DNA of 64,000 bases. Origin: Natrinema caseinilyticum (lineage in GTDB: Archaea > Halobacteriota > Halobacteria > Halobacteriales > Natrialbaceae). The DNA lies in contig NZ_CP100445.1 of the NCBI RefSeq assembly GCF_024227435.1, positions 930,001 to 994,000 on the forward strand. Direction: 5' to 3'. Numbering within the stretch: position 1 is the stretch's first letter; the number at the start of each line of letters is the position of its first letter. The translations under genes were made by a program, and so were the position numbers. The notes beneath the pieces are model-generated. The model had not been told where the DNA came from. It saw nothing but the letters and a program-made list of their open reading frames with translations, and ran no database searches. Positions 1 to 64,000 of this stretch are shown piece after piece.

Positions 1-151
1 CGACCTCGACGGGATCCCCCATCGAGCGTACGCGTTCGCGGGCTCGAGCGATGGCCGGCCGCCGCGGGGGGACGGTGACCGTCCCCGGCGCTCCGAGCGA
101 GCGGAGTCGGACGAGATGAACGCGACGACGGACGGAGGCGCGGATGTATAA
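1..151 (+). CDS. 3' end of an unrecognised gene (partial)
   Basis: An open frame enters from the left edge and ends at a TAA (149-151) that overlaps the ATG of the next gene by eight bases. The visible tail is about 49 residues, hydrophilic, Arg- and Asp-rich and without motifs, so no function can be given. The overlap suggests translational coupling with the downstream glycosyltransferase and therefore a role in the same polysaccharide pathway, but that is inference. Frame choice rests only on the overlap and on haloarchaeal-looking composition. Confidence 0.45.
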   Translation, partial: DLDGIPHRAYAFAGSSDGRPPRGDGDRPRRSERAESDEMNATTDGGADV

Positions 152-1226
152 GAACGAGCGGATCGGCGTCGTGGTGACCGCGTACGACGAGGCGGCGTTC
201 GTCGGACGCGTCATCGAAACGGTGCCGGAGTACGTCGACCGAATCTACGCCGTCGACGACAGATCGCCGGACGAGAGCTGGGAGGTGATTCGGCGGGTCG
301 CCGAGCGGATGAACCGCCAGCACGACGGCGAGGCCCCCGGCCCGGAACTCACGGTCGCCGACGGGGGTGACGACCGACGCGTCGTCCCCATCCGTCACGA
401 GCAGAACCGGGGCTACGGCGCGGCGGTCAAAACCGGCTACCGTCGGGCCGCGGCGGACGGAATAGACGTCGTCGCCGTGATGAACGGCGACGGACAGATG
501 GACCCCGACATCCTCGACCGGATCATCGACCCGGTGGTCACCGGCGATGCGGACTACGCCAAGGGGAACCGGTTGCTCAACCCGGAGGACAGAGACGACA
601 TGTCGACGTTTCGGTTCACCGGAAACGCGATACTCACCGCGCTCTCGAAGTTCGCCACGGGCTACTGGTCAATCGGCGATCCGCAAAACGGCTACACGGC
701 AATTTCGCGGGACGCGATCGAAGCGCTCGAGCTCGAGGAGATAACCGACCAGTACGGATTCCTCAATCACATCCTGACGCACCTCAACGTGGCCGGCCGT
801 CGGGTCGCCGACGTCCCCATGTCCGCCGTGTACGGCGACGAGGAGAGCAGCATCCGGTACACGTCGTTCATCAACTTCGTGTCCCGCCTGTTGCTTCGGA
901 GTTTCTGCTGGCGATTGAAAACCAGGTACCTCGTCCGGTCGTTCAATCCGGCCGTCGTCTACTACGGCGCGGGGGCCGTCGGACTGCTCGGCGGACTCGT
1001 CGGACTGCTCGGGTCGGCCGTTCGGGCGATAGGGGGGAAAGACGGTTTCACCGGCGGCGTCTCCTCGTTCGTCGCCGCGTTGATCGGACTCGTCTCGCTG
1101 TGTACGGCTATCCGGCTCGACGCCGCGGCGAACGACGAACTGACGGTGTCGTGTGCCGACTGGAACGACCACCGTCCACCGGCGGGGGGCGACGGCGATC
1201 CGGCGGCGGATCAGTCGATCGAGTAG
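144..1226 (+). CDS. Family 2 glycosyltransferase (DPM-synthase-like) with C-terminal membrane anchor
   Basis: 360 residues. The N-terminal GT-A fold shows the nucleotide-binding VDDRSPD segment near residue 40, the lipid-phosphate-sugar-synthase signature QNRGYGAAVKTGY near 90, and the DXD-type metal site NGDGQMD near 115. Two hydrophobic segments near residues 270-295 and 305-325 should anchor it in the membrane. Such enzymes transfer a sugar from a nucleotide donor to dolichyl phosphate or to a lipid-linked glycan on the cytoplasmic face. The start ATG overlaps the stop of the preceding gene, and the 3' end overlaps the convergent zinc-ribbon gene by 16 bases. Exact donor and acceptor cannot be read from sequence. 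Confidence 0.9.
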   Translation: MYKNERIGVVVTAYDEAAFVGRVIETVPEYVDRIYAVDDRSPDESWEVIRRVAERMNRQHDGEAPGPELTVADGGDDRRVVPIRHEQNRGYGAAVKTGYRRAAADGIDVVAVMNGDGQMDPDILDRIIDPVVTGDADYAKGNRLLNPEDRDDMSTFRFTGNAILTALSKFATGYWSIGDPQNGYTAISRDAIEALELEEITDQYGFLNHILTHLNVAGRRVADVPMSAVYGDEESSIRYTSFINFVSRLLLRSFCWRLKTRYLVRSFNPAVVYYGAGAVGLLGGLVGLLGSAVRAIGGKDGFTGGVSSFVAALIGLVSLCTAIRLDAAANDELTVSCADWNDHRPPAGGDGDPAADQSIE

Positions 1227-1408
1227 GTCACGATATCCTCTCCCTCGCAGGCGGGACAGGTGGTCGTTCCGGTCGACACCGTCGTTCCGCAGTCGCGACA
1301 CTCGTTTACGACGTCGACCGAGTCGTCGCGCCCCGACGCCGACTCGGGAGCGTCTGTCACGCGTTTCGATACAGCGAACAGTTCGTCGAGGAGGGTAGAC
1401 AGACTCAT
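1211..1408 (-). CDS. Small zinc-ribbon protein
   Basis: 65 residues with two CxxC knuckles (CRDC and CPAC) in the C-terminal half, the rubrerythrin-like zinc-ribbon pattern common in small haloarchaeal proteins. The N-terminal half is a short helix (LLDELFAVSKRV). It is probably cytoplasmic and binds one zinc ion; the partner is unknown. The gene converges on the glycosyltransferase and overlaps its last codons. Many haloarchaea carry similar ribbons; the function is unassigned. Confidence 0.7.
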   Translation of the reverse strand: MSLSTLLDELFAVSKRVTDAPESASGRDDSVDVVNECRDCGTTVSTGTTTCPACEGEDIVTYSID

Positions 1409-1517
1409 AGAACGGGGTTCAATCCAGCTTTTCAGGAGAAGAGCATAAGCATTTCGTGATCGGCGACGGGGGTTCCGGTATCGATCGCCGATCTCCGACG
1501 AGAGCCGAGAACGAGGG

Positions 1518-2618
1518 TTACAGCGACTGTGACCGCGGCTCGAGGATTCGCTTCGTAGAGCGGTCCAGTCTCTCGACCGCGCCGCGAGACGCGGCGACGT
1601 CGACGAGTAGATCGGTCAGGTTCACGAGGTCGCCGACGTACTCGCGCCGACGACGTCGCCACCGATCGGTCGCGCCCTCGTCGGCGAGGAGCTCGAGGGT
1701 TCGTTCGCGAACCGCCTCGTAGGAGTCGAACTGTTCCGCGAGCCCGGCGCGCTCGAGCGCCCGAAACTCGCCGTACTCGTGGGTGTCGGTGCCACGATAT
1801 CTGAGCGCGGGCGTCCCCAACAGCGCCGCCTCGGTGGCCATCGTTCCGGTGTCCGCGACCAGCAGGGACGCCTCGGCCATGGCGTCGTGGATCAGCGCGG
1901 GGTGGAGATCGTAGGGCCGGGCCGGCAGGCTCGACAGATCCATTTCGCCGCCTTCGTCCGAGACGAAGACGGTCGCGTCCTCGCTCACCCGTCGGATCAG
2001 GTCCTGCCGCTGTCGCGGCCGGAACCCCTCGATGTCGGTGTCGTGGAGGGCGTCAAGCGCGTTGAACCGGACGAGGACGTACGGCTCGTCGGCGTCGACG
2101 CCGAGGTGGTCCCGAACGGCGCTGGTCGGCTCGAAAACGTCCGGGTGGAGATAGGCGCATTCTTTGAACCCGTCGAAGGTATAGTGGTCCGCGCCGAGAT
2201 CCCGTCGCGTCACGGCCGGGGAGAGAATGCAGTCGGCGAAGGGGCGTGAGACAGTGTGGTTGAAATCACCGGGTTCGTCGTCGAGGACCAGGACGACCGG
2301 CGTCCGCGTAAGCGTCCCGGCGTAGGCCGCGTAGGGGCCGCGTCCGAAGACGACGTCGGGATCGAAGCTGATCGCTTGTCTCCCGATCGAGAGGAACTGC
2401 CCACCTAACTCACGGGCGAACTGGAGGGGCGAGTACCCCTCCGTGCGGTGGTCACCGTATACTCGGTACGGCATCTCGAAATAGTCGAGTAGGTCGGTCG
2501 TACAGGCGTACTCCCGGGAGAGGACGAGAACGTCGTGTCCCGCCGCCTCCAGTCGGTCGACGGCGTGTCGATACAGGTGGACGTGTGCCGGCGTATTGGC
2601 AAAGACGAGGATCCGCAT
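1518..2618 (-). CDS. DUF354 family glycosyltransferase-like protein
   Basis: 366 residues from the ATG at 2618. The frame stays open further upstream, but the Rossmann start MRILVFANTPAHVH is the expected N terminus and the upstream part is basic and unlike a haloarchaeal protein. The fold is GT-B-like, with a C-terminal nucleotide-sugar-type segment (LLVADTGTMATEAALLGTP) near residue 270. DUF354 proteins resemble UDP-GlcNAc 2-epimerases and sit in surface-glycan loci of archaea. It is divergent from the GT4 gene at 2857. Its promoter region holds the island motif in the form ATTACAAA, 34 bases before the ATG. Confidence 0.85.
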   Translation of the reverse strand: MRILVFANTPAHVHLYRHAVDRLEAAGHDVLVLSREYACTTDLLDYFEMPYRVYGDHRTEGYSPLQFARELGGQFLSIGRQAISFDPDVVFGRGPYAAYAGTLTRTPVVLVLDDEPGDFNHTVSRPFADCILSPAVTRRDLGADHYTFDGFKECAYLHPDVFEPTSAVRDHLGVDADEPYVLVRFNALDALHDTDIEGFRPRQRQDLIRRVSEDATVFVSDEGGEMDLSSLPARPYDLHPALIHDAMAEASLLVADTGTMATEAALLGTPALRYRGTDTHEYGEFRALERAGLAEQFDSYEAVRERTLELLADEGATDRWRRRRREYVGDLVNLTDLLVDVAASRGAVERLDRSTKRILEPRSQSL

Positions 2619-2644
2619 CGCTCTCGGATATCCGACGTCAGCCC

Positions 2645-2652
2645 TTTGTAAT
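2645..2652 (-). promoter_or_regulatory. Island promoter motif, variant ATTACAAA
   Basis: Read on the minus strand, ATTACAAA followed by GGGC begins 34 bases before the ATG at 2618, the place expected for a TATA box of a leaderless haloarchaeal gene. It differs by one base from the ATAACAAA word found before other genes of the island. Confidence 0.5.
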
Positions 2653-2815
2653 AGTATCACTACGCGGATGAGACGGCAGCGCGCTCCGTTCACGGCCCGA
2701 ACGGACACGAGTACGTGATGCAAACCGTCGGCGAAGAAACGGACGCCGAACGGATCGAGAGGGTAAACGGCGCCTGAACGTCGTGTCGGCGAGGCCGTGA
2801 GGCGGACGACGGCGG

Positions 2816-2823
2816 ATAACAAT
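2816..2823 (+). promoter_or_regulatory. Island promoter motif, variant ATAACAAT
   Basis: ATAACAAT begins 41 bases before the ATG of the GT4 gene at 2857. One base differs from the consensus word and the spacing is slightly longer than in most other copies, so this is one of the weaker members of the set. Confidence 0.4.
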
Positions 2824-2856
2824 ACCCTTCCGGGCCGTTCCCTCCCGTACCACGAG

Positions 2857-3843
2857 ATGCACGTCCTCACGCTCACGACGAACGTCGATGCCCCCTTCAT
2901 GACCCAGCAGATGGAAGCGCTCGAGGACCGCGGCGTCGACTTTTCGACGGTCTCCATCTCCGGCAACGCCGATGCCGAAACGTCACGGTCGCCGGCGGAT
3001 TACATACGGACCGTCCCCGAGGTCCTCCGGGAAGCGGGAAACGGCTACGATCTGATACACGCACACTACGGACTGACGGCGCCGATGGCGCTCGCACAGG
3101 TCCGCAAACCGGTCGTTCTCTCGCTGTGGGGCTCGGACGTACACGGCCCCGTCGCACCGATCAGCCGCGCGTCAGCACCGTTCTGTGACGAGGTCGTCGT
3201 CATGTCTCGGGAGATGCGCGAGGTTCTCGGCCGCGAGTGTACGGTGATCCCCGACGGCGTCGATCTCGAGAAGTTCCGGCCGGAGCCACAGGACCGTGCC
3301 GCGAGTAACGTCGGCTGGGACGACGCGAACGGATACGACGTTCTCTTTCCCTACTCGCCCGCACGGCAGGTGAAGAACTATCCGCGGGCCGAACGCGTCG
3401 TGACGGTCGTCGACAACCTCCTCGAGCGGCCGGTGCGGCTTCGAACGGTTTCCGGCGTCGAGCACGACGCCGTCTCCGATTACATGAACGCTGCCGACGC
3501 CCTCATCTTGACCTCCCACAGCGAAGGATCACCGAACTCGGTAAAGGAGGCCCTGGCCTGCAACCTCCCCGTCGTCGCCGTCGACGTCGGCGACGTCCGG
3601 GAGCGACTGTCGGGCGTCGAACCCTCGCGCGTCGCCGAAAGCGACGACGAACTGATTCGGGGCCTGCTGGAGGTCCTCGAGCGCGGGGAGCGATCGAACG
3701 GTCGCGAGGCCGCCCGAGAGGTGAGCATCGATCGGACGGCCGAGCGGATGCTCGAGGTGTACGAGCGGGTCGCGGGAACGGTGGTCGAAACCGCGGATCG
3801 CGGTGACGAGCTAACCGTCCAGGGAATCGCACGACTCGAGTAG
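2857..3843 (+). CDS. Family 4 (group 1) glycosyltransferase
   Basis: 328 residues from the ATG at 2857. The open frame begins 20 codons earlier, but those residues precede the normal first beta strand MHVLTLTT. GT4 features include HAHYGLTAPMA near residue 70, LWGSDVHGP near 90, and the donor-binding E-x7-E motif within SEGSPNSVKEAL near 230, followed by a NLPVVAVDVGDV strand. The enzyme is GT-B fold, retaining and cytoplasmic, and adds a hexose-type unit to a lipid-linked glycan. It is divergent from the DUF354 gene and convergent with the SDR epimerase, within the polysaccharide island. The precise sugar is unknown. Confidence 0.9.
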   Translation: MHVLTLTTNVDAPFMTQQMEALEDRGVDFSTVSISGNADAETSRSPADYIRTVPEVLREAGNGYDLIHAHYGLTAPMALAQVRKPVVLSLWGSDVHGPVAPISRASAPFCDEVVVMSREMREVLGRECTVIPDGVDLEKFRPEPQDRAASNVGWDDANGYDVLFPYSPARQVKNYPRAERVVTVVDNLLERPVRLRTVSGVEHDAVSDYMNAADALILTSHSEGSPNSVKEALACNLPVVAVDVGDVRERLSGVEPSRVAESDDELIRGLLEVLERGERSNGREAAREVSIDRTAERMLEVYERVAGTVVETADRGDELTVQGIARLE

Positions 3844-3918
3844 CCGGCCGACGGCCGATTCTCGAAGTCCGGTTCGAGCGCAGTGCGATCGAAATCGCCG
3901 TCCCCGCACGGCCGACGA

Positions 3919-4899
3919 CTACCCGACTTCCGACCGATACCACGCCATCGTCTCCGGCAGGTGTGCCTCGAGCGGTTGGTACTCGTATCCCAGCTCCTCG
4001 TTCGCTTTCCGGGACGTGTAGAACAGCCGTTTGGTCGCGAGGGTGGCCATCCGCCGATCGAACGGAAAGATCCGCCGATCGGCGACAGCGTCGACGAGTT
4101 CCGCCACCGGTCCGGCCGCACGGATCGCGGTCGGCGGAACGCGGATCCGCGCGGGGGATCCGTCGACGGCGTCGGCGATGCGCGACACGGCTCGGTCGTA
4201 CGTGAGGTTCTCGCCGCCGAGAATGTAGTGCTCGCCGGCGGTGCCGCGCTCGTAGGCCGCGAGCAGGCCGTCGACCACGTCCGAGACGCCGACGATGCTC
4301 AGGCCGCCGGGGAGGTGGGCGGGCATCGTCGGTTCGACGCCCATGGCGAGCAGTTGCGCGGTGAACGCCTCGTCGCCGGGTCCGAAGATCGACGTCGGAT
4401 GAACGGTGAGGGCATCCCCCCCGGTCCCGGCGTACCGGTCGACCAGCCCCTCCGCCTCGGCTTTCGACGCTTGATACGCACCGATCGGTTCGGCGACGTC
4501 GGTCTCGTCGGCGAACGCGTGATCACCGTTCGGACGACGTGTTCCGGACGTGCTGGTAAAGACCACGCGACCTGCGTCGGTGACACGGCAGGCTTCGAGC
4601 ACTCGCTCCGTGCCGTCGCGGTTGACAGTCCAGACCGTGTCCGGGCCGGCGCTCCAGAGCCCGATCCCAGCCAGGTGGAAGACGGCGTCGGCGCCGTCGA
4701 CGAGCGACCGGAGCGTCCCGTCGTCGAAGAGATCGCCGACGTACCAGTCGATCCCCTCGCGGTCGCCTCGATTCGAGGTCGGCCGGCTGAGTCCGCGCAC
4801 CTCCCAGCCGCGTTCGAGCAGGCGGTCACAGAGGCGAGATCCGAGGAAGCCGGTCGCGCCGGTGACCGCCGCGGTCTGCGTCTCTCCGGTCGCGGTCAT
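3919..4899 (-). CDS. NAD-dependent epimerase/dehydratase (extended SDR)
   Basis: 326 residues. The Rossmann motif TGATGFLGSR lies at residues 13-22, the catalytic YxxxK (YQASK) at 142-146 and the associated Ser in VFTSTSG near 115. This is the extended SDR layout used for nucleotide-sugar epimerases, reductases and dehydratases. It is the last gene of a three-gene operon. Its ATG overlaps the stop of the DUF362 gene by four bases, so translation is probably coupled. The likely role is nucleotide-sugar conversion for the glycan built by the neighbouring transferases. Dihydroflavonol-reductase-like members of this group act on other substrates, so the substrate is open. Confidence 0.85.
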   Translation of the reverse strand: MTATGETQTAAVTGATGFLGSRLCDRLLERGWEVRGLSRPTSNRGDREGIDWYVGDLFDDGTLRSLVDGADAVFHLAGIGLWSAGPDTVWTVNRDGTERVLEACRVTDAGRVVFTSTSGTRRPNGDHAFADETDVAEPIGAYQASKAEAEGLVDRYAGTGGDALTVHPTSIFGPGDEAFTAQLLAMGVEPTMPAHLPGGLSIVGVSDVVDGLLAAYERGTAGEHYILGGENLTYDRAVSRIADAVDGSPARIRVPPTAIRAAGPVAELVDAVADRRIFPFDRRMATLATKRLFYTSRKANEELGYEYQPLEAHLPETMAWYRSEVG

Positions 4900-5831
4900 C
4901 GACGGGCCTCGAGTTGTGGCGGAACGGCGTCACCGGCCACCGTGGCGTAGATTCGGTACGCGGTCGAGACGGCGGGATGCGTGTCGTCCGCCGGCGGGAG
5001 GTCGCCGTCCGGAATCCGGTCCCGGAGCCGATCGAAATCGACGGAGCTCCCGACGACCGTGACCGGTTCGGCATCGTCACCGCGGACCGACTCGAGTGCC
5101 GCGTCGGAACCGGGTGAGCGGCCGAGCAACGAGGTCGCGACCGCGTCGACGGCGGGAGCGGCGCCCGCAAACAGCGTATTCGCGGCCGCGGGTTCGCCGC
5201 CGAAAACCGTCGTCGCGTCGACGACGGCGGGACCGGGCTCGACGATCCGCGTCGTCGCGGCGGGCACTCGATCCGGGTCGTCAGCGCCCGCGACCAGCGA
5301 CGACAGGGTTCGCATCGCGCCCGCGACCGGTCCGTTCTCGGTCGGCCGAAGCGACGGCACGACGCTCACGGTACTCTCGAGGAGACGGGTCGGGACCGAG
5401 AGCGAGAGCGAGCGGCCGTCGACCGAGCGAACGAACTCGGTTCGTGGTTCGTCGGCCAGGTCGACGAGTTCGGCATCGGACCGCTCGAGCAGGTCCGTAT
5501 AGCCGAGGTACTTCGCCGTTCGGTCGAACGCCATGCGGTCGTCGCTCGCGCCGGCGACGGCGATATCCGCGTCGGTCCACCGACGCAGGGTGGCGACGAT
5601 CGCCCCGATTACGGCCGGGTCGGTCACCATCCCGGACGAGGGGTGAAACGGGTAGTGCGCGTCCGGGACGAGCGTGATCCGGTCGGCGCTCGAAACCGCC
5701 TCGAGGTCTGGCTCGAGCACGGCACGAACGGGGTCCTCGAGCGCAGCCTGGCGGCCGTCGACGTCGGGGATCCAGCCGCCGCGGCGGTCGGCCGCATCGA
5801 CGCCGACCGCACGGACCCGCGCCTCGCTCAT
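4896..5831 (-). CDS. DUF362 domain protein
   Basis: 311 residues with the DUF362 layout: an early strand and loop around ITLVPDAHYP, a central Asp-rich part and a C-terminal segment ending in AYRIYATV. No ferredoxin CxxCxxC cluster is visible, unlike the DUF362 proteins fused to iron-sulfur domains. Start and stop overlap the genes on both sides by four bases, so it is the middle cistron of a Gfo/Idh - DUF362 - SDR operon. The biochemical role is not known. The tight coupling to two sugar-modifying oxidoreductases suggests a step in the same conversion. Confidence 0.75.
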   Translation of the reverse strand: MSEARVRAVGVDAADRRGGWIPDVDGRQAALEDPVRAVLEPDLEAVSSADRITLVPDAHYPFHPSSGMVTDPAVIGAIVATLRRWTDADIAVAGASDDRMAFDRTAKYLGYTDLLERSDAELVDLADEPRTEFVRSVDGRSLSLSVPTRLLESTVSVVPSLRPTENGPVAGAMRTLSSLVAGADDPDRVPAATTRIVEPGPAVVDATTVFGGEPAAANTLFAGAAPAVDAVATSLLGRSPGSDAALESVRGDDAEPVTVVGSSVDFDRLRDRIPDGDLPPADDTHPAVSTAYRIYATVAGDAVPPQLEARR

Positions 5832-6934
5832 AGCGTCACCTCCGGCGCCTCGAGTTCGTCCGCCCCGGCATCAGTCGCGGCCAGTTCGTAGGCCGCCTCT
5901 GCGAGGGCCAGCGTGCGGCGTCCGTCCGCGCCGTCGACCGGCGGCCGTTCGTCGGACCGGATCGCCTCACAGAAGTCGGCCAACGCCTCGTAGTGGGCCT
6001 GCAAATAGAACGTGGGGCCGAAGACGGTCGGCTCGTCGTTCGTGAATCGACTGACCACGTTCGAAAGGGCCGATCTGGCCGCATCCGCGTAGAACCGCTC
6101 CGGCAAGTGGTTCCGATTACTGATCGTCCCGGTCACGCCCTCGAGGCGCAGTCGGGTGTTGACGTCCGGCAGCTGCTCCCACTGGTAGGACCCGCAGTGG
6201 AGCGTGACCGTCGTTCCCGTCTCCGGAGCCTCCATGAGGACCGTCGCGGCGTCCTCGACGTCGACGTCGAGCGACCGTCCCATCGAGGCGTCTCGAACCT
6301 CGAGGTCGCCGAACAGCCACTCGAGGACGTCGAAACAGTGGACGCCGAGCTCGAGCAGTGACCCGCCGCCGGCCGCGTCGGGGTCCAGCGGCCACGACGG
6401 CGGTGCGTTCGCGACCGGCGGCCGACCGAGCGGCCCGTCGTTGAGTCGGGTGATCGACGCGTAGGGGACGTGCCCGACCCGCCCGGCGTCGTAGGCCTCC
6501 TTGACCCCGACCATGTCCGGCTGGTAGCGTAACGTGTGATCGACACCGACCGCGATCCCGGCGTCGTCGGCGGCCTCGAGTAACTCGTCGGCCTCCTCGG
6601 TCGAGCGGGCGAGGGGTTTCTCGACGAAGACGTCGACGCCGAATTCGGCGGCCCGCCGGACGGCCTCGGCGTGGAGAAACGGGGGCAAGGCGACGACCGC
6701 GGCGTCTATCTCCTCCGACTCGAGCAGCGTCGCGTAATCGTCGTACGTCCGTGAGACCCCGGCACGTTCCGCTCGAGTTCGGTTCTCGGGGACGGCGTCG
6801 GCCGCCGCGACGACCTCGACGTCCGGCATCGCCGACGCGGATTTCAGGTGTACCATGCCGATGTTTCCGACGCCGAGGACGCCAAGCGAGAGCGCACTCG
6901 AGTCGGACCATCGATTCAAAATCGGTAGTGCCAT
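5828..6934 (-). CDS. Gfo/Idh/MocA family oxidoreductase
   Basis: 368 residues from the ATG at 6934. The longer open frame upstream is rejected because it would run across the promoter motif. The N-terminal Rossmann motif GVLGVGNIGMVH starts near residue 15, the family EKP motif lies in FVEKPLARS near 110, and the catalytic-region His sits in GVHCFDVLEWLFGD. The family oxidises or reduces sugars and nucleotide sugars with NAD(P). This is the first gene of the overlapping operon with DUF362 and SDR proteins, so a multi-step nucleotide-sugar modification is likely. The promoter region holds ATAACAAAGCCC 35 bases before the start. Confidence 0.88.
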   Translation of the reverse strand: MALPILNRWSDSSALSLGVLGVGNIGMVHLKSASAMPDVEVVAAADAVPENRTRAERAGVSRTYDDYATLLESEEIDAAVVALPPFLHAEAVRRAAEFGVDVFVEKPLARSTEEADELLEAADDAGIAVGVDHTLRYQPDMVGVKEAYDAGRVGHVPYASITRLNDGPLGRPPVANAPPSWPLDPDAAGGGSLLELGVHCFDVLEWLFGDLEVRDASMGRSLDVDVEDAATVLMEAPETGTTVTLHCGSYQWEQLPDVNTRLRLEGVTGTISNRNHLPERFYADAARSALSNVVSRFTNDEPTVFGPTFYLQAHYEALADFCEAIRSDERPPVDGADGRRTLALAEAAYELAATDAGADELEAPEVTL

Positions 6935-6961
6935 CTGCCCGAAACCCGGCCGGCTGCGGGC

Positions 6962-6969
6962 TTTGTTAT
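6962..6969 (-). promoter_or_regulatory. Island promoter motif ATAACAAA
   Basis: A perfect ATAACAAA, followed by GCCC, begins 35 bases before the ATG of the Gfo/Idh gene on the minus strand. No other TATA-like element is visible in this GC-rich interval, so the motif is the best candidate for the core promoter. Confidence 0.6.
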
Positions 6970-7115
6970 CATCGCCGTACCCCTCGTCCCCCAGGAGTAG
7001 TACCTGCATTCGGGCGACCGACATCAGTCCCAGCGTCCGAGCGACGGATACCAGTCCCAGCATTCGGCGACGGGTACCACCGACCGGCGGCCCCCGTCAC
7101 CGCCGTCTCGACGCG

Positions 7116-8060
7116 TCAGCTCCAGCTCGCCGTCGCGCGCTCTCCCGCCGTCGGCGGCTCCGTGATTCGACCGGCGACCCCGGCCATCGTCTCGACGGTG
7201 AGGTCCGTCTCGGTCCGTCTGCGCTCGAGGTGCGACAGGATCGCGCGCATTCGCCGATCGTCCCGCTGGTGAGTCAGGTTGTTCGGATGAAGCCACATGT
7301 GAAAGAGACCGTCGGTCCGGGCCGCCTCGTCGATTCCGCGGCGTGCGAGGACGACCATCGGATCCTCCCAGATCGACTCCGCGACCGTCCGCGCCGCCCC
7401 TTCGAATCCGAAGAGGAACATCGAGGCCGGAACGTTGACGAGCCCGTACTCGTCGACGGTCGGGGCGACCAGCATCGACCGATCCCGAATCGCGGAGTCG
7501 AACACGCCACGAACGCCGTCGCGGGTCGGCGATGCACCCCGATACGCTGTAATCCCGTATTCGGCCAGCACGTCGCGGTGGCCGATGTCGTTGCGCGGAT
7601 AGATGAACGAGTCGATCGACCGGTCCCACTCGGCCGCGAGTTCGCCACAGCGCTCGAGTTCTGCGACGGCGAGTTCTCGATCCGTCTCCGGTCGCCCGAA
7701 CAGGACGTGGGAGAACGAGTGGCTTGCCAACTCGTGATCGGCGTCGGACTCGAGGACGCCGCGGACAAGGTCCCTCCCGAACCGGAGGTCCTCGCGATCA
7801 GCCCAGTCGGTTCGTTCGCGATCGAACCAGCCGTCCGGGGCCGGATACGCCGCGTGGCCGCCATCGCAGTCCTCGAGCATGAGATGACCGACGACGGCCC
7901 AGGTGGCCGGCACGTCGAACTCCTCGAGTAATTCCAGCATGGATTTCCAGCCCCGGCGGCCGGATTCCACCCGTTCGATCGGCGGTTCGGGGAGATCGTG
8001 AAATCCCCACCCGAGTTCGGCATCGAGCGAGATTACGACGCTTCCCACGGATTCCACCAC
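7116..8060 (-). CDS. Polysaccharide deacetylase (NodB-like)
   Basis: 314 residues from a GTG at 8060 (a second GTG follows directly at 8057). NodB-fold elements include the metal-Asp strand SLDAELGWG near residue 12, FDVPATWAVVGHL near 50, the His pair in ASHSFSHVLF near 115, and YPRNDIGHRDVL near 150. Enzymes of this fold remove N- or O-acetyl groups from polysaccharides. No signal peptide is present, so a cytoplasmic, lipid-linked substrate is more likely than mature capsule. An ATG at 8077 lies at the leaderless position relative to the promoter motif but is out of frame and opens only a short reading frame. The true start among the GTG codons is therefore uncertain. Confidence 0.83.
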   Translation of the reverse strand: MVESVGSVVISLDAELGWGFHDLPEPPIERVESGRRGWKSMLELLEEFDVPATWAVVGHLMLEDCDGGHAAYPAPDGWFDRERTDWADREDLRFGRDLVRGVLESDADHELASHSFSHVLFGRPETDRELAVAELERCGELAAEWDRSIDSFIYPRNDIGHRDVLAEYGITAYRGASPTRDGVRGVFDSAIRDRSMLVAPTVDEYGLVNVPASMFLFGFEGAARTVAESIWEDPMVVLARRGIDEAARTDGLFHMWLHPNNLTHQRDDRRMRAILSHLERRRTETDLTVETMAGVAGRITEPPTAGERATASWS

Positions 8061-8102
8061 GATTGAACGCGTTTCATATCGGAACGGTTGCGTTTGGGTG
8101 GC

Positions 8103-8110
8103 TTTGTTAT
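8103..8110 (-). promoter_or_regulatory. Island promoter motif ATAACAAA
   Basis: A perfect ATAACAAA followed by GCCAC, 50 bases before the GTG start of the deacetylase and 33 bases before an out-of-frame ATG at 8077. It is one of two divergent copies in the 256-bp region between the deacetylase and the phosphatase-superfamily gene. Confidence 0.6.
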
Positions 8111-8251
8111 GGAGGACCTGTCGAAACTCCGACGGGACGTCGCGAGCCGTCCGATCCGCTTCCGGAAAGGACGGACGTGAGCGGGGCTGGTCGGGGAATT
8201 AACGGGTCCCAACAGGTCCGTCTCGGGTCGATCCGAGGGTGAAATCTCTCT

Positions 8252-8259
8252 ATAACAAA
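8252..8259 (+). promoter_or_regulatory. Island promoter motif ATAACAAA
   Basis: A perfect ATAACAAA followed by GCGCTC, 65 bases before the ATG at 8317. It is the divergent partner of the copy at 8103-8110. Transcription would be expected to begin near 8280, giving a short leader before the phosphatase-superfamily gene. Confidence 0.6.
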
Positions 8260-8316
8260 GCGCTCATCGGGCGACCGGAATGACAGCAGGCGTTGTTGAC
8301 GTCTCAGAATACAATC

Positions 8317-9909
8317 ATGAGCGGATATCAAACCTCCTCCGAGCGAGCGTTCGTGCTCGGACTCGACGGTGTGCCGTGGAGACTTATCGAACGATGGAGC
8401 AGCGAGGGCGAGCTTCCCGCCTTCGCCCGATTGCGTGAGGAGGGGGCCGCCGGCCCGCTGGATAGTACTCGCCCGCCGACGACGCCGCTGGCGTGGCCGT
8501 CGATCGCGACGGGAGTCTGGCCGGATAAACACGGAATCTACGGCTTTCAGAACCTCTCTTCGGAATACAGCCACGAAATGTACACCAGTCAAGATTTCGC
8601 CCAGCCCGCCCTCTGGGACCAACTCGGGCCCGCACACGTCGGGAACGTGCCGATGACCTATCCGGCCCACGAGATAGACGGAACCATGGTCACGGGGATG
8701 ATAACGCCCTCGACCGACCGAGAGTACACGCAGCCGCCGGATCTGCGAGACGAAATCGATTCGCGCATCCCGAACTACGAGATCAGCCTCGACTACCCCG
8801 AGTACGCCGACCGATTGGACGACTTCCAGGTCGCCGTCGACGATATGCTCGCGAAGCGCCGCACCCTGATGCGCATCCAAATGGACCGCGCCGGGGCGGA
8901 CTGGCAGTTGTTCTTTTTCGTCTTCACTGCGCCCGACCGGTTCCAGCACCTCGTCTGGGACATGGACAAACTGCTGGCCCACTACAAGCAACTCGACGAC
9001 ATTCTCGCCGAAGTCATCGAATACACCGACGATCACGATGCAGACCTCTACGTCGTCTCGGATCACGGATTCGGGCCGATCGATGCGCTCGTCTACGTCA
9101 ATCGGATTCTCGAGCGGGAAGGCTACCTGGTCCGGCGAGACGACGACGGCACTCGCGGGGCGCTCGCGAGCCTCGGAATCTCCCGGGACGCCATCACGGG
9201 CGCGCTCAACCGGGTCGGGATCACCGAAGAGGCGCTCGTCCAGTCGCTCCCCCGACGTCTCGTCGACTCCGTCGCCGAGCAGATTCCCGGCGATCACGCC
9301 CTCTACGACGTCGACTTCGACCAGACCGTCGCGTTCGTCCACGACACGGGCAACTGCTACATCAACGACACGGACCGGTTCGACCGCGGCGTCGTCTCGC
9401 CGAGCGAGGTCCCGACTGTCAAGGCGGAAATCAAGGACGCGCTCGAGTCGGCGACCGGTGCAAACGGCGAGACGCTCCTCGAGGTGTTCGACGGCGACGA
9501 CCTGTTCCCGACGGACGACGGGTCGCCGGATCTGGTCGTCGGCGGTCGAGGGTCGTTCGAGTCCCGGAGTGCGGTTTCGGATCAGGTACTCGGCGATACG
9601 GGGACCTACGATGCGAGCCACCGCAGCGAAGGGATCGTCCTCTGTCGCGGCCCCTCGATCGAATCCGACGCGACGTTGCACGGCGCTCGCGTGGTCGACG
9701 TCGCCCCGACGCTGCTCCACGGGATCGGCGAACCGGTACCCGAAAACACGGACGGCCGGGTACTGTTCGACGCTTTCGCGAAAGACGCACAGCCGGCGGA
9801 AACGAAAGTGGAGTGGACGACGGTTTCACAGACCGAGAGCGATGCCGAAGTCGACGACGACTTCGACGACGTCGAGGACCGCCTGAAAGGACTCGGCTAC
9901 ATGGAGTGA
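8317..9909 (+). CDS. Alkaline-phosphatase-superfamily phosphodiesterase/phosphotransferase (first paralogue)
   Basis: 530 residues from the ATG at 8317. The frame is open from 8293, but only via TTG codons. Metal and nucleophile regions of the AP superfamily are visible: FVLGLDGVPWRLI at the N terminus, PLAWPSIATGVWPDKHG near residue 55 (Thr as likely nucleophile), YVVSDHGFGPID near 245, and the late His in YDASHRSEG near 435. There is no signal peptide, so it is predicted cytoplasmic. Nucleotide-pyrophosphatase/phosphodiesterase relatives hydrolyse or transfer phosphate esters. In a glycan locus it may act on nucleotide sugars or polyprenyl-linked phosphates (inference). A clear paralogue lies at 33380. 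Confidence 0.85.
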   Translation: MSGYQTSSERAFVLGLDGVPWRLIERWSSEGELPAFARLREEGAAGPLDSTRPPTTPLAWPSIATGVWPDKHGIYGFQNLSSEYSHEMYTSQDFAQPALWDQLGPAHVGNVPMTYPAHEIDGTMVTGMITPSTDREYTQPPDLRDEIDSRIPNYEISLDYPEYADRLDDFQVAVDDMLAKRRTLMRIQMDRAGADWQLFFFVFTAPDRFQHLVWDMDKLLAHYKQLDDILAEVIEYTDDHDADLYVVSDHGFGPIDALVYVNRILEREGYLVRRDDDGTRGALASLGISRDAITGALNRVGITEEALVQSLPRRLVDSVAEQIPGDHALYDVDFDQTVAFVHDTGNCYINDTDRFDRGVVSPSEVPTVKAEIKDALESATGANGETLLEVFDGDDLFPTDDGSPDLVVGGRGSFESRSAVSDQVLGDTGTYDASHRSEGIVLCRGPSIESDATLHGARVVDVAPTLLHGIGEPVPENTDGRVLFDAFAKDAQPAETKVEWTTVSQTESDAEVDDDFDDVEDRLKGLGYME

Positions 9910-10014
9910 CGGCGCCACGGACGTCCCACCGCGTGACGAGTGATTTGGACAGCGACTGGACGACCGTCGCTCGAGAGTGACGAGCGCCGGAAATCGACCG
10001 AGAGTGACGAGCCG

Positions 10015-11412
10015 TCAGGATTGCACTCGAGGGAGCGAGACGGTTATCCTGTTTCCGGTTTCGGACCGGTCGAACGCGATGTGGCCGTCCGAGAGGTCCA
10101 CGGCCCAGTAGACGAGCCACAACCCCAGCCCGGACGTGTGGTACACGTCGTCCATCTCCCAATCCCCCGTCAGGACGCGAAACTCGACTTCCGGTATCGG
10201 CGGACAGCTATCCTGAATTTCGACGTCGATCGTCTCCGGATTGCGACGAATCGTAACGGACAGTTCCGGGAGACCGTCCGGTTGGTGCTGGATCGCGTTC
10301 TCGAGGAGTTCGGAGAGGGCATCCTGGATCTCGGAGACCGTACAGGCGACCGCCGATTCGGGACCCGTCCGTTCGATCGTCACGTCGGGGTACCGGTCCA
10401 GGGTCGTCTCGATCGCCCTGGATGCGACCGCGACGAGGTCGCTCGACTCCGGGACCGGCCGGTCGCTGAGCAACTCGATGATTTCTCGTTGCTTCGCGGT
10501 GGTATCGAGGAGTTCCTCCCCTTGCCGACGGATGGTCTCAGCACGTCGGTGAAACGGGTCGTCGGCTTCGTCGGCGATGCACTCGGCGTTGCCGAGAATA
10601 ACGGCCAGATCGTTTCGTAAATTGTGTCGAAGGAAGTTGTCCATGACCGTCAGTTGCCGTTCCCGTCGCTGTCGGTCCGTAATGTCCTTGCTGAACCCGA
10701 CGATTCGAACGACCTCGCCGTCTTCGAAAAGCGGGTCCGCTCGCACCCAGACCCACCGCTTGTAGTCCGTTTCGGGATCGACGCGATACTCGAGGTCGAC
10801 CGACTCACCCGCCGACGCGCGGGCCATGGCCTCGCGAACCGTCTCCGCATCGTCGGGATGGACGAGGTCGAGGAAGCTTCGCGGATTCGCCTCGAGCGAC
10901 TCGACCGACTGTCCGAAGACGTCTTCGTAGGCGGGATTGACGAAGAGCACGTCGGTCCAGTCGTGATTGAACATCCACAGGACGTCGCCGACCGTACCGG
11001 CGATCGTCCGCAGTCGGCTCTGAGCGTCCCGTCGTTCTCGCTCCGCGATAACCTGCTGCGTGATGTCCCTGGAACTGACGACGTATCCGTCCAGGGCGTC
11101 GTTCGGAGGGTTCGTAAACCGGCTCTCGAGCCACACCCACTCGTCGTTTGGCGTGAGGTGCCGATAGCGAACCGTCGACGAGGACCGGGCGACCTCGCTT
11201 ATCTGGCCGAAGCGATCCGCGACCACATACCTGTCGTCCGGATGGATGTATTCGATCGCGGATTCGTCGATCAACTGATCCGGCTCGAAGCCGAGGATTG
11301 ACGCGCTCGCCTCGTTTACATACACGTACGTACCCGCTTCGTCGACGATGGCGAGTTTATCCTGCGCATACTCGAGCAAGACGGTGCCCAAATCGCCGAT
11401 TTTCGGGTCCAT
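10015..11412 (-). CDS. PAS-domain sensor histidine kinase
   Basis: 465 residues from the ATG at 11412; an upstream TTG start is less likely. Two PAS domains lie at about residues 10-125 and 135-255 (the first around YVNEASASILGFE, the second around FVNPAYEDVFG), each ending in a PAC-like stretch. The phospho-acceptor box is LRHNLRNDL near 280. The HATPase domain has its N box at ENAIQHQPDG near 385 and its G box at SGLGLWLVYWAVD near 435. No membrane segment is present, so it is a soluble sensor. No response regulator lies next to it. It may monitor redox or energy state to control the island, but its target is unknown. Confidence 0.9.
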   Translation of the reverse strand: MDPKIGDLGTVLLEYAQDKLAIVDEAGTYVYVNEASASILGFEPDQLIDESAIEYIHPDDRYVVADRFGQISEVARSSSTVRYRHLTPNDEWVWLESRFTNPPNDALDGYVVSSRDITQQVIAERERRDAQSRLRTIAGTVGDVLWMFNHDWTDVLFVNPAYEDVFGQSVESLEANPRSFLDLVHPDDAETVREAMARASAGESVDLEYRVDPETDYKRWVWVRADPLFEDGEVVRIVGFSKDITDRQRRERQLTVMDNFLRHNLRNDLAVILGNAECIADEADDPFHRRAETIRRQGEELLDTTAKQREIIELLSDRPVPESSDLVAVASRAIETTLDRYPDVTIERTGPESAVACTVSEIQDALSELLENAIQHQPDGLPELSVTIRRNPETIDVEIQDSCPPIPEVEFRVLTGDWEMDDVYHTSGLGLWLVYWAVDLSDGHIAFDRSETGNRITVSLPRVQS

Positions 11413-11631
11413 CGAGATAGTCTGATACAATTTCGAGACTGACTATGAAAAACGTACTGCTGTTACAGACTGCGGCGGGCGAGACGCGCACGGACGCGTC
11501 GTTCAGTCTCCGCAGGTGTCCAGCGGAAGGCGGTCGCCGTCCGTCCCGAGGGCGACCGTCCCGGCCTCGCTCGAATCGGACCGCGACGAACGCTCGAGGA
11601 AGCGCGAACCCCCGAGTCGAGACCTGGGCGG

Positions 11632-12939
11632 TTAACGATCGGACCGGACGAGTCGAAGCCCCGCTTTCGCCGTCGTCCAGGCCGGATAGACGGTGTTGTA
11701 GACGGAGTTGGGGGCGTTTCTCGCTCCGGCTCGGAGTAGCCGATGGGTGAGCGGCGGGCCCGACGTGGAGATCAAGTCGTCCAGATCGGCGTCGTCGAGC
11801 CACTCGAAGAAGGACCGTTCGGCAGGCGTTGCGGGGTCGGTCTCGCGTGCGCGGTCACGAATATCGGCCCACATGTGGCGTTCGTCCTGTCCGAGGACCC
11901 AGTCGCCGCGCTCGAGTGACCGGCGGAGGTCGTCGTAATCCGCATCGGAGAACGGATACCCGTGGTCCGACGGCTCGAGCCCGGCCAGACGGAGGCCAAC
12001 GGCGGTCCGATAACACTTCTCACACTGGCCGCAGTTGCCGTCCATCCGGTCGTTGCAGGTCTGGAGTTGGAGCGTCGGGTCCTCGCTGCGGACGTAGTCC
12101 GCGATGAGGTCGAGGCGTTCTTGCCTGGTGAGTTCGTAGGCGTCGTGGTGGCACTCGGTTCCGGCCCACCTGACGCATTCGTCGACGTCGGGTCGGGACC
12201 CCCACTCGAGGTCGATCCCGTCCCAGTGGGTCGCGGCGACGTACAGATCCTCGATCCCGCGCGCGTAGGCCAACGGCGCACAGAGCCCGAGAAGCCCCAG
12301 CCCGTGACCGACGGAGCTGTACCAGCCGCCGTCGACGTAGCGCTTGTAGTGGGCGAGCAACATCGGATGATCGAGAAACGAAAGCATATTCGATTCGACG
12401 AACGCGGTCTCGAGGTCGTGGTCCTCGGCGAACCCGGAGACGCGCGTCCGGAGGGCATCCCACTTCCCGTCGTCGGCCGCGTCCGGCGTGATCGTCCACC
12501 CCCGAATGCTGATTACCGTCGGCGACTCCTCGCGGTGGCGAACGTACGAACTCGTCGAATCGACGCCGCCGGTAAACAACAGGCCGCTCTCGTCTCCCGG
12601 GTCGGGATCCGGGTCGATCGTCCGGCGCGCGTAGAGCGTCCCGCCCTCGAGGAAGTCGTGCATCTCGCACAGCGACGCCTCGACCTCCTCGAGGGCGCGC
12701 GCGAAGGTCCCATCGACCTCGTCGACGTAGACGTCGGCTCCGTTGGCCCACGCGACCGGACAGAGCTGTGCGAGGACGGGAATCACGAGGACGCCATCGG
12801 GGACGTCTTCGATCGGTACGTCGTACCGAGTTCGAAACGGTTCGTCAGTGATGAACCGCTCGAGGTCGGTCGAGGCGCGAACCGAACACTCGAGGGTCTC
12901 GCCGTCGGCGGTGAGTTGGTCGATGAGGATCGATGACAT
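11632..12939 (-). CDS. PP-loop ATPase-like protein with Cys cluster (glycan-locus type, function unknown)
   Basis: 435 residues. A PP-loop LLFTGGVDSTSSY has its core at 123-128, matching the SGGxDS pyrophosphate-binding loop of adenylating enzymes (asparagine synthetase, QueC, NAD synthetase). A Cys cluster C-x7-C-x2-C-x2-C follows at residues 295, 303, 306 and 309, as in QueC and in some PP-loop amidotransferases. The N-terminal 115 residues have no obvious relative. It could adenylate a carboxylate on a sugar (uronic acid amidation) using an ammonia or sulfur donor, by analogy with WbpG-type sugar amidotransferases. That is inference from fold and context. It is divergent from the GT-C-like membrane gene. 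Confidence 0.75.
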   Translation of the reverse strand: MSSILIDQLTADGETLECSVRASTDLERFITDEPFRTRYDVPIEDVPDGVLVIPVLAQLCPVAWANGADVYVDEVDGTFARALEEVEASLCEMHDFLEGGTLYARRTIDPDPDPGDESGLLFTGGVDSTSSYVRHREESPTVISIRGWTITPDAADDGKWDALRTRVSGFAEDHDLETAFVESNMLSFLDHPMLLAHYKRYVDGGWYSSVGHGLGLLGLCAPLAYARGIEDLYVAATHWDGIDLEWGSRPDVDECVRWAGTECHHDAYELTRQERLDLIADYVRSEDPTLQLQTCNDRMDGNCGQCEKCYRTAVGLRLAGLEPSDHGYPFSDADYDDLRRSLERGDWVLGQDERHMWADIRDRARETDPATPAERSFFEWLDDADLDDLISTSGPPLTHRLLRAGARNAPNSVYNTVYPAWTTAKAGLRLVRSDR

Positions 12940-13274
12940 AGGTGGGAGACGTCGGTGTATCGGTCGACTGGATCACGACCTGCTACAAAAACCATCAGAA
13001 CCGTTGATCGGTCAGGCCTCGAGAAAGGGGACCGTAGCGTTCCGGCCGATATCGACAGGGACAGCATATATCGTCGTCCGTTACCGTGTGTGAAACCGAC
13101 ACGACTGGCCGGTGAGTGTGCCTTCACTGACGGCCAGACGAGAGTCCACGTTCGGTACAGGAGCGACAGCACCCGGTTTCGGAGGTAGGTTCTGTATAAC
13201 AAACCGCGACAGCGCCATCGACTGGGCAAACACATGCGTATCGAGACTGGCAGGGACGGCTCCGGTGAGAGTAC
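12940..13274. other. Divergent intergenic region
   Basis: 335 bp between the PP-loop gene and the membrane protein gene. It contains the ATAACAAA copy at 13196 and a 14-codon reading frame (13234-13278) just before the membrane protein. On the side of the PP-loop gene I see no clear TATA element; the poly-A/T stretch near 12985 (CTACAAAAACC) is the only AT-rich spot. Confidence 0.6.
13196..13203 (+). promoter_or_regulatory. Island promoter motif ATAACAAA
   Basis: A perfect ATAACAAA followed by CCGCG, 79 bases before the ATG of the membrane protein but 38 bases before the ATG of the short upstream reading frame at 13234. This fits transcription starting near 13225-13234. Confidence 0.55.
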
Positions 13275-13278
13275 ATGA
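13234..13278 (+). other. Possible leader reading frame (14 codons), coupled by ATGA overlap
   Basis: ATG at 13234 opens the peptide MRIETGRDGSGEST and stops at a TGA that overlaps the ATG of the membrane gene (ATGA). GGTGAG lies just before the overlap and could act as a ribosome-binding site. The position of the ATG relative to the ATAACAAA motif fits a leaderless start. It may be chance. Confidence 0.3.
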
Positions 13279-15077
13279 GCCGATCGACGCTCAACGCGAC
13301 GGTCGCAGCCGGGTTTCTCGCGGTTTCGGTCGCGATTCTCGTCGCGAGAGCGAACCCTGCGACGAGTTACGAATCGTCAGTGTACGCGGGCGCTCCGACG
13401 ATCACCTGGTTCGGATTCGCACTCGCGCTCGCGATCGCGGTCGGAACGTGTCTCACGTGTCGCGGCCGCGCGCAGGGATACGGGATCGGCCTCGGTGCGA
13501 CGACGGTCACGGCGATCGTGAGCCTCCCCGTGATTCGGAACTACCACTACGCCGGAATGGGGGACGCGCTCACGCACCTGGGCTGGACGCGGGACATCGT
13601 GACCGGCGGCACCGCGCCCCACGAGCTGTTTTATCCCGGATTACATGCCATCGCGTCGACCCTGCACTTCGCCGGCGGTATCTCGATCGAGCGCGCCCTC
13701 CTGATCGGGATGGTCGTCCTGTTCGTACCGTTCGTGATCTTCGTGCCGCTGGTAGTCCGCGATATGGCCGGCGGTGGGCCGGCCGTCGGGTTCGCGGCGA
13801 TCGTCTCGTGGATGGTACTCCCGGTCAACAACATCGCGACACACATGGGCATTCACACGAACTCGAACGCGCTATTCGTCGTGCCCGCGGTCGTCTTCGC
13901 GCTCGTCGCCTATCTCCGCCGACGGTCGACGATCGAACGACTGCCCTTCGGTGCCTCGCCGTTCAGCGTCCTCATCTTTCTGACCGCGCTCGCCCTCCTC
14001 TTAGTCCATCCCCAGCAGATGTTCAACGTGGTCGTCTTGATCGGCGCGATAAGCGGCGTTCAGTACCTCGCCCGACGTCGCTTCGACGACCATCCCATGA
14101 TCGATCACCCGACGACGTACGTCCACACGATCAGCCTCGGAGGCATGTTCGGCCTCTGGGCGCTCGGCAACGAACGGTTCAGGCGAGCCGCAATCGGTCT
14201 CATCTCCGGACTGCTCTCGCAGGACGTCGGTGGCGGGTCGACCGTCGACCAGCGCGGGTCGTCGCTGACCGACATCGGCGGGAGCCTCAGCGAACTGTTC
14301 GTGAAAATGTTTCTCCCCATGGCTGTCATCGGCCTCATCGTCGGCCTCTCCATTCTGGTCGTCTGGCTCCGTCGGTCGAGCCTCGACAGGGAGGCTACGT
14401 CCTTCGTCAACTACGTCTCGCTCGCCCTGTTTCCGCTCTGTGGCATGTTTCTCCTCTACTTCCTCGGGACGCCGACGATGGCGTTCCGACAGATGGGCTT
14501 TATCTACGTGCTGTTGACGATACTCGCCGGCATCGCGCTGGCACAGTTCGTCGGCGGCCTCTCGAGGCTGATCACGACGCCCGGAGCGAACGCGGTTACG
14601 GCAGTCGTACTCGGTACCTGTCTCGTTCTCGGCCTGATGACGGTCTTCACGTCGCCGCTCATATACAATCCGGGTCAGCACGTGACCGAAGAGATGGTCA
14701 GCGGTTACGAGGACGGGTTGGATCACGGGGCGGAGGGCGTTCCCTACGCGGGGATGGGGTACGACCCGTACCGGTACGATCACGGAATCAACGGCCTCGC
14801 CGGCAGCGATACCTTGAGCGGTGGATCAGCAGCTACCGGCAGCGTAAACGCCACCGTCTTCAGCGAGGGGAACTACAGCGGTGCCTATCCCACCGGCGAA
14901 TACTACTTCGTCGTCTCTGAGTGGGACAGGACGAAAGAACTCGAGGTCTACGAGGAACTGAACTTCGACAGGGCCGCACTCGAGGGGCTCGAAACCGAGC
15001 CCGGCGCGAACAAGGTGATCTCGAACGACGAGTTCACGATGTATGCCGTCGACGACGAACCCCGGGCGACCGGCTGA
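13275..15077 (+). CDS. Multi-spanning membrane protein, GT-C-like (putative lipid-linked sugar transferase)
   Basis: 600 residues with about 11-12 hydrophobic segments, beginning with one at residues 8-25. The first loop carries YHYAGMGDALTHLGW with an acidic residue between helices, followed by LFYPGLHAIAS. This layout is typical of GT-C fold enzymes that use polyprenyl-phosphate sugars on the outer face. The C-terminal 120 residues form a soluble extracellular domain with Tyr- and Gly-rich turns. No close named family is recognised with certainty. An oligosaccharide ligase/polymerase or mannosyltransferase role fits the island. The start is the ATG overlapping the short upstream frame. Confidence 0.75.
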   Translation: MSRSTLNATVAAGFLAVSVAILVARANPATSYESSVYAGAPTITWFGFALALAIAVGTCLTCRGRAQGYGIGLGATTVTAIVSLPVIRNYHYAGMGDALTHLGWTRDIVTGGTAPHELFYPGLHAIASTLHFAGGISIERALLIGMVVLFVPFVIFVPLVVRDMAGGGPAVGFAAIVSWMVLPVNNIATHMGIHTNSNALFVVPAVVFALVAYLRRRSTIERLPFGASPFSVLIFLTALALLLVHPQQMFNVVVLIGAISGVQYLARRRFDDHPMIDHPTTYVHTISLGGMFGLWALGNERFRRAAIGLISGLLSQDVGGGSTVDQRGSSLTDIGGSLSELFVKMFLPMAVIGLIVGLSILVVWLRRSSLDREATSFVNYVSLALFPLCGMFLLYFLGTPTMAFRQMGFIYVLLTILAGIALAQFVGGLSRLITTPGANAVTAVVLGTCLVLGLMTVFTSPLIYNPGQHVTEEMVSGYEDGLDHGAEGVPYAGMGYDPYRYDHGINGLAGSDTLSGGSAATGSVNATVFSEGNYSGAYPTGEYYFVVSEWDRTKELEVYEELNFDRAALEGLETEPGANKVISNDEFTMYAVDDEPRATG

Positions 15078-15645
15078 CTCGTCACGGTCGTCACCACCGT
15101 ACCGGTTCGAAGCGGAACGCGTTTGCAGTTCCCCTTCGATCCGGGGACGGACTCGAGGAGACGGTTCAGTCTCGTTTTTCACGCGCGTGCACGAGGCGGC
15201 CGAAAGAACCGCGACCGGCGGAGGACGGAAGATGGGAAGACCGATGGACCAAGCGGCTGGCCCGAGCCATCGGGTGGAGGCCCGGACGCCTCCCTCGTCG
15301 CCGGGGTAACGGGTCTCCGTCGGGACGAGAAGTGAGTAAGACGCAATTACGTGACGGAAACGGCGGACTTGAGCGATCGAAACGGTCGATTCCTCGCGAC
15401 CGACTGCGAGAACGCGGAGATGGCGAATACGCGGCCCGGGACCCGCTCGAGTCGGATATATTCCCGTATTTCCGCGGAAAAAACTGTATTACTTGCCCGA
15501 AGTCAGGACTTCGAGACATTCGTATATCCAACACCGTAATGGCGTAATTTTTCCTAGTTTGTAAATCCATACCAACAATGTACGGATTATTTGTACATAT
15601 AGGCAAGGAAAAGTTTATGGGTGTAAGACGAGGTTGCGGGAATGT
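15078..15645. other. Intergenic region with AT-rich promoter end
   Basis: 568 bp. The first 400 bases show no convincing gene; the open frames there are basic and non-haloarchaeal in character. The last 110 bases are AT-rich and hold the inverted repeat ATGTAC-N9-GTACAT at 15578-15598 and the core promoter at 15607-15618 for the first beta-helix gene. Confidence 0.6.
15607..15618 (+). promoter_or_regulatory. Core promoter GGAAAAGTTTAT of first beta-helix gene
   Basis: A BRE-like purine run followed by TTTAT; the TTTAT starts 32 bases before the ATG at 15646, as expected for a leaderless transcript. It matches, apart from one extra A, the elements before the other two beta-helix genes. Confidence 0.65.
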
Positions 15646-16599
15646 ATGGCGCAGAACCCGCGTACGTCCGAGACGGATTCAACTCCGACTACAGGCCGTA
15701 ATACCAAATTTACCCGCCGTAACTACGTTCGCTCGCTCGCCGCGGTGGCGACCGCGACGACCGCACTCGGCGGGGCCGGTTCGGTTTCGGCCCAGGACGA
15801 CTACGAGGTCATCGAAGCTCAGGGACAGACGATCACCATCGATGCCGGTGAAACCTGGGAGAACAAGCTCGTCGACATGACGACCGGGCAGGACATCGTC
15901 ATCACCGCCCACAGCAGCGACTGGACGATCCGAAACATCGGTTTCAAAGGCGAGAACACGTCAGCCACAGGGACCGCCACCTTCGGAATCTCCGATACTG
16001 CCGGCGGAACGTGTACCGTCGAGAACGTGTATCTCGGCGACGGCTCGAGTACGGGCAACAGCAACCCGAACGGCCACGGCCAGACCGCTTTCTGGGTCGC
16101 ACCGGACCACTCGGGACACATCGACATCACGAACGTCAACATCCAAAACTTCGCTGACAACGCGATCTACGGTTCCGCTCCGGGTACCAACGGCGGTGGC
16201 ACGATCCACATCGATAGTAGCTTCGCTGCGAACTGTTACGTCTCGCACTTCCGACTGGCCACCGAAGGAAGCAAAGTCACGAACTCGAGCGTCTACGTCG
16301 ACGGCAGCGATGGCTACGTCGGCCGCGGTATCTGGGGCTGGGCCCCGGGCACGATCGAGGTCGAAGACTGCCAGATCGAAATGAACGGGCAGAACTCCGC
16401 CATCGTCGCCGGCGCGAACGGCAAGCCGACCGAACTCGTCGTCAAGAACTCCGACTACGACGAGAAAGCGGGCATCGCCGAACACGCTGGCTCGAACGTA
16501 CAACTCGGGGAGAAGGTCGGAACGAACCCCGAAGCCTTCATCCCCGAAGGCGTCCCGAGATCGCCGAAACGAGCCGCATCGGGGAGCAACGACAACTGA
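15646..16599 (+). CDS. Tat-exported right-handed beta-helix protein (short paralogue)
   Basis: 317 residues from the ATG at 15646 (leaderless relative to the promoter at 15607). The Tat signal RRNYVRSLAAVATATTALG lies at residues 24-42, with likely cleavage after SVSA at 49. The mature part starts with the paralogue-defining segment YEVIEAQGQTITIDAGETW. It continues as parallel beta-helix rungs (WTIRNIGFKG, CTVENVYLGDG, HIDITNVNIQNF). This fold is used by pectate-lyase-like polysaccharide lyases, epimerases and carbohydrate-binding proteins. No catalytic triad can be assigned. It lacks the C-terminal triple repeat of its two paralogues. It is probably secreted or surface-located and acts on the island's polysaccharide. 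Confidence 0.8.
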   Translation: MAQNPRTSETDSTPTTGRNTKFTRRNYVRSLAAVATATTALGGAGSVSAQDDYEVIEAQGQTITIDAGETWENKLVDMTTGQDIVITAHSSDWTIRNIGFKGENTSATGTATFGISDTAGGTCTVENVYLGDGSSTGNSNPNGHGQTAFWVAPDHSGHIDITNVNIQNFADNAIYGSAPGTNGGGTIHIDSSFAANCYVSHFRLATEGSKVTNSSVYVDGSDGYVGRGIWGWAPGTIEVEDCQIEMNGQNSAIVAGANGKPTELVVKNSDYDEKAGIAEHAGSNVQLGEKVGTNPEAFIPEGVPRSPKRAASGSNDN

Positions 16600-17090
16600 T
16601 CTTCTGACCCAGCCGTACTCCCTGGGAGACCCCCGCTGACGTTCTTTCCCTCCGACCGTCGGTCCCACCGACGTCTTCTCGCAATTTTCGGTCCCTCCTG
16701 ACGCATCGTTTCAGCAACTCGACTCCCAGCGGGTGGGGTGCTCGATCGACCGCCGTTCCCGCCGGGTCCCCTTCGTTCGCCGTAACTATCAGTTCGGCGA
16801 CCGACACATCGAGTCACTTTTCCGGGTGAATTTACCGCATCGATGCGGAGTAATATCGTATTACCGCCGATCGGCGAGCGGCCAATCGACCGACCCGAAC
16901 GTTCGACGCTCGCGGCTGCGCGAGTAATAGATATTTACCGGCCGTCACAGACGGTTTCTGAAGATATAATATTCCATGAGTCACCACAACTTATTCTTCT
17001 ATAAATAGTACAGGTAATATCTACAGTCTGTAAATTTTACGCAAAGATATGGGGAAAGTTTATACCGTTAGTTGCGTATTACCCGATTGC
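16600..17090. other. Intergenic region between two beta-helix genes
   Basis: 491 bp. The first 250 bases are GC-rich with no supported gene. An inverted repeat GTAATA-TCG-TATTAC lies at 16850-16864. The last 130 bases are AT-rich, with the inverted repeat TACAG-T-CTGTA at 17022-17032 and the core promoter at 17053-17063. Confidence 0.6.
17053..17063 (+). promoter_or_regulatory. Core promoter GGAAAGTTTAT of second beta-helix gene
   Basis: BRE-like GGAAAG followed by TTTAT; the TTTAT starts 32 bases before the ATG at 17091. It is identical over 11 bases to the element before the third paralogue at 22370. Confidence 0.7.
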
Positions 17091-18902
17091 ATGGCACGCG
17101 ACTCTTCGGTACCGGATGACGAGTCGATCGCCTCCACAGGCGCGGAGGCGGTCGGTGACGATAGTAACGACGGATTACTGCATCGACGATCGTATCTGAA
17201 GCTGGCCGGCGCGACCACGGCAGCGGCGACGCTCACGGGAACCGCGAGCGCCGCCGACGGGTACGACGTGATCGAAGCACGCGGCCAGACGATCCGCATC
17301 GGCCGCGGTGACACGTTCGAAAACAAACTCATCGACCTGACGACGGGTGGTGATTTCCTGATCTACGTCGAGGGGGGCAACTCGGTTATTCGAAATATCG
17401 GGTTCAAAGGGCTCTACCGCGGCAACGATTTCATGATCTCGATCAACGCCGGACCGGGTGACGTTCTCATCGAAAACGTCTACCTCGGCGACGGTGCAAC
17501 GAAAGAAGGCTCGAGTTTCGTTCACGGTCCCGGTGCCGTGTTCATGCACCGAGGGAGCGAAGCGGATCTCACCTTCCGTAACTGTAACGTACAGGGATAT
17601 CCGAACAACGGATTCTACTGTTCGAACACGCCCTACGGGGGCAGCGTCCGCTTCGAGAACTGCTTCGGCAAGAACAACGGCGTAACGACCTTCCGGTGTG
17701 GGAGCGAGGACGACGAAATCGTAAACTGCGTCGCGTACAACGACAACACCGACTACGGCCGCGGCTACGGCGGCTACGGCGAGACCAACGGCCGTCCCGT
17801 CTGGGTCTGGAACGGCGGGACCGTGACGATCCGAGACTCCCACTTCGCCGACGGACCGTACCCGTACGCGCTCGTCGCCGGCGCGAACGGGTCGTCCGGC
17901 AGCGTCGACTTCCAGAGCGGCGGGATTCGCGGACGGATCCGTCGCGCGAACGGATCGACCGTCTCCGTTTCCAGCGACGTCTCGAGCGATCCCGACCTTT
18001 CGATCCCGGACGGCGTTCCGACGTCGCCCGAGGCCGCTGCGGCCGGCGACGGATCGGTGACTTCGAGCGGCGACTCCGATACGGATCGATCGGACAGCGA
18101 ACCCTCCCAGCTTCCGAACGTCCTCCTCGTCGACGGCAGTCCCTCGGATGCGACCCGGTACGAATTCAGCGTCGACGGCGAAATCGAGCACTCGAACGAC
18201 GAAGGCGCGTCGATCGACGACGAGGACACGATCGACGGGAGCACGGTCTCCGGGAGCGTCGCCGACTGGAAAGACGCATTCCGGTTCGACGGCGAACTCA
18301 CCGACCTCACCGTCGACGGCCCCGGAACGGTGCTCGTCAACGGCGAACAGGTCCATCCCGCGGACTACGGCCAGCAGCTTCCCCACGTCCTCGAGGTCAC
18401 GGGGCCGGGCTCGCCGACGAGTTACGAAATTACGGTCGACGGCACGATCGAACTCGTCTCGGACGACGGGCCCACGGAGGATGCGACGACGATCTCGGGG
18501 TCGACCGTCCAGAGTTCGCTCAGCGAGGGCAGCCAGACCTTCCGATTTTCCGGTGCGTTGACGGACGTCACGTTTACCGACGGCGAAGCGGACGTCACGC
18601 TCGACGGAGAGTCGATCGATCCGAGCGACTACGGCGACCACGCGATGCTGCCACACGCGATCATCGTCGACGGGATCCAGGCGGATGGGCCGAGTACGTA
18701 CTCCTTCGAAGTCGAGGGAGCGGTCGCCAAAACGACCTACCGTGGCGCATCGATCGACGACGACGACGTGATCGAAGACGGCGCGGTTCGCGGCGCCGTC
18801 GGAAACTGGCGCGACGCGTACTGGTTCGACGGCGACATCACCGACTTCCGCCTCCGCGGCGACGCCGAAGTCGACGTCCAGTACAACGCACGCGACCAGT
18901 AA
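17091..18902 (+). CDS. Tat-exported beta-helix protein with three C-terminal repeats
   Basis: 603 residues from the ATG at 17091, chosen because it sits 32 bases after the core promoter; the frame is open slightly further upstream. The Tat signal HRRSYLKLAGATTAAATLTG is at 31-50 with cleavage after TASA. The beta-helix domain runs from about 58 to 310 and opens with YDVIEARGQTIRI. A Ser/Asp linker at 311-340 leads to three tandem repeats of about 85-90 residues (341-429, 430-519, 520-603). Each repeat ends in a pattern like FDGELTDLTVDG and a final beta hairpin. The repeats look like beta-sandwich carbohydrate- or matrix-binding modules; that is inference. It is a paralogue of the genes at 15646 and 20575. 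Confidence 0.82.
   Translation: MARDSSVPDDESIASTGAEAVGDDSNDGLLHRRSYLKLAGATTAAATLTGTASAADGYDVIEARGQTIRIGRGDTFENKLIDLTTGGDFLIYVEGGNSVIRNIGFKGLYRGNDFMISINAGPGDVLIENVYLGDGATKEGSSFVHGPGAVFMHRGSEADLTFRNCNVQGYPNNGFYCSNTPYGGSVRFENCFGKNNGVTTFRCGSEDDEIVNCVAYNDNTDYGRGYGGYGETNGRPVWVWNGGTVTIRDSHFADGPYPYALVAGANGSSGSVDFQSGGIRGRIRRANGSTVSVSSDVSSDPDLSIPDGVPTSPEAAAAGDGSVTSSGDSDTDRSDSEPSQLPNVLLVDGSPSDATRYEFSVDGEIEHSNDEGASIDDEDTIDGSTVSGSVADWKDAFRFDGELTDLTVDGPGTVLVNGEQVHPADYGQQLPHVLEVTGPGSPTSYEITVDGTIELVSDDGPTEDATTISGSTVQSSLSEGSQTFRFSGALTDVTFTDGEADVTLDGESIDPSDYGDHAMLPHAIIVDGIQADGPSTYSFEVEGAVAKTTYRGASIDDDDVIEDGAVRGAVGNWRDAYWFDGDITDFRLRGDAEVDVQYNARDQ
18111..18899 (+). repeat. Three tandem ~88-residue protein repeats (second beta-helix protein)
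   Basis: Repeat starts are LPNVLLVDG, LPHVLEVTG and LPHAIIVDG, and the shared core is YEFSVDG / YEITVDG / YSFEVEG. Each repeat has a late LTDLTVDG, LTDVTFTDG or ITDFRLRG segment, and the first two end in PADYG or PSDYG. Repeats are diverged at DNA level, so they are old. Confidence 0.75.
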
Positions 18903-19123
18903 CCGACTCGGCGAGACGACGATCCGGACGCCTCGTTTTGACGTCCCCAGTCCAGTGAGCGACGGCCCGTTCCGAAATCGCACGCGGTGTCGCGACCGTC
19001 ACACTCGACGCCAGACCGGCGCCTCGAGCGAATCCGGGTGTCGAATCCGGGAGCGAAAGCGATCCTTCGAGTTACACGATAGCTGCCGGACCATCGTTTC
19101 ACACCGTTTCGGTAAGGACGTTG

Positions 19124-19142
19124 TACTCTCGGTACGAGAGTA
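19124..19142. promoter_or_regulatory. Perfect inverted repeat abutting the promoter motif
   Basis: Arms TACTCTCG and CGAGAGTA with a GTA spacer, ending one base before ATAACAAA (19143) and 34 bases before the start codon of the GT4 gene. This is the spot where an archaeal activator or repressor would bind upstream of the core promoter. Confidence 0.5.
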
Positions 19143-19150
19143 ATAACAAA
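19143..19150 (+). promoter_or_regulatory. Island promoter motif ATAACAAA
   Basis: A perfect ATAACAAA (followed by CAAATTG) beginning 33 bases before the ATG at 19176, directly downstream of an inverted repeat. Confidence 0.6.
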
Positions 19151-19175
19151 CAAATTGATACGGGTGTGTTGGACT

Positions 19176-20336
19176 ATGAACATCGGCTTCTATCACGAGG
19201 CTGCGGGCACTCGCCACGCCGGGGGAATTGCCGTCTACACCCAACGGATGGCGGCCGAACTGAGCAAGCGAAACGACGTCACGTTGTATACTCGCAGCGG
19301 AGATCTGTCACCCGTTCTCGCGGAGTCCGACGTGACCGTCGTCGAGACACCGTCGTTCGCCGATCATCCGTCGCGGTTGCTCGACCCGTTGAACCCGCTG
19401 GGCGCCCAGAACCGCGAGAAGTTCCTGATGACTCTGTGGGCCGTTCGCAACGACGTCATCGAGCACATAAACGACTCCCTCGACGTCCTGTGTACCTACC
19501 AGTTCCTCGACGATCTTCTCCTCTCGAACCTCGTCGACGTTCCCACGGTCTACACGTTTCACAGAGCGACGGACGCCAGCCCCGGAGCCTGGTTGCGCGA
19601 TCGGTTCTCCCAGACGGACCTCCTCGTGGCCAATTCGGACGACACCGCTCGACAGGTCTCTGCGGCCTTCGACTACGACATCGACGACGTCGTCTACCCC
19701 GGCGTCGATTTCGCCCAGTTTCGGCCCGGTGTCGAACCCGCATTCGAAAGCGACGGGCCGGCGATCCTGTTCGTCGGCAGACTCGTCGACTCCAAGGGGA
19801 TCGACGAATTGCTCGAGGCCGTCGCGGCCCTCGAGGGACGCCAGGAGATTCACTTCGTCGGCCGGGGAGACCGAGAGCGCATCCAGCGGCGGGCGGCCCG
19901 ACTCGGAATCGACGGCGCCGTCGTTTGTCACGGGGAGATCCCACATCCCGACTTGCCGTCGTACTACGCCGCGGCCGACGTTTTCTGCCTCCCGAGTCAC
20001 ACCGAGAGCTTCGGGCTGGCAAACGTCGAGGCGATGGCCTGCGAAGTGCCGGTCGTCACCACGGATCTCGAAGGGATCAAAACCTACCTGGCAAACGGCG
20101 AGAACGGGCTGCTGGTGCAAGTCGGTGACCCGCGGGACCTCGCGGACAAACTGGGCATGCTGCTCGACGCTCCCGCACTGCGGTCGCGTCTCGGCGAACA
20201 GGCCCGGGCGGACGTCCGGGAATTCGCGTGGGAGACACAGGCAAAGCGACTGGAGCGGGTCTGTCGCGACGGACTCGAGTCGGTCGACGAGATCGATCGC
20301 CCGTCGGCCGTGCCTGCCAGCGCGGACACTGTCTGA
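19176..20336 (+). CDS. Family 4 glycosyltransferase
   Basis: 386 residues from the ATG at 19176, the position that fits the promoter motif. The N-terminal acceptor domain opens with MNIGFYHEAAGTRHAGGIAVY and the glycine-rich loop typical of GT4. The C-terminal donor domain has AILFVGRLVDSKGIDELLEA near residue 195 and the E-x7-E site SHTESFGLANVEAMACEVP near 280. It is a retaining cytoplasmic transferase using a nucleotide or lipid sugar. It lies between the beta-helix genes, so those exported proteins and this transferase probably serve the same polymer. Confidence 0.92.
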   Translation: MNIGFYHEAAGTRHAGGIAVYTQRMAAELSKRNDVTLYTRSGDLSPVLAESDVTVVETPSFADHPSRLLDPLNPLGAQNREKFLMTLWAVRNDVIEHINDSLDVLCTYQFLDDLLLSNLVDVPTVYTFHRATDASPGAWLRDRFSQTDLLVANSDDTARQVSAAFDYDIDDVVYPGVDFAQFRPGVEPAFESDGPAILFVGRLVDSKGIDELLEAVAALEGRQEIHFVGRGDRERIQRRAARLGIDGAVVCHGEIPHPDLPSYYAAADVFCLPSHTESFGLANVEAMACEVPVVTTDLEGIKTYLANGENGLLVQVGDPRDLADKLGMLLDAPALRSRLGEQARADVREFAWETQAKRLERVCRDGLESVDEIDRPSAVPASADTV

Positions 20337-20574
20337 GACCGATCGACAGTCCGAGGGTGAGCTGTAATCCAGAGGATTGCGTCGGTGGAACGGTCCGCAG
20401 GTGGCACTGTTCTATCCGACACTCGGTAATGGCGGTGCGAGACGGAGATATCGGACGCTGCCCGGTTCCAACGGATGTGAGGACGTCTTCAGCGGGGACG
20501 GGGCGGGGGTATTTTCAGAGATCTGACGGTTGAGGCAAGAAGAGATTCCGAGACGGCAGTTCGAGAGGAACGGG

Positions 20575-22341
20575 CTATTTGCTCCGAACGTTGTACTCGA
20601 CGTCGACGGCGGCGTCGCCGCGGAGGCGGAAGTCCGTGATGTCGCCGTCGAACCAGTAGGCGTCGATTTGGTCGTTGACGCTACCGCTAGCATCGTTTCC
20701 GGTAATCTCGTCGCCGGAATCGATCGATGCGTCTCGATAGCTCGATGTGACGACCTCGCCATCGACGCTAAACGAGTACGTAGACTCGCCGTCGGTGTCC
20801 GTTCCGTCGATCACGATGGCGTGGGGGAGAAGCTCCTGCTCGCCGTACTGGTCGGGATCGATCCGCTGATCGTCGAGGTACACGTGCGCAGAGCCGTCGA
20901 GGAAGGTAACGTCGGTGAGTGTCCCAGAGAATTTGAAGCGTTGGGCACCGCATTCGATCGATCCCTCTACTGTGTTGTCCGATACCACCGTCGCATACTC
21001 GTCGGAGTCGTTGCTGGCGACCGTGTCGATCATCCCATCAACCGTGATCTCGTAGTTCGCAGCGGAACCGTTGCCGACCAGGGTCAGTACGTGGGGCTGT
21101 CGCTGGCCGTAGTCGGCGGGATCGACCCGTTCGCCGTTGACGTAGATACGGGCGTCGCCGTCGACGGTGAGGTCGGTGAGTTCGCCGTCGAACCGGAAGG
21201 CGTCTTTCCAGTTGGCGACGGTGCCGGTGACGTGACCGCTCTCGATCGTGTCCTCGTCCTCGATCATGGTGCCCTTGATCGTCGCTTTCTCGGCGGCGCC
21301 GGAGACCGAAAACTCGTAGCGTGTCCCGCCGGACGTGCCCGCGCCGTCGACCAGCAGGGTATTTTCGGGGAGGGCATCGGTTGCGTCGTCCCCGTCGTCC
21401 CCGTTGTCCGCCGGCAGGCTGGACGCTCTACCACCGGTTCCTCCCGATGCGGCTTGCTCGCCGCTTTCCGGACAGCCGTCGGGAACGAAGTGTCGCGGGT
21501 TCGATCCGTCACCGCGGCCGTCGTCGGTGTGGACGTTCTCGACTGTCAGGTCCGGATCGCCGTGCGTGACGAGCGAGCTCCCGGTGCCGTTCGTGATGAA
21601 GTGGGAGTTGCGTACGGTCGCGCCGCCGCCGTAATTGCCCTCCCAGACCCAGCTGTTCCGGTTCGCGGCGCGCGTGCCGCTCTTGTAACTCACGCAGTTC
21701 TCGATCGACATTCCGCAGTCGCCGATCCGGAACGCGGTGTGGTGACAGTCGTTGCCGTAACAGTGATCCAGCGCGATCGTGCCACCGTCACCGTTGTATG
21801 CGGGTGCCGAACCGTAGATACCGTTGTTCCCGGGAACGTTGAAATTGACGCGTTTCACGTCGAGGTGGCCGGAGTGGTCCGGGTCGACCCAGATACAGAT
21901 CGACCGCTCGCTCGCGGGCTGTTCGCCGGTCGACTCTCCGAAGTAGATGTTCTCCATGACCGACGTTCCGGAGCCGGAGTCACAGACGCCGAAAATGGTC
22001 TCGTTGTATGGGATCGTCCCTGTGAACCCGATGTTGCGGATCGTCCAGTTGGTTCCTTTGGCGACGATGAGGATGTCGTTGCGGTCGCCGAAGTCGATGA
22101 GCTTGTTCTCCCAGGTTTCGCCGGAGTCGATACGGATCGTCTGTCCGCGCGCCTCGATAACGTCGTAGTCTCCGCTCGCTGCGCTCGCAGCGGTCGCTCC
22201 GACCCCTGCAGTGATCGCCGTCGCACCGGCTAATTTCAGGTACGATCGGCGGTCGATCACGCCGCTACTGTTTCGTTCGTCGTCACTAGCTGTCGTTTCG
22301 GCGGGACTATCGACGTCCCGATCCGGTTGGTCGCGTGCCAT
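20575..22341 (-). CDS. Tat-exported beta-helix protein with three C-terminal repeats
   Basis: 588 residues. The Tat signal DRRSYLKLAGATAITAGVGA is at 30-49 with likely cleavage after AASA. The beta-helix domain at about 58-300 opens with YDVIEARGQTIRI and contains rungs such as WTIRNIGFTG and VENVHTDDG, plus several Cys residues. An Asp/Gly linker leads to three repeats at 324-413, 414-503 and 504-588. Each repeat is closer to the same-numbered repeat of the 17091 protein than to its own neighbours, so the array existed before the gene duplicated. It is convergent with the GT4 gene. Likely role: surface or matrix glycan binding or modification. Confidence 0.82.
   Translation of the reverse strand: MARDQPDRDVDSPAETTASDDERNSSGVIDRRSYLKLAGATAITAGVGATAASAASGDYDVIEARGQTIRIDSGETWENKLIDFGDRNDILIVAKGTNWTIRNIGFTGTIPYNETIFGVCDSGSGTSVMENIYFGESTGEQPASERSICIWVDPDHSGHLDVKRVNFNVPGNNGIYGSAPAYNGDGGTIALDHCYGNDCHHTAFRIGDCGMSIENCVSYKSGTRAANRNSWVWEGNYGGGATVRNSHFITNGTGSSLVTHGDPDLTVENVHTDDGRGDGSNPRHFVPDGCPESGEQAASGGTGGRASSLPADNGDDGDDATDALPENTLLVDGAGTSGGTRYEFSVSGAAEKATIKGTMIEDEDTIESGHVTGTVANWKDAFRFDGELTDLTVDGDARIYVNGERVDPADYGQRQPHVLTLVGNGSAANYEITVDGMIDTVASNDSDEYATVVSDNTVEGSIECGAQRFKFSGTLTDVTFLDGSAHVYLDDQRIDPDQYGEQELLPHAIVIDGTDTDGESTYSFSVDGEVVTSSYRDASIDSGDEITGNDASGSVNDQIDAYWFDGDITDFRLRGDAAVDVEYNVRSK
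20578..21372 (-). repeat. Three tandem ~88-residue protein repeats (third beta-helix protein)
   Basis: Repeats open with LPENTLLVDG, QPHVLTLVG and LPHAIVIDG and share YEFSVSG / YEITVDG / YSFSVDG cores and LTDLTVDG / LTDVTFLDG / ITDFRLRG ends. They match one to one with the repeats encoded at 18111-18899. Confidence 0.75.
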
Positions 22342-22369
22342 TCGATCTGAGAAAGAACACTACCGAACC

Positions 22370-22380
22370 ATAAACTTTCC
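22370..22380 (-). promoter_or_regulatory. Core promoter GGAAAGTTTAT of third beta-helix gene
   Basis: Read on the minus strand, GGAAAGTTTAT is identical to the copy before the gene at 17091; TTTAT begins 33 bases before the ATG at 22341. The upstream 100 bases (to about 22480) are unusually AT-rich. Confidence 0.7.
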
Positions 22381-22629
22381 TTCCGAGTTATTAGTAAGAT
22401 CTCGTGATTATAATTATATCGTTGTATAATATGCCTTTTCTTATGGTATTTAGTCACGATTTTTTATATTCAAAATCGAAGTACGGAAGCGGGGTATCCG
22501 ATAGCTACTCGCGGATCACACCGGAGGGAAAGAGAGTCGGACTATCGCAACTCTCAGATTCGAACGTACGAAGGCGATCTCCAGAATTGTGACCTGACGA
22601 GCCACGTGTCGAACAGAGAATGCTGACAG

Positions 22630-24453
22630 TCAGCCGAATACCGCATCGCGGCGGGACTCGAGGACGCTCTGTGAGGAGTAGATGTCGTCGATGAACGACG
22701 TCAGCGCGAAGAGACGGTAGACGGATACACGGTCGTGATCGGCCGTCGAATCGAGAAACGCGAGGAGTTCGTCGGTCGAAAGGACGTCGTCGACGGCCTC
22801 ACACTGGTCGACCTGGGTTCGAATGCAGTCGACCGTATCAGGTCGGAGCTGCGACCCCGTCTCGAGGCCGTTGATCGACTTGACGATGGGCCGAACCGTC
22901 TCGAACAATCGCGGATACCGCGAGAGGAGATCGTCGACGAACGCCGCCGCCTGGTGTCGAGTGGACGCGACGGGCACCCCGTAATCGGGGTGGGGTAACG
23001 CTGCGGCGGTGGGCTCCAGTTCCGTGAGGAACGATCGATAGAGGTTGTACCGTGCTTTCTGTCCGGGCGGGCAATTCATCGCGTACCGGAAGAAGTCGAT
23101 CGAGTAGAACGGGGTCGTACTCCAGAAGAAAAACCGGTTTCGATCCTCGCCTTCGAACAGGAAATTGACGCCCCGTTCGTAGACGAGAAAGTGGACGTAC
23201 GCCGCAGCGGGGTCCGTCTCGGGATACATGTCGAGTCGGTCGTGAACGCTCCGTCGGATCGAAGCCGGCGAGAGCCCGGTAATCCGGGCGACCTGCTCGA
23301 GCGAGAGAAAACAGTTCTCTTCGATGACGTAGTCGACGAGTTCCGATTCGTCAGCGATCGGCCTCGCCGGAGTCAGATCCGGGAGGACCTTGTCCCCGCC
23401 GTCGCCGGTGACGTAGGTGAGGCCGGCATCGTACTCCTCGCGAAGTTGGCGGAAGAACTCGAGAATGAACGAGGTCAAGAGTCCTATTTGACCGTTTTTC
23501 GTCTTGATTATCCGGTCCAGGTCGGACCCGTTCGGCGGTCCGACCTCGTATCGCCGCCACTGGATATCGAGTTCCGTTGCCAATTCGCGGGCGATGTCCA
23601 CATCGGACGGCGGCACGAATTCGTCCGAGGACATCGTTGCCGCGGTCGTCGACAGTCCCTCCGCGTCGAAACCGGCCAGCACGGCCCGAGAGTCGAGGCC
23701 GCCGCTCAGCGAGATCACGTCGTGGCTGCCACATCCCGACCGCTGTCGACAGGCTCGTTCGAACCGGTCGACGAGTTCGGTGGCGTTTCGCGATCGGCTC
23801 CGGTCGGCGTGAGACGGCTCCTCGAAGTCGAATCGGTGCAGCGCCGTTTCGGTGACCGCCCCGCGATTCGGGTCCACGGTGAGTTTCGTCCCCGGCCGAA
23901 GTCGATTGGCTCCGTTCACGAGCGTCCGGTCGCCCAACGAGTAGCCAAAGAGCAGACACTGCGCGACGCCCATCGGATCGAACCCGTCGATCGGCGCCTC
24001 GTTGATGAGATACCGTAGCTCCCTCGAGAACAGAAACGCCGCTCCGTCGTGGAAGTAGTACGTCGGCAGCCGAGCGAGCGGGTCGTTGAGTAATCCGAGT
24101 CGGCCGGTGTCCTTGTCGACGGCGACGAGCAGGAACTCCCCGTCGGTCTCCAGGAGCCACTCGGTGAGGAACTCGTCGCCGTCCGGGGCGAGAACGCGCG
24201 TCGCGACCTCGAGTAGTTCTCGCTCGAGTGAGTCGGCGTCGCGATCGTAGATTCGGCCCTCGAAACAGACCCAGCAGTCCTCGTCCTCGAGGATACGAAT
24301 CGGGTACTCCGGGTAGGCCGTCGTTCCGATGGAACACGACGGCGAACCGAAGACGACGTCGGCCTCGTACCGGTCCGTGTGGACGAGCGGCTCGAGCGAG
24401 CCAGCGAACGACCGGTCCCCGGGAGACGTGGTTCTGCCAGAGATGCCAACCAT
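22630..24453 (-). CDS. Asparagine-synthase-like protein lacking the glutaminase cysteine
   Basis: 607 residues from the ATG at 24453. The open frame extends 50 codons upstream, but MVGISG aligns with the MCGI N terminus of class II glutamine amidotransferases, so this is the right start. The catalytic Cys at position 2 is Val, which should abolish glutamine hydrolysis. The N-terminal domain otherwise keeps its shape (CFEGRIYD near 63, DGEFLLVAVD near 104). The synthetase domain has the PP-loop SLSGGLDSRAV at 248-258 and the GDGGDK loop near 395. It may form amides with free ammonia or another amine on a glycan substrate, or have lost amidotransferase chemistry. Such proteins are common in exopolysaccharide loci. 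Confidence 0.82.
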   Translation of the reverse strand: MVGISGRTTSPGDRSFAGSLEPLVHTDRYEADVVFGSPSCSIGTTAYPEYPIRILEDEDCWVCFEGRIYDRDADSLERELLEVATRVLAPDGDEFLTEWLLETDGEFLLVAVDKDTGRLGLLNDPLARLPTYYFHDGAAFLFSRELRYLINEAPIDGFDPMGVAQCLLFGYSLGDRTLVNGANRLRPGTKLTVDPNRGAVTETALHRFDFEEPSHADRSRSRNATELVDRFERACRQRSGCGSHDVISLSGGLDSRAVLAGFDAEGLSTTAATMSSDEFVPPSDVDIARELATELDIQWRRYEVGPPNGSDLDRIIKTKNGQIGLLTSFILEFFRQLREEYDAGLTYVTGDGGDKVLPDLTPARPIADESELVDYVIEENCFLSLEQVARITGLSPASIRRSVHDRLDMYPETDPAAAYVHFLVYERGVNFLFEGEDRNRFFFWSTTPFYSIDFFRYAMNCPPGQKARYNLYRSFLTELEPTAAALPHPDYGVPVASTRHQAAAFVDDLLSRYPRLFETVRPIVKSINGLETGSQLRPDTVDCIRTQVDQCEAVDDVLSTDELLAFLDSTADHDRVSVYRLFALTSFIDDIYSSQSVLESRRDAVFG

Positions 24454-25137
24454 ATCAGTAGCAGTGTGAGTAACCCGCATTGTAATGTCGGCGTTTACCG
24501 AGGCCAGACGGAGGCTACCGTTTCGAAGCGTTTTTGCGAGACAGCCCACCGCAGCGGGTCGGATCGGATTCGACGGCAGCACGTTCCAAATTGCAACCGC
24601 CATCGCACAAACGCTCGAAACACAGCCGGATGGCAGAGGAATGGATACGAGGGTCGATCACATCGCGTCCGGTGTGAGGACAGTATCTGCGGTCGCTTCG
24701 GTCGCCGTGTGAGAAGGCTCCCGCGCCTGGAACAGCTGCTGGCACGCGACTGTCCCGGTACTGAATGACGGTCGTCGGGAGCCATTCGGAGGTATGGAAC
24801 CCGATAATAAAAACCCTTCTCAGGGTCCGGTCGTCGGCGTCGGCCAACAATCCGGACGAAACTGGCTGTGCTCACCGTCGCCGAGACGGTAGCGACAGTG
24901 TTCGGCGACCGTCCGACCGACCCGCCGTCGCACGCACGAGGGCGTGTACCCGCGATCGAACGATCGGGGGCTCGGGGACAGCTACCGCTACCGGCCGTCC
25001 CACGCAGATGGAATCGATTTGCGACGCCACTGCTACCCCACCCCACGTACCGTGGCGCGAGGCTGCTGGAGCGGTCGTCGTCGACCGAGAATGGACGGCA
25101 TCGGCGACGATGCGCGACGGTCGTCGTCGAAACAGGA
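24454..25137. other. Long intergenic region, no gene supported
   Basis: 684 bp. Open frames on both strands are Arg/Ser-rich and lack the acidic composition of real genes here. The only distinctive spot is an A/T run near 24805-24815 (AATAAAAACCC), which could be a promoter or a transcription stop. No tRNA-like fold or insertion-sequence end is seen. Confidence 0.5.
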
Positions 25138-25734
25138 TTATTCGATTCGGGACAGTTTGCCGTCGACGTTGCGTTCTCGCCGGTGGTTCGAAACGACGTG
25201 CGTGAGAGAGAGGAGGAGAAACGCAGTGATAACGGCCCCGGCGAGGCCGATCATCGGGGCGGCCGACACGAGGGGGACGCCGAGAAACGCCGCACCGATG
25301 AGGGCGGCACCGATCAGGCTAACTCCAGCGTACCATCGATCCCACCGGTCCTGTCGGTGAGTATCGGTGTCGAGGTACATCATCAACAGGTCGGCGTTGT
25401 CCGCGAGCGAGATCAGCCCGCGGTCCTGGTCGTATTCGACGATTCCGGCATCGTCCATTTTCGGCAGGTGGGTCTGATAGAGGGCGACGTAGACGCGCTT
25501 TCGTTGATCGGAACTGAGCGCGTTGACCTCGGTATCGTTCTCCCAGGCGGCTATCTGTTCGGCCAATTCCCCGAGAGTGACAGTTTCGTCCGCTTCCAGC
25601 AAGTACGCGAGGACTTCTCGACGACGGCGATTTTTTAAGAGTTCGAAAATAACATCTTTGGAGAGACGTTCGTCCTCGTCGGCATCGGTAACGGACGCGA
25701 TTTCGTCGGGGAGCGACGTATCGATAGAGGACAT
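25138..25734 (-). CDS. DUF7344-type winged-helix protein with two membrane segments
   Basis: 198 residues. A winged-helix domain at about 25-115 (KDVIFELLKNRRRREVLAY, then LGELAEQIAAWEND and YVALYQTHLPKMDDAGIV) has the haloarchaeal DUF7344 layout. Two adjacent hydrophobic helices follow at about 135-180, ending in a short basic tail. Proteins of this type are thought to be membrane-tethered DNA-binding regulators and often lie beside surface-glycan or archaellum loci. It sits between the asparagine-synthase-like gene and the TFB gene and may regulate the island. The DNA target is unknown. Confidence 0.78.
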   Translation of the reverse strand: MSSIDTSLPDEIASVTDADEDERLSKDVIFELLKNRRRREVLAYLLEADETVTLGELAEQIAAWENDTEVNALSSDQRKRVYVALYQTHLPKMDDAGIVEYDQDRGLISLADNADLLMMYLDTDTHRQDRWDRWYAGVSLIGAALIGAAFLGVPLVSAAPMIGLAGAVITAFLLLSLTHVVSNHRRERNVDGKLSRIE

Positions 25735-26478
25735 TATTCGGGCCCTCCGGCTGTAAAGACGCCATACGAGTTCGATAGCCCCTGTTTCTTCCGTAACACG
25801 GCACTGGAGCCTCGGCTCGACGGCGACCGCTGTACGTTCGAACGGCGGGTCGAAATCACGATTGACACACCAGGTTGTACACCAACAGAGATACTCTTAA
25901 ACACGCCCACGTTTCGCACCGTCTGCAAAGGAGGTACGGACCATCTTCTCGGCGGGGACGACGTGATAGCCCACATCCCTCTCGAGCGGCCATTACCGCC
26001 GGTATCGGGTCCGATCGGTATCAGTCGATTGCGTGGCTGTATCAGGTGCGTACAGCGGGGTTGACGGGGGAAACCGGGCGCTGATCGGCCACGGTGGACG
26101 TGATGGCACACGGCACTGGGTCTGAACGTTCGAACCAACCGATATAAAGACGAACGACAGTTCACACACGAAAGAGGGTTTTACGCGATGAACCGGTGAT
26201 TGATTCTCGAGTCACGGGTCAACGATCGCCACATTTCTTGTGCCATGTGCACACTAACCATAGATGGGCGAAACGATCGGCGACCGGTCGTTTCACCCGA
26301 CGCGACCGATGGGACACGGTTTCGATGCGGTCGTCGTGCCGATTCGATCGAGTCGGCGGGCGATCGCGTCTTTCTTCTTCGCTCTCTCTTCCGGCGTGAT
26401 GGCCGGAACAGTAAGTCGGTGTTTCCCCCGAAACCATGTGAACCCCTTACAGTGGCGGCACGGCTTCGTCCGGTACTG
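25735..26478. other. Divergent region between DUF7344 gene and tfb
   Basis: 744 bp. A TTTACAG element about 30 bases before the DUF7344 start (near 25763) is a plausible promoter. For tfb, only a weak CTTACAG lies about 32 bases before its ATG. A basic frame on the minus strand near 26293-26505 has one CxxC (CRHC) but no ATG start and overlaps tfb, so it is not called. The rest shows no supported feature. Confidence 0.5.
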
Positions 26479-27438
26479 ATGACGCGGTCTATCATCGATC
26501 AACACAGCGGCGAATCACAGTCACAGGAGGTCGAGACTGGTCTGTGTCCCGACTGCGAGACCGACACGGTCGTCCACGATCCGGACCGCGGCGAACAGGT
26601 CTGTGAGGAATGCGGCCTCGTTCTCACTGAGGATCCCATCGATTACGGGCCGGAATGGCGTGCGTTCAACGCCCAGGAACACGACGAACTGTCGCGGGTC
26701 GGCGCCCCACTGACGCAGTCGATGCACGATCGCGGTCTGACGACGACCATCGACTGGCGCAACAAAGACGCCAACGGCCATTCGATGTCGGCCGACAAAC
26801 ACGGCCAGCTCCATCGGCTCCGCGTCTGGCAGGAGCGAATCCGAACGAAAAATGCGGGCGAACGAAACCTGAAGTACGCACTCTCCGAAATCGATCGCAT
26901 GGTGAGCGCGCTAGGCGTTCCGAAGCCGGTGAAGGAAACGGCGAGCGTTATCTACCGACAGGCGCTCGAGCAGGACCTCATTCGCGGTCGGTCGATCGAG
27001 GGCGTCGCGACCAGCGCACTCTACACGGCGTGTCGTAAAGAAGACATTCCCCGGAGTCTCGAGGAAGTAACGTCCGTTTCACGGGTCGACCAGCGGGAGA
27101 TCGGTCGGACCTATCGGTACATCGCAGATGAACTGGACATTAACCTGGAACCGACGAACCCCCGCCAGTTCGTTCCGCGATTCTGCTCCGAACTCGACGT
27201 CGACAAAGACGTAGAGACCAAAGCGATCGAGATCATCGACCGGACCACGGAACAGGGACTCCACTCGGGCAAGTCGCCGACCGGCTTTGCCGCCGCCGCA
27301 ATCTACGCCGCCGGACTCCTCTGTGACGAGACGATTCCGCAACGAGCCGTCGCCGACACCGCACAGACGACCGTCGTCACCGTCAGAAACCGGTACCGCG
27401 AGCAACTCGAGGCCATCGACCAGCAGCCGGCTACATGA
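26479..27438 (+). CDS. tfb: Transcription initiation factor IIB (TFB)
   Basis: 319 residues from the ATG at 26479, giving the normal TFB length; the frame is open another 93 codons upstream, but that part is not TFB. The N-terminal zinc ribbon has CPDC and CEEC near residues 22-45. The B-reader DYGPEWRAF follows near 58, then two cyclin-fold repeats (first around YALSEIDRMVSALGVP, second around RTTEQGLHSGKSPTGFAAAAIY). TFB recruits RNA polymerase to TBP-bound promoters and contacts the BRE through the second cyclin fold. Haloarchaea carry several TFBs with partly specialised promoter sets. This copy lies inside the polysaccharide island, between genes whose promoters carry ATAACAAA. Confidence 0.95.
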   Translation: MTRSIIDQHSGESQSQEVETGLCPDCETDTVVHDPDRGEQVCEECGLVLTEDPIDYGPEWRAFNAQEHDELSRVGAPLTQSMHDRGLTTTIDWRNKDANGHSMSADKHGQLHRLRVWQERIRTKNAGERNLKYALSEIDRMVSALGVPKPVKETASVIYRQALEQDLIRGRSIEGVATSALYTACRKEDIPRSLEEVTSVSRVDQREIGRTYRYIADELDINLEPTNPRQFVPRFCSELDVDKDVETKAIEIIDRTTEQGLHSGKSPTGFAAAAIYAAGLLCDETIPQRAVADTAQTTVVTVRNRYREQLEAIDQQPAT

Positions 27439-27607
27439 CCGATCGGTCGTCCTCTTCGTAGACCTCCTCGTCGAGCAGCGCGTGCAGGTTGCTGTACGGA
27501 ACGAACGCGAGAAACTGGTCGCCGCCGTCGTACAGTTCGAGTCCGTTTTCGGTGTGATCGTAACGTTCACACGCGATCTGTCCCTCCGGAAGGATCGCAC
27601 GGTACAT
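27431..27607 (-). CDS. Small acidic protein, 58 residues
   Basis: From the ATG at 27607: begins MYRAILPEGQIACERYDHT and ends with an acidic EEVYEEDDRSVM tail. Its stop lies inside the last codons of tfb (8-base convergent overlap). A TATA-like GTATATTTG about 30 bases upstream, near 27637, fits a leaderless transcript. Codon use and composition are haloarchaeal. Short proteins of this style next to tfb genes are seen in haloarchaea, but I cannot name a function. A single Cys makes a metal site unlikely. Confidence 0.6.
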   Translation of the reverse strand: MYRAILPEGQIACERYDHTENGLELYDGGDQFLAFVPYSNLHALLDEEVYEEDDRSVM

Positions 27608-28072
27608 GGTAGTTCCAAGGTAATGCAGACAAATATACTATACTCACAGCCTCAGCGCGTGTTCGGTACCGAAAGGCGTCGACCCGAACGGATCGATACC
27701 GGAGCGACTGCCTCTCGTCCACCTTCGGCGATTAGGGGGACGATCAGTAAGTGAGTCGGAGTCAGATCAGCAGTCGAACTCCGGCTGTTCGGTCACCTGC
27801 CCGCCGTCAGAGCGGGTCGGATCGACGAACTGGACGCCGCTGACGACGAACCGGGCGCCGTCGTGAGCGTGATCCAGTTCGATCGTCCAGCCGTGTGACT
27901 CGAGGAGACGCCGGACGATGGACAGCCCGAAGCCTGCCCTCGCGTCGGTCGTCGTGTAGCCGTATTCGAAGACGGCATCACCCGCCGGAAATCGGTCCGG
28001 GACCGGATCCGCTCGGCGGGAAGCCGCCGGCGAACGAAATCGGTTTAGTCGATCCGGCGCTACCGAACGGTA
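27608..28072. other. Intergenic region with kinase remnant
   Basis: 465 bp. Besides the promoter of the 58-residue gene (near 27630-27645) and the histidine-kinase remnant (27767-27994), nothing is supported. The helicase gene starts with GTG at 28073. Confidence 0.5.
27767..27994 (-). pseudogene. C-terminal fragment of a sensor histidine kinase
   Basis: The frame encodes the end of a HATPase domain: FEYGYTTTDARAGFGLSIV is the classical haloarchaeal G box, followed by RRLLESHGWTIELDHAHDG and ARFVVSGVQF, then a stop. The N box, His box and sensor domains are absent; upstream the frame runs into the helicase gene on the other strand and loses similarity. It is a decayed remnant, so a larger kinase gene once stood here, probably lost when the helicase region arrived. 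It is probably not functional. Confidence 0.65.
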
Positions 28073-30052
28073 GTGACCGACGAACGTTCTCCGGAGCCAC
28101 ACGACGAGCAGCGAAGCACCTCTTCGGGCTCTATGGGATCGGAACCGATCGAGACAGAGACGGAGGAGCCACCGTCGAACGGCTCGAGAGCGGGCGATGC
28201 AGGGACGACGGGAGACGCGGCCGATGCGGGGACGGCGAGAGACGCGGACGAGGAATTTACCCTCGCCGACTTCCACGATGCCAGTCAGGAGGAGGGGCGA
28301 CCCGTCCTCACCGCCGCGGCAGTTTCCCGTGCGCTCGAGATCCCCCACGAAGAAGCCAGCGACCGGCTCGAGGCCCTCGCAGACGAGGGGTCCGTAGAGC
28401 GCCTCTCCGTTTCGACGGACCCGGTGGTCTGGTACCCGAGCGAGTTCGAGGATCTCACGGATCGCGAGCGGGTGGTCGTCTTTCCGAAGCGACGGGAGAT
28501 CGTCGTCGATCGGCCGGATCAGTTCACGCGAGCGCAGCTCTCGCAGTTCGCCCACCTCGCGGACGCGAACGGAGACCACGGGTATCGCTACGTGGTTCGA
28601 CCGGCCGACGTCTGGGGGACCCCCCACGACTCGTTCGACCAGCTGGCGCGGACGATGCGCCAGGCGCTCGGACAACGCTCCGAGGGGCTCGAAGACTGGG
28701 TCGAGAGTCAGTGGGATCGGGCCCACCAGTTCCGGCTCGTGACGCACGAGGATGGCTACACCGTACTCGAAGCCCAGAGCCCGGAGATCATGGGAAACGT
28801 CGCACGGCAGAAACTGGACGAGGAGCACGTCCACGCACCGATATCGGACACCGAGGACTGGGTTCGCGACGGATCCGAAGCCGCGATCAAGCGCATCCTC
28901 TACGAGGCGGGCTATCCGGTCCAGGACCACCGAGAGCTCGAATCGGGCGAGGAGCTGCCGATCGACCTTCAGATTCGGCTCCGCGACTATCAGCGGGCCT
29001 GGGTGGACCGCTTCGGCGAGGCCGGCGAGGGCGTCTTCGTCGGCCCGCCCGGCAGCGGGAAAACGATCGCCGCGATGGGCGCGATGGCCCACGTCGAAGG
29101 CGAGACGCTGGTGCTGGTGCCGAGTCGGGATCTCGCCCGGCAGTGGGCCGACGCGATCGTGGACTACACGTCGCTCGAGGCCGACCAGATCGGACAGTAC
29201 CACGGTGGACGCAAAGAGATTCGCCCGGTAACGATCGCCACCTACCAGATCGCTGGGATGGATCGTCACCGATCGCTGTTCGACGACCGAGAGTGGGGAC
29301 TGGTCGTCTTCGACGAGTGCCAACACGTCCCGTCGGACGTCTACCGGCGGAGCACGCACCTGCAGTCCACCCATCGACTCGGCCTGTCCGCGTCGCCGAT
29401 CAGGGAAGACGACCGCCAGACCGAAATCTTCACCCTGGTCGGTCCACCGATCGGCACCGACTGGGAGGCGCTGTTCGACGCGGGCTTCGTCGCCGAACCC
29501 GAACTCGAGATCCGGTACGTGCCGTGGGGCGACGACGAGCAGGCGAACGCCTACGGCTCCGCCGACGGCCGGGAGAAGTACCGGATCGCCGCGAAGAACC
29601 GGGGAAAGATCGACGAGGTTCGCTACCTGCTGTCCGCTCACCCCGACTCGAAGGCGCTCGTCTTCGTCGATTACTTGGCGCAGGGCCGGGACCTCTCCGA
29701 GGCGCTCGAGGTCCCCTTCCTCAGCGGCGAGACGCCCCACCACGAGCGTCGACGGCTGCTCGAGGAGTTTCGGCGCGACGAGCGCGACCTGCTGATCATC
29801 TCGCGGGTCGGCGACGAGGGGATCGACCTGCCGACGGCCGACCTCGCGATCGTCGCCTCGGGACTCGGCGGCTCTCGGCGACAGGGTACTCAACGCGCAG
29901 GTCGGACGATGCGCCCCGCTGGCGGGGCGCTCGTCTACGTCCTCGCGACGCGAGGGACCCGGGAAGAAGACTTCGCGCGGAAGCAGCTCCAGCATCTCGG
30001 GCGCAAGGGGATGACGATCCGCGAGCAAGCGGTCGAGCGGGACCCGGACTAA
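28073..30052 (+). CDS. XPB/Rad25-like superfamily 2 DNA helicase
   Basis: 659 residues from a GTG. An acidic, disordered N terminus (1-65) precedes a winged-helix-like region (VLTAAAVSRALEI near 80) and a damage-recognition-like section. The motor has Walker A GPPGSGKTIAAM near 323, Walker B DECQH near 415, the SAS motif in GLSASP near 440 and motif VI QRAGRTMRP near 610. This pattern is the XPB group rather than RecQ or Hel308. In archaea such helicases work in DNA repair with the nuclease Bax1, but no Bax1 gene is next to it; a HerA-like ATPase is. It sits inside a glycan island, suggesting insertion or exchange. Confidence 0.85.
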   Translation: MTDERSPEPHDEQRSTSSGSMGSEPIETETEEPPSNGSRAGDAGTTGDAADAGTARDADEEFTLADFHDASQEEGRPVLTAAAVSRALEIPHEEASDRLEALADEGSVERLSVSTDPVVWYPSEFEDLTDRERVVVFPKRREIVVDRPDQFTRAQLSQFAHLADANGDHGYRYVVRPADVWGTPHDSFDQLARTMRQALGQRSEGLEDWVESQWDRAHQFRLVTHEDGYTVLEAQSPEIMGNVARQKLDEEHVHAPISDTEDWVRDGSEAAIKRILYEAGYPVQDHRELESGEELPIDLQIRLRDYQRAWVDRFGEAGEGVFVGPPGSGKTIAAMGAMAHVEGETLVLVPSRDLARQWADAIVDYTSLEADQIGQYHGGRKEIRPVTIATYQIAGMDRHRSLFDDREWGLVVFDECQHVPSDVYRRSTHLQSTHRLGLSASPIREDDRQTEIFTLVGPPIGTDWEALFDAGFVAEPELEIRYVPWGDDEQANAYGSADGREKYRIAAKNRGKIDEVRYLLSAHPDSKALVFVDYLAQGRDLSEALEVPFLSGETPHHERRRLLEEFRRDERDLLIISRVGDEGIDLPTADLAIVASGLGGSRRQGTQRAGRTMRPAGGALVYVLATRGTREEDFARKQLQHLGRKGMTIREQAVERDPD

Positions 30053-30178
30053 TCCGGCGAGAGCGTTCGACGGGACCGGTGCCCGTCGAGGACCGATCGC
30101 CGAACCGAGGCCAATATTCAAGGTCGCGCATTCGGACTGTACAGATAGTATGAACGAACCGCGTTCGGTCGAGGTGGT

Positions 30179-31954
30179 GTGGCGGTGAGCGACGAACCGA
30201 CGCAGCGCCAGATTCTGGTGGGTGAAACGTCCGACGGCGCGAACCTGAAACTGCCGGTCGTCGAACTGCTCACCGGCCGTGGGTTCGTCACCGGGAAATC
30301 CGGCTCCGGGAAATCGAACACCGCGTCGGTCATCGCAGAGGAGTTACTCGAGGCGGGGTATCCGCTGCTCATCGTCGACACGGACGGGGAGTACTACGGG
30401 CTGAAAGAGGAGTACGAGATGCTCCACGCGGGTGCCGACGAGGAGTGTGACATCCAGATCGGGCCCGAACACGCAGAACAGATGGCCACGATCGCACTCG
30501 AAGAGAACGTGCCGGTGATCCTGGACGTCTCGGGGTATCTCGACGAAGACGTGGCGGACGAACTACTCCGCGAGGTGGCCCGTCAGCTGTTCGTCAAGGA
30601 GAAGAAGCTCAAGAAGCCGTTCCTGCTGGTCGTCGAGGAGGTTCACGAATACATTCCGGAAGGCGGCGGCGTCGGCGAGACGGGGAACCTGCTGATCAAG
30701 ATCAGCAAGCGCGGGCGCAAACACGGGCTCGGAATTCTCGGAATCAGCCAGCGGCCGGCCGACGTCAAGAAAGACTTCATCACCCAGGCGAACTGGCTCG
30801 TCTGGCACCGGCTGACCTGGGACAACGACACCAAGGTCGTCGGACGAATCATCGACACCGAGTACTCGGAACTGGTGGCCGATCTCGACGACGGGCAGGC
30901 GTTCGTCCAGACCGACTGGACGGAGGTCGACGTCCGCAAGGTCCAGTTCCGCCGGAAGCGGACCTTCGACGCCGGCGCGACACCCGGTCTCGAGGACTTC
31001 GAACGACCGGAACTCAAATCCGTCTCGGACACCCTGGTCGGCGACCTCCAGGAGATTTCCGAGCGCAAGGACCGGGAACAGGACCGGATTCACCAACTCG
31101 AGAACGAACTCGAGAAGAAAGAGAAACGAATCGAGACCCTCGAAGACGAGTTATCCTCGGCGCGGGACGTCTCGAGTGCGGCCAAGCAGATGGCGGACGC
31201 CCTGCAGAACACGGAAACGGTCCAGTCGCAACTGCCCGGCGGCGGCGAGGACCTCCGCCGTCTACACGAGGAGATCGCCGAACTCGAGGCCGAACGCGAC
31301 GAGTTGCGGGAGAAACTCGACACCAGCGACGACCGCATCGATCGTCTCGAGGACGAACTCGCCGCTCGGACGTCGAAACTGAAACGAATCCGGTCCGAGA
31401 ACCACCAGTTGCGCAACGTCGTCCGCGAACTCGAGCGCGAGCGGCCGTACGCGGCGAACGAGGAAAACGGGGCGAGCGACGACGGCGAGGCGAGCGACGG
31501 GGACGACTCGTCGTCGATCGTCCAGGCCGGCGGCGAAGCCCACGAGTACGGGTACACGCCGGTTGACGGAGACGCGGACGCGGACTCGAACGCGTCGTCG
31601 GACGGCGACGAGGCGACAGCCACGGAAGACGACGCCGCGTTCGTCGTCGCCGACGAGGAACGCGAGCTCGCGGACCTGCTCGAGGTGTCTTCGGTCCGGA
31701 ATCGCGTGGAGCGCGCGTGCGAGGGCTCTCAATGTTCGATCGAGACCGCCGAGGAGATCCTGGCCGTGTTCGCACGCGAGGGGGCGCTCGCGACCGAACC
31801 GGTCGCCGATCGGGTCGATCGGTCGGCGGTCGCGGTACAGAGTCTCCTGTCGGAACTCCGGACGGAAGAACTGCTAGAGCGAACCGGCGAGCGGACGTAC
31901 TCGCTGAGCGATGCGGTCCGAACCGCGCTGGCCGAGACTGCGCCGGTCGAGTGA
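30179..31954 (+). CDS. HerA/DUF87-like ATPase with coiled coil and C-terminal winged helix
   Basis: 591 residues from GTG at 30179 (GTG at 30185 is the alternative). ATPase motifs: Walker A GKSGSGKSNTA near residue 40, Walker B LLVVEEVHEYIP near 150, sensor GISQRPADV near 190. Residues about 280-425 form a long heptad-rich coiled coil (QLENELEKKEKRIETLEDEL and following). An acidic linker and a C-terminal winged-helix segment (EEILAVFAREGALATEPVADR) end the protein. HerA-type motors translocate DNA as hexamers. It follows the XPB-like helicase by 126 bases on the same strand, so the pair may act together on DNA. A 13-codon frame (ATG at 30150) ends in a TGA overlapping the second GTG. Confidence 0.85.
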   Translation: MAVSDEPTQRQILVGETSDGANLKLPVVELLTGRGFVTGKSGSGKSNTASVIAEELLEAGYPLLIVDTDGEYYGLKEEYEMLHAGADEECDIQIGPEHAEQMATIALEENVPVILDVSGYLDEDVADELLREVARQLFVKEKKLKKPFLLVVEEVHEYIPEGGGVGETGNLLIKISKRGRKHGLGILGISQRPADVKKDFITQANWLVWHRLTWDNDTKVVGRIIDTEYSELVADLDDGQAFVQTDWTEVDVRKVQFRRKRTFDAGATPGLEDFERPELKSVSDTLVGDLQEISERKDREQDRIHQLENELEKKEKRIETLEDELSSARDVSSAAKQMADALQNTETVQSQLPGGGEDLRRLHEEIAELEAERDELREKLDTSDDRIDRLEDELAARTSKLKRIRSENHQLRNVVRELERERPYAANEENGASDDGEASDGDDSSSIVQAGGEAHEYGYTPVDGDADADSNASSDGDEATATEDDAAFVVADEERELADLLEVSSVRNRVERACEGSQCSIETAEEILAVFAREGALATEPVADRVDRSAVAVQSLLSELRTEELLERTGERTYSLSDAVRTALAETAPVE

Positions 31955-31995
31955 GGACCGTCCGTCTCGAAATTCCTCGCGGAGTCGACCCGGAC

Positions 31996-33120
31996 TCAGC
32001 GTTGCAGTCGATCGCCGACGGCCTCGATCGCCGACGCATCGATCCCCTGGTGGACCGGGAGGACGACCAGTTCTTTCGAGAGCTGGTTCGAGGTCTCGTA
32101 CGCGTCGTTTTCGTGGACCGATCGGCGGAGTATCGGCCAGTTGTGAGCCCCGACGACGCCGCAGTTCTCGAGTTCCGTCAGGAACGCCTGCGGTTCGTCG
32201 GCTCGGACCGGAAATTCGTACGGACAGATCCCCTCCGGAAGCCGCTCGTAGAAGACCGTGACGTCGTCACGGGTGGCAAGGACGTGGCGCCAGGCTCGGT
32301 AGTTTTCTCGTCGGGACGTTCGGATCGCCGCGGGATCTGCGGCGTCGGTGATGGCCTTCGAAAGCCTCGACATGGGGTCTTTGGTCGCCTCGTAGCGCCC
32401 CTCTGGATCGACGCTCGACGGGTCACCGCCGCCGTTCGAGAGGAACGCCTCCACCGATCGGTGGAGCGACCGACTCGTCCCGAGAACCGTTTCGGCGACC
32501 GAGGTGGCCACGTACCGGCAGTCGGTTGCGACGACTCGATCCGACGGGCCGGCGAGCGACGACGGTTCGAACGCCTCGCGGACCGATTCGGTTGTGCGGT
32601 ACAGGATGGCCCCGTCGGGAACCGGGAGGAGTTTTCGCAGCGTCGTTATCCCGATATCACCGGTCGTCCCGAGTAACGTCCCGTCGGCGACGCTGAGCGG
32701 CGCGTGTGCGTTATCGTCGATGTGATAGCAGTCGTACTCGTCGGCCAACGTCGAGATCGTCTCGAGGCCGGGCTGGGGAAAGCCGAAGTAGTTGACCGAC
32801 ATGACGGCGATGGTGTCGGTATCCATTCGAGATTCGAGGTCGGCGACGTCGGGTGCGAGCGTCTCCTCGATCGCGTAGAATCGGGACTCGAGGTCGAGGT
32901 CGTGGAACGGTTCGACGACCGCCGGAGAGAGATAAGCCGGAACGAGAACGTTCTGGCCCGGCTCGACGAGAGTAGCGAGACCGTCTCGGAGCGCGACTTT
33001 CCCGGCGCCGTAGTACGTGTAGTCGACAGTCGGGGCGTGTTCGTCGACGAACGAGTCGATTCCGACGTCCCCCGACCGCGTGAGGGTGGCATCGAACACG
33101 GAGGGGGTAGCACTGATCAT
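31996..33120 (-). CDS. DegT/DnrJ/EryC1/StrS-type aminotransferase
   Basis: 374 residues. PLP-fold features include the glycine turn YYGAGKVALRDGL near residue 37, the Asp-containing strand YHIDDNAHAPLS near 128 and the probable PLP lysine in TTLRKLLPVPDGA near 175. Fold type I enzymes of this family transaminate keto-sugar nucleotides to amino sugars, but some relatives act as dehydratases, depending on the Lys. It is convergent with the HerA-like gene and divergent from the second phosphatase-superfamily gene. The likely role is making an amino sugar for the island polymer; a FemAB/GNAT acyltransferase nearby could then acylate it. Confidence 0.83.
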   Translation of the reverse strand: MISATPSVFDATLTRSGDVGIDSFVDEHAPTVDYTYYGAGKVALRDGLATLVEPGQNVLVPAYLSPAVVEPFHDLDLESRFYAIEETLAPDVADLESRMDTDTIAVMSVNYFGFPQPGLETISTLADEYDCYHIDDNAHAPLSVADGTLLGTTGDIGITTLRKLLPVPDGAILYRTTESVREAFEPSSLAGPSDRVVATDCRYVATSVAETVLGTSRSLHRSVEAFLSNGGGDPSSVDPEGRYEATKDPMSRLSKAITDAADPAAIRTSRRENYRAWRHVLATRDDVTVFYERLPEGICPYEFPVRADEPQAFLTELENCGVVGAHNWPILRRSVHENDAYETSNQLSKELVVLPVHQGIDASAIEAVGDRLQR

Positions 33121-33346
33121 ACGTGTGATTGTAATCCGGTGATGGGTGCGGTGATCGTCGTCGTAACGGCAGCGGCCACGGCGATCATCGACATAATAGA
33201 GAAACGACCGTGCCCTTAGTGATACAGGCAGTACCGTTCGTGGTACCTTCGCAATCGATACTTACAGTCGCCGGCAAAATCGCCGCCTGAGCCACAATAT
33301 CGACCTTACAGCTCGCAGCACGAGCCTATAGACGGCCAGCACTCGC

Positions 33347-33354
33347 ATAACAAA
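33347..33354 (+). promoter_or_regulatory. Island promoter motif ATAACAAA
   Basis: A perfect ATAACAAA followed by GCACGG, beginning 33 bases before the ATG at 33380. It is the last copy I see on the right side of the island. Confidence 0.6.
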
Positions 33355-33379
33355 GCACGGGCGAACGAATACCGCGTCT

Positions 33380-35008
33380 ATGGCAGGTTCGACCGACGAA
33401 GAAGACCTTCGTCTGCTCGTCGTGGGGCTCGATGCGGGCTGTCGGCCGATACTCGAGCCGCTGTTCGAAGCGGGCGAGCTTCCGACCCTTCGGCGACTGT
33501 TCGACACCGGGACGTCGGGGCCGCTCGAGTCCCAGATCCCACCGTGGACCGCGAGCGCCTGGCCGTCGCTGTATACCGGGAAGAATCCGGGAAAGCACGG
33601 CGTCTACGACTTTCTCACGTTCGACGGGTACGACTGGGACGTCGTCAACGCGACCCACGTCAGAGCGCGACCGATCTGGGAGCTACTGAGCGAGCATGGA
33701 TTCTCGAGCGTCGTCGTGAACGTCCCGGTAACGCATCCCGCTCGAGAATTCGACGGCGCACTGATTCCGGGGTTGACAGCCCCCGAAGACCCGAACTGCT
33801 ACCCGCCCGGGATACTCGAGGACGTCAAGAGGGCCTGCGGTGGCGAGTACTGGCTCTACCCACAGAGCGGCCCGGTATCGGACCGGTCGATCGACGGGTA
33901 CGAGCGGACGATCGAACTGCGGGGGACGGCGTTTCGATATCTCTGTCGCCGTATCGATCCGGCGTTCGGATTCCTCCAGTTCCAACAGACCGACTCGGTG
34001 TTTCACGAGCGACCGGGCGACAGGGACGCGGTCGAAGCGGTGTACCGGGAAGTGGACCGACAGCTGGACGAGACGCTTCAGGAAGCCGATCCCGAGAACG
34101 TCCTCGTCGTCAGCGATCACGGAATGGGAACCGTCACGGGGACCGAATTTCGCGTCAACGAATTCCTTCGCGACGCCGGATACGTCACCGCCCAAAGCGG
34201 CGGCGAGGGAATGCCGAACTGGTCGAAAGCCTGGGAGAACGACCTGCTCGAGGGGGCCGAAGCCGGGGAGCACGAGCCGAGTCCGCTCGAGCGAGGCATG
34301 AATCTCGCGGCGAAAGTCGGACTCACGACGCAGCGCGTCGCGAACGCGCTCGATCGCGTCGGACTGAAAGAACCGATCGGCAAGCGAGTGCCGAACGACG
34401 TACAGCGGGCGGCGAGCGAGCAGGTGGACTTTCCAGAATCGCGCGCGTTCGTCCGCTCGAAGAGCGAACTCGGCGTCCGGATCAACCTCGAGGGGCGCGA
34501 ACCGAACGGGCAGGTTCCCGAATCGGTGTACGAAACCGTTCGCGAGGACGTAATCGACGCGTTGACGGATGTCCGGACGCCGGACGGGAAGCCGATGTTC
34601 GACGCTGTCGAACCCAGAGAGGCGTATTTCGAGGGGCCACACGTCGACAAGGCACCCGACATCGTGACGGTTCCATCAGACTTCGACAACGCGATCTCCG
34701 CCGACCTGGGGAAGGCACGTTTCGGCGAGCCGATGGATCCGTGGAACCACAAGCGAACCGGCGTCGTTGCGGCCGTCGGCCCGGCGTTCGAGGACGCCGT
34801 CGCGCTCAAGGACGCGACGATCTTCGACGTCGCACCGACGATCTGTTCGCTGTTCGACGTCCCGATCGACGCGGCGATGGACGGTGACCCGCTCCCGGTG
34901 ATCGACGGGAGCGCGGTGCGACCGTATCCGGCCTACGATCCGGCACCGATCACGGCGACCGACGATGGAGCGGTCGAAGAGAGACTTTCCGATCTTGGCT
35001 ACCTATGA
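33380..35008 (+). CDS. Alkaline-phosphatase-superfamily phosphodiesterase/phosphotransferase (second paralogue)
   Basis: 542 residues. The same architecture as the protein at 8317: LLVVGLDAGCRPILEPL at the N terminus, ASAWPSLYTGKNPGKHG near residue 58, VVSDHGMGTVTG near 240 and the late metal His in WNHKRTGVVAAVGP near 455. Shared phrases (GELPTLRRLFD versus GELPAFARLRE, both ending in a short LGYL/LGYME tail) show common ancestry. It is cytoplasmic and without a signal peptide. The ATGA overlap with the acyltransferase gene makes a two-gene operon. Possible substrates are phospho-sugar or polyprenyl-phosphate intermediates; this is not readable from sequence. Confidence 0.87.
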   Translation: MAGSTDEEDLRLLVVGLDAGCRPILEPLFEAGELPTLRRLFDTGTSGPLESQIPPWTASAWPSLYTGKNPGKHGVYDFLTFDGYDWDVVNATHVRARPIWELLSEHGFSSVVVNVPVTHPAREFDGALIPGLTAPEDPNCYPPGILEDVKRACGGEYWLYPQSGPVSDRSIDGYERTIELRGTAFRYLCRRIDPAFGFLQFQQTDSVFHERPGDRDAVEAVYREVDRQLDETLQEADPENVLVVSDHGMGTVTGTEFRVNEFLRDAGYVTAQSGGEGMPNWSKAWENDLLEGAEAGEHEPSPLERGMNLAAKVGLTTQRVANALDRVGLKEPIGKRVPNDVQRAASEQVDFPESRAFVRSKSELGVRINLEGREPNGQVPESVYETVREDVIDALTDVRTPDGKPMFDAVEPREAYFEGPHVDKAPDIVTVPSDFDNAISADLGKARFGEPMDPWNHKRTGVVAAVGPAFEDAVALKDATIFDVAPTICSLFDVPIDAAMDGDPLPVIDGSAVRPYPAYDPAPITATDDGAVEERLSDLGYL

Positions 35009-36015
35009 GCGTCGAGATACGCGTCCTCGATCCGGACACCGATGCCGACGAGTGGAACCGGTACGTCGAACGATCAGACGGATCGAACCCGTTTTTCCGA
35101 GCCGAGGCGCTCCGACTACAGGCCGACGATACCGGGACGACACTGCATTTGCTGGCAGGATTCAAGGGACAGGAGCCGGTCGGTATCTTTCCCGTCTTCG
35201 AGTACAAGAAAGGACCGATCAGCGGCGCGTTTTCTCCGGCACCGTACTCGTGGGCGAGTTACCTCGGACCGTCCCTGTTGAACGTCGACAAACTCAAACA
35301 GCGCAAGGCCGACAGGCGGACCAAACGGTTCCTCGAGGGCTGTCTCGAGTGGATCGACGACGAAATTTCACCGCTGTACAGCAAGTTCGTCACTGCGGAA
35401 TTCGACGACATCCGCCCGTTCGTCTGGAACGAGTACCACGTCAAGCCCGGCCACACGTACGTCGTCGACCTCGAGGGTACCGAGGACGATCTACTGAAAC
35501 GATTCAGCAGCGACGCGCGGAGAAACATTCGAAACGCGGACGGTGACGGGTACGACATCGAGGTGGGCGACACGGACGACGTCGAACGCATCGTCGATCA
35601 AGTCCGCCAACGGTACGAGAATCAGGGACAGGCGTTCCAGTTGAGTCCCGACTTCGCGTGCTCGCTCCACGAACAGCTTCCCGAGGGCTCGCTGCAGCCG
35701 TACGTCTGTCGGGCCGACGGCGAGTTGCTGGGAGGCATCCTCGTCCTCGAATCGGATCGAATGCGCTACCGGTGGCAAGGCGGCGTCAAGCCGGACGCCG
35801 ACGTCGACCTCGCGATCAACGACCTCCTCGACTGGCACGTCATGCGCGACGGACTCCGGAACGGGATCGGCGAGTACGACCTCGTCGGAGCCGGCGTCCC
35901 GAGCATCAATCGATACAAAGCGAAGTTCAATCCACGCCTCGAGACGCACTACGAAATCACGGCCGGAACGTTCGGGATCAATCTGCTGGTCGATCAGTAC
36001 AAGAAACACAGGTAG
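35005..36015 (+). CDS. FemAB/GNAT-type acyltransferase (CelD/BcsL-like)
   Basis: 336 residues. An N-terminal half-domain (residues 1-140) and a GNAT-like C-terminal half contain the FemAB-style acceptor region FSSDARRNIRNADGDGYD near 165 and the acyl-CoA strand GELLGGILVLESDRMRYRW near 240, followed by LVGAGVPSINRYKAKF. Proteins of this class transfer acyl or aminoacyl groups to amino sugars or cell-wall glycans. Translation is coupled by ATGA to the phosphatase-superfamily gene. Together with the aminotransferase on the other side, it may decorate an amino sugar. Donor and acceptor are unknown. Confidence 0.83.
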   Translation: MSVEIRVLDPDTDADEWNRYVERSDGSNPFFRAEALRLQADDTGTTLHLLAGFKGQEPVGIFPVFEYKKGPISGAFSPAPYSWASYLGPSLLNVDKLKQRKADRRTKRFLEGCLEWIDDEISPLYSKFVTAEFDDIRPFVWNEYHVKPGHTYVVDLEGTEDDLLKRFSSDARRNIRNADGDGYDIEVGDTDDVERIVDQVRQRYENQGQAFQLSPDFACSLHEQLPEGSLQPYVCRADGELLGGILVLESDRMRYRWQGGVKPDADVDLAINDLLDWHVMRDGLRNGIGEYDLVGAGVPSINRYKAKFNPRLETHYEITAGTFGINLLVDQYKKHR

Positions 36016-36049
36016 CCCGGGAGGTGTTGCTCCCGAGCGCGTATTCGTC

Positions 36050-36277
36050 CGATACAACGTGGTTCGAAAATCGAAGATTTCCGTCATCACGAAAGGCGAA
36101 GCCTTTCGAACGACCTGTGGAGACTGCGACCGCAGTGGAGACAGGTCCCGTATCAGCAAGTCGCGTTCGTGAGAGTACATCTCACGGGCTGTCGGACGTC
36201 GTCCGACAACGTCGTCGAAGAAGGAAGCCCCGCCCTCGAGGAGTCGCCGAAGGCGACGAGCAGGGCTGGTAGTTCAC
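36050..36277 (+). mobile_element. IS200/IS605 (IS1341-type) tnpB 3' remnant
   Basis: The DNA reads as the C-terminal end of a haloarchaeal TnpB: PVETATAVETGPVSASRV in one frame, then VVEEGSPALEESPKATSRAG in another, ending in the characteristic right end GGTAGTTCAC. The frame break coincides with an inserted palindromic stretch near 36170-36213. Three stem-loops with GAA loops occur: AAATC/GATTT near 36069-36081, CGAAAGGC/GCCTTTCG at 36090-36108 and TCGCC/GGCGA at 36243-36255. No N-terminal or catalytic part remains. The structured 3' end corresponds to the omega-RNA region of such elements. Confidence 0.6.
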
Positions 36278-36576
36278 TCCGGTTTGCTGATTCGATATCT
36301 CGATTTCCGAGCGTCCTCGAGACAGACGCTGCTCGCGACCAGCTCCCGGTCCTCGAGTTTGCCGAGCGCGTAGCGGACGGTTCGAGGGCAGAGTCGAGAT
36401 TCGGCCGCGATTCCCGCTTGCGTCAGCGGCTCTTCGTACTCGAGGACCTTGTAGACGAGTTTCGCACTCGGTGGGAGATCGTCGGGGATACCGTCGGTCC
36501 GGCGGGTGCGCTCGCGACCGTGTTCGTCGGTCTCCGCTGATTCGTCGACGTCGGTCTCCGATTCGGTCGCGCTCAT
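36274..36576 (-). CDS. Winged-helix transcriptional regulator (MarR-like)
   Basis: 100 residues from the ATG at 36576. The frame is open to 36765, but those residues are basic and unlike a haloarchaeal N terminus. A disordered acidic start (MSATESETDVDESAETD) precedes a winged helix: SAKLVYKVLEYEEPLTQAGI, recognition helix CPRTVRYALGKLEDRELV and a wing ending YRISKPE. It is a small DNA-binding regulator with no effector domain. The stop codon (TCA on the plus strand) lies inside the TTCAC right end of the neighbouring tnpB remnant, so the element may have set the end of this gene. Confidence 0.75.
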   Translation of the reverse strand: MSATESETDVDESAETDEHGRERTRRTDGIPDDLPPSAKLVYKVLEYEEPLTQAGIAAESRLCPRTVRYALGKLEDRELVASSVCLEDARKSRYRISKPE

Positions 36577-36961
36577 GGATGCCGACTCGATCGTTCCGCG
36601 AGAGCGCGCTCGAACTGCGGTGCTCGCGTTCTCGGTCCGCCGAGACGTATCGCGGTCGTCGTCGGAGTCACGGTTCCATCTCGTCCCGGAAATCGGTCGC
36701 CCATAGTGGGCCGTAGCGATCTCATTCTCGCTCGGAACTACCGGCGTCGAACACATATACCGCACCGACAGTTCAAAAAGACAGGCAGGAACTAACGGCG
36801 GGTCGACGGAATTCGACCGCTCGGTGGCCGAGGCGAGGACGGCGGCTGGCGAGCTGTGAGACCGTCTGATGACCGCGGGGAGCGGATCGAAGTCGAAGTT
36901 CGTCCGCCGTAGACAGTGTTAATCCGTGCATAGTAAGGCGATAGCACCCTCACTGAGGCGT
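36577..36961. other. Divergent intergenic region before glmM
   Basis: 385 bp. A run TTCAAAAAGACAG near 36770 and CACATATACC near 36757 are the only AT-rich spots and may hold the promoter of the winged-helix gene. No further gene is supported. Confidence 0.45.
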
Positions 36962-38287
36962 ATGTTCGGAACCAGTGGGATTCGAGGTCGGATCGGTGAC
37001 GAGGTGACGGCCGAGTTGGCGCTCGCCGTTGGACGCGCAGTCGGTTCGGAGGGGCACGATCGGGTCGTCGTCGGTCGCGACGTTCGTGAGAGCGGATCGA
37101 TGCTCGTGGATGCCCTCGCGGCGGGACTGTGCGAATGTGGCACCGACGTGCTCACGGTCGGGATCGAGGCGACACCGACGGTCGCCCGCGCGATCGCTCG
37201 CCTCGAAGCGGATGCGGGGATCGTGGTGACGGCGTCGCACAACCCGGCGACGGATAACGGGATGAAACTCTGGAACCCGTCGGGGAAGGCGTTCGGCCCG
37301 GCACAGCGCGAGGCGATCGAGCGACGCGTGAGACGGGACGAGTACGACCTGGCCGCCTGGGACGGTGTCGGGGGTCGCCATCGTCGCGACGGCGTTCGAG
37401 ACGATCACGCGAAAACGCTCCGGAAGGCGGTCGCCCTCGAGCGGTCACCGGACGTCATCGTCGACCTCGGAAACGGTGCCGGCGGGGTGACGGCATCGGT
37501 TCTCGACGACGTGGGCTGTCGAGTTCGGACGTTAAACGGGCAGGAGGACGGTTCGTTCCCCGGACGACCGAGCGAGCCGACGGCGGAGACTCTCGACACC
37601 CTATCGACGCTCGTCGAACGGACGAACGCCGAACTCGGGATCGCCCACGACGGCGACGCCGATCGCATGCTGGCCGTCGACGAGACGGGGACGTTCGTCC
37701 CGAAAGACGCGTTGCTCGCCCTGTTCGCTCGAGAGGCGGCGGGAGACGGCGACCGGGTCGCCGCACCGGTCGACACGAGCCTCGCCGTCGACGACGCGCT
37801 GGCCGACGTCGGCGCGTCGGTAACCAGGACGCAGGTCGGCGACGTGTACGTCGCGGAGCGGACCACGGAAGCCGACGTCGTCTTCGGCGGCGAACCCAGC
37901 GGCGCCTGGATCTGGCCCGAGGAGACGTTGTGTCCGGACGGCCCGCTCGCGGCCTGCAAACTGGTCGAACTCGTCGCGAGCCGCGGACCGCTCTCCGACC
38001 TCGTCGCCGAGATCGACGGGTATCCGATCCGACGAACGTCAGTCGAGGTCGAAGACAAGGCCGCGGTGATGGCCGAGGTCGACGACAGAGTGACAGAACG
38101 ATACGACGAGATCGATACGCTCGACGGCGTCCGGGTCGAGACCGCAGCGGGATGGTTCCTGCTTCGCGCGAGCGGAACGCAACCGCTGATCCGAGTGACG
38201 GCAGAAGCGCGCTCGGAATCCGACGCCGATGCGCTGTTCGAAGATGCGCGGTCGTTGATAACCGAGAGCATCGAAGCGAGCGACTGA
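36962..38287 (+). CDS. glmM: Phosphoglucosamine mutase / phosphohexomutase
   Basis: 441 residues from the ATG at 36962, where the family N terminus MFGTSGIRGRIG begins; the frame opens 12 codons earlier. Alpha-D-phosphohexomutase signatures: active-site loop VTASHNPATDNGMK near 90 (phosphoserine), metal loop DGDADRM near 230, sugar-binding loop GGEPSGAWIW near 308 and phosphate loop RASGTQPLIRVTAEA near 400. It converts glucosamine-6-phosphate to glucosamine-1-phosphate, although archaeal members often also act on mannose and glucose. GlmU and GlmS genes follow within 5 kb, which supports the glucosamine assignment. Confidence 0.9.
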   Translation: MFGTSGIRGRIGDEVTAELALAVGRAVGSEGHDRVVVGRDVRESGSMLVDALAAGLCECGTDVLTVGIEATPTVARAIARLEADAGIVVTASHNPATDNGMKLWNPSGKAFGPAQREAIERRVRRDEYDLAAWDGVGGRHRRDGVRDDHAKTLRKAVALERSPDVIVDLGNGAGGVTASVLDDVGCRVRTLNGQEDGSFPGRPSEPTAETLDTLSTLVERTNAELGIAHDGDADRMLAVDETGTFVPKDALLALFAREAAGDGDRVAAPVDTSLAVDDALADVGASVTRTQVGDVYVAERTTEADVVFGGEPSGAWIWPEETLCPDGPLAACKLVELVASRGPLSDLVAEIDGYPIRRTSVEVEDKAAVMAEVDDRVTERYDEIDTLDGVRVETAAGWFLLRASGTQPLIRVTAEARSESDADALFEDARSLITESIEASD

Positions 38288-38397
38288 GGGCCGGAATCGG
38301 CGGGTAAAACGACGGTAGCGGAACTGGACGGCGTCCGATCGGTCGGAGAAAAACTGGATGGAGGGGCGTACTCGAGGCGGCAGCGCGATGGGACGGG

Positions 38398-38604
38398 TTA
38401 TCTCCGTTCTTCCGGGATGAAATCGGACGTCTTCATCTCGCGGTAGGTTGCGCAGTCGGGGCAGGCATGGACGACGTCACGGTTGTCACCGAAAACGCGG
38501 GCAAACTGTCGAGTCACTTGATTACCACAGTTGACACATCGGGGGGCAGTCGTCTGCTGGCTGGACGTCATTGGCGTCCAGTTCGCGGATGGGTCCGTCG
38601 ACAT
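38398..38604 (-). CDS. DUF7563-type small zinc-ribbon protein
   Basis: 68 residues from the ATG at 38604. Zinc ribbon with CVNC and CPDC, around a NQVTRQFARVFGDN segment typical of DUF7563. A TATA-like ACTATAG about 30 bases before 38604 (38627-38641) fits a leaderless transcript and favours this start over the ATG at 38571. The protein is likely cytoplasmic and binds one zinc; the role is unknown. It is divergent from glmU. Confidence 0.75.
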   Translation of the reverse strand: MSTDPSANWTPMTSSQQTTAPRCVNCGNQVTRQFARVFGDNRDVVHACPDCATYREMKTSDFIPEERR

Positions 38605-38986
38605 CACCAGTTCGTAACCACAGAACGGTATTTACTATAGACCGCATAATCAGCGCCGCGGTTGGTAGTCTCGTCTTTCCGCCATGTGTCACCTCTCAGA
38701 GAGACTGTTCTGATATCGAGAGTATCAGCAGCTCGTTCGTTAGAAATACGATATTTCGCCCGGGTAATACAGTATTTAGCACCGCTATTTGGGCCATCGT
38801 ACCAGTACCTCGACACCTGTGTGTGGGGTGCGAGGATCGGCCAACTCGAGTCACGCGGTGAGTACCCGGTCGCCGCTGAACGCGACGCGAGGGTCGGCGA
38901 TGCCGGGACGTTCGTCCCCCCGAACCACGGAACCGGACAGTGTAACAGCCGTATAATTATCCGCCGGATCGAGGTACGTCGATGCG
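38605..38986. other. AT-rich divergent region before glmU
   Basis: 382 bp. It holds the promoter of the DUF7563 gene (near 38634) and, near 38745-38785, two small inverted repeats: AAATA-CGA-TATTT and AATAC-A-GTATT. These may be operators. For glmU, the sequence CCGTATAATTATCC about 38 bases before its ATG is a good TATA candidate. No other gene is seen. Confidence 0.55.
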
Positions 38987-40168
38987 ATGATCGCGATCGT
39001 TCTTACCGCAGGTGAGGGGACCAGGATCAGACCCCTCTCTGCATCACGGCCCAAACCGATGCTCCCCGTCGCCGATCGACCCCTCGCCGCACATACGGTC
39101 GACGCTGCTATCGACGCCGGTGCCGACGAAATCGTTCTCGTCGTCGGGTACGAAGGCGAGACGGTCCGAGAGTACTTCGGCCGCGAGTATCGCTCCACCC
39201 CGGTGTCGTATGCCGTCCAGACCGAGCAGGCAGGAACGGCCGACGCCGTCGACGCCGCTCGAGAACACATCGACGGCCCGTTCGTGGTGTTGAACGGCGA
39301 CAATCTGTACGATCCGGCTGCGATCGACCGACTGTTCGCGCAGTGTCCCGCGGTCTGTGCCGCCGAGGTAGACGCCCCGCAACACTACGGCGTGCTGAGT
39401 ACGACCGACGGCACCGTCACCGACATCGTCGAGAAACCCGACGTGCCCCCGACGAATCTCGCAAACGCCGGCGCGTACGCGTTTCCACAGGCCGCCGCCG
39501 AGTGGCTCGAGGTACCCGAGAGCGAACGAGGCGAACACGAGATCACGGACGTCCTCGCGCGCGTCCTCGAGAACTACGCCGTCACGCCGGTGACCCTCGA
39601 GCGGTGGCTCGACGTCGGCCGCCCCTGGGAGTTACTCGAAGCCAACGAGTGGAAACTCGCCGATATCGACCGCCGAATCGCCGGCTCGGTCAGCGACGCG
39701 GCCCACCTCGAGGGCGCCGTGGTCGTCGAGGAGGGAGCGACGGTGAAGCCGGGTGCCGTAATCGAGGGCCCGGCACTGATCCGCACGGGGGCGACCGTCG
39801 GACCGAACGCCTACGTCCGCGGAGCGACGATGATCGGTCCGGACGTCTCGATCGGAAACGGCGTCGAGGTCAAAAACAGCGTCATTTCGCGCGGGACGTC
39901 GGTAAGCCACCTCTCGTACGTCGGCGACAGCGTCCTCGGGCGGAACGTCAACGTCGGTGCGGGGACCAACGTGGCGAACCTTCGTCACGACGACGACGAT
40001 ATCACATTCACGGTCAACGGCGATCGTCTCTCGACCGGACGCCGGAAGTTCGGCGTCGTCGCCGGTGATGGCGTCAAGACCGGTATCAACACGAGCCTGA
40101 CCCCCGGGCTGAAACTATCATCCGGCGTAACCACCGCTCCCGGGGAAACGGTCGAACGAGACCGGTGA
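38987..40168 (+). CDS. glmU: Bifunctional sugar-1-phosphate nucleotidylyltransferase/acetyltransferase (GlmU-like)
   Basis: 393 residues. N-terminal nucleotidyltransferase: IVLTAGEGTRIRPLSASRPK (GxGTRxxPLT-type loop), VLNGDNLYD near 105 (metal Asp) and VEKPDVPP near 148. C-terminal left-handed beta-helix built of hexapeptides from about 240 (GAVVVEEGATVKPGAVIEGP and following) for acetyl transfer and trimerisation. It would make UDP-GlcNAc from glucosamine-1-phosphate. The position between glmM and glmS supports this, but archaeal relatives (ST0452-like) also make dTDP-glucose. A TATA box lies just upstream. Confidence 0.88.
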   Translation: MIAIVLTAGEGTRIRPLSASRPKPMLPVADRPLAAHTVDAAIDAGADEIVLVVGYEGETVREYFGREYRSTPVSYAVQTEQAGTADAVDAAREHIDGPFVVLNGDNLYDPAAIDRLFAQCPAVCAAEVDAPQHYGVLSTTDGTVTDIVEKPDVPPTNLANAGAYAFPQAAAEWLEVPESERGEHEITDVLARVLENYAVTPVTLERWLDVGRPWELLEANEWKLADIDRRIAGSVSDAAHLEGAVVVEEGATVKPGAVIEGPALIRTGATVGPNAYVRGATMIGPDVSIGNGVEVKNSVISRGTSVSHLSYVGDSVLGRNVNVGAGTNVANLRHDDDDITFTVNGDRLSTGRRKFGVVAGDGVKTGINTSLTPGLKLSSGVTTAPGETVERDR

Positions 40169-40648
40169 GCGCTCGATCCGTCGCGCGTTCGTCGCCGATC
40201 GCGCGGTCGAGACACGACGAGCCGAGCGGACCGGCCGTCGCTATCAGGTGGTCCCTTTATACGACGGCGAACCCCTAGTCAGACTGGAGGGTATCGGTCG
40301 ATACTCACGATCCGGACACACCGTAACCGGGCTTCGATCGCACAGTAACCCTCCACGTTCGATTACGACATCGACGAGTACGGGTCGCTCTTTACCGATG
40401 CCGTGCGGACCTGAGACTACGGGGGTGGTCTCTCGTCCTGCGGCTTCGAGACCCTTGCTCGCGCCCGAACGGTATCCGTCGTCTTCTCGTCGAACAGAAG
40501 GCGGTGTGCGTCTCTCGGGCATCGACCCGGTCCTCGACCGGTCGGTTGCGAAGACGTGAGCGGGTCCGTAACGTTTTCAGGAGAAGTGCCCGAACGGGTA
40601 CGGCCCCGTCCGACGATCGACACTGTGAGGAACCGGTCGAACGGCCGG
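40169..40648. other. Convergent intergenic region, glmU/glmS
   Basis: 480 bp between the ends of two genes. CCCTTTATACG near 40255 is a promoter-like TATA element without an obvious gene after it, so it could drive a small RNA or be chance. No tRNA and no insertion-sequence end is seen. Confidence 0.45.
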
Positions 40649-42460
40649 TTATTCGACTGTGACGCTCTTCGCGAGATTACGCGGTTTGTCGATCGGTCGG
40701 TCGAGGAGGTCGGCGGCGTGATAGGAGACGAGTTGAAGCTGCACGTTCGCGAGCAGCCCCGCGAGGTCCGGGTCGGTGTCGGCGATCTCGAGGTGCTCGT
40801 CCGCAATCTCGACCGCCGGGTGGTCGGCCGGGCAGACCGCGATGACGGGCGCACCGCGCGTCTGGGCCTCCTCCGCGTTTTTCAACGTCTTCTCGTCTTC
40901 CTCGCCGGTGAAGATCGCGAAGACCGGCGTCGCGGGCGTGACCAGCGCCAGCGGACCGTGTTTGAGTTCGCCGGAGGCGAATCCTTCCGCGTGCTCGTAG
41001 GTGATCTCCTTGAACTTCAGCGCCCCCTCGAGCGCGACGGGGTATCCGAGACCGCGGCCGATGAAGAAGTACGACTGACTGTCCCGATAGCGTTCCGCGA
41101 TCGCCGCGGCGTCCGACTCTTCGAGCACGTCCTCGATCGCGCCGGGCATCGACGCGAGCTCAGGCAGAAGCGACTCGAGGTCGGCCGGCGACTCACCCCG
41201 CCGATCGCCGGCGATGCGCTGGCCGAGCAACGAGAGGATGACGGCCTGCGAGGAAAACGTCTTCGTCGCCGCGACGCCGATCTCGGGGCCCGCCCGAATA
41301 AAGAGGGCGTCGTCGGCCTCGCGAGCGGCCGTCGATCCGACGACGTTCGTCACCGTCAGCGTCCGCGCACCCTCGGCCGTCGCCTGCCGGAGGGCGTTCA
41401 AGGTGTCGGCCGTCTCACCGCTCTGGGTGACGGCGATCACCAGCGTGTCGTCGTCGATCGGCGGGGCCGAAACGCTGTACTCGTTCGCCAACAGTGCGGT
41501 CGACCGCACACCGGCCTGGTTCAATACGAGCGAGCCGTACAGCGCGGCGTGGTAGGACGTCCCGCAGGCGACGAACTGGACGCTGTCGATCTCCTCGAAG
41601 GTCCCCGGCTCGAAATCGGAGAGCGCGATCCGGCCGTTTGCGGGGTCGATTCGACCCTCGATCGCCTGCGCCAGCGACGTCGGCTGCTCCGTGATCTCCT
41701 TGAGCATGAAGTGGTCGTAGGCACCTTTGCCAGCCTGTTCAGGGTCCCAGTCGACCGTCTCCGACGTGCGCGTGATCGGGTTCCCGTCGAGGTCCGTGAA
41801 CTCGACGCCGTCTTCGTCGACGACGACGACGTCGCCGTCTTCGAGGTAGACCACGCTGTCGGTGTACTCGAGGAAGGCCGGAACGTCGCTCGCAAGGAAG
41901 TACTCGCCGTCTTCGATTCCGACCACGAGGGGGGAGCCCTGTCGAGCCGCGTAGAGGACGTGTTCGCCCGACACCATCGCGGTGACGGCGTAGCTCCCCT
42001 CGAGTTCGTCGATCGCCTGCCGGAACGCCGTCTCGCTGTCGAACCCCGCGTCGAGGTAGTACTGGATGAGATGCGGGATGACTTCGGTATCGGTCTCGCT
42101 CGAGAACGCGTAGCCGTTCGCCGCCAGCCGCTCCCTGAGCGCGGCGTAGTTCTCGATGATCCCGTTGTGAACCACCGCGACGTCCTCGCTCTCGTCGGTG
42201 TGAGGGTGTGCGTTCGCGTCGGTCGGCGGTCCGTGGGTGCTCCAGCGGGTGTGTCCGATCCCGACTTCCCCCTTGAGCGGTTCGCCGATCGATTCTTTCA
42301 ACTCCTCGACCTTCCCGGAGCGTTTCTGTACGTTGATGCCGGAGCCGTTCTGGACGGCGATCCCGGCCGAATCGTATCCCCGATATTCGAGGTTCTCGAG
42401 CCCGGTCAAGAGGGACTCGAGAGCGTTACCGTCGCCCACACGCCCGATGATCCCACACAT
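40649..42460 (-). CDS. glmS: Glutamine-fructose-6-phosphate aminotransferase (isomerising)
   Basis: 603 residues from the ATG at 42460, giving the required MCGIIGRVGD start with catalytic Cys at position 2; upstream open frame is rejected. The glutaminase domain contains YRGYDSAGIAV near 31 and HTRWSTHGPP near 70. Two SIS domains follow (VACGTSYHAAL near 300, VAVTQSGETADT near 345, then the second around 470). The C terminus ends in PRNLAKSVTVE, the GlmS signature. It makes glucosamine-6-phosphate from fructose-6-phosphate and glutamine. With glmM and glmU it completes the UDP-GlcNAc pathway. It is convergent with glmU. Confidence 0.96.
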   Translation of the reverse strand: MCGIIGRVGDGNALESLLTGLENLEYRGYDSAGIAVQNGSGINVQKRSGKVEELKESIGEPLKGEVGIGHTRWSTHGPPTDANAHPHTDESEDVAVVHNGIIENYAALRERLAANGYAFSSETDTEVIPHLIQYYLDAGFDSETAFRQAIDELEGSYAVTAMVSGEHVLYAARQGSPLVVGIEDGEYFLASDVPAFLEYTDSVVYLEDGDVVVVDEDGVEFTDLDGNPITRTSETVDWDPEQAGKGAYDHFMLKEITEQPTSLAQAIEGRIDPANGRIALSDFEPGTFEEIDSVQFVACGTSYHAALYGSLVLNQAGVRSTALLANEYSVSAPPIDDDTLVIAVTQSGETADTLNALRQATAEGARTLTVTNVVGSTAAREADDALFIRAGPEIGVAATKTFSSQAVILSLLGQRIAGDRRGESPADLESLLPELASMPGAIEDVLEESDAAAIAERYRDSQSYFFIGRGLGYPVALEGALKFKEITYEHAEGFASGELKHGPLALVTPATPVFAIFTGEEDEKTLKNAEEAQTRGAPVIAVCPADHPAVEIADEHLEIADTDPDLAGLLANVQLQLVSYHAADLLDRPIDKPRNLAKSVTVE

Positions 42461-43097
42461 GGTCAGATCACCGCCCGGAGGCCCGTTGGGGTCGCTGATG
42501 TGGCCCCACCGACGCGTCGGTTCCTGACGACGCTGTGACCTCGACGCAACTGCTTCCCGAAAGGGATGGGAGAGATATCGTGGTATTCTGCCTGTCGATG
42601 GCGATTGTTCGAACCGCCGAACGGTACGCAACCATGGGAGGAATGCAAACCTCCCGAACCCATTACTATAGACGGGCTACTGGCCCCCGTAGTCTTCGTG
42701 TACTTCGTCGGTAGCGGTCGACTGTGGCCCTCGTCGACGTCGATCGACCACGTGTCGGGAGCCCGTCCCGGGAAAACGAATCGACGGTTGGTAACGCTCT
42801 CGAAGCTGCTTTCCGGGAACCATCGCAACCGGTGGAAAAGTACGGTGAACGAACAGCGAGTTCCCCTCGAGTACGGAGCGTCAAACGGGAGGCAAGGACC
42901 CCCCAACGAGAGGTAGGGACCGAAAACAGACGCCCGAAGTTCGGGGTGAGTCTTCGCGGGTCCCGTCGGCAATCGGACGGGCGGCCGCTCGCCGCGGCGG
43001 ACGATCCGGTTGCGGAGCCCGCACCCGGGGTCGCGGGAGCGTACACGAAACGGAGGGAATCGCCACACCTATTGCAGTGGGTCCGGCACTCGCCAGT
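42461..43097. other. Intergenic region, no gene supported
   Basis: 637 bp between the start of glmS and the DUF5786 gene. A TATA-like CATTACTATAGACG lies near 42660 and faces right, with no gene directly downstream. The remaining open frames are basic and Arg/Ser-rich, so I do not call them. Confidence 0.5.
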
Positions 43098-43277
43098 ATG
43101 GGTTTCGGTAGCTACGACGAGTCCGAACAACAAGAGCAAACGACCGACGAGGAGGACGTAGACGCCGTCAACGTCCACGAAAACGACCACCAGGGAGAGA
43201 TGTCGTTCGAGTCCGACGTCTCCACGGACGAACTGGTGTCCCAGCTCGGTGCGATGAAAGACGACGGCGACGAATAA
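43098..43277 (+). CDS. DUF5786 small acidic protein
   Basis: 59 residues from the ATG at 43098: begins MGFGSYDESEQQEQ and ends in STDELVSQLGAMKDD, the DUF5786 pattern found widely in haloarchaea. It is very acidic, with no Cys or membrane segment. It is probably a small cytoplasmic protein of unknown role. The first seven codons of the longer open frame are excluded because MGFGSYDES is the family start. Confidence 0.8.
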   Translation: MGFGSYDESEQQEQTTDEEDVDAVNVHENDHQGEMSFESDVSTDELVSQLGAMKDDGDE

Positions 43278-43529
43278 CTCACGAGCAACACGGCACCGGC
43301 TCGAGTCCGGCCGCCTCGAGACGGCCGAATCGTTTTCTGCGGTAGCGCCGGCGGGGACCCGGAGAGGGATCCCGATCGAACCGGCGTCCGAATCGAACGA
43401 GAACGCGTTCTCGTCGACGCTGCGGAACCGGGACGTCGACCGGCCCGCGTACCTGCGTGGGCGTTCCAGCGCTCGCGCCCTGCTCGGTCGAAGGCACCAC
43501 TCGAGGCGTCGCAAGGCCGCACGTAACGG

Positions 43530-44264
43530 TCAGGAGAGGGTCGCACCGCAGAGTTGGCCGATCGCTCGCCGCAATCGCTGGGAGATGGCCGACTTCGAGA
43601 CGTCGAGTCGGTCCGCGAGTTCGTTCTGGGAGATGCCACGGGGAACGTCGAAGTAGCCCTCCTCGTGTGCGACGGCCAGCAGTTCCTGTTGTTTGTCGGT
43701 CAGAGCGACGACGCCGTCGTCCTGGTCGTCCGACACGCGAAGGTGGTCGACGGTGACCGATACATCATTTTCTCTACAGTAGTCGTTGAAGGCCACGAGC
43801 CGTTCCCGGTCCGGGAACCGAAGCTGAACGAGCCAGCCCTCGCGGGAACTCGAGAGTTCGAGCACGCGACCGCGGGCTTCGGCGGTCGCGGGGGTGAACG
43901 TGACCGTCCGATCGGCCAGCGTGACGCGATAGACTCGTCTGTCGGGGTACCGATCGACGAGGACCGGATCGGTGATCGTCGAATCGGTCTCGAGGGCGGT
44001 TTCGAACCCCTCGAAGTCGGTTCCGTAGACGGTGACGAAGACCAGCGTCCCACCTGATTCGGCGGGGATCCAGTAGTCGGGTTCGACGGTGACGTCCCTC
44101 GCTCGTCCGAGTGTCGGGCGCAGAAACAGATCGGGATGGTCGAGGCGGAGTTGAGCGACGATTCCGCCGTCGGCCTCCGACCGGATTCCCGTTCGATCAC
44201 CGTCGGCGTCGGCGTCGGTGACGGCGTCCCCCACCTCCTCGGTTTCGGCGAGGTCGATACTCAT
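43530..44264 (-). CDS. HTH-10 family transcriptional regulator (bacterioopsin-activator type)
   Basis: 244 residues from the ATG at 44264. The N-terminal half is a bacterioopsin-activator-like sensor domain (about 30-170, around ESGGTLVFVTVYGTDFEGF). The C-terminal HTH-10 domain at about 185-244 has LTDKQQELLAVAHEEGYFDV and the recognition region LADRLDVSKSAISQRLRRAI. These proteins act as DNA-binding regulators, often of stress or energy genes. It is read towards DUF5786 and lies next to a much larger member of the same family. The target is unknown. Confidence 0.85.
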   Translation of the reverse strand: MSIDLAETEEVGDAVTDADADGDRTGIRSEADGGIVAQLRLDHPDLFLRPTLGRARDVTVEPDYWIPAESGGTLVFVTVYGTDFEGFETALETDSTITDPVLVDRYPDRRVYRVTLADRTVTFTPATAEARGRVLELSSSREGWLVQLRFPDRERLVAFNDYCRENDVSVTVDHLRVSDDQDDGVVALTDKQQELLAVAHEEGYFDVPRGISQNELADRLDVSKSAISQRLRRAIGQLCGATLS

Positions 44265-44504
44265 TCGACCACCCGCGATGCAGGTGCCCGATCGCTGTAA
44301 TAGCTTCTTACCTCGAACGCGCTCATTGAATGGCTCATTAGGACCCGAAGTGATGACCGTGGGCGCTAGATACGGAACCCTCGCTCTGAGCGATGTCAAT
44401 ATGTATTCATCGATCAGATCCCGAGAGCGTCACGCAGGGCTGAGAAATATCCTATTTCCCGTCGAAATTCGGGAGTAAGATCGTTCTACGAACGCTCTCG
44501 CGAC

Positions 44505-47500
44505 TCACTCGCCCACGGCGTCTTCGAACAGCAGCGCGAACAGTTTCCGCTGTGCGAGTCGGAGGTGCCGGCTGAACGTCGGCTGGGAAATTCCGAGCGA
44601 TTCGGCGACCTCTTCGCCGGTGCGCTCGCGCGGCCACTCGAAGAACCCGCTGTGATACGCGGCTTCGAGCGTCCGCCGCTGTCGCTCCGACAGGTGGTCG
44701 CCCAGTTCGTCGAACGGACGCGCCGTTCGCGTCGGTCTGTCCCGTTCCCGGCGTGCGACCAGGTGTGTGCCGGAATACGTTCGCTCGAGCGCCTGAACGA
44801 ACGGCCGGACGGCGATCGGCTCTCCCAGTTCGATCACGAGCCTGGTACGGTCGTCGACCGGCGTGATCGACCCGACGACGCCACCACGGTCCGCGACCGT
44901 CCGCGCGACGGTCGGCTCCGTCACGGTGATCTCGAGAACGGTCTCACCGGTACCGGTGCCGACGATCGAGGCCGTCTCGACCGCGGCCACCGATCGGACC
45001 GACTCGAGGGCCGCCTCCGAATCGAGTCCCGAGACGCCACAGAACACCGTCGACCCGCCGGAGGAGCGTGGAATGACGGCCCGGACGTCGATCCGATCGC
45101 CGACCCGATGGGCGATCGTCGACAGCGGCTCCGCGTCGGCTCGCATCACGACCTCGAGTTCCGTGATGCGGTTGGCGAGGAGCGCGCGCCTGGTTTCGAT
45201 CGCGCCGATCGCGCTCCCGGCGACCGCCGCGAGGTGCGCGCAGGCGCGTCGGGTGCGGTCGTCGAACGCCGCGGGCCGATCCGCGTACGCGGTGAGCGTC
45301 CCGTACCGAAACTCGCCCGAAAGAAGCGGGACGCTGAACGCGGATCGAAACCCGCGTTCGAGCGGGCGTTGTCGCCACGGTCGCATCCCGTCGGCGTCGC
45401 TCGAGCCGCCGGCCGCGAGGTCCTCGATACCGGCCGGTTCCCGGGTCGTCGCTGCGATACCCGTCGGCCCGGCGGCCCGTCGATCCAGCGGAAACGCCGT
45501 CGACTCGAGAAACTCACCGTCGCGGCCGGACCAGGTCGCTGGCACGACCGTCTCGCGACCCTCGTCGACGCGGCCGACCCAGGCGAGTTCGATCTCGGCC
45601 GTCGATTCGAGCGGCGTCAACGAGCGGACCGCCTCACAGAGCCGCCGCTCGACCGTTTCCCGAGCGTCGGCGTCCAGAAGCGAACGTTCGGCATCCCGGA
45701 GCCGATCCACCCGCTCGGCGACGGTCTCGAGCCGGGACCGAGCGTGTCGACACGACCGGAGATCGGCGGCGTGGTCGACTCCCTCGAGCGCGACGACGGC
45801 GGTCTCAGACAACGCCTCGAGGGGGTCGAAATCGAGGCCGTCGAAGGCCATCGGTTCCGTACTGGTGGCGAGGACGACGCCGCGTTGGGCGATCGGGACG
45901 GCGAGCACCCGTTCGGCGCGCAGTCCGGTTCGCGCGAGGAGGTCCTCGAGCGCCGCCGCCTCGAACACGGTCGGCGTGCCGTCCTCGAGACAGGCCGAAA
46001 GCGCCGTCCCGTCCGGTTCGATCGGCGGCGGCTCGATCGTCCCCCAGTCGTCCGCCGTAACCCGGTCCGCCGCGGCGACCGCCGCCGGCCGAAGGCCGTC
46101 GCCGTCGTCGACGGGGAGATACCAGGCCGCGACGTCGGCGTCGACGGTCTCGCGGACGGCGTCGACGACGGTCGATCGAACGTCCGACGGCGTGTGGGCG
46201 TCGCGGAGGGTCGCAGCGGTTCGGCTGAGCGTGGCGAGCGCCGCACCCGACGATCCCCGCCTGTCGCGAACCACGCACAGCGTTCGATCCGGATCGGGAA
46301 GCGGCGCGACGAACACGTCGACCAGTCGGCCGGTCTCGGTCGCGAGTTCGCCCGTGACCGGCCCCATCCACCTGACGACCGGCGACCGTGCACGCTCTCG
46401 AACGGCCGTCGCGAGATCGTCGGCGAACAGCGCCTCGAGCGGCCGGCCGACGAGTTCGTCCGTCCCGGCGAGTGTCGCGAGCGCCGGGTTCGCCAGCCGA
46501 ATCGTCGAGTCGTCGAGGACGGCGACGCCGTCGTCCAGCGCGTCGACGACCGACTCGAAGAGGGTGAGGCGATCCCGCTCCGTCGAGACCGTGGCAGCGG
46601 TGGACCGCTCGCTCAGGATGACCGTCACGCCGTCGTCGCCGGGATGAACGGCGATCGTGAGGGGGGACTCGAGCGACGGAGCGGTCGTCTCGAACGCGAC
46701 GACCGAGTCCGTCGTCCGGGCCTCGCGGATCCGATCGGCGAACTGGCCGCCGAGATCGTCCGGTAAGAGCTGCCAGACGACCGTCCCGACCGAAACCTCG
46801 TCGCCCGACGGGGCAGCGAAGTCGGCGAGCAACTGACCCGCCGGGTCGTTGGCGTATCGAATCTCCCCTCGCGGACCGAGTGCGAGCACCCCGTCGGCGA
46901 GCCGATCCAGCCCCGCCCGGACGTCGCCGCTGACGGCCGATTCCGCGCTCATCGCACCCGTTCGCGTGACGACGATCCCCTCGACGGACGGGTCCGCGAG
47001 CCGGTTCGTACAGGTGAGCTCCGAGACGTGCCAGGTGCCGTCTGCGTGGCCCAGGCGAGGACTGACGCGCTCCGTCGTTCCGACCGGCGCTTGCGCGACC
47101 GACGCGAGCGTGTCGCGGAGCGACTCCCGATCGTCCGGATGGACGATCCTGGTGATCGAGGTTCGCTCGAGTTCGGCCGGCGTGTATCCCATCTGCGCTT
47201 CGACGGCGGGACTCGCGTATTCGACGTCTCCGTCCGCGTCGAGGACCCACACGACCGCCGCGGCGCTCTCGAGAATCGCCCGTCGTTTCCGATCCCCGTC
47301 CGACGTGGCGAGTCGGTATCGTTCGCCCTCGGCCGCGTTCGTGACGCGAGCCGTCAGGACCGACGCGGACGCATCGCGGTCGACGACGTCGCTCGCGCCG
47401 GCTTCGAGCGCCGCCTCAGCGTCCCGCCGGTCGGTCACGGCGATGATCGGCCGCTCGTCCGTTCGATCCGCGATCCGCTCGAGCGGCGAGTCCGACGGAG

Positions 47501-47717
47501 CCGCTCGGTCGGCCGGCGGGACGTACGGACAGACCAGACAGTGAACGTCACGGTCGTCGAGTCGCTCGAGGGCGCCCTCGATGGTGCGTTCTCGTATCAG
47601 GGACACGCCAGAGACCGCAGCGGAGAGCGAATCCAGGATCGCATCGGCGACGTCCGACTCACCCACGACCAGCACGCACAGGACGTCACCGACGACCGTC
47701 GAGCGACCGTTACTCAC
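44505..47717 (-). CDS. Large bacterioopsin-activator-type regulator with PAS and GAF domains
   Basis: 1070 residues from a GTG at 47717; no ATG fits, and the frame upstream is Arg-rich. The order is: receiver-like domain without a convincing phospho-Asp set (about 10-130), PAS (RAILESAAAVVWVLDADGDV near 145), a second PAS (LDRLADGVLALGPRGEIRYA near 270), a third PAS (VDALDDGVAVLDD near 395), two GAF-like regions (about 510-830), a bacterioopsin-activator domain and a C-terminal HTH-10 (LSERQRRTLEAAYHSGFFEW, then VAESLGISQPTFSRHL). It is a one-component sensor-regulator for light, redox or small molecules. A CTTAAG element near 47928 may be its promoter. Confidence 0.85.
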   Translation of the reverse strand: MSNGRSTVVGDVLCVLVVGESDVADAILDSLSAAVSGVSLIRERTIEGALERLDDRDVHCLVCPYVPPADRAAPSDSPLERIADRTDERPIIAVTDRRDAEAALEAGASDVVDRDASASVLTARVTNAAEGERYRLATSDGDRKRRAILESAAAVVWVLDADGDVEYASPAVEAQMGYTPAELERTSITRIVHPDDRESLRDTLASVAQAPVGTTERVSPRLGHADGTWHVSELTCTNRLADPSVEGIVVTRTGAMSAESAVSGDVRAGLDRLADGVLALGPRGEIRYANDPAGQLLADFAAPSGDEVSVGTVVWQLLPDDLGGQFADRIREARTTDSVVAFETTAPSLESPLTIAVHPGDDGVTVILSERSTAATVSTERDRLTLFESVVDALDDGVAVLDDSTIRLANPALATLAGTDELVGRPLEALFADDLATAVRERARSPVVRWMGPVTGELATETGRLVDVFVAPLPDPDRTLCVVRDRRGSSGAALATLSRTAATLRDAHTPSDVRSTVVDAVRETVDADVAAWYLPVDDGDGLRPAAVAAADRVTADDWGTIEPPPIEPDGTALSACLEDGTPTVFEAAALEDLLARTGLRAERVLAVPIAQRGVVLATSTEPMAFDGLDFDPLEALSETAVVALEGVDHAADLRSCRHARSRLETVAERVDRLRDAERSLLDADARETVERRLCEAVRSLTPLESTAEIELAWVGRVDEGRETVVPATWSGRDGEFLESTAFPLDRRAAGPTGIAATTREPAGIEDLAAGGSSDADGMRPWRQRPLERGFRSAFSVPLLSGEFRYGTLTAYADRPAAFDDRTRRACAHLAAVAGSAIGAIETRRALLANRITELEVVMRADAEPLSTIAHRVGDRIDVRAVIPRSSGGSTVFCGVSGLDSEAALESVRSVAAVETASIVGTGTGETVLEITVTEPTVARTVADRGGVVGSITPVDDRTRLVIELGEPIAVRPFVQALERTYSGTHLVARRERDRPTRTARPFDELGDHLSERQRRTLEAAYHSGFFEWPRERTGEEVAESLGISQPTFSRHLRLAQRKLFALLFEDAVGE

Positions 47718-47985
47718 CGGCCGGACACCTCCCACCGAGTGATATCGACCGCCGAGGGACGTGCCGTGGCGAGCCGAGGCCGTCGGCCGGGGGCTCCGAA
47801 CCGACAGCGAACCCGATCGGCACGATCGGACGCGAGATCCGATCCGTGAACCCGGGCCCCGGCCGAATCGGGACGCGACTGGGTAACGCTGGCACGATAG
47901 CGGCCGCATAGCAGCCGGTCGGCTTAAGTAGCGGTGACGTATCCGCGGGTAGTACTCTGTTACTAGCCACGGTGGGCGGCGGTCG

Positions 47986-48408
47986 CTACGACTGTTCGCG
48001 AACCGTGACTACCGGAACCGGCGCGTTCCGGACGATCTCCTCGGCGACGCTGCCCGAGATCAGGTGATCGAGACCGGATCTGCCGGCCGTCCCGACGACG
48101 ATCATATCGACCGGATTCGTCTCGGCGAACTCGACGACCTGTTCCTGGGGGACGCCGTGGCGAATCGCCGTCGTCGTCTCGACGTCCGCGCTCCGCGCCT
48201 CCTCTTCGGCCGCTTCGGCAGCCGTCTCGGCCTCGGTGTCCGGGTCGTTCCGAAGCCTGTCCTGTTTCGATTCAGCTTGCGGACCCTCCTCCGAAACCGA
48301 CAGTACGTGCAGGGTCGCGTCGAGCTGGGTGGCGAGTTCCACCGCGTGTTCGGTCGCTCGACGAGCGGGGTCGCTGCCGTCCGTTGCGAGCAGTAAATCC
48401 TGGTACAT
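47986..48408 (-). CDS. Universal stress protein (UspA family)
   Basis: 140 residues from the ATG at 48408; the longer open frame upstream is not Usp. Fold features: LLLATDGSDPARRATEHAV at the N terminus, VDMIVVGTAGRSGLDHLISGSVAEEIV at the C terminus, with the ATP-binding G-x2-G-x9-G(S/T) pattern (GTAGRSGLDHLISGS). It probably binds ATP as a dimer. A perfect inverted repeat GGTTCGT/ACGAACC lies 13-29 bases before the start. Confidence 0.92.
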   Translation of the reverse strand: MYQDLLLATDGSDPARRATEHAVELATQLDATLHVLSVSEEGPQAESKQDRLRNDPDTEAETAAEAAEEEARSADVETTTAIRHGVPQEQVVEFAETNPVDMIVVGTAGRSGLDHLISGSVAEEIVRNAPVPVVTVREQS

Positions 48409-48420
48409 CGTTCGCCTACT

Positions 48421-48437
48421 GGTTCGTGAGACGAACC
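48421..48437. promoter_or_regulatory. Inverted repeat before the UspA gene
   Basis: Arms GGTTCGT and ACGAACC with spacer GAG, 13-29 bases upstream of the start. It overlaps the expected promoter/transcription-start area, so it could be an operator or a 5' hairpin. Confidence 0.4.
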
Positions 48438-48494
48438 CATACATCCCTGACCTGCCGTTGCCTGCGCCACGCCATCGAGGGCCGACTCGGCGTC

Positions 48495-48626
48495 CTAAAA
48501 GACGACCTCCCAGGTGTAGAGGCAGTTCTGGCACTCGAACCGTCTCTTCAAGCCGGCTTCGATCACCGATCGATCGATTTCCGTTCCCGCCTTCTCGAGG
48601 CAGTTCGGACAGCGGTGCCAGACCAT
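48495..48626 (-). CDS. Zinc-ribbon protein, 43 residues
   Basis: Begins MVWHRCPNCLEKAGTEIDRS and contains a second knuckle CQNC followed by LYTWEVVF. CPNC and CQNC would bind one zinc. A TTTATC element 29 bases before the ATG fits a leaderless transcript. It follows the UspA promoter region in opposite order and is not part of an obvious operon. Small ribbons of this size are common and uncharacterised in haloarchaea. It is too short to name further. Confidence 0.6.
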   Translation of the reverse strand: MVWHRCPNCLEKAGTEIDRSVIEAGLKRRFECQNCLYTWEVVF

Positions 48627-48767
48627 CGTATGAATCTCCGTTCGACTTCGGATAAAGATACGCCCACGAAGGATTGGATTTATACGATTCGATCGTCGTT
48701 AAAGGACGGGCACGCCTGAAACCGTGGGTCGATTCGGGCGACACGCGCTCGAGGAAACGCGGCCGGT

Positions 48768-49442
48768 TCAGAGCGCGTCGAGGACGAAGATGGCGAGATA
48801 CAGTTGGCCGACGCCAGCCACGATCATGACGACGCCCGCGAGACGCTTGAGCGGAGACGCGTAGGCCGAAAACCGTCCCGCGCTCGCGACGAGGCCCATT
48901 CCGGTCGCGACGGTCAGCGAAACCATGAGGGCCACGAGGCTCCCGACGTACGTCCCGAGGAGGACTCCCGCCGAGGTGGTCGACACCGAGAGCGCACGGC
49001 CGACGATGCCGAAGAACAACGGCGCCACGCACCCCGCGGCGGCCAATGCGTAGCCAGCACCGAAGATGGCGAAGCCGGCCACGCTCGAGCGCCGTTTCGG
49101 GAGCGGGACGGAAAGCGACGGGGCACGATCGGTGACGACCAGCAGGCCGAAAGCGATCAGGACGACGCCAGCGATCACCTCGAATAAGGTAACCGACGAG
49201 AGCGTCGAATACCCGACCGCGACCGTTGCTCCCAGAAGCGCAGTGAACGTGGCCAGGACGCCGACACCGGCGACTAGTCCCCGACTCAGTGCCCCCCCGA
49301 GCGATGCGCGCTCACCGTCGGTCTGGCTCACGTAAAACCCAACGTACCCCGGCAGCAGCGGGTACGCACACGGGGAAAAGAACGTCGCGATCCCAGACGT
49401 CAACCCGAAGATGAGCGAGGTGGTGACCGCTGCATCGACCAT
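48768..49442 (-). CDS. ccdA: CcdA-like thiol-disulfide membrane transporter
   Basis: 224 residues with six hydrophobic segments. Two Cys in the membrane are characteristic of CcdA: one in FFSPCAYPLLPGYVGF near residue 25 and one in AAAGCVAPLFFGIVG near 138. The family moves reducing power from cytoplasmic thioredoxin across the membrane to extracytoplasmic thiol proteins needed for cytochrome maturation. It is the last gene of the tight sco1 - tlpA - ccdA operon (one-base gaps), so its electrons probably serve the TlpA-like and Sco1-like proteins encoded before it. Confidence 0.88.
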   Translation of the reverse strand: MVDAAVTTSLIFGLTSGIATFFSPCAYPLLPGYVGFYVSQTDGERASLGGALSRGLVAGVGVLATFTALLGATVAVGYSTLSSVTLFEVIAGVVLIAFGLLVVTDRAPSLSVPLPKRRSSVAGFAIFGAGYALAAAGCVAPLFFGIVGRALSVSTTSAGVLLGTYVGSLVALMVSLTVATGMGLVASAGRFSAYASPLKRLAGVVMIVAGVGQLYLAIFVLDAL

Positions 49443-49443
49443 T

Positions 49444-50031
49444 CTACTCGCCTCCGCTGGCCTCGATCGCCTCTTCGATCCCAGTTACCAGTTCGTCCGC
49501 GGTCTTGATACCGGTATCGTCCCACTGAACACGTCCCGAAGTATCGATCGCGACGGCAGAAGGATAGCCACCCGCGAGATATCTCGCGGCCAGTTCTGTC
49601 GTCGGATCAAGGCCGAGCAACCAGTTCCCATCGTGTTTCGTCCACCAGTCGACCAGTTCCTCTTTCGTCACCGATCTCCCGACTGCTTCGTTCGTGATCG
49701 AAATGAACAGTACCTTGTCACCGATTCGTTCGTTCGCTTCCCTGAGCGCCGGCATCTGTTCGATGCAGGGGGGACACCACGTCCCGAAAAAGTCGATGAA
49801 CGTCGGTTGGTCGGGCGCTGGAACACGGACCTCGCCAGCCTCGCTTCCAGGCGCTGCAACCGTCTCGATCGTCATTGGGACACTGTTCGTCGATTCCGAT
49901 TCGTTTGAGTCCCCGTTCTGGCTCTCGCCGGATCCGTTTCCGACCGACGGCAGCCCCCGTATCGCCACTACTCCTGCACTCCCGATGACGCCCAGACTGC
50001 CGACTCCAGCGAGGACGTCACGCCGTCGCAT
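49444..50031 (-). CDS. TlpA/ResA-like exported thioredoxin
   Basis: 195 residues. The N-terminal Tat-like signal RRRDVLAGVGSLGVIGSAGV (residues 2-21) is followed by a Ser/Asn/Asp linker. Thioredoxin-fold domain with active site FFGTWCPPCIEQMPAL near 84 and cis-Pro loop AGGYPSAVAID near 154. It acts outside the membrane, reducing disulfides in proteins such as apocytochromes or the copper site of Sco1. It lies between sco1 and ccdA with one-base gaps, so the three are probably one transcript. Confidence 0.9.
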   Translation of the reverse strand: MRRRDVLAGVGSLGVIGSAGVVAIRGLPSVGNGSGESQNGDSNESESTNSVPMTIETVAAPGSEAGEVRVPAPDQPTFIDFFGTWCPPCIEQMPALREANERIGDKVLFISITNEAVGRSVTKEELVDWWTKHDGNWLLGLDPTTELAARYLAGGYPSAVAIDTSGRVQWDDTGIKTADELVTGIEEAIEASGGE

Positions 50032-50032
50032 T

Positions 50033-50722
50033 TTATGCCTTCACCACTGTTTCGACGTCATCAACGACCATTTGAATATCGTTCGTTGCTCCCTTCGGAT
50101 ACGCTCGTTCGATGATTCCACGCTCGTTAGCGAGCAGAATAAGGTTGTAGTGCGGGAACGCATACTCGAGGTCGTCGTACTGTTCAGCATCCCGTTTCTC
50201 GAGTGGCAACCCAATCTGTTCGGTCATTATCTGCTTCGCTTCGTCGTAGCTCTCCGGCCTGAGGAAGTGCCAGTTCTCGGCGTCAGTGTCGACTCCCCGC
50301 TGATTGGCGAACGACTGGAGGGCCTCTGCGGTGTCTCGTTCCGGGTCGAACGTCATCGCGAGCAGGGCGACGCTGTCGCTGTACCCTTCGGTCGCGGCGA
50401 CTTCCTGAACGCGACGCAATCGCAGCGTCAACGCAGGACACATTCCATTGGGGCAGTTCGTGTAAATGAACGTCATCAAAACGACCCGTTCATCCTCGTA
50501 CTGATCGGTCGAAATCGTCTCACCTGACAGGGGATCAGGAAGGTTGAGAGAAGGCAGGTCCTGGCCATAGCTCGGATGTGACGCCTCGCTCAGGTCAGTT
50601 TCCGGCGGCTCGAGTACGGTCTCGGTGTTCCCACCATTGCTGCCGAGAACCCCGCCGAGGCAACCGGCAACGCTGGTGAGTCCCGCCATCCCGACTGTAC
50701 CGAGGTACGTCCGACGGTCCAT
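50033..50722 (-). CDS. Sco1/SenC-like copper-binding lipoprotein
   Basis: 229 residues from the ATG at 50722. Tat-type signal DRRTYLGTVGMAGLTSVAGC with a lipobox VAGC at about 17-20, so it is a membrane-anchored lipoprotein on the outside. The Sco copper motif appears as FIYTNCPNGMCPALTLRL (C-x4-C near 107-112), with the third ligand His in YAFPHYNLILLA near 195. Sco proteins deliver copper to the CuA site of cytochrome oxidase and need a thiol donor, here the TlpA/CcdA pair. First gene of the operon, divergent from the P19-like gene. Confidence 0.9.
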   Translation of the reverse strand: MDRRTYLGTVGMAGLTSVAGCLGGVLGSNGGNTETVLEPPETDLSEASHPSYGQDLPSLNLPDPLSGETISTDQYEDERVVLMTFIYTNCPNGMCPALTLRLRRVQEVAATEGYSDSVALLAMTFDPERDTAEALQSFANQRGVDTDAENWHFLRPESYDEAKQIMTEQIGLPLEKRDAEQYDDLEYAFPHYNLILLANERGIIERAYPKGATNDIQMVVDDVETVVKA

Positions 50723-50913
50723 ATCTGGTTCGTAGGAGCGCCCGGTCAAAGGTTCGTTGGTTCGATTCACGAAAGGACGAGGGACACTCGAACTGCGGAT
50801 GGATGTCGAGACCACGTGAACGGATACGCCGAATTGGTCACCGCACATCTCGGTGCCATCGTTCGACCGACGAACCAACAGGCGTTTTGTCGCCCCTTTC
50901 TTAGACGCTCGCA

Positions 50914-52056
50914 ATGAATCGCCGAGGGTATCTCCGTGGCACGACTGCAGCCGCCGTCGGGATTACCGGGTTCGCAGGCTGTCTCGATCGACTCGGCTTC
51001 GAAGAGGAGTCGGCCTGGGCAAATCCGCCGCTCGTCGAGAACCGCCCCGACGCCGTCTACCTGCCGGCCTCGCGCGAGGAGATGGGGATGTACGGAATGG
51101 GCGCCGACGGCGATTACGCCGTCTCGCTCTCGTACACGTTCCCCCACCGGTTCTGGATCGTCGAAGCCACCGAGGAGGGAAAGGAGCTGGTCGAGGTCGA
51201 CGCCGACGACACTCACCACCTCATGGTCACCGTCTGGGACCGCGAGACGCATACCCCTCTCCCGGTAGACATGCGCGTCGAGGTACTCCAGGACGGCGCG
51301 CCCGTCGACATCGGCGTCTCGTCGCTCTGGCCGATGCTCTCCCAGCGGATGGGCTTTCACTACGGCGACAACGTTCGGCTCCCGGGAGAGGGCGAGTACA
51401 CGGCCCGGATTCGGGCCGGCCCCGTCACGCGGCCCGCTCGAACCGGGGCGTTCGCGGGGCGACTCGAGTCGCCCGCCACGCTCGAGGTCGACTTCGAGTA
51501 CGCGCGATCGGACATCAACGGACTCGCGTTCGAGACGATCGACGAAGACCGACGCGGCAACCGCGAGGCGATGTCGCCGATGACCCACGGGGGTCAGGGC
51601 GACCACGATTCCGGGGGTCACGGGGGACACGGCGGTGGCGACGCGCTCGGCAGTCCGCCGACCGGACGAGGCACCCCGGTCGGTGAGTTGCCCGGCGATA
51701 TGCTCGGAACCGAGCGCACCGGCGACGCGAAGGTCTCCGCGCACGTTTCCGACGCCGATCGGTTCACCGACGGCGGTTCGTACCTCGCCGTCTGTCCCAG
51801 GACGCCGTACAACGACATTATTCTCCCTTTCGTTTTGCTGACCGCGTCCGTCGAGCGGGACGGGTCGGTCGTCCGGAAGGAATCGCTTACGGAGGCCCTG
51901 GACGGGGAATTCGGCCACCACTACGGACTCTCGGTCGACGAACTCGCCGCCGGCGACCGGATCACGGTGACGGTCGATGCGCCGCCGCAGGTGGCCCGTC
52001 ACGACGGCTACGAGACGGCATTTTTCGAGTTCGAGCCGGTGACGTTCACGGTTTGA
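50914..52056 (+). CDS. P19/Tp34-like Tat lipoprotein with His-rich insert
   Basis: 380 residues. Tat signal NRRGYLRGTTAAAVG and lipobox FAGC near residues 20-23. Two beta-rich domains surround a His/Gly-rich loop (HGGQGDHDSGGHGGHGGGD near 226-245). The first domain has Met- and His-containing segments (EEMGMYGMG, THHLMVTVWDRETH) as in P19/Tp34 periplasmic metal-binding proteins involved in iron or copper uptake. The DUF7350 label seems to fit, but I cannot verify it. Located outside the membrane, it probably binds copper or iron. It is divergent from sco1, so a metal-handling module is likely. Confidence 0.75.
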   Translation: MNRRGYLRGTTAAAVGITGFAGCLDRLGFEEESAWANPPLVENRPDAVYLPASREEMGMYGMGADGDYAVSLSYTFPHRFWIVEATEEGKELVEVDADDTHHLMVTVWDRETHTPLPVDMRVEVLQDGAPVDIGVSSLWPMLSQRMGFHYGDNVRLPGEGEYTARIRAGPVTRPARTGAFAGRLESPATLEVDFEYARSDINGLAFETIDEDRRGNREAMSPMTHGGQGDHDSGGHGGHGGGDALGSPPTGRGTPVGELPGDMLGTERTGDAKVSAHVSDADRFTDGGSYLAVCPRTPYNDIILPFVLLTASVERDGSVVRKESLTEALDGEFGHHYGLSVDELAAGDRITVTVDAPPQVARHDGYETAFFEFEPVTFTV

Positions 52057-52261
52057 AAACGGTTGTGCCGAGTTCGGGCCGGAAATCGAGGCTTTGACTC
52101 GAGTCGAGACCGACCGCCGTGAGCCCCGCGACTCGAGCCGGGACGCGCTCGCGCCACCTTCGCGTAAACGCGATCATACGGCGTTCGAACGATCGGAAAC
52201 GAATCGTCTCGAACCCTTATGGTTCAGATAACTATCGGGGACTATCGAATACGAACAGGGC

Positions 52262-52438
52262 ATGTCCAGTACAGGCCACACAGATATGCACGTCGGCTGT
52301 CCGGAGTGTGGGGCGACGATCGACGCCTCCGTTCCCACCGGTCCGGGCATCCACGCGGAGAGCGATTCGAACCGCTTGCTTGGCAAACAAACGGAATGTC
52401 GGAAATGCGGTCACGAACTCGAACTCTATTACTACTGA
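52262..52438 (+). CDS. Zinc-ribbon protein, 58 residues
   Basis: Begins MSSTGHTDMHVGCPECGA and ends CRKCGHELELYYY. Two knuckles CPEC and CRKC, spaced by about 28 residues, would bind one zinc ion. A CCCTTATGG element about 45 bases before the ATG may be its promoter. It lies between the P19-like gene and the M24 peptidase and is likely monocistronic. Function unknown. Confidence 0.65.
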   Translation: MSSTGHTDMHVGCPECGATIDASVPTGPGIHAESDSNRLLGKQTECRKCGHELELYYY

Positions 52439-52641
52439 GCGCGCGCAAGCGGACGGTTCGAACGGCTCTTTCCGGGTTACCAACGTCGAGAGACGCCGCG
52501 GAGGAGTGCTCACCTCGTCTCGGGGGCGGACCCCTCGTCACACCACACTGCGTTCCCGGCCTCCCGACGATCGCACCGCGTTTCGGACCATCGGGCGATC
52601 GCGGTGCGTTCCCGCCCCCCGCCGACCGCACCGCGTCCGGC

Positions 52642-53790
52642 TCAACGGCCGGTCTCCCAGCCCCGCGGAGAATCGTTCAGTCGCTCGACGCCGGTCTCGG
52701 TTACCGCGACGAGGTCCTCGATTCTGACGCCGAACTCCCCGTCGAGGTAGATCCCCGGTTCGATGCTGAAGACCATCCCCGACTCGAGTTCGCGATCGTT
52801 GCCCGCGACGATGTACGGTGGTTCGTGGACCTCGAGGCCGACGCCGTGTCCGGTCCGGTGGACGAACGCATCGCCGTAGCCCGCCTCCTCGATGACCGAC
52901 CGCGCGGCGTCGTCGATCGAGCCCGCGGTGACGCCCGACTCGACGGCGTCGACCGCAGCCTGCTGTGCCTCCCTGACGGTTTCGTGAACAGTCGCATACT
53001 CGGCTGGGGGCTCCCCGACGACGATCGTTCGCGTCTGGTCGCCGGGATACCGGGCCGTCCCTCCCTCGACGTCGGCCGAGACGAACGCGCCAAAATCGAG
53101 GACGATAGGGTCGCCGGCCCGGATCTCCCGCGAGCCGCTGTGGTGGTGCGGGCGCGCACCGTTCGGCCCGGCGGCGACGATCGTCTCGAAGGCGGGTTCC
53201 GCGCCACCCTCCGCGGCGAGGAGTCGGTCGATCTCGGTCGCCAGTTCCGCTTCCGTCGTCCCCACGAGGTCGTCCCCGCGCTCGCGAACGCGGACCGACA
53301 CGCGGTCGGCGATCCGCCCGGCCCGACGAAGCGTCTCGAGTTCGACATCGTCCTTGCGGACCCGCATCGACTCGAGGACGGTGCTCGCGAGGCCGAACTC
53401 GCCGGCGGGGAGCAGCCGTCGGAGATCCTGCGTGAACGTCGCCCACAGTCGGTCGTCGAGAAGAACGGTCACTGGCCCCGTCGACTCGAACGAGTACCCC
53501 TCGAGGACGGTCCTGGCGATCTCGACCGGGTCGTCCGCGTCCGACCAGGAGTGCAGATTCAGCCCCGAAATCGGCAGTTCGGCCAGTTGCGCGTCGTACA
53601 TGGCCGGCGCGAGGAGTGCGGGATCACCGTCCTCGGGAACGAACAGCAACAGGTGGCGTTCGGACGGCGACGCTTCGAAGCCGGTCAGATAGGTCAGGTT
53701 CGGACTCGGAAAGCAGACGAGCACGTCGGCTCCCGCCTCGCGGAGTCGTCGCCGACAGGCGCCGATCCGGCGCTCGAACGGAGCGGTCAT
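52642..53790 (-). CDS. M24 family metallopeptidase (Xaa-Pro aminopeptidase-like)
   Basis: 382 residues from the ATG at 53790. N-terminal creatinase-type domain (1-130) and a pita-bread catalytic domain. Metal-binding elements: VLDFGAFVSADVEGG near 240 with second Asp in YPGDQTRTI near 258, GHGVGLEVHEPPY near 320, FSIEPGIYLDG near 347 and GVRIEDLVAVTE near 360. It probably cleaves dipeptides or peptides with a proline at the second position. The loop between the two Asp ligands (DFGA to DQTR) is longer than in bacterial PepP. It is divergent from otsA. Confidence 0.9.
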   Translation of the reverse strand: MTAPFERRIGACRRRLREAGADVLVCFPSPNLTYLTGFEASPSERHLLLFVPEDGDPALLAPAMYDAQLAELPISGLNLHSWSDADDPVEIARTVLEGYSFESTGPVTVLLDDRLWATFTQDLRRLLPAGEFGLASTVLESMRVRKDDVELETLRRAGRIADRVSVRVRERGDDLVGTTEAELATEIDRLLAAEGGAEPAFETIVAAGPNGARPHHHSGSREIRAGDPIVLDFGAFVSADVEGGTARYPGDQTRTIVVGEPPAEYATVHETVREAQQAAVDAVESGVTAGSIDDAARSVIEEAGYGDAFVHRTGHGVGLEVHEPPYIVAGNDRELESGMVFSIEPGIYLDGEFGVRIEDLVAVTETGVERLNDSPRGWETGR

Positions 53791-53972
53791 GGCCGTCGTT
53801 TCGCTCGAGCGAGAAATCAACGTTCCGACGGGGACTGCGAATCGTCTCGGTTACGGTTACTGTCGCCTCGAGTGGACGGTCAGCCGATCACGATTACTTG
53901 TGGGAACGTATTAGCCACCCTGCGGTCGCAGGCCGCGAAGCAACCCGTCGGGATGCTGTGTTCATCCAGCGA

Positions 53973-55673
53973 ATGCGAATACCCGAGCGGTTGTCGTCGA
54001 CGACTGCGCGTAATCGAACGCATCGGGCCGATGGCCGCGGCCGAGCCGACGAAGCGGCGAACGCCGACGGCCCGACCTGTCCCGGTTCGTTGATCGTCGT
54101 CTCGAACCGCCAACCGTATCGCCACGAGTACGAGGACGATGACGAGCCGACGTCGGCCGCCGGCTCGTCCCGATCGAACGAAGACGGTGGTCCGCCGACC
54201 GGAGTGGACGGTGGATTCCGTGCGACGGCCGATTCGCGGTCCGTAACGGTCGACGAACCGACCGGCGGACTCACCGCCGGCCTCGATCCGGTCGTGAAAC
54301 GAACGGACGGCACCTGGATCGCCTGGGGTGACGGTGACGCGGACTTCGACGTGACGGACGACGAAAACTGCGTCGCCGTCCCACCGGACGAAGAAGCCTA
54401 TACGCTCCGTCGACTCGACCTCTCGTCGGACGCGGTCGACGGCTACTACTACGGATTCAGCAATCGCGTCCTCTGGCCGCTCTGTCACGGCTTCCCGGAT
54501 CTGATCGAGGATCGCCCGTCGGATTTCGACTGGTATCGACGGGTCAACGAGCAGTTCGCCGACGCCGTCGGCGATCACGCCGCGGACGAGTCGGTGATCT
54601 GGCTCCAGGACTATCATCTCGCGCTCGCGCCACGGATGATCCGAGCGACGGTTCCCTCGAGTGCGACGGTCGCGCACTTCTGGCACATACCGTGGCCGAC
54701 GCCGTCGATGTTTCGGCACTGTCCAGCCGGCGGTCACGTCCTCGAGGGGCTGTTGGGGAACGATCTGCTCGGTTTTCACGTCGAATCGTACGCCGATCGC
54801 TTCCTGAACTGCGTCGATCGGTACCTGCCCGGTGCCGCTGTCGACCGTGCTCACCGTACGATCCGATACGACGGGCGGACGACTCAGGTCGTCGCGACCC
54901 CGATGGGCGTGGACGCGGAGTCACACGATCGGGAGGCTCGATCGGCCCGCCCGGCCCAGATATCGTCGCTCTTCGATACGTACGGAGTCCCCGAGAACAC
55001 TGCGATCGGACTCGGACTCGATCGACTCGACTATACGAAAGGCGTTCCGGAACGATTGCTGGCGATCGAGCGGTTCTTCGAGCAGCACCCGGGCTGGCTC
55101 GGCGCGTTCACTTTCATCCAGAAGGCGACCCCGTCGAGAACGGACATCGAAGCGTACGAGCAGTACGGGTCGCACGTCCGCAACGAAGTCCGACGGATAA
55201 ACCGCCGCTTCGAAACCCCCGACTGGCGGCCGATCGTCTACACCGAGGACGTCCTTTCACGGGCGGACCTCTGTGCGCTCTATCGCCGCGCCGACGCGAT
55301 GGTCGTGAGTCCGCTGGTCGACGGGATGAACCTGGTCGCACAGGAGTACGTCGCCGCGAGCGTCGATAGCGACGCCACCTTGCTACTGAGCGACCGGACG
55401 GGCGCACACGAGCGACTCGGCTCGCACGCGCTGACGATCGACCCGACCGACACCGACGGCTTCGCGGCCCAACTCGAGCGAGCGCTCACGATGCCGCCGT
55501 ACGAACGACGACGGCGGATGAACACGCTTCGCCAACGCGTTTCGAACGGCGATATCGAGTCCTGGATGCACACCCAGTTCGATTGGATTCGACGCGTCCA
55601 CGGTGGCGCGGGCGAGCCAGATACGGCGACCGATCCCGGGTCCGACTCCAGGGAACCTACGCCACCAGTATAG
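53973..55673 (+). CDS. otsA: Trehalose-6-phosphate synthase (GT20)
   Basis: 566 residues from the ATG at 53973; the open frame is longer, but the upstream part is basic and overlaps the divergent M24 gene. GT20 motifs: LIVVSNRQPYRHEY near 44, PTGGLTAGLDP near 98, VIWLQDYHLALAPRMI near 210, HFWHIPWPTP near 235 and GLDRLDYTKGVPERLLAIE near 350. The N-terminal 40 residues are poorly conserved, and an acidic Ser-rich loop is inserted after PYRHEY. It makes trehalose-6-phosphate from UDP-glucose and glucose-6-phosphate, for osmoprotection. It is followed by otsB after three bases. Confidence 0.92.
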   Translation: MRIPERLSSTTARNRTHRADGRGRADEAANADGPTCPGSLIVVSNRQPYRHEYEDDDEPTSAAGSSRSNEDGGPPTGVDGGFRATADSRSVTVDEPTGGLTAGLDPVVKRTDGTWIAWGDGDADFDVTDDENCVAVPPDEEAYTLRRLDLSSDAVDGYYYGFSNRVLWPLCHGFPDLIEDRPSDFDWYRRVNEQFADAVGDHAADESVIWLQDYHLALAPRMIRATVPSSATVAHFWHIPWPTPSMFRHCPAGGHVLEGLLGNDLLGFHVESYADRFLNCVDRYLPGAAVDRAHRTIRYDGRTTQVVATPMGVDAESHDREARSARPAQISSLFDTYGVPENTAIGLGLDRLDYTKGVPERLLAIERFFEQHPGWLGAFTFIQKATPSRTDIEAYEQYGSHVRNEVRRINRRFETPDWRPIVYTEDVLSRADLCALYRRADAMVVSPLVDGMNLVAQEYVAASVDSDATLLLSDRTGAHERLGSHALTIDPTDTDGFAAQLERALTMPPYERRRRMNTLRQRVSNGDIESWMHTQFDWIRRVHGGAGEPDTATDPGSDSREPTPPV

Positions 55674-55676
55674 TCG

Positions 55677-56540
55677 ATGAGCAGACAGAAATCGCCCCCG
55701 AAGCCGATCGACGAGCGGCTGCCGGAGATTCGAACCACCCTCGAACGAGCCGCCGGTATGCTCGTCTGTCTCGACTTCGACGGGACGCTCGCCCCGATCG
55801 TCGAGGATCCGGACGCCGCAGCACCGACCCAGCCCAATCGGGAGGCGGTCGCCGCCCTCGCACGAACCGCCGGAGTGACGACGGCGGTCGTCAGCGGCCG
55901 CGCTCTGGCTGACGTCCGCGAGCGCATCGACGGGCCGACCGTCTACGCGGGCAATCACGGGCTCGAGCTCGCCCGCGGCGGCTCGATCGCCGTGCATCCG
56001 GTTGCGCGGAAACGCGCCGACAGGATCCAGCGCGTCTGTTCGGTCATCGAGACGGTCCTCGAATCCGTCCCGAACTGCCGGGTAGAGAACAAGCGCCTGA
56101 CCGGGACGGTTCACGTCAGAACCGTCTCGAAGTCGGCCGAGCCGATCGTTCGCCGGGTCACGCGCGATATCGTCGATCGATTCGGCGGCGACGACCTCGA
56201 GATTTCGTCGGGGAAACGGATCCTCGAGATCGGGCCGAACGTGCCGTGGGGAAAGGGAAACGCGGTGGAACTGATCGCCGCCGACGAGCCCCCACGAACG
56301 GCGGTCGTGTACGTCGGAGACGACGTCACGGACGAGTCGGCGTTTCGGGCGGTCGAACCGGACGGGATCGGAATCCGGGTCGGCGGAGACGAGCCCTCGA
56401 GTGCGTCCTGTCGGGTCGAATCACCTGCGGAGGTCGAATCGGCGTTGTCGTGGTTCGCTTCGACCGGAGCCAAACTGATCGCACACCCCGCCCCCACGGG
56501 CGCGGCGCGCGCGGAGCCGACACGTCCGGCAGGACGGTGA
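55677..56540 (+). CDS. otsB: Trehalose-6-phosphate phosphatase
   Basis: 287 residues. HAD-fold motifs: LVCLDFDGTLAPIVEDP near 30 (nucleophile Asp), VVSGRALADV near 75, GNHGLELARGG near 93 and YVGDDVTDESAF near 207. The enzyme dephosphorylates trehalose-6-phosphate to trehalose, the compatible solute. It starts three bases after the otsA stop, so both are one operon. Confidence 0.93.
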   Translation: MSRQKSPPKPIDERLPEIRTTLERAAGMLVCLDFDGTLAPIVEDPDAAAPTQPNREAVAALARTAGVTTAVVSGRALADVRERIDGPTVYAGNHGLELARGGSIAVHPVARKRADRIQRVCSVIETVLESVPNCRVENKRLTGTVHVRTVSKSAEPIVRRVTRDIVDRFGGDDLEISSGKRILEIGPNVPWGKGNAVELIAADEPPRTAVVYVGDDVTDESAFRAVEPDGIGIRVGGDEPSSASCRVESPAEVESALSWFASTGAKLIAHPAPTGAARAEPTRPAGR

Positions 56541-56727
56541 CCGGAGTCGAACGGAAACTGTCGTGGGGGTCGAAAACGATCCACCGATCGATCCGGATCG
56601 CGTTCGAATCGCTCGTTCGTCCACACCGAAAGCCACCCAGTACAAATTACCGATAGAAATAAACGCCACTCGAGCCGAAAGTATTAGTTACCACTGGAAA
56701 TATAGTCCGGTACGAGAGTGAACCATA

Positions 56728-57078
56728 GTGAAACTCCGTCAACCAACTGACTTCCTGATCCTCGAAGCGCTCGAGGACAAGGGTCGAAACGTCGCAACGA
56801 ATCTGGCAGCACACACGGGCAAGAGCCGAAAGAACATCAATACTAGGCTACCCGTCCTCGAAGACTACGGACTCGTAAATAAAATCGGGCCGGCCGAGCG
56901 GTCCGGTCTCTACGAGATTTCCTCGATGGGGAAAGCGGCGCTGGTCTACCAGGATCAGTACGACGAGGTCGACGACTTCGATTCGCTGATCGAGGGACCG
57001 ACGGCGAGTGCCGATCAGGACGGGGAGGCCCAGGCGAGTTTCGCCCGCGGGGAGCCCGACGAAGACGACGACGAGTAA
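56728..57078 (+). CDS. PhiH1-repressor-like winged-helix regulator
   Basis: 116 residues from a GTG. The winged helix covers residues 5-80 (DFLILEALEDKGRNVATNLA, then KSRKNINTRLPVLEDYGLV and GLYEISSMGKAALVY), followed by an acidic tail. This is the PhiH1-repressor type of haloarchaeal regulator. A TATA-like GGAAATATAG near 56695 fits a promoter about 30 bases upstream. It is downstream of otsB, but with its own promoter. It may control neighbours; the target is unknown. Confidence 0.8.
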   Translation: MKLRQPTDFLILEALEDKGRNVATNLAAHTGKSRKNINTRLPVLEDYGLVNKIGPAERSGLYEISSMGKAALVYQDQYDEVDDFDSLIEGPTASADQDGEAQASFARGEPDEDDDE

Positions 57079-57289
57079 CGATACGAGCCGTTCGAAGCCG
57101 TATCGCGTTCGTATCGATCCGGCTCGAAACCGTCTTCACGAACCCGCGCGAGCGACAGCTATCGGTCGAACCGTCGCACGTCCGCCACTCCGTTCAGCAC
57201 GCGGTAGCGCGGAGAGGAAGCGCGTTCGTATAGATTTATTATACTTGGAGACGCGCCCAGTGGTACTGCCGTCCTCGCACACGTCGGGG
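57079..57289. other. Intergenic stretch before the structured remnant
   Basis: No gene is supported here. An AT-rich GATTTATTATACTTGG near 57232-57247 is the only notable spot and could be a promoter or the left edge of the adjacent insertion remnant; together with that remnant the gene-free interval is 547 bp. Confidence 0.45.
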
Positions 57290-57626
57290 TCGGGAGGTGC
57301 CACGAGTAAACTGGCACCCGTGGTGCGACGGCGTGGCCGTCGCACCCTATACTCGGGAACGACGACCGCGAACGGGGTGAACTCCCGTCCCCACTGTACG
57401 GGTAGAGCGCGAGAACACCGGGAATTAAATCGGCGGGAGAATCCTCGCCGACGGTCGGAGTGGGAGGCATCAACAATGCGCCCACGCCGTCGGCAGGACG
57501 GTAAGAGGAAGCCGGGCCGCGTCCATGCACGGGTTCGCGGGGTACAATGTCGTTGCGGTAAAGCCCCCTCCTCGAGGAGTGACCGACCGCCGCAAGGCGG
57601 GAGGGAGCGAGTAGGGCGGGGTAGTT
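57290..57626 (+). mobile_element. Structured IS1341-type right-end remnant (possible omega-RNA-like segment)
   Basis: The right end AAGCCCC-CTCC-TCGAGGAG ... GAGCGAGTAGGGCGGGGTAG parallels the tnpB remnant at 36,230-36,273 and the usual haloarchaeal tnpB 3' end. Stem-loops include GGTGCCA/TGGCACC at 57296-57318, a perfect 10-bp stem GTGCGACGGC/GCCGTCGCAC (57323-57345, GTG loop), TCGGCG/CGCCGA near 57430-57452 and CCGCC/GGCGG with a GCAA loop near 57588-57601. Only a possible GGATSKLA fragment of TnpB coding is readable, so it is a remnant. The abundance of stems suggests that an RNA is or was made from it. Confidence 0.45.
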
Positions 57627-58396
57627 TACGAGACACCGCCATCGTAGGTCGCCAGTTCGCGGCGAGCACACAGCGAAAAGGAGAGGCTGAGTCTCTGCTC
57701 CCGACCGGCTGCGTCCGGAATCGCCGTCCCACACCGCGAGCCCTCACCGTCGTACCCGGGGTCCCACGCGTACGAACTGAGCATCGGCGTCGCGACCACG
57801 GCACCGTCCCGAACGAACGCGACGCCGTGGTCGTGGTTCAACCCGAGTGCGTGTCCGACCTCGTGAACGAGCACCTGGATCGTTCGCGTCGGTTTCTCGT
57901 TGGGTACGATCGGAACCTCGCGGTCCGAAACGAGTTCGTCGTACGAGTCGAGTGCGGCGATGTTGCGAGCTCCGCCGACGGAAGCGACGTGCGGTATTCC
58001 GTACCCGGTCGGTGCATCTTCCATCCCACCGTCGGTCACCAGCAGGTTGACGTCGGCCGCCGGCTCGAGGTCGCGCCGACCGAGCATGCCCTCCGCGACG
58101 GCCATCGGCCACTCGCCGCGACTCGTGAGGGTTGCGGCGTCCTCCGTCGAGACCGACACGGTGCCCCCGACGGAGGTTTCGAGCGACCAGTATTCGAGGT
58201 CGAGCATCTCGCCCAGGTACTCGAGAATCCGGTCAGAGACCCCCTCGTACGTCGCGGCCTGCTCGGAGAGCCAGACGCGAACGGAGAGCGTTTCGGTGGG
58301 ACGACGCGTCGCGTACGCCAGCGTCCCGAGGGAGACGGCGGATCCGGCGAACCCAAGGAACGCGCGGCGTTTCACGGGCGAGACACGGGCGGGCAT
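57626..58396 (-). CDS. Tat-exported metzincin-like zinc protease
   Basis: 256 residues from the ATG at 58396, preferred because a TTATCAT element lies about 38 bases upstream and GGAGG directly before it; an ATG at 58420 is the alternative. Tat-type signal VKRRAFLGFAGSAVSLGTL. The zinc site is LVHEVGHALGLNHDHG near residue 190 (HExxHxxGxxH/D), as in matrixin/archaemetzincin-type proteases. A following Met (VATPMLSSYAWD) can be the Met-turn. It is probably an extracellular peptidase. Its stop codon lies inside the TTTAC end of the adjacent insertion remnant. Confidence 0.8.
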   Translation of the reverse strand: MPARVSPVKRRAFLGFAGSAVSLGTLAYATRRPTETLSVRVWLSEQAATYEGVSDRILEYLGEMLDLEYWSLETSVGGTVSVSTEDAATLTSRGEWPMAVAEGMLGRRDLEPAADVNLLVTDGGMEDAPTGYGIPHVASVGGARNIAALDSYDELVSDREVPIVPNEKPTRTIQVLVHEVGHALGLNHDHGVAFVRDGAVVATPMLSSYAWDPGYDGEGSRCGTAIPDAAGREQRLSLSFSLCARRELATYDGGVS

Positions 58397-58484
58397 CCTC
58401 CAGTTCCTGCGGGTGAACATTGCCACGCTTTATCATGGTCCGTGCGACTGGTTCGTCGACGACGCAGGGACGACGGCGACCGGC

Positions 58485-58841
58485 TTACTCCGGCGAGCCA
58501 CAGCGTCCGTCGACGACGCGGGCGCGACCGTCGCGGACGTGAATTTCGATTCCGGGCGGGAGCGACGCGGGATCGGTCGGCGTGAGCAACAGCAACGCAC
58601 CGCCGTCCGTTTCCACCAGTCGCCGATCCGGCGTTCGCTGTCGGATGCAAAGCGCCCACTCGCCGGTCCGGCGGCGTCTCGCGACCTGCCAGTCGGTGTA
58701 GTATCGGCCGTTGGAGCCTTCAAAGAGCGTCTCGATGGAGGGCGCTACCACAGCAGATCCCCCCGGATCGAGCGGTCGAGTGTCGCTGCTGTCCGTCGGT
58801 CCGTCGTCATGCCTCGTCGAGGGATCGGTCGTCGCGTGCAT
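58485..58841 (-). CDS. Hypothetical protein, 118 residues
   Basis: From the ATG at 58841 (MHATTDPSTRHDDGPTDSS), supported by a TTAAAGGTA element about 30 bases upstream, which suits leaderless transcription. The middle part IETLFEGSNGRYYTDWQV and RTGEWALCIRQRTPDRRLV, followed by LLLLTPTDPASLPPGIEI, looks folded and beta-rich. No Cys pair, signal or membrane segment. I do not recognise a family. It lies between the protease and the bacterioopsin-activator-type regulator. Confidence 0.5.
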   Translation of the reverse strand: MHATTDPSTRHDDGPTDSSDTRPLDPGGSAVVAPSIETLFEGSNGRYYTDWQVARRRRTGEWALCIRQRTPDRRLVETDGGALLLLTPTDPASLPPGIEIHVRDGRARVVDGRCGSPE

Positions 58842-58932
58842 CACCTCGCGGGTTCACATGGGGTACCTTTAAGAAAAGGTGACTTTCAGGCTTCCGCGAA
58901 TGGGACCTCGCGACACGACTGCGGACGATCGG

Positions 58933-61041
58933 TCACTGCTCGTTGACCTCGAAGAACTCGCCGAGGATCGATTTCAGACCCTTTCGCAGGTGCTGGTGCA
59001 TCGTCGGCGGCGAGATGTCCATCGCGTCGGCGATTTCCTCGCCCGTGCTCTCGCGGGGCCAGTCGAAAAAGCCGCTGTAGTAGGCGAGGCGCAACGTCGT
59101 CAGCTGGCGATCCGTCAGCCGATCCAGGATTCGATTTCGACGTTCGGCCGCCGTCCGGACCGGTCGATCGACGCCCCGTCTCGCGACGAGTTCGGTGTTC
59201 TCGTAGATCTGCGTCAGCGCGTCGGCGATCTCTCTGATGTCTGCATCCTGTGAGACCTCGACCAGACACGTCCCGACACCACCTTCGACCGAGACGTCCC
59301 GGATCGTCGCTCCGTGGTTCGCGAGCGTTCGGACGCCGGACTTCGCCAGGCGCATCTCGATCGTACAGCGTTGGTCACCGTCGTAGATGAGTCGACACGC
59401 CTCGATAGAGTCGTGTCCCTTCGCTTCCTCGAGGACCGTCTCGCCGTCTACGCCCTCGATCGTGACGTACTGGAATGTTCGTCCGTTCGCAGTGGTGCCG
59501 GCCCACTCGAGCGAGCAGGTACAGCCGTATTCTTCGGAGAGGTCGAACGAGAAGGTGTCGCCGCCGTCGATCCGGAACTCGAGTTCGACGACGGAGTCAG
59601 CGAACAGTAACTGCCGGTTTTTCACGGCCATGATCGTGAATCCGATCGTCTCACCGAGCAACCTGAATCCCGCTCGTTCGCGCTCGCTGAAGGCGTCGTC
59701 TCGGCTCGCCAGAACGATGAGAACGCCGTACGTGGCATCCTCGTGGGTAATCGGGACGACGATCGCCGACCGGACGTCGTCCTCTTGAGCCGCCTCCTCG
59801 AGCGCACTCGGGACGGTTTCGTCGTCGAGGAGGCGATTTATCGTTTGGATTTCCCCTGTCTGTGCCGCCCGTGCGACCGGTCCGTCGTGGTCGATCGAGT
59901 GATCACGGACGCGTTCGAGGTAGGTGTCGGCCTCGCCCGCACCGGTGCGATAGGAGAGTCGGCCGTCGCCGGTCCGTTCGGCGATCCACGAACCGCAGTA
60001 CAGCTCCGAGTCGACCAGTTGCTCGCAAACCTCTCGCTCGATGGCGTCGCGAGCCGGCGCCTCGACCAGCGTCTCGATCACCTGCCTGACGACTGCGTTG
60101 ATACGGTTGAGCGTCTCGAGTTGGTCCTGTCGCGAGCGAAGTTTCCGCTCTCGGCGGACCCGCTCGGTGATATCCCGAGCCAACCAGACGACCGCCCGTC
60201 GCCCCTGAATGCGTTCCTCGATCGGAACGACGCGGGCTTCGAACTGTCTGCAGCCGTCGGTCGTTTCCGCTTCGTACTCGACCGACTGGACCCCGTCGGT
60301 CCGAATCGCTCGGTCGACACAGTCCTGCAGGGACGCGGCGACCTGCTCGGGGAACACGTCCTCGAGCGAGGTTCCTGAAAGCTCGTCGCTGGCGGCGGAG
60401 TAGAGTTCCGCCGAGTCGGGCCGTACCTTCGCCTCGAGGTACGTGCCGTCTTCGCCGATGACGAACGCTTCGTCGGGTAATTCGTTGGCGAGGATGCGGT
60501 GGTAGCGCCCGCGTTCGCCGTCGGACGATCGCTGTGAGTGAATCGTCGAAACGATCCGATCGACCGGATCCTCGTCGTGCTCGGTCGGAACGTATTCGGT
60601 CGCGTCGGCCCGGAGCGAAACGGTCGCGAGTCGCTCGCTCCCGTTCCAGGGTGCGACGATCGTCGGAACCGCTGGCAACGCGGCGTGGAGCCCACGAAGA
60701 ATCGTCTGTATTTCCCCGGGACAGTCGAGTTCGAGAACGACCGTTACCGGTCGGGCCGCCTCCGACTGGCAGTCGGTCTCCGACGACGCGTTTTCTGCCG
60801 CCGGAAAGCCGTTTCCGCCCGTCGATCGTAGATTCGCCTCCGACACCACCTCGCCGTGCTCGTCGATTTCGACGTCGATACCCTCCGTGGCCGACTCGAG
60901 GATGGCCTCGAGCCCATCGGTTGCTGGAATCGTTCGAACGTCCCGGTCGGTCGCGTCGCGGAGTCGCGTTCGTAGTCGGCTTTCTCCCCGCCGGTCGTCG
61001 GTAACGAGAACGATCCGTCCCGCTCGATGTCCAGTTGTCAT
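58933..61041 (-). CDS. Bacterioopsin-activator-type regulator with PAS and GAF domains
   Basis: 702 residues. Receiver-like N-terminal domain (RIVLVTDDRRGESRLRTRLR), PAS domain (about 175-300; ELPDEAFVIGEDGTYLEAKV), GAF domain (about 320-490; CGSWIAERTGDGRLSYR and SAIVVPITHEDATYGVLIV), a bacterioopsin-activator sensor region and a C-terminal HTH-10 (LTDRQLTTLRLAYYSGFFDW, then IADAMDISPPTMHQHLRKGL). It is the third HTH-10 gene of the window. It likely senses redox, light or a small ligand and binds DNA directly. TTTTATTCC near 61115 is a candidate promoter. Confidence 0.88.
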   Translation of the reverse strand: MTTGHRAGRIVLVTDDRRGESRLRTRLRDATDRDVRTIPATDGLEAILESATEGIDVEIDEHGEVVSEANLRSTGGNGFPAAENASSETDCQSEAARPVTVVLELDCPGEIQTILRGLHAALPAVPTIVAPWNGSERLATVSLRADATEYVPTEHDEDPVDRIVSTIHSQRSSDGERGRYHRILANELPDEAFVIGEDGTYLEAKVRPDSAELYSAASDELSGTSLEDVFPEQVAASLQDCVDRAIRTDGVQSVEYEAETTDGCRQFEARVVPIEERIQGRRAVVWLARDITERVRRERKLRSRQDQLETLNRINAVVRQVIETLVEAPARDAIEREVCEQLVDSELYCGSWIAERTGDGRLSYRTGAGEADTYLERVRDHSIDHDGPVARAAQTGEIQTINRLLDDETVPSALEEAAQEDDVRSAIVVPITHEDATYGVLIVLASRDDAFSERERAGFRLLGETIGFTIMAVKNRQLLFADSVVELEFRIDGGDTFSFDLSEEYGCTCSLEWAGTTANGRTFQYVTIEGVDGETVLEEAKGHDSIEACRLIYDGDQRCTIEMRLAKSGVRTLANHGATIRDVSVEGGVGTCLVEVSQDADIREIADALTQIYENTELVARRGVDRPVRTAAERRNRILDRLTDRQLTTLRLAYYSGFFDWPRESTGEEIADAMDISPPTMHQHLRKGLKSILGEFFEVNEQ

Positions 61042-61202
61042 CCGTTTTCCGTCTCCGTTTCCGCTATCGAAACTATCCGATACGGTGCGTCTTTCTAGCG
61101 AAATGGCACTACGGAATAAAAGTCTGCTGGTAAGCCGTTAACCGTCTGACGTCGCCGTGGTGATCGCCGGCTCCGATTCGAATCACCGCAGACGGGCACC
61201 GT

Positions 61203-61454
61203 TCACAGTTCGCCCTGAGCCTTTAATTCGTCTATAAGGTCGTCGACGAGCGACTCGACGTCGTCATACGGGAAGTCGCCGCCCGACGTCTTGGTATTCA
61301 GTTCCATCGCGGTCATCGAAACATCGCCGGACTCGAATTCCGTACTCGGGCCGTCGGGAAGTGCCGGAACGAGTTCCATCGGTCCCGAGACGGGGTAATC
61401 CGCGCCTTCGAACGCCTCGGTCAGTTGCCCGCGGAGTTCGGCTTCGTCTGCCAT
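61203..61454 (-). CDS. MTH865-like family protein
   Basis: 83 residues: MADEAELRGQLTEAFEGADY, then SGPMELVPALPDGPSTEFES, ending YDDVESLVDDLIDELKAQGEL. This is the MTH865 pattern of a small helical protein with an EF-hand-like shape and no bound metal. The biochemical role is unknown. It lies between the HTH-10 regulator and a membrane-protein gene, reading the same way as both. Confidence 0.75.
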   Translation of the reverse strand: MADEAELRGQLTEAFEGADYPVSGPMELVPALPDGPSTEFESGDVSMTAMELNTKTSGGDFPYDDVESLVDDLIDELKAQGEL

Positions 61455-61583
61455 CTCACTCCGTCGTTGGACGCGGTAAACAATAAATCCGCAGGGAGTG
61501 GCAGGGAACTCGCGCGGGCGAGTGAATCGGTCCGACAGAGCACGCCGTGGGTCCGACGGAGCACGCGGTGACGCCTCGAGTAG

Positions 61584-62303
61584 TTAGATCCGACGCATGA
61601 ACTGCGGAAGGATTCCCCGTTCGGTCGACTCGCTCGCAGCGGTCGGCTCGGCGCCCGTCGGATCGTCGTCACCGTCCCCGGGCGCGTCTCCGAACTGCGC
61701 TGCGTTCCCACCATCGGCACTCGCCCGCCCAGACGTGCCAGCGGGGCCGTCCGTTGCGGTCGCAGCGGTGGCGTTCGACGGTCCCGTCGCCGTCCCGGCC
61801 TGCACTTCCGGGCCGGTTTCAGCTTCGGCCTCGACGGCGGCCTCGAACGCAGCCTCGGACTCGGGGCCGAAGTAGTAGGGATCGTTCGGGGCCAGGTACT
61901 CCCGAAGCCGGACGTTCCCGTAGCCGGCCGCTGCGAGTGCGGGGACGAACAGCGGTTCGACCCCGAACAGTATCGGTCCGGCCGTCAGAATAACGAGAAA
62001 AACCGATAGTGGCGAATAACAGAAAAACGCGACGATGCGGAAGGCGGCGCCGACGTACGCGTCGGTGACGTACGCGTAGAGACCGTACGCCCCGATCAGG
62101 AGACCGATATCGGCATAGAGACCGACGAACAGGCCGACCTCACCGGCGACGAACGCGTGGATGTGAACCCCGATCGCCCCCGTCAACACCGTCGTCCGGT
62201 TGACGTAGGTTTCGTCCAGCGCCATCCCGAAAACGAGGACCGCGAGTTGTATCAGCGGTGCTGCGATCCACCACGGGAGGGAACTGAGAAGACCGAGATA
62301 CAC
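61584..62303 (-). CDS. Membrane protein with acidic, low-complexity C terminus
   Basis: 239 residues from a GTG at 62303. Four to five hydrophobic segments lie at about residues 8-25, 38-60, 62-85, 95-115 and possibly 116-130. The remaining 90 residues are Ala/Gly/Asp/Thr-rich, without structure, and probably face the cytoplasm or surface. No motif identifies a family. A GTTAAAGAG element near 62350 may be the promoter. Confidence 0.6.
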   Translation of the reverse strand: MYLGLLSSLPWWIAAPLIQLAVLVFGMALDETYVNRTTVLTGAIGVHIHAFVAGEVGLFVGLYADIGLLIGAYGLYAYVTDAYVGAAFRIVAFFCYSPLSVFLVILTAGPILFGVEPLFVPALAAAGYGNVRLREYLAPNDPYYFGPESEAAFEAAVEAEAETGPEVQAGTATGPSNATAATATDGPAGTSGRASADGGNAAQFGDAPGDGDDDPTGAEPTAASESTERGILPQFMRRI

Positions 62304-62519
62304 GTCGATTACACCAACTCGTCTGAGTGGAATCGGGCCGGTCTCTTTAACGTTCGTTCCGTTTCGAGACTCGATACGAACGCCGACGGGCGGCCCCGGT
62401 GCTACCGAACGTGTCGGGGGCGAACGACGACTCGACGCTCGGGCACCCCCGAGCGATCGTGACGCATCGATAACAGGTGTCCGAAACAGTAAATAGTCAG
62501 GAGAGAGCAGAGACGGGAC

Positions 62520-62909
62520 ATGTCAAAAGATACCGTCAGGTATCCCGACGACGTGGTCGAGCAAATCGACGCGCTCGTCGAAGACGGTATGTTCGAGAGC
62601 AAATCGGAGTTCTATCGCTTCTCCGCGGAGTACGTCCTCACACTGATCGATTCGGACCACGAGGTCAAGACGTTCAACTTCGACGAGATCAAGTCCGAAC
62701 TCGACATCGACGACCGCGCCCACGCCGACGCGGTCGGTTCCGACGGCGGGACATTCTTCTTGGACGCCGTGATAACCGTCCGAAAACAGGGCCTCCGCGG
62801 GAACTACGAGGCCGCAGAGCGGTTCATCGACACCCACTACGACGCGACCGATCAGGAGTGTATCGTCCTCGAGGAACTGCTCGGAACCTACCGCGACAGC
62901 GGACCGTAA
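62520..62909 (+). CDS. Ribbon-helix-helix regulator
   Basis: 129 residues. N-terminal ribbon-helix-helix (KDTVRYPDDVVEQIDALVED and ESKSEFYRFSAEYVLTLID, residues 3-44), followed by a compact C-terminal domain (FFLDAVITVRKQGLRGNYEA). It dimerises through the ribbon and binds DNA through the first strand. AACAGTAAATAGTC near 62485 fits a leaderless promoter about 32 bases before the ATG. The target is unknown; cobalamin or stress genes nearby are candidates. Confidence 0.82.
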   Translation: MSKDTVRYPDDVVEQIDALVEDGMFESKSEFYRFSAEYVLTLIDSDHEVKTFNFDEIKSELDIDDRAHADAVGSDGGTFFLDAVITVRKQGLRGNYEAAERFIDTHYDATDQECIVLEELLGTYRDSGP

Positions 62910-62999
62910 TCGACCGAGCGCATCGACCGCTGTCCGACCCACAGACCGCTGCGAGTACCGCCGACCGCTGCCCGATGGCAGCCCACTCGCCCACTTCAG

Positions 63000-64000
63000 T
63001 TACTCGATTCGATGGAACGGGGCGCCGAGCGCCGCTAGATCGACGTGATCACGGACGAGACGCGCCGCTCGGCCGTACGGCGTCGTCGCAGGTGCGTTCG
63101 CTGTCGACGCGGGATTGGCCGCAGTAGCCTCACCCGTCGGCCGATCGACGCCCGCAGTCGTCGCGACGTGGTCGAGAAACGCCGTTCGTACCCCCTCGTT
63201 GTCGAACAGGCCGTGGAGATAGGTTCCCAGTACGCGACCGCGGGCCGCGCTCGAGTCGCCGAGCGGCCGGTCGACGTCGTCTACGGCCCGCGTGAGGCCC
63301 GCGTGGATTTCGTACCCCGCCGCCGCGCCGTCGGCTCCGGAAAGCAACGACGACGCCGAGCCGTCGACGGAGACCGTCGTCCGCTCGAGGCGCTTGTCGC
63401 CTTCGAATCGGGTTTCGACCGGCAAGAGGCCGAGTCCCGCGACGATTTCCTCGTCGCCCGTTCCCTCGAGTGCAGCGTTGGTGATCCGTTCGCCGAGCAT
63501 CTGATACCCGCCGCAGATGCCGACGATCGGTCCATCGTACGCCGCGAGCGCGTCGGCGAGTCCCGTCTCGTGTAACGCCAACAGGTCGTCGACCGTATTC
63601 TTCGTCCCCGGAAGGACCACCGCATCGGCTTCGACGTCCGCCAGTGGGTGGTCGGTGAGCCGTCCGCCGGCGGCTCCGTCCTCGAACCGCTCGTCGCCGT
63701 CACATCCGTCGGGACCGTCCGTCCGATCGACCGGGACGTAAACGATCGAAACACCGGGTTCGTCCGCCAGCGCTTCGAGATCGGTCGCGTTCGAGATTCT
63801 GGGAAACCGAGGGACGGCGATCCGAACCCGTCGGTCCGGGGGAACGCCGTCGTCGTCGCCGACGACGCTCCCCGATTCGCGGCCGGGCAGACTGACGCTG
63901 TCTTCTTCGGGGAGTCCGGGGTCCTCGAAGGGAAGCACGCCCAGGATCGGGACGCCGGTCCGGGATTCGATCTCCTCGATCCCGGACTCGAGCAGTGAGG
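63000..64000 (-). CDS. cobQ: Cobyric acid synthase, C-terminal part (runs off the window)
   Basis: The frame is open to the right edge (visible part about 333 residues). The end of the synthetase domain (GVPILGVLPFEDPGLPEEDS) and the triad-type glutaminase domain are present: DAVVLPGTKNTVDDLLAL near 100 residues into the visible part, IVGICGGYQMLGERI (Cys nucleophile) and YEIHAGLTRAV with the GTYLHGLFDN His near the end. It amidates cobyrinic acid side chains in cobalamin synthesis. The N-terminal P-loop region lies outside the window. Confidence 0.93.
   Translation of the reverse strand, partial: SLLESGIEEIESRTGVPILGVLPFEDPGLPEEDSVSLPGRESGSVVGDDDGVPPDRRVRIAVPRFPRISNATDLEALADEPGVSIVYVPVDRTDGPDGCDGDERFEDGAAGGRLTDHPLADVEADAVVLPGTKNTVDDLLALHETGLADALAAYDGPIVGICGGYQMLGERITNAALEGTGDEEIVAGLGLLPVETRFEGDKRLERTTVSVDGSASSLLSGADGAAAGYEIHAGLTRAVDDVDRPLGDSSAARGRVLGTYLHGLFDNEGVRTAFLDHVATTAGVDRPTGEATAANPASTANAPATTPYGRAARLVRDHVDLAALGAPFHRIE

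What the first reader, a model, noticed from the sequence alone, without database searches (positions are those of the whole stretch)
2645..33354. Repeated ATAACAAA core-promoter word in the polysaccharide island
ATAACAAA, often followed by GC, occurs at 6962 (minus), 8103 (minus), 8252, 13196, 19143 and 33347, with one-base variants at 2645 (minus) and 2816. Four of the eight copies start 33-35 bases before a start codon, exactly where a leaderless haloarchaeal TATA box belongs; others fit a transcript start 28-41 bases downstream. All are at transcription units of the glycan island, and I saw none in the remaining 30 kb. It is not the usual TTTAWA box, so it may mark a coordinated regulon with an unusual core element.
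Basis: seen in the sequence. Interest (0 to 1): 0.85.

Follow-up and report, generated by a model that had tools for sequence, protein, structure and literature searches.

The report
Haloarchaeal glycan-regulon core promoter element
In salt-loving archaea the genes that build a surface sugar coat share an unusual two-part promoter signal that sits where the normal TATA box should be and has been kept across many families and plasmids, so it looks like a dedicated switch for a whole set of genes.

Summary
ATAACAAA occurs 6 times in the window (0.15 expected). In the whole Natrinema-type genome 9 of 34 copies lie in one 40-kb stretch, the glycan island, including three just left of the window. 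At these promoters the word is kept across the genus (e.g. 12/12, 12/12, 12/13, 11/12 genomes) while most flanking sequence drifts. It is one half of a bipartite element, (G/A)HA-N8-ATAACAAA; variant boxes (ATTACAAA, ATAGTAAA, ATCACTAA, ATACTAAA) are conserved at further island promoters. Around 79 named haloarchaeal loci with the same glycan gene the word occurs 199 times, against a median of 7 for its anagrams. It recurs in Haloprofundus, Halorussus, Halorientalis, Halomarina and Haloferax mediterranei, often on plasmids. A W at -11, a YR initiator and a sharp lower limit of about 33 bases to the start codon put the box at -33..-26, the TATA slot. None of 96 such promoters has a canonical BRE or TATA box. 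Best reading: a dedicated non-canonical core promoter class defining a surface-glycan regulon. The reading factor is unidentified; a TFB paralogue with a changed BRE helix travels with the island in Natrialbaceae, but not in all motif-bearing lineages.

The parts
6962..6980 (-). bipartite element GTA-N8-ATAACAAA before a GFO/IDH/MocA oxidoreductase gene (start 6934); box 6962-6969
   Evidence: (12 of 13 genomes exact)
8103..8121 (-). element ACA-N8-ATAACAAA before a polysaccharide-deacetylase-like gene (7116-8060); box 8103-8110
   Evidence: 12 of 12
8241..8259 (+). element GAA-N8-ATAACAAA before a type I phosphodiesterase gene (8317-9909); box 8252-8259; divergent with the previous one
   Evidence: 13 of 15
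13185..13203 (+). element GTA-N8-ATAACAAA before the multi-membrane-span gene 13275-15077 (relatives annotated DUF6541); box 13196-13203
   Evidence: (11 of 12)
19132..19150 (+). element GTA-N8-ATAACAAA, box 33 bases before a GT4 glycosyltransferase (19176-20336)
   Evidence: (3 of 3)
33336..33354 (+). element CCA-N8-ATAACAAA, box 33 bases before a type I phosphodiesterase gene (33380-35008), FemAB-like gene downstream
   Evidence: 11 of 12
2645..2663 (-). variant element GTA-N8-ATTACAAA, box 34 bases before a DUF354 glycosyltransferase-like gene (start 2618)
   Evidence: kept in most genus genomes at -34
2816..2823 (+). drifted box ATAACAAT 41 bases before a GT4 gene (2857-3843); exact ATAACAAA in 6 of 10 relatives
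24479..24486 (-). variant box ATTACAAT 33 bases before an asparagine-synthase-like gene (22630-24453)
   Evidence: (4 of 5 genomes at -33)
33216..33234 (-). variant element GTA-N8-ATCACTAA before the DegT-like gene 31996-33120, divergent with 33336-33354
   Evidence: (ATCACTAA in 11 of 12 genomes)
26479..27438 (+). TFB (TFIIB) paralogue with a changed BRE-recognition helix; candidate reader of the element in Natrialbaceae
   Evidence: Pfam; alignment; present in the same cluster in 20 Natrialbaceae loci
25138..25734 (-). DUF7344 winged-helix-like protein with two C-terminal membrane helices; candidate regulator; its homologue in the Halorussus/Haladaptatus family carries the element in its promoter

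Best explanation
The element is the specificity-giving core promoter of a surface-glycan regulon. It has two parts on one face of the helix: an upstream (G/A)HA triplet, best GTA, at about -44..-42, and the box ATAACAAA at -33..-26. The box occupies the place of the TATA box, and no recognisable BRE or TATA word is present (shown by sequence statistics). Transcription starts about 33 bases downstream at a YR, after a W at -11 (inferred from the alignment and start-codon distances, not measured). I infer that a dedicated factor reads the element and recruits or forms the TBP/TFB complex, so that one regulator switches 10 to 16 scattered glycan transcription units together. That factor could be an activator like Bat at the bop promoter, or an alternative TFB. 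It may also control several regulators that carry the element in their own promoters: PadR-type in Natrialbaceae, and DUF7344 in Halorussus/Haladaptatus.
For: Clustering: 9 of 34 genome copies in 40 kb. Conservation at orthologous promoters in 13 genus genomes while most neighbours drift; nearly all other island genes 0 exact. Variant boxes kept in the same bipartite frame, 14 of 38 ortholog groups against 0-4 for decoys that are not shifts or near-copies of the word. Unselected sites around 79 loci: 199 copies against median 7 for the 56 anagrams; A at -9 in 96 of 100, no G at -10, W at +23 in 77, R at +34 in 83. Start codons begin sharply at 33 bases: 86 of 91 are at 33 or more, 18 in 33-37, 5 below. 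15 of 199 copies lie in coding sequence although 78% of the DNA is coding. 0 of 96 have TTWT, CGAAA or another AT run at -40..-20. Generic promoters of the genome have their AT peak at -30..-26 and -11/-10, the same register. Family-wide GTA-N8-ATAACAAAG counts against reversed control, my sums: 136 to 1 in the Halorussus/Haladaptatus family, 95 to 6 in the home family.
Against: No transcription start is mapped and no expression data were available. ATAACAAA is 7/8 A/T, so it might serve as an ordinary weak TATA box under an overlapping operator. No single regulator gene is present in every motif-bearing cluster. Related loci are not independent, so the P values overstate certainty.
Confidence: 0.72

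Rival explanations
1. Operator model: a winged-helix repressor (PadR-type or DUF7344-type) binds the element over an otherwise ordinary but weak TATA region and blocks TBP; the conservation is that of the operator.
For: All four PadR-like 90-aa genes found at box promoters of the genome have the box in their own promoter, as expected for autoregulation. In the Halorussus/Haladaptatus family the DUF7344 gene regularly follows GTAAATGGTGAATAACAAAG or a one-base variant. Some archaeal repressors bind over BRE/TATA (PMC6085418).
Against: The element is not a palindrome. Motif promoters have no other BRE or TATA (0 of 96), so basal recognition would have to use the same invariant 8-mer. PadR-type genes are in 239 of 243 genomes with or without the motif, and their boxes differ at +9 (often T; T is 1 of 100 elsewhere). 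Close DUF7344 homologues are missing from motif-bearing f6 genomes.
Confidence: 0.2
2. Alternative general factor: the TFB paralogue of the island (window 26479-27438) is a sigma-like specificity factor that with a TBP reads the box directly.
For: Among the TFBs read from the genome it alone has, within an otherwise standard TFB, a changed BRE helix, PQRAVADTAQTTVVTVRNRY against TQREVADVAQVTEVTIRNRY. The helix is almost invariant in 20 Natrialbaceae loci, all with boxes, while box promoters lack a BRE. The Haloprofundus glycan plasmid also carries a TFB gene and 7 boxes. TBP-TFB pairs have been proposed to select promoter classes in Halobacterium (PMC2121645).
Against: The Haloprofundus TFB has a canonical helix. 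Motif-bearing G017 has only canonical TFBs among those read and none near the cluster. No TFB is annotated in the Haloferax mediterranei stretch read. The upstream GTA lies outside any BRE position. The TFB gene itself has no box.
Confidence: 0.25
3. Activator model after bop: a Bat-like (HTH_10) or other activator contacts the GTA half and part of the box and brings TBP/TFB to a non-canonical TATA.
For: The bop promoter has TATA GTTACA, no BRE and an upstream activator sequence (PMC2121645). BAT/HTH_10 proteins lie near the cluster here (44505-47717), in G017 and G045 and on pHTUR04. The two halves are one helical turn apart.
Against: HTH_10 proteins are abundant in haloarchaea (own knowledge), and the 1070-aa one here has no counterpart in the other genus regions examined. 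The invariance of the full 8-mer suggests that the box itself is read.
Confidence: 0.25
4. Chance or compositional artefact, or a mobile-element or coding repeat.
For: The word is A-rich and short; genome-wide it equals its reversed control.
Against: Anagram, decoy, intergenic and ortholog tests all exclude it.
Confidence: 0.01

Closest known systems
Canonical haloarchaeal core promoter (BRE CGAAA, TATA TTWT, WW at -10)
   Same: same register: box about 26-33 bases before the inferred start, W at -11, leaderless or short-leader transcripts
   Different: no CGAAA and no TTWT in 96 of 96; an invariant C inside the box; a second fixed triplet at -44..-42
bop promoter of Halobacterium (TATA GTTACA, no BRE, Bat and upstream activator sequence)
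   Same: non-canonical TATA-position sequence, no BRE, short fixed upstream element, small regulon
   Different: different sequences, much larger and wider regulon (surface glycans, many families); activator unknown
TBP/TFB pairs proposed to select promoter classes in Halobacterium
   Same: idea of promoter classes set by general factors; a divergent TFB lies in the island
   Different: published TFB motif differences (PMC3542263) are subtle changes within the BRE; here the whole box differs and no TFB is constantly linked
Bacterial alternative sigma factor promoters
   Same: works like: bipartite fixed-spacing promoter that defines a regulon
   Different: archaeal machinery, spacing of 8 bases, no homology

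Membership tests
Canonical haloarchaeal core promoter | BRE CGAAA upstream of the TATA box | tested here: not met
   0 of 96 motif promoters at -40..-20
Canonical haloarchaeal core promoter | TATA box TTWT at about -28 | tested here: not met
   0 of 96; control promoters 0.19
Canonical haloarchaeal core promoter | W at -10/-11 and start about 26-33 bases after the box | tested here: met
   W at +23 in 77 of 100, YR at +33/34, start-codon edge at 33; start sites not measured
bop/Bat-type promoter | non-canonical TATA without BRE | tested here: met
   bop description from PMC2121645
bop/Bat-type promoter | bop upstream activator sequence and Bat dependence | not tested
   UAS not searched; Bat dependence needs mutants
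TFB-specified promoter class | dedicated TFB linked to the regulon in all lineages with the motif | tested here: inconclusive
   linked in 20 Natrialbaceae loci and on the Haloprofundus plasmid; none seen near the clusters of G017 and Hfx mediterranei
TFB-specified promoter class | direct binding of that TFB to the box | not testable with these tools
   needs ChIP or footprinting
Operator of a dimeric repressor | palindromic or inverted-repeat site | tested here: not met
   (G/A)HA-N8-ATAACAAA has no dyad symmetry (logo)

The most novel reading that the evidence does not exclude
An archaeal counterpart of a sigma-factor regulon: a bipartite core promoter that replaces BRE and TATA, is read by a dedicated initiation factor, and moves with surface-glycan islands between chromosomes and plasmids of different haloarchaeal families.
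Probability: 0.4. Interest if true: 0.92.

Novelty: new variant of a known kind. Interest (0 to 1): 0.83.

Why it matters
Haloarchaea carry many TBP and TFB copies, and whether these select distinct promoter classes has been open for two decades. A strictly conserved non-TATA core element tied to one functional regulon, present on a plasmid of Haloferax mediterranei, makes that question directly testable. It also predicts the regulon of surface glycans in dozens of genomes and links regulation to horizontally moving glycan islands.

Tried and rejected
Chance: rejected by anagrams, decoys, reversed controls and coding share. PadR-type protein as sole reader: the family is in 239 of 243 genomes regardless of motif. 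DUF7344 (window 25138) as sole reader: within some genera its close homologue follows the motif (four of five genomes of genus g52 have both, G157 neither; G213 and G211 likewise), but motif-bearing f6 genomes lack it. Island TFB as universal reader: no close orthologue outside Natrialbaceae among the genomes read. Regulator shared by all clusters: none found in nine clusters. The tandem winged-helix protein in G017 was considered and not pursued. Literature searches for ATAACAAA with archaea, DUF1616, PadR with haloarchaeal polysaccharide, and TFB motifs gave no report of this element; the library holds open-access papers only.

Full report
Check. The window is C1:930001-994000 of a 4.77-Mb genome. 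Genome-wide the word has 34 copies and its reversed control 37, so it is not in excess, but nine copies fall in 40.5 kb (P about 2.5e-10 after a generous window correction). Three of the nine lie just left of the window, at window coordinates -7104 (PadR-like gene), -6678 (DUF1616 gene) and -4428 (hexapeptide acyltransferase, then a DegT, MocA, UDP-sugar dehydrogenase and GT2 series).

Genes. Own gene calls and Pfam show a surface-glycan island of about 50 kb: glycosyltransferases GT2 and GT4, DUF354, epimerase, MocA, deacetylase-like, two type I phosphodiesterases, an asparagine-synthase-like protein, FemAB-like protein, phosphohexomutase and GlmS, plus regulators: PadR, HTH_20, three DUF7344-type winged-helix proteins with two C-terminal hydrophobic stretches, and a TFB at 26479-27438.

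Genus conservation. The best database relatives are Natrinema. Twelve further genomes of the genus have the island. At orthologous promoters ATAACAAA is exact in 12/12 (PadR), 10/12 (DUF1616), 12/12 (hexapeptide), 12/13 (MocA), 12/12 (deacetylase), 13/15 (phosphodiesterase; the two without it are distant homologues), 11/12 (gene at 13275), 3/3 (GT4 at 19176), 11/12 (phosphodiesterase at 33380) and 6/10 (GT4 at 2857), while upstream flanks drift; nearly all other island genes have none. Scoring the bipartite pattern over 38 ortholog groups gives 14 groups with a high mean score. Decoys give 0-4, except shifted or near-identical words with 7-11. One of the 14 groups (gene at -11770) has no consistent box and is probably a false positive.

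Bipartite element. Every exact box promoter of the island in the home genome has an A nine bases before the box, usually as GTA. Variant boxes are conserved in the same frame at other island genes: GTA-N8-ATTACAAA at -34 (DUF354), GTA-N8-ATAGTAAA (DUF7344 at -5238, 12/12), GTA-N8-ATCACTAA (DegT, 11/12), GTA-N8-ATACTAAA at -34 (epimerase at -13331, 8 of 9), ATTACAAT at -33 (asparagine-synthase-like, 4/5) and ATAGTAAG near -33 (phosphohexomutase, about half of the genomes). Imperfect boxes tend to have the full GTA; perfect boxes tolerate GAA, ACA or CCA, as expected for two halves that add up.

Breadth. GTA-N8-ATAACAAAG over 243 genomes of the order matches in 121. My sums from that table are 136 against 1 reversed-control match in family f17 and 95 against 6 in the home family f1. 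Contig lengths identify f17 members as Halorussus and Halomicrococcus. Downstream genes there include DUF7344, DUF1616, a flippase, GT2 and PQQ-repeat proteins. Nine clusters from several families carry 3-9 boxes each, at relatives of the same gene set. Around 79 named loci (1.65 Mb) encoding relatives of the 13275 gene, the word occurs 199 times; its 56 anagrams have a median of 7, and the highest, 46, overlaps the word by seven bases. Clusters of a second, distant type in the same species have none (for example L302 against L253, Natrialba taiwanensis).

Position. In 100 de-duplicated sites not selected for anything upstream, position -9 is A in 96, -10 is never G, +9 is almost never T, +23 is A/T in 77, +33 is a pyrimidine in 75 and +34 a purine in 83. 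The nearest usable start codon is at 33 bases or more in 86 of 91 cases, with a sharp edge at 33. Generic promoters of this genome peak in A+T at -30..-26 and -11/-10. So the box lies at -33..-26, the triplet at -44..-42, and the start at +34 of the alignment. This is inference from sequence, not a measured start. The published haloarchaeal elements are TTWT, CGAAA and WW (PMC4983044). None of 96 motif promoters has TTWT, CGAAA or another five-base A/T run between -40 and -20 once the box is masked.

Who reads it. The island TFB stands out among the TFBs read from the genome by a changed BRE helix within an otherwise standard TFB, and it sits with boxes in 20 Natrialbaceae loci, including plasmid pHTUR04. 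The 52-kb Haloprofundus plasmid pMHR1-4 carries the glycan genes, seven boxes and its own TFB, but with a canonical helix. No TFB is near the G017 cluster, and none is annotated in the Haloferax mediterranei stretch with its six boxes. PadR-type genes are near-universal. DUF7344 is linked in most but not all lineages. An activator in the manner of bop (GTTACA, no BRE; PMC2121645) and an alternative TFB are about equally likely in my view.

Limits. Genomes of one order are not independent, so P values are indicative. Sites were found by exact words, so the true degeneracy is only partly known. Annotation of starts is by a simple codon-usage caller. Organism names for G handles rest on contig lengths.

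Noticed in passing
L021, L023, L026 and L010:12939-13214 (same genome): Four PadR-like 90-aa paralogues (a similar small gene is annotated 'PhiH1 repressor' on pHTUR04) all have ATAACAAA in their own promoters, three of the four with T at +9, unlike the glycan genes.
   Followed up: partly
window 28133-31954: XPB-like helicase gene followed by a HerA/coiled-coil ATPase-like gene inside the glycan island, conserved in the genus, without the box.
   Followed up: no
window 11412-11632 and relatives G002, G004, G005, G010: Several genus members carry a large extra block of genes between the histidine-kinase gene (10015) and the gene at 11632; a box in that block in G004, G005 and G007 precedes a GNAT/FemAB-like gene at exactly 35 bases.
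   Followed up: partly
window 44505-47717: 1070-aa PAS/GAF/BAT/HTH_10 protein next to the island, with no counterpart in the other genus regions examined; similar proteins lie near box clusters in G017 and G045.
   Followed up: no
L330 (Haloprofundus pMHR1-4), L327, L331 (Haloferax plasmids): The glycan island with its boxes makes up much of a 52-kb plasmid in Haloprofundus and sits on large plasmids of Haloferax, so the regulon appears mobile.
   Followed up: partly
window 17091-18902 and 20575-22341: Two related secreted (twin-arginine signal) repeat-rich proteins flank a glycosyltransferase gene; paralogues vary between relatives.
   Followed up: no

Follow-up and report, generated by a model that had tools for sequence, protein, structure and literature searches.

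What chemistry might a PP-loop protein carry out in the glycan locus of a haloarchaeon? The question is raised by an open reading frame of 435 aa (here called the target) in a 64,000-nucleotide stretch of the Natrinema caseinilyticum genome, which as a whole is referred to as the window. The target opens with ATG, and this start codon is considered right because relatives align from residue 1. The gene is present in a single copy in the host genome, and its dN/dS against seven congeners is 0.127-0.150; it is under purifying selection and represents a conserved, real gene.

Table 1. Features of the target and its surroundings (positions in the window)
Feature	Position	Strand	Basis
QueC-superfamily PP-loop protein gene (target)	11632..12939	-	ORF of 435 aa, predicted fold, profile, family alignment
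PP-loop TGGVDS, residues 123-128	12556..12573	-	G125 and D127 in 28/28
Family signature WGSxPxxD ... HD ... TR-x2-K/R, residues 245-276	12112..12207	-	family alignment; R272 in 28/28
Cysteine cluster C295, C303, C306, C309	12013..12057	-	profile comparison, family alignment
N-terminal alpha/beta domain (predicted), residues 1-114	12598..12939	-	predicted model; no family match; placed like QatC extension
Intergenic region between the divergent target and membrane-protein genes	12940..13274	.	ORF calls
600-aa polytopic membrane protein, predicted GT-C glycosyltransferase fold	13275..15077	+	synteny, phyletic pattern, fold
Epimerase gene	3919-4899	-	Pfam; flanks target in 27/41 loci
DUF362 gene	4896-5831	-	Pfam; flanks target in 27/41 loci
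Gfo/Idh/MocA gene	5828-7063	-	Pfam; flanks target in 27/41 loci
Polysaccharide-deacetylase-like gene	7116..8060	-	Pfam, 22.7 bits, just under cut-off of 23.1
Type I phosphodiesterase family gene	8293..9909	+	Pfam; at least 71% identity in 27/41 loci

The combination of a TGGVDS loop with four cysteines, described in an earlier sequence-only reading, was found as claimed, with the cysteines spaced C-x7-C-x2-C-x2-C and located after the loop. In an alignment of 28 archaeal and bacterial relatives, A63, G125, D127, R272 and all four cysteines are invariant, and position 275 is occupied by K or R in every member. P250 is retained in 26 of the 28, G124, N184 and G320 in 25, W206 and G213 in 24, and G247 in 23. 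The loop and the cysteine cluster are not a product of chance, since G125, D127 and the four cysteines are identical in 28/28 relatives. By analogy with QueC and QatC, and judging from motif and fold, the cysteines probably bind a structural zinc, as in QueC.

The target gave no match to any Pfam, NCBIfam or PADLOC model at E ≤ 10, and the sole match in a sequence search of the PDB (E 1.2) is an unrelated protein. The sequence-only reading had seen features of both QueC and sugar amidotransferases in the target. The QueC half of this claim is borne out by the fold and the cysteine pattern, whereas the amidotransferase half is not: the profile comparison with the WbpG and AsnB families that it proposed gave no match, either with TIGR03573 (WbpG; also without a match elsewhere in the host genome) or with Asn_synthase. 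An AsnB-type amidotransferase was rejected on the lack of any PF00733, PF13537 or TIGR01536 match at E ≤ 10, and an NAD synthetase because the NAD_synthase and nadE models do not match the target.

The AlphaFold2 model of the target, built with 34 relatives as input, has a pLDDT of 90.8 and a pTM of 0.88. When it was compared with the PDB by Foldseek, only QatC (two entries) and QueC were recovered below E 0.001. The VIA-align comparison gave the highest score for QatC (Z 13.7, rmsd 5.0, 301 residues, spanning model residues 1-380), followed by QueC (Z 12.2, rmsd 3.4, 185 residues), Cap9 (Z 10.2, rmsd 3.3, 169 residues) and the nitrile synthetase ArtA (Z 10.0, rmsd 3.2, 157 residues), with argininosuccinate synthase, LarE and TilS at Z 8.6-9.6. 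The same placement was obtained with hhalign, in which a 40-sequence alignment of the target family matched 23 archaeal QueC proteins with E 6e-10 and the cysteines in register, and nine haloarchaeal QatC proteins with E 4e-7 (both being two-profile E-values). In a tree of the core, a 100/100 branch parts the target family, together with one DUF6395 row, from QueC and QatC, in a tree with very long branches in three rows and a bootstrap that had not settled. The predicted model and the profile comparison place the target in the QueC superfamily, with QatC and QueC as its closest members and with a PP-loop Rossmann-like core and a four-cysteine site after the loop. Its relatives make up a separate, unnamed and new QueC-like family, with its own signature, GSxPxxD...R-x2-K, in addition to the cysteines. 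No paper on this family was found in the openly licensed PubMed Central literature. A survey of PF06508 from July 2026 (PMC13329287) probably lacks it, as the members scanned score below the cut-off, and the family goes unmentioned in those parts of the survey that were covered.

The 115 N-terminal residues had been called novel. This holds in so far as no family match was found for them, but they are not clearly a new architecture, given the similarly placed extension of QatC. According to PMC13279940, the QatC extension is composed of four strands and three helices and is needed for defence. The whole-length structural alignment passes through it. At the sequence level, 25 of 100 column shuffles reached the score observed between the N-domains of the target and QatC, and 75 of 200 shuffles the score observed with the N-terminus of DUF6395. 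Sequence homology to either N-terminus was therefore rejected, and the whole-length hhalign overlaps in this domain were set aside, because the scores are at shuffle level. A domain common to the target and QatC is suggested by structure alone.

Among 125 genomes of the host family, Natrialbaceae, a match to the target was found in 113, of which 112 were counted as orthologues (at least 65% identity over the best stretch, a threshold chosen where orthologues and paralogues separate). One genome, G008, has only a 48% relative, and the gene is absent from 6/6 genomes of genus g2 and 2/2 of genus g7. Close relatives lie on contigs named Natrinema, Natronorubrum, Haloterrigena, Natrialba and others. 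At the level of the order, 58 of 243 sampled genomes gave matches, 12 of these in three other families. When 392 genomes across the phylum were searched by profile, with at most four candidates scored in each, so that misses are no proof of absence, 23 gave a match, and two further archaea, G561 and G662, were added from other families. Relatives annotated as hypothetical proteins were found in plasmid records of Priestia, Pseudobutyrivibrio, Azospirillum, Gloeothece, Gemmobacter, Nostoc and Paracoccus; the family spans haloarchaea, other archaea and three bacterial phyla. A scan of viral contigs gave no viral relatives. In G056, G072 and the second copy of G070, the gene is split into two pieces with shifted frames and seems broken. 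A pyruvyl transferase domain, seen by eye as fused to the 558-aa relative of Paracoccus yeei, was rejected, since there was no Pfam match; in the shuffle comparison, the first 200 residues of this protein ranked sixth among 200 shuffles, with five shuffled copies ahead.

The proposed glycan-locus setting was confirmed: around the target, the window contains genes for glycosyltransferases, an epimerase, a Gfo/Idh/MocA protein, a polysaccharide-deacetylase-like protein and a phosphodiesterase. A partner gene encodes a 600-residue membrane protein and adjoins the target on the other strand in all 41 Natrialbaceae loci compared (L002-L042). Orthologues of both genes occur in 112 of the 125 genomes and neither is found in the same 13, three of which are incomplete assemblies (G020, G116, G124) and eight of which fall in two genera. 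The threshold for the membrane protein was 50% identity, again placed at the orthologue/paralogue gap; G003 and G004 carry only a 32-33% relative. G079 and G084 retain both genes, with more than 0.5 Mb of a single contig between them. The model of the membrane protein has a pLDDT of 76. Foldseek matched it to AftA (E 1.8e-4), and VIA to STT3 (Z 22.5, rmsd 4.2, 342 residues), archaeal AglB (Z 17.7) and ArnT (Z 17.6). By its predicted model the protein folds as a GT-C glycosyltransferase; the AglB of the host is encoded elsewhere (C1:1119517). The epimerase, DUF362 and Gfo/Idh/MocA genes also adjoin a 45%-identical Halorientalis relative of the target. This part of the locus is optional, since relatives of the DUF362 gene are present in 91/125 genomes.

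Several other genes of the region deserve mention. A PAS-domain histidine kinase gene (10015-11430, minus strand) lies between the target and the phosphodiesterase gene in 7/41 loci, and ATP-grasp and/or GNAT genes occupy this position in several others. An AsnB-like protein with GATase and Asn_synthase domains (22630-24603, minus strand) is encoded in the same region; on visual inspection, the catalytic cysteine that normally follows the start is missing from its N-terminus. A relative occurs in only one of the 41 syntenic loci, so the gene is accessory, and its product could be an amidating enzyme in its own right. The proteins encoded at 15634-16599, 17049-18902 and 20575-22341, conserved beside the target in 39/41 loci, are related to one another and have nearly no Pfam matches; by eye, they look like secreted Tat substrates with a beta-helix-like part and repeated C-terminal domains.

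The neighbourhoods outside Natrialbaceae were compared in eleven non-haloarchaeal contexts, i.e. Priestia, Pseudobutyrivibrio, Azospirillum, Gloeothece, Gemmobacter (two), Nostoc (two), Paracoccus, G561 (whose contig is only 3.4 kb long) and G662. Near copies were counted once; the Azospirillum context was taken from two of seven records and the Priestia context from two of four. In seven of the eleven, a pyruvyl transferase lies near the target relative, by annotation or by detection here. One and the same pyruvyl transferase subfamily recurs in five (Priestia, Azospirillum, Gloeothece, the first Gemmobacter copy and the archaeon G662), a raw count that covers three bacterial phyla and one archaeon. 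Its members score 127-279 bits in leave-one-out profile searches, compared to at most 23 bits for eight other pyruvyl transferases. The enzymes near the Pseudobutyrivibrio and second Gemmobacter relatives belong to other subfamilies and are outside the five. In the stretches seen of the Paracoccus, Nostoc and G561 contexts there is no pyruvyl transferase. In both Azospirillum records examined, the pyruvyl transferase and QueC-like genes form an isolated pair. The recurrence of this subfamily and the isolated Azospirillum pair suggest that the two genes work together and do not simply share polysaccharide loci. The partnership is not general, since the host genome has no PF04230 (pyruvyl transferase) gene.

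In other haloarchaea, several relatives of 26-49% identity adjoin housekeeping genes, including tiaS with a DRG-type GTPase, dapB/dapD-like genes, dinB and MFS. In G216 (L090, 6822-10049), the relative lies on the opposite strand between dapD-like and dapB genes of lysine biosynthesis. A Pfam search of 112 neighbouring ORFs from 15 loci (17 were prepared and two dropped as close copies; the ORFs were picked by a rough composition score, so some are possibly shadows) revealed no family present near more than two members. A Halorientalis ATP-grasp gene has a relative in 13 loci, some of which overlap and represent the same place; an ATP-grasp/GNAT pair also adjoins one Gemmobacter member. Such neighbours hint at amide-bond chemistry; they are not general and do not constitute the main evidence. 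A PF01663 phosphodiesterase is encoded both near a Nostoc member (L168, 3484-5166) and near the haloarchaeal target (8293-9909), perhaps by chance. The members of the family may not all share one function.

The reading that we prefer, with a probability of roughly 45%, is that the target is a cytosolic QueC-superfamily ATP pyrophosphatase that modifies a precursor of a surface glycan, a carboxylate being adenylated and converted into an amide or a conjugate. A glycan role is favoured by the QueC-type fold, the replacement of the QueC substrate motifs by another conserved set, the glycan locus in Natrialbaceae, the presence-absence pattern shared with the GT-C gene and the one pyruvyl transferase subfamily that recurs as a neighbour. 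The TGGVDS loop, recognizable both as a motif and in the fold, would hold MgATP; from that point on, we infer the steps from QueC chemistry and from the neighbours. The substrate carboxylate would sit in a family-specific pocket formed by GSxPxxD...R-x2-K and be adenylated with release of PPi. It should not be 7-carboxy-7-deazaguanine, because the recognition motifs of QueC are gone. Attack of ammonia or an amine on the acyl-adenylate would then yield an amide or conjugate and AMP. In this locus the modified sugar may be a uronate, and in loci with an adjoining pyruvyl transferase it may be a pyruvate ketal; either group, carried on a glycan precursor in the cytosol, would agree with the neighbouring genes. 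The modified sugar might finally enter an exported glycan, in Natrialbaceae with the help of the divergently encoded GT-C glycosyltransferase, with which the target is associated. The amidation that the sequence-only reading had proposed is plausible on chemistry and context. The housekeeping neighbours in other haloarchaea and the lack of a pyruvyl transferase gene in the host genome speak against a glycan role, and the co-occurrence with the GT-C gene is that of adjacent genes, which were possibly lost together.

One rival is an ATP-dependent ligase or amidase that acts on its own in small-molecule metabolism, for which the position in a glycan locus would be secondary. Relatives amid housekeeping genes and the dispersed, often single-gene contexts agree with such an enzyme. 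Two observations do not, namely that the target and the GT-C gene are present or absent together in all 125 Natrialbaceae genomes and that the pairing with a pyruvyl transferase recurs, and we hold it to be rather unlikely. Of comparable standing is a protein modifier resembling QatC, in which an ATP-activated small carboxylate is attached to a protein, e.g. a surface protein of the locus, at its N-terminus or on a side chain. QatC is the best whole-length structural match, N- and C-terminal extensions included, secreted Tat-type proteins that appear beta-helix-like by eye are encoded close by, and the YPDC residues of QueC are absent from QatC too (PMC13279940). What makes this reading improbable is that the PADLOC QatC model does not match the target (the best relative gives E 0.071), that the link between the N-domains fails by sequence, and that no QatB-type partner was found, the partners being instead the GT-C protein and the pyruvyl transferases. 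The Pfam matches of 20 scanned neighbouring ORFs suggest no qatA, qatB or qatD.

Thiolation, the other role raised from the sequence, finds no support. An enzyme of the LarE, TtuA, NcsA or MnmA type, placing sulfur on a sugar or tRNA, has the PP-loop fold in common with the target at lower Z (8.1-8.8). It is nevertheless very improbable, as the LarE (TIGR00268) and tRNA-thiolase models do not match, the best structural matches are amide- and nitrile-forming enzymes, and the QueC-type four-cysteine cluster after the loop stands in place of the three-cysteine site reported for LarE (PMC13329287). LarE was rejected on this basis. Hardly credible at all is a second QueC of the 7-deazaguanine (archaeosine) pathway, despite the QueC fold and a cysteine pattern in which the SGGxDS-type loop and C(x)8CxxCxxC of QueC correspond to TGGVDS and C-x7-C-x2-C-x2-C, the x7 spacing being present also in the archaeal QueC sequences compared. 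The host genome has a true QueC of its own (C1:3835757-3836386, 252 bits). PF06508 does not match the target, and the best relative scanned reaches 18.1 bits against a cut-off of 22, leaving no scanned member above it. In place of the QueC motifs YxQxHxxE, VPxRN and YPDC and of the SCY tyrosine that adjoins the first zinc cysteine (PMC13329287), the target family has a different conserved set. Canonical QueC identity was rejected on these grounds, and no orthology to a tRNA-modification or NAD synthetase gene, the outcome that would have counted against the sequence-only reading, was found.

In its broadest form, the preferred glycan reading would describe an archaeal and bacterial QueC-type family that activates carboxylates of glycan precursors (uronates in haloarchaea; in bacteria and other archaea, pyruvate ketals where the one pyruvyl transferase subfamily adjoins) to give amides, conjugates or even nitriles, masking negative charge by a new route of glycan modification; this we put forward as a speculative idea, possible though somewhat doubtful. 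Should the family act on glycans, ATP-driven carboxylate chemistry would be added to surface polysaccharides, and haloarchaeal glycobiology would gain a testable gene pair. The family may be an overlooked kind of sugar-modifying enzyme, the reaction being the conjectural part.

With the WbpG/WbuX N-acetyl sugar amidotransferases, the target shares the PP-loop, glycan loci and a possible amide-type chemistry. In enzymes of the WbpG type, which align to the family over the loop only (64 columns), the CxxC pairs lie N-terminal to the loop, unlike the cysteines of the target, which come after it; WbpG membership was rejected on this misplacement and on the lack of a TIGR03573 match. DUF6395 (PF19932) resembles the target in having a PP-loop followed by C-x8-C-x2-C-x2-C, and one of its members shares a Priestia plasmid with two members of the target family. 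This Priestia protein (L083, 18582-19898, minus strand) has an SGGVDS loop and then the same cysteine pattern. PF19932 does not match the target, its scores for bacterial relatives reach at most 15.1 bits against a cut-off of 25, and DUF6395 has a very long branch in the core tree. DUF6395 itself looks like one more QueC-like family, its Pfam domain being confined to the C-terminal part.

The QueC scaffold has reportedly been reused for protein modification in anti-phage defence. QatC, of the qatABCD defence system (PDB 9Y01, 9Y02), is the best structural match to the target; by the whole-length structural alignment, the two appear to be laid out alike, with a QueC core between an N-terminal extension and C-terminal helices, and the residues for 7-carboxy-7-deazaguanine in QueC are replaced in both. 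It differs in its active-site motif and in an N-domain dissimilar by sequence. The reaction of QatC, which also lacks the QueC YPDC residues, is still described as unresolved in PMC13279940, and the structural nearness of the target could help to find its substrate.

QueC itself (PF06508; PDB 3BL5, 2PG3) is the 7-cyano-7-deazaguanine synthase, which in its first step forms an acyl-adenylate with release of PPi and transfers the acyl group to ammonia, the final product being a nitrile. The target resembles it in the PP-loop fold, in the SGGxDS-type loop, in the C-x7/8-C-x2-C-x2-C cluster after the loop and in a basic residue at the position of the conserved lysine of QueC. Unlike QueC, it has extra N- and C-terminal parts, its own signature GSxPxxD...R-x2-K and relatives in glycan contexts.
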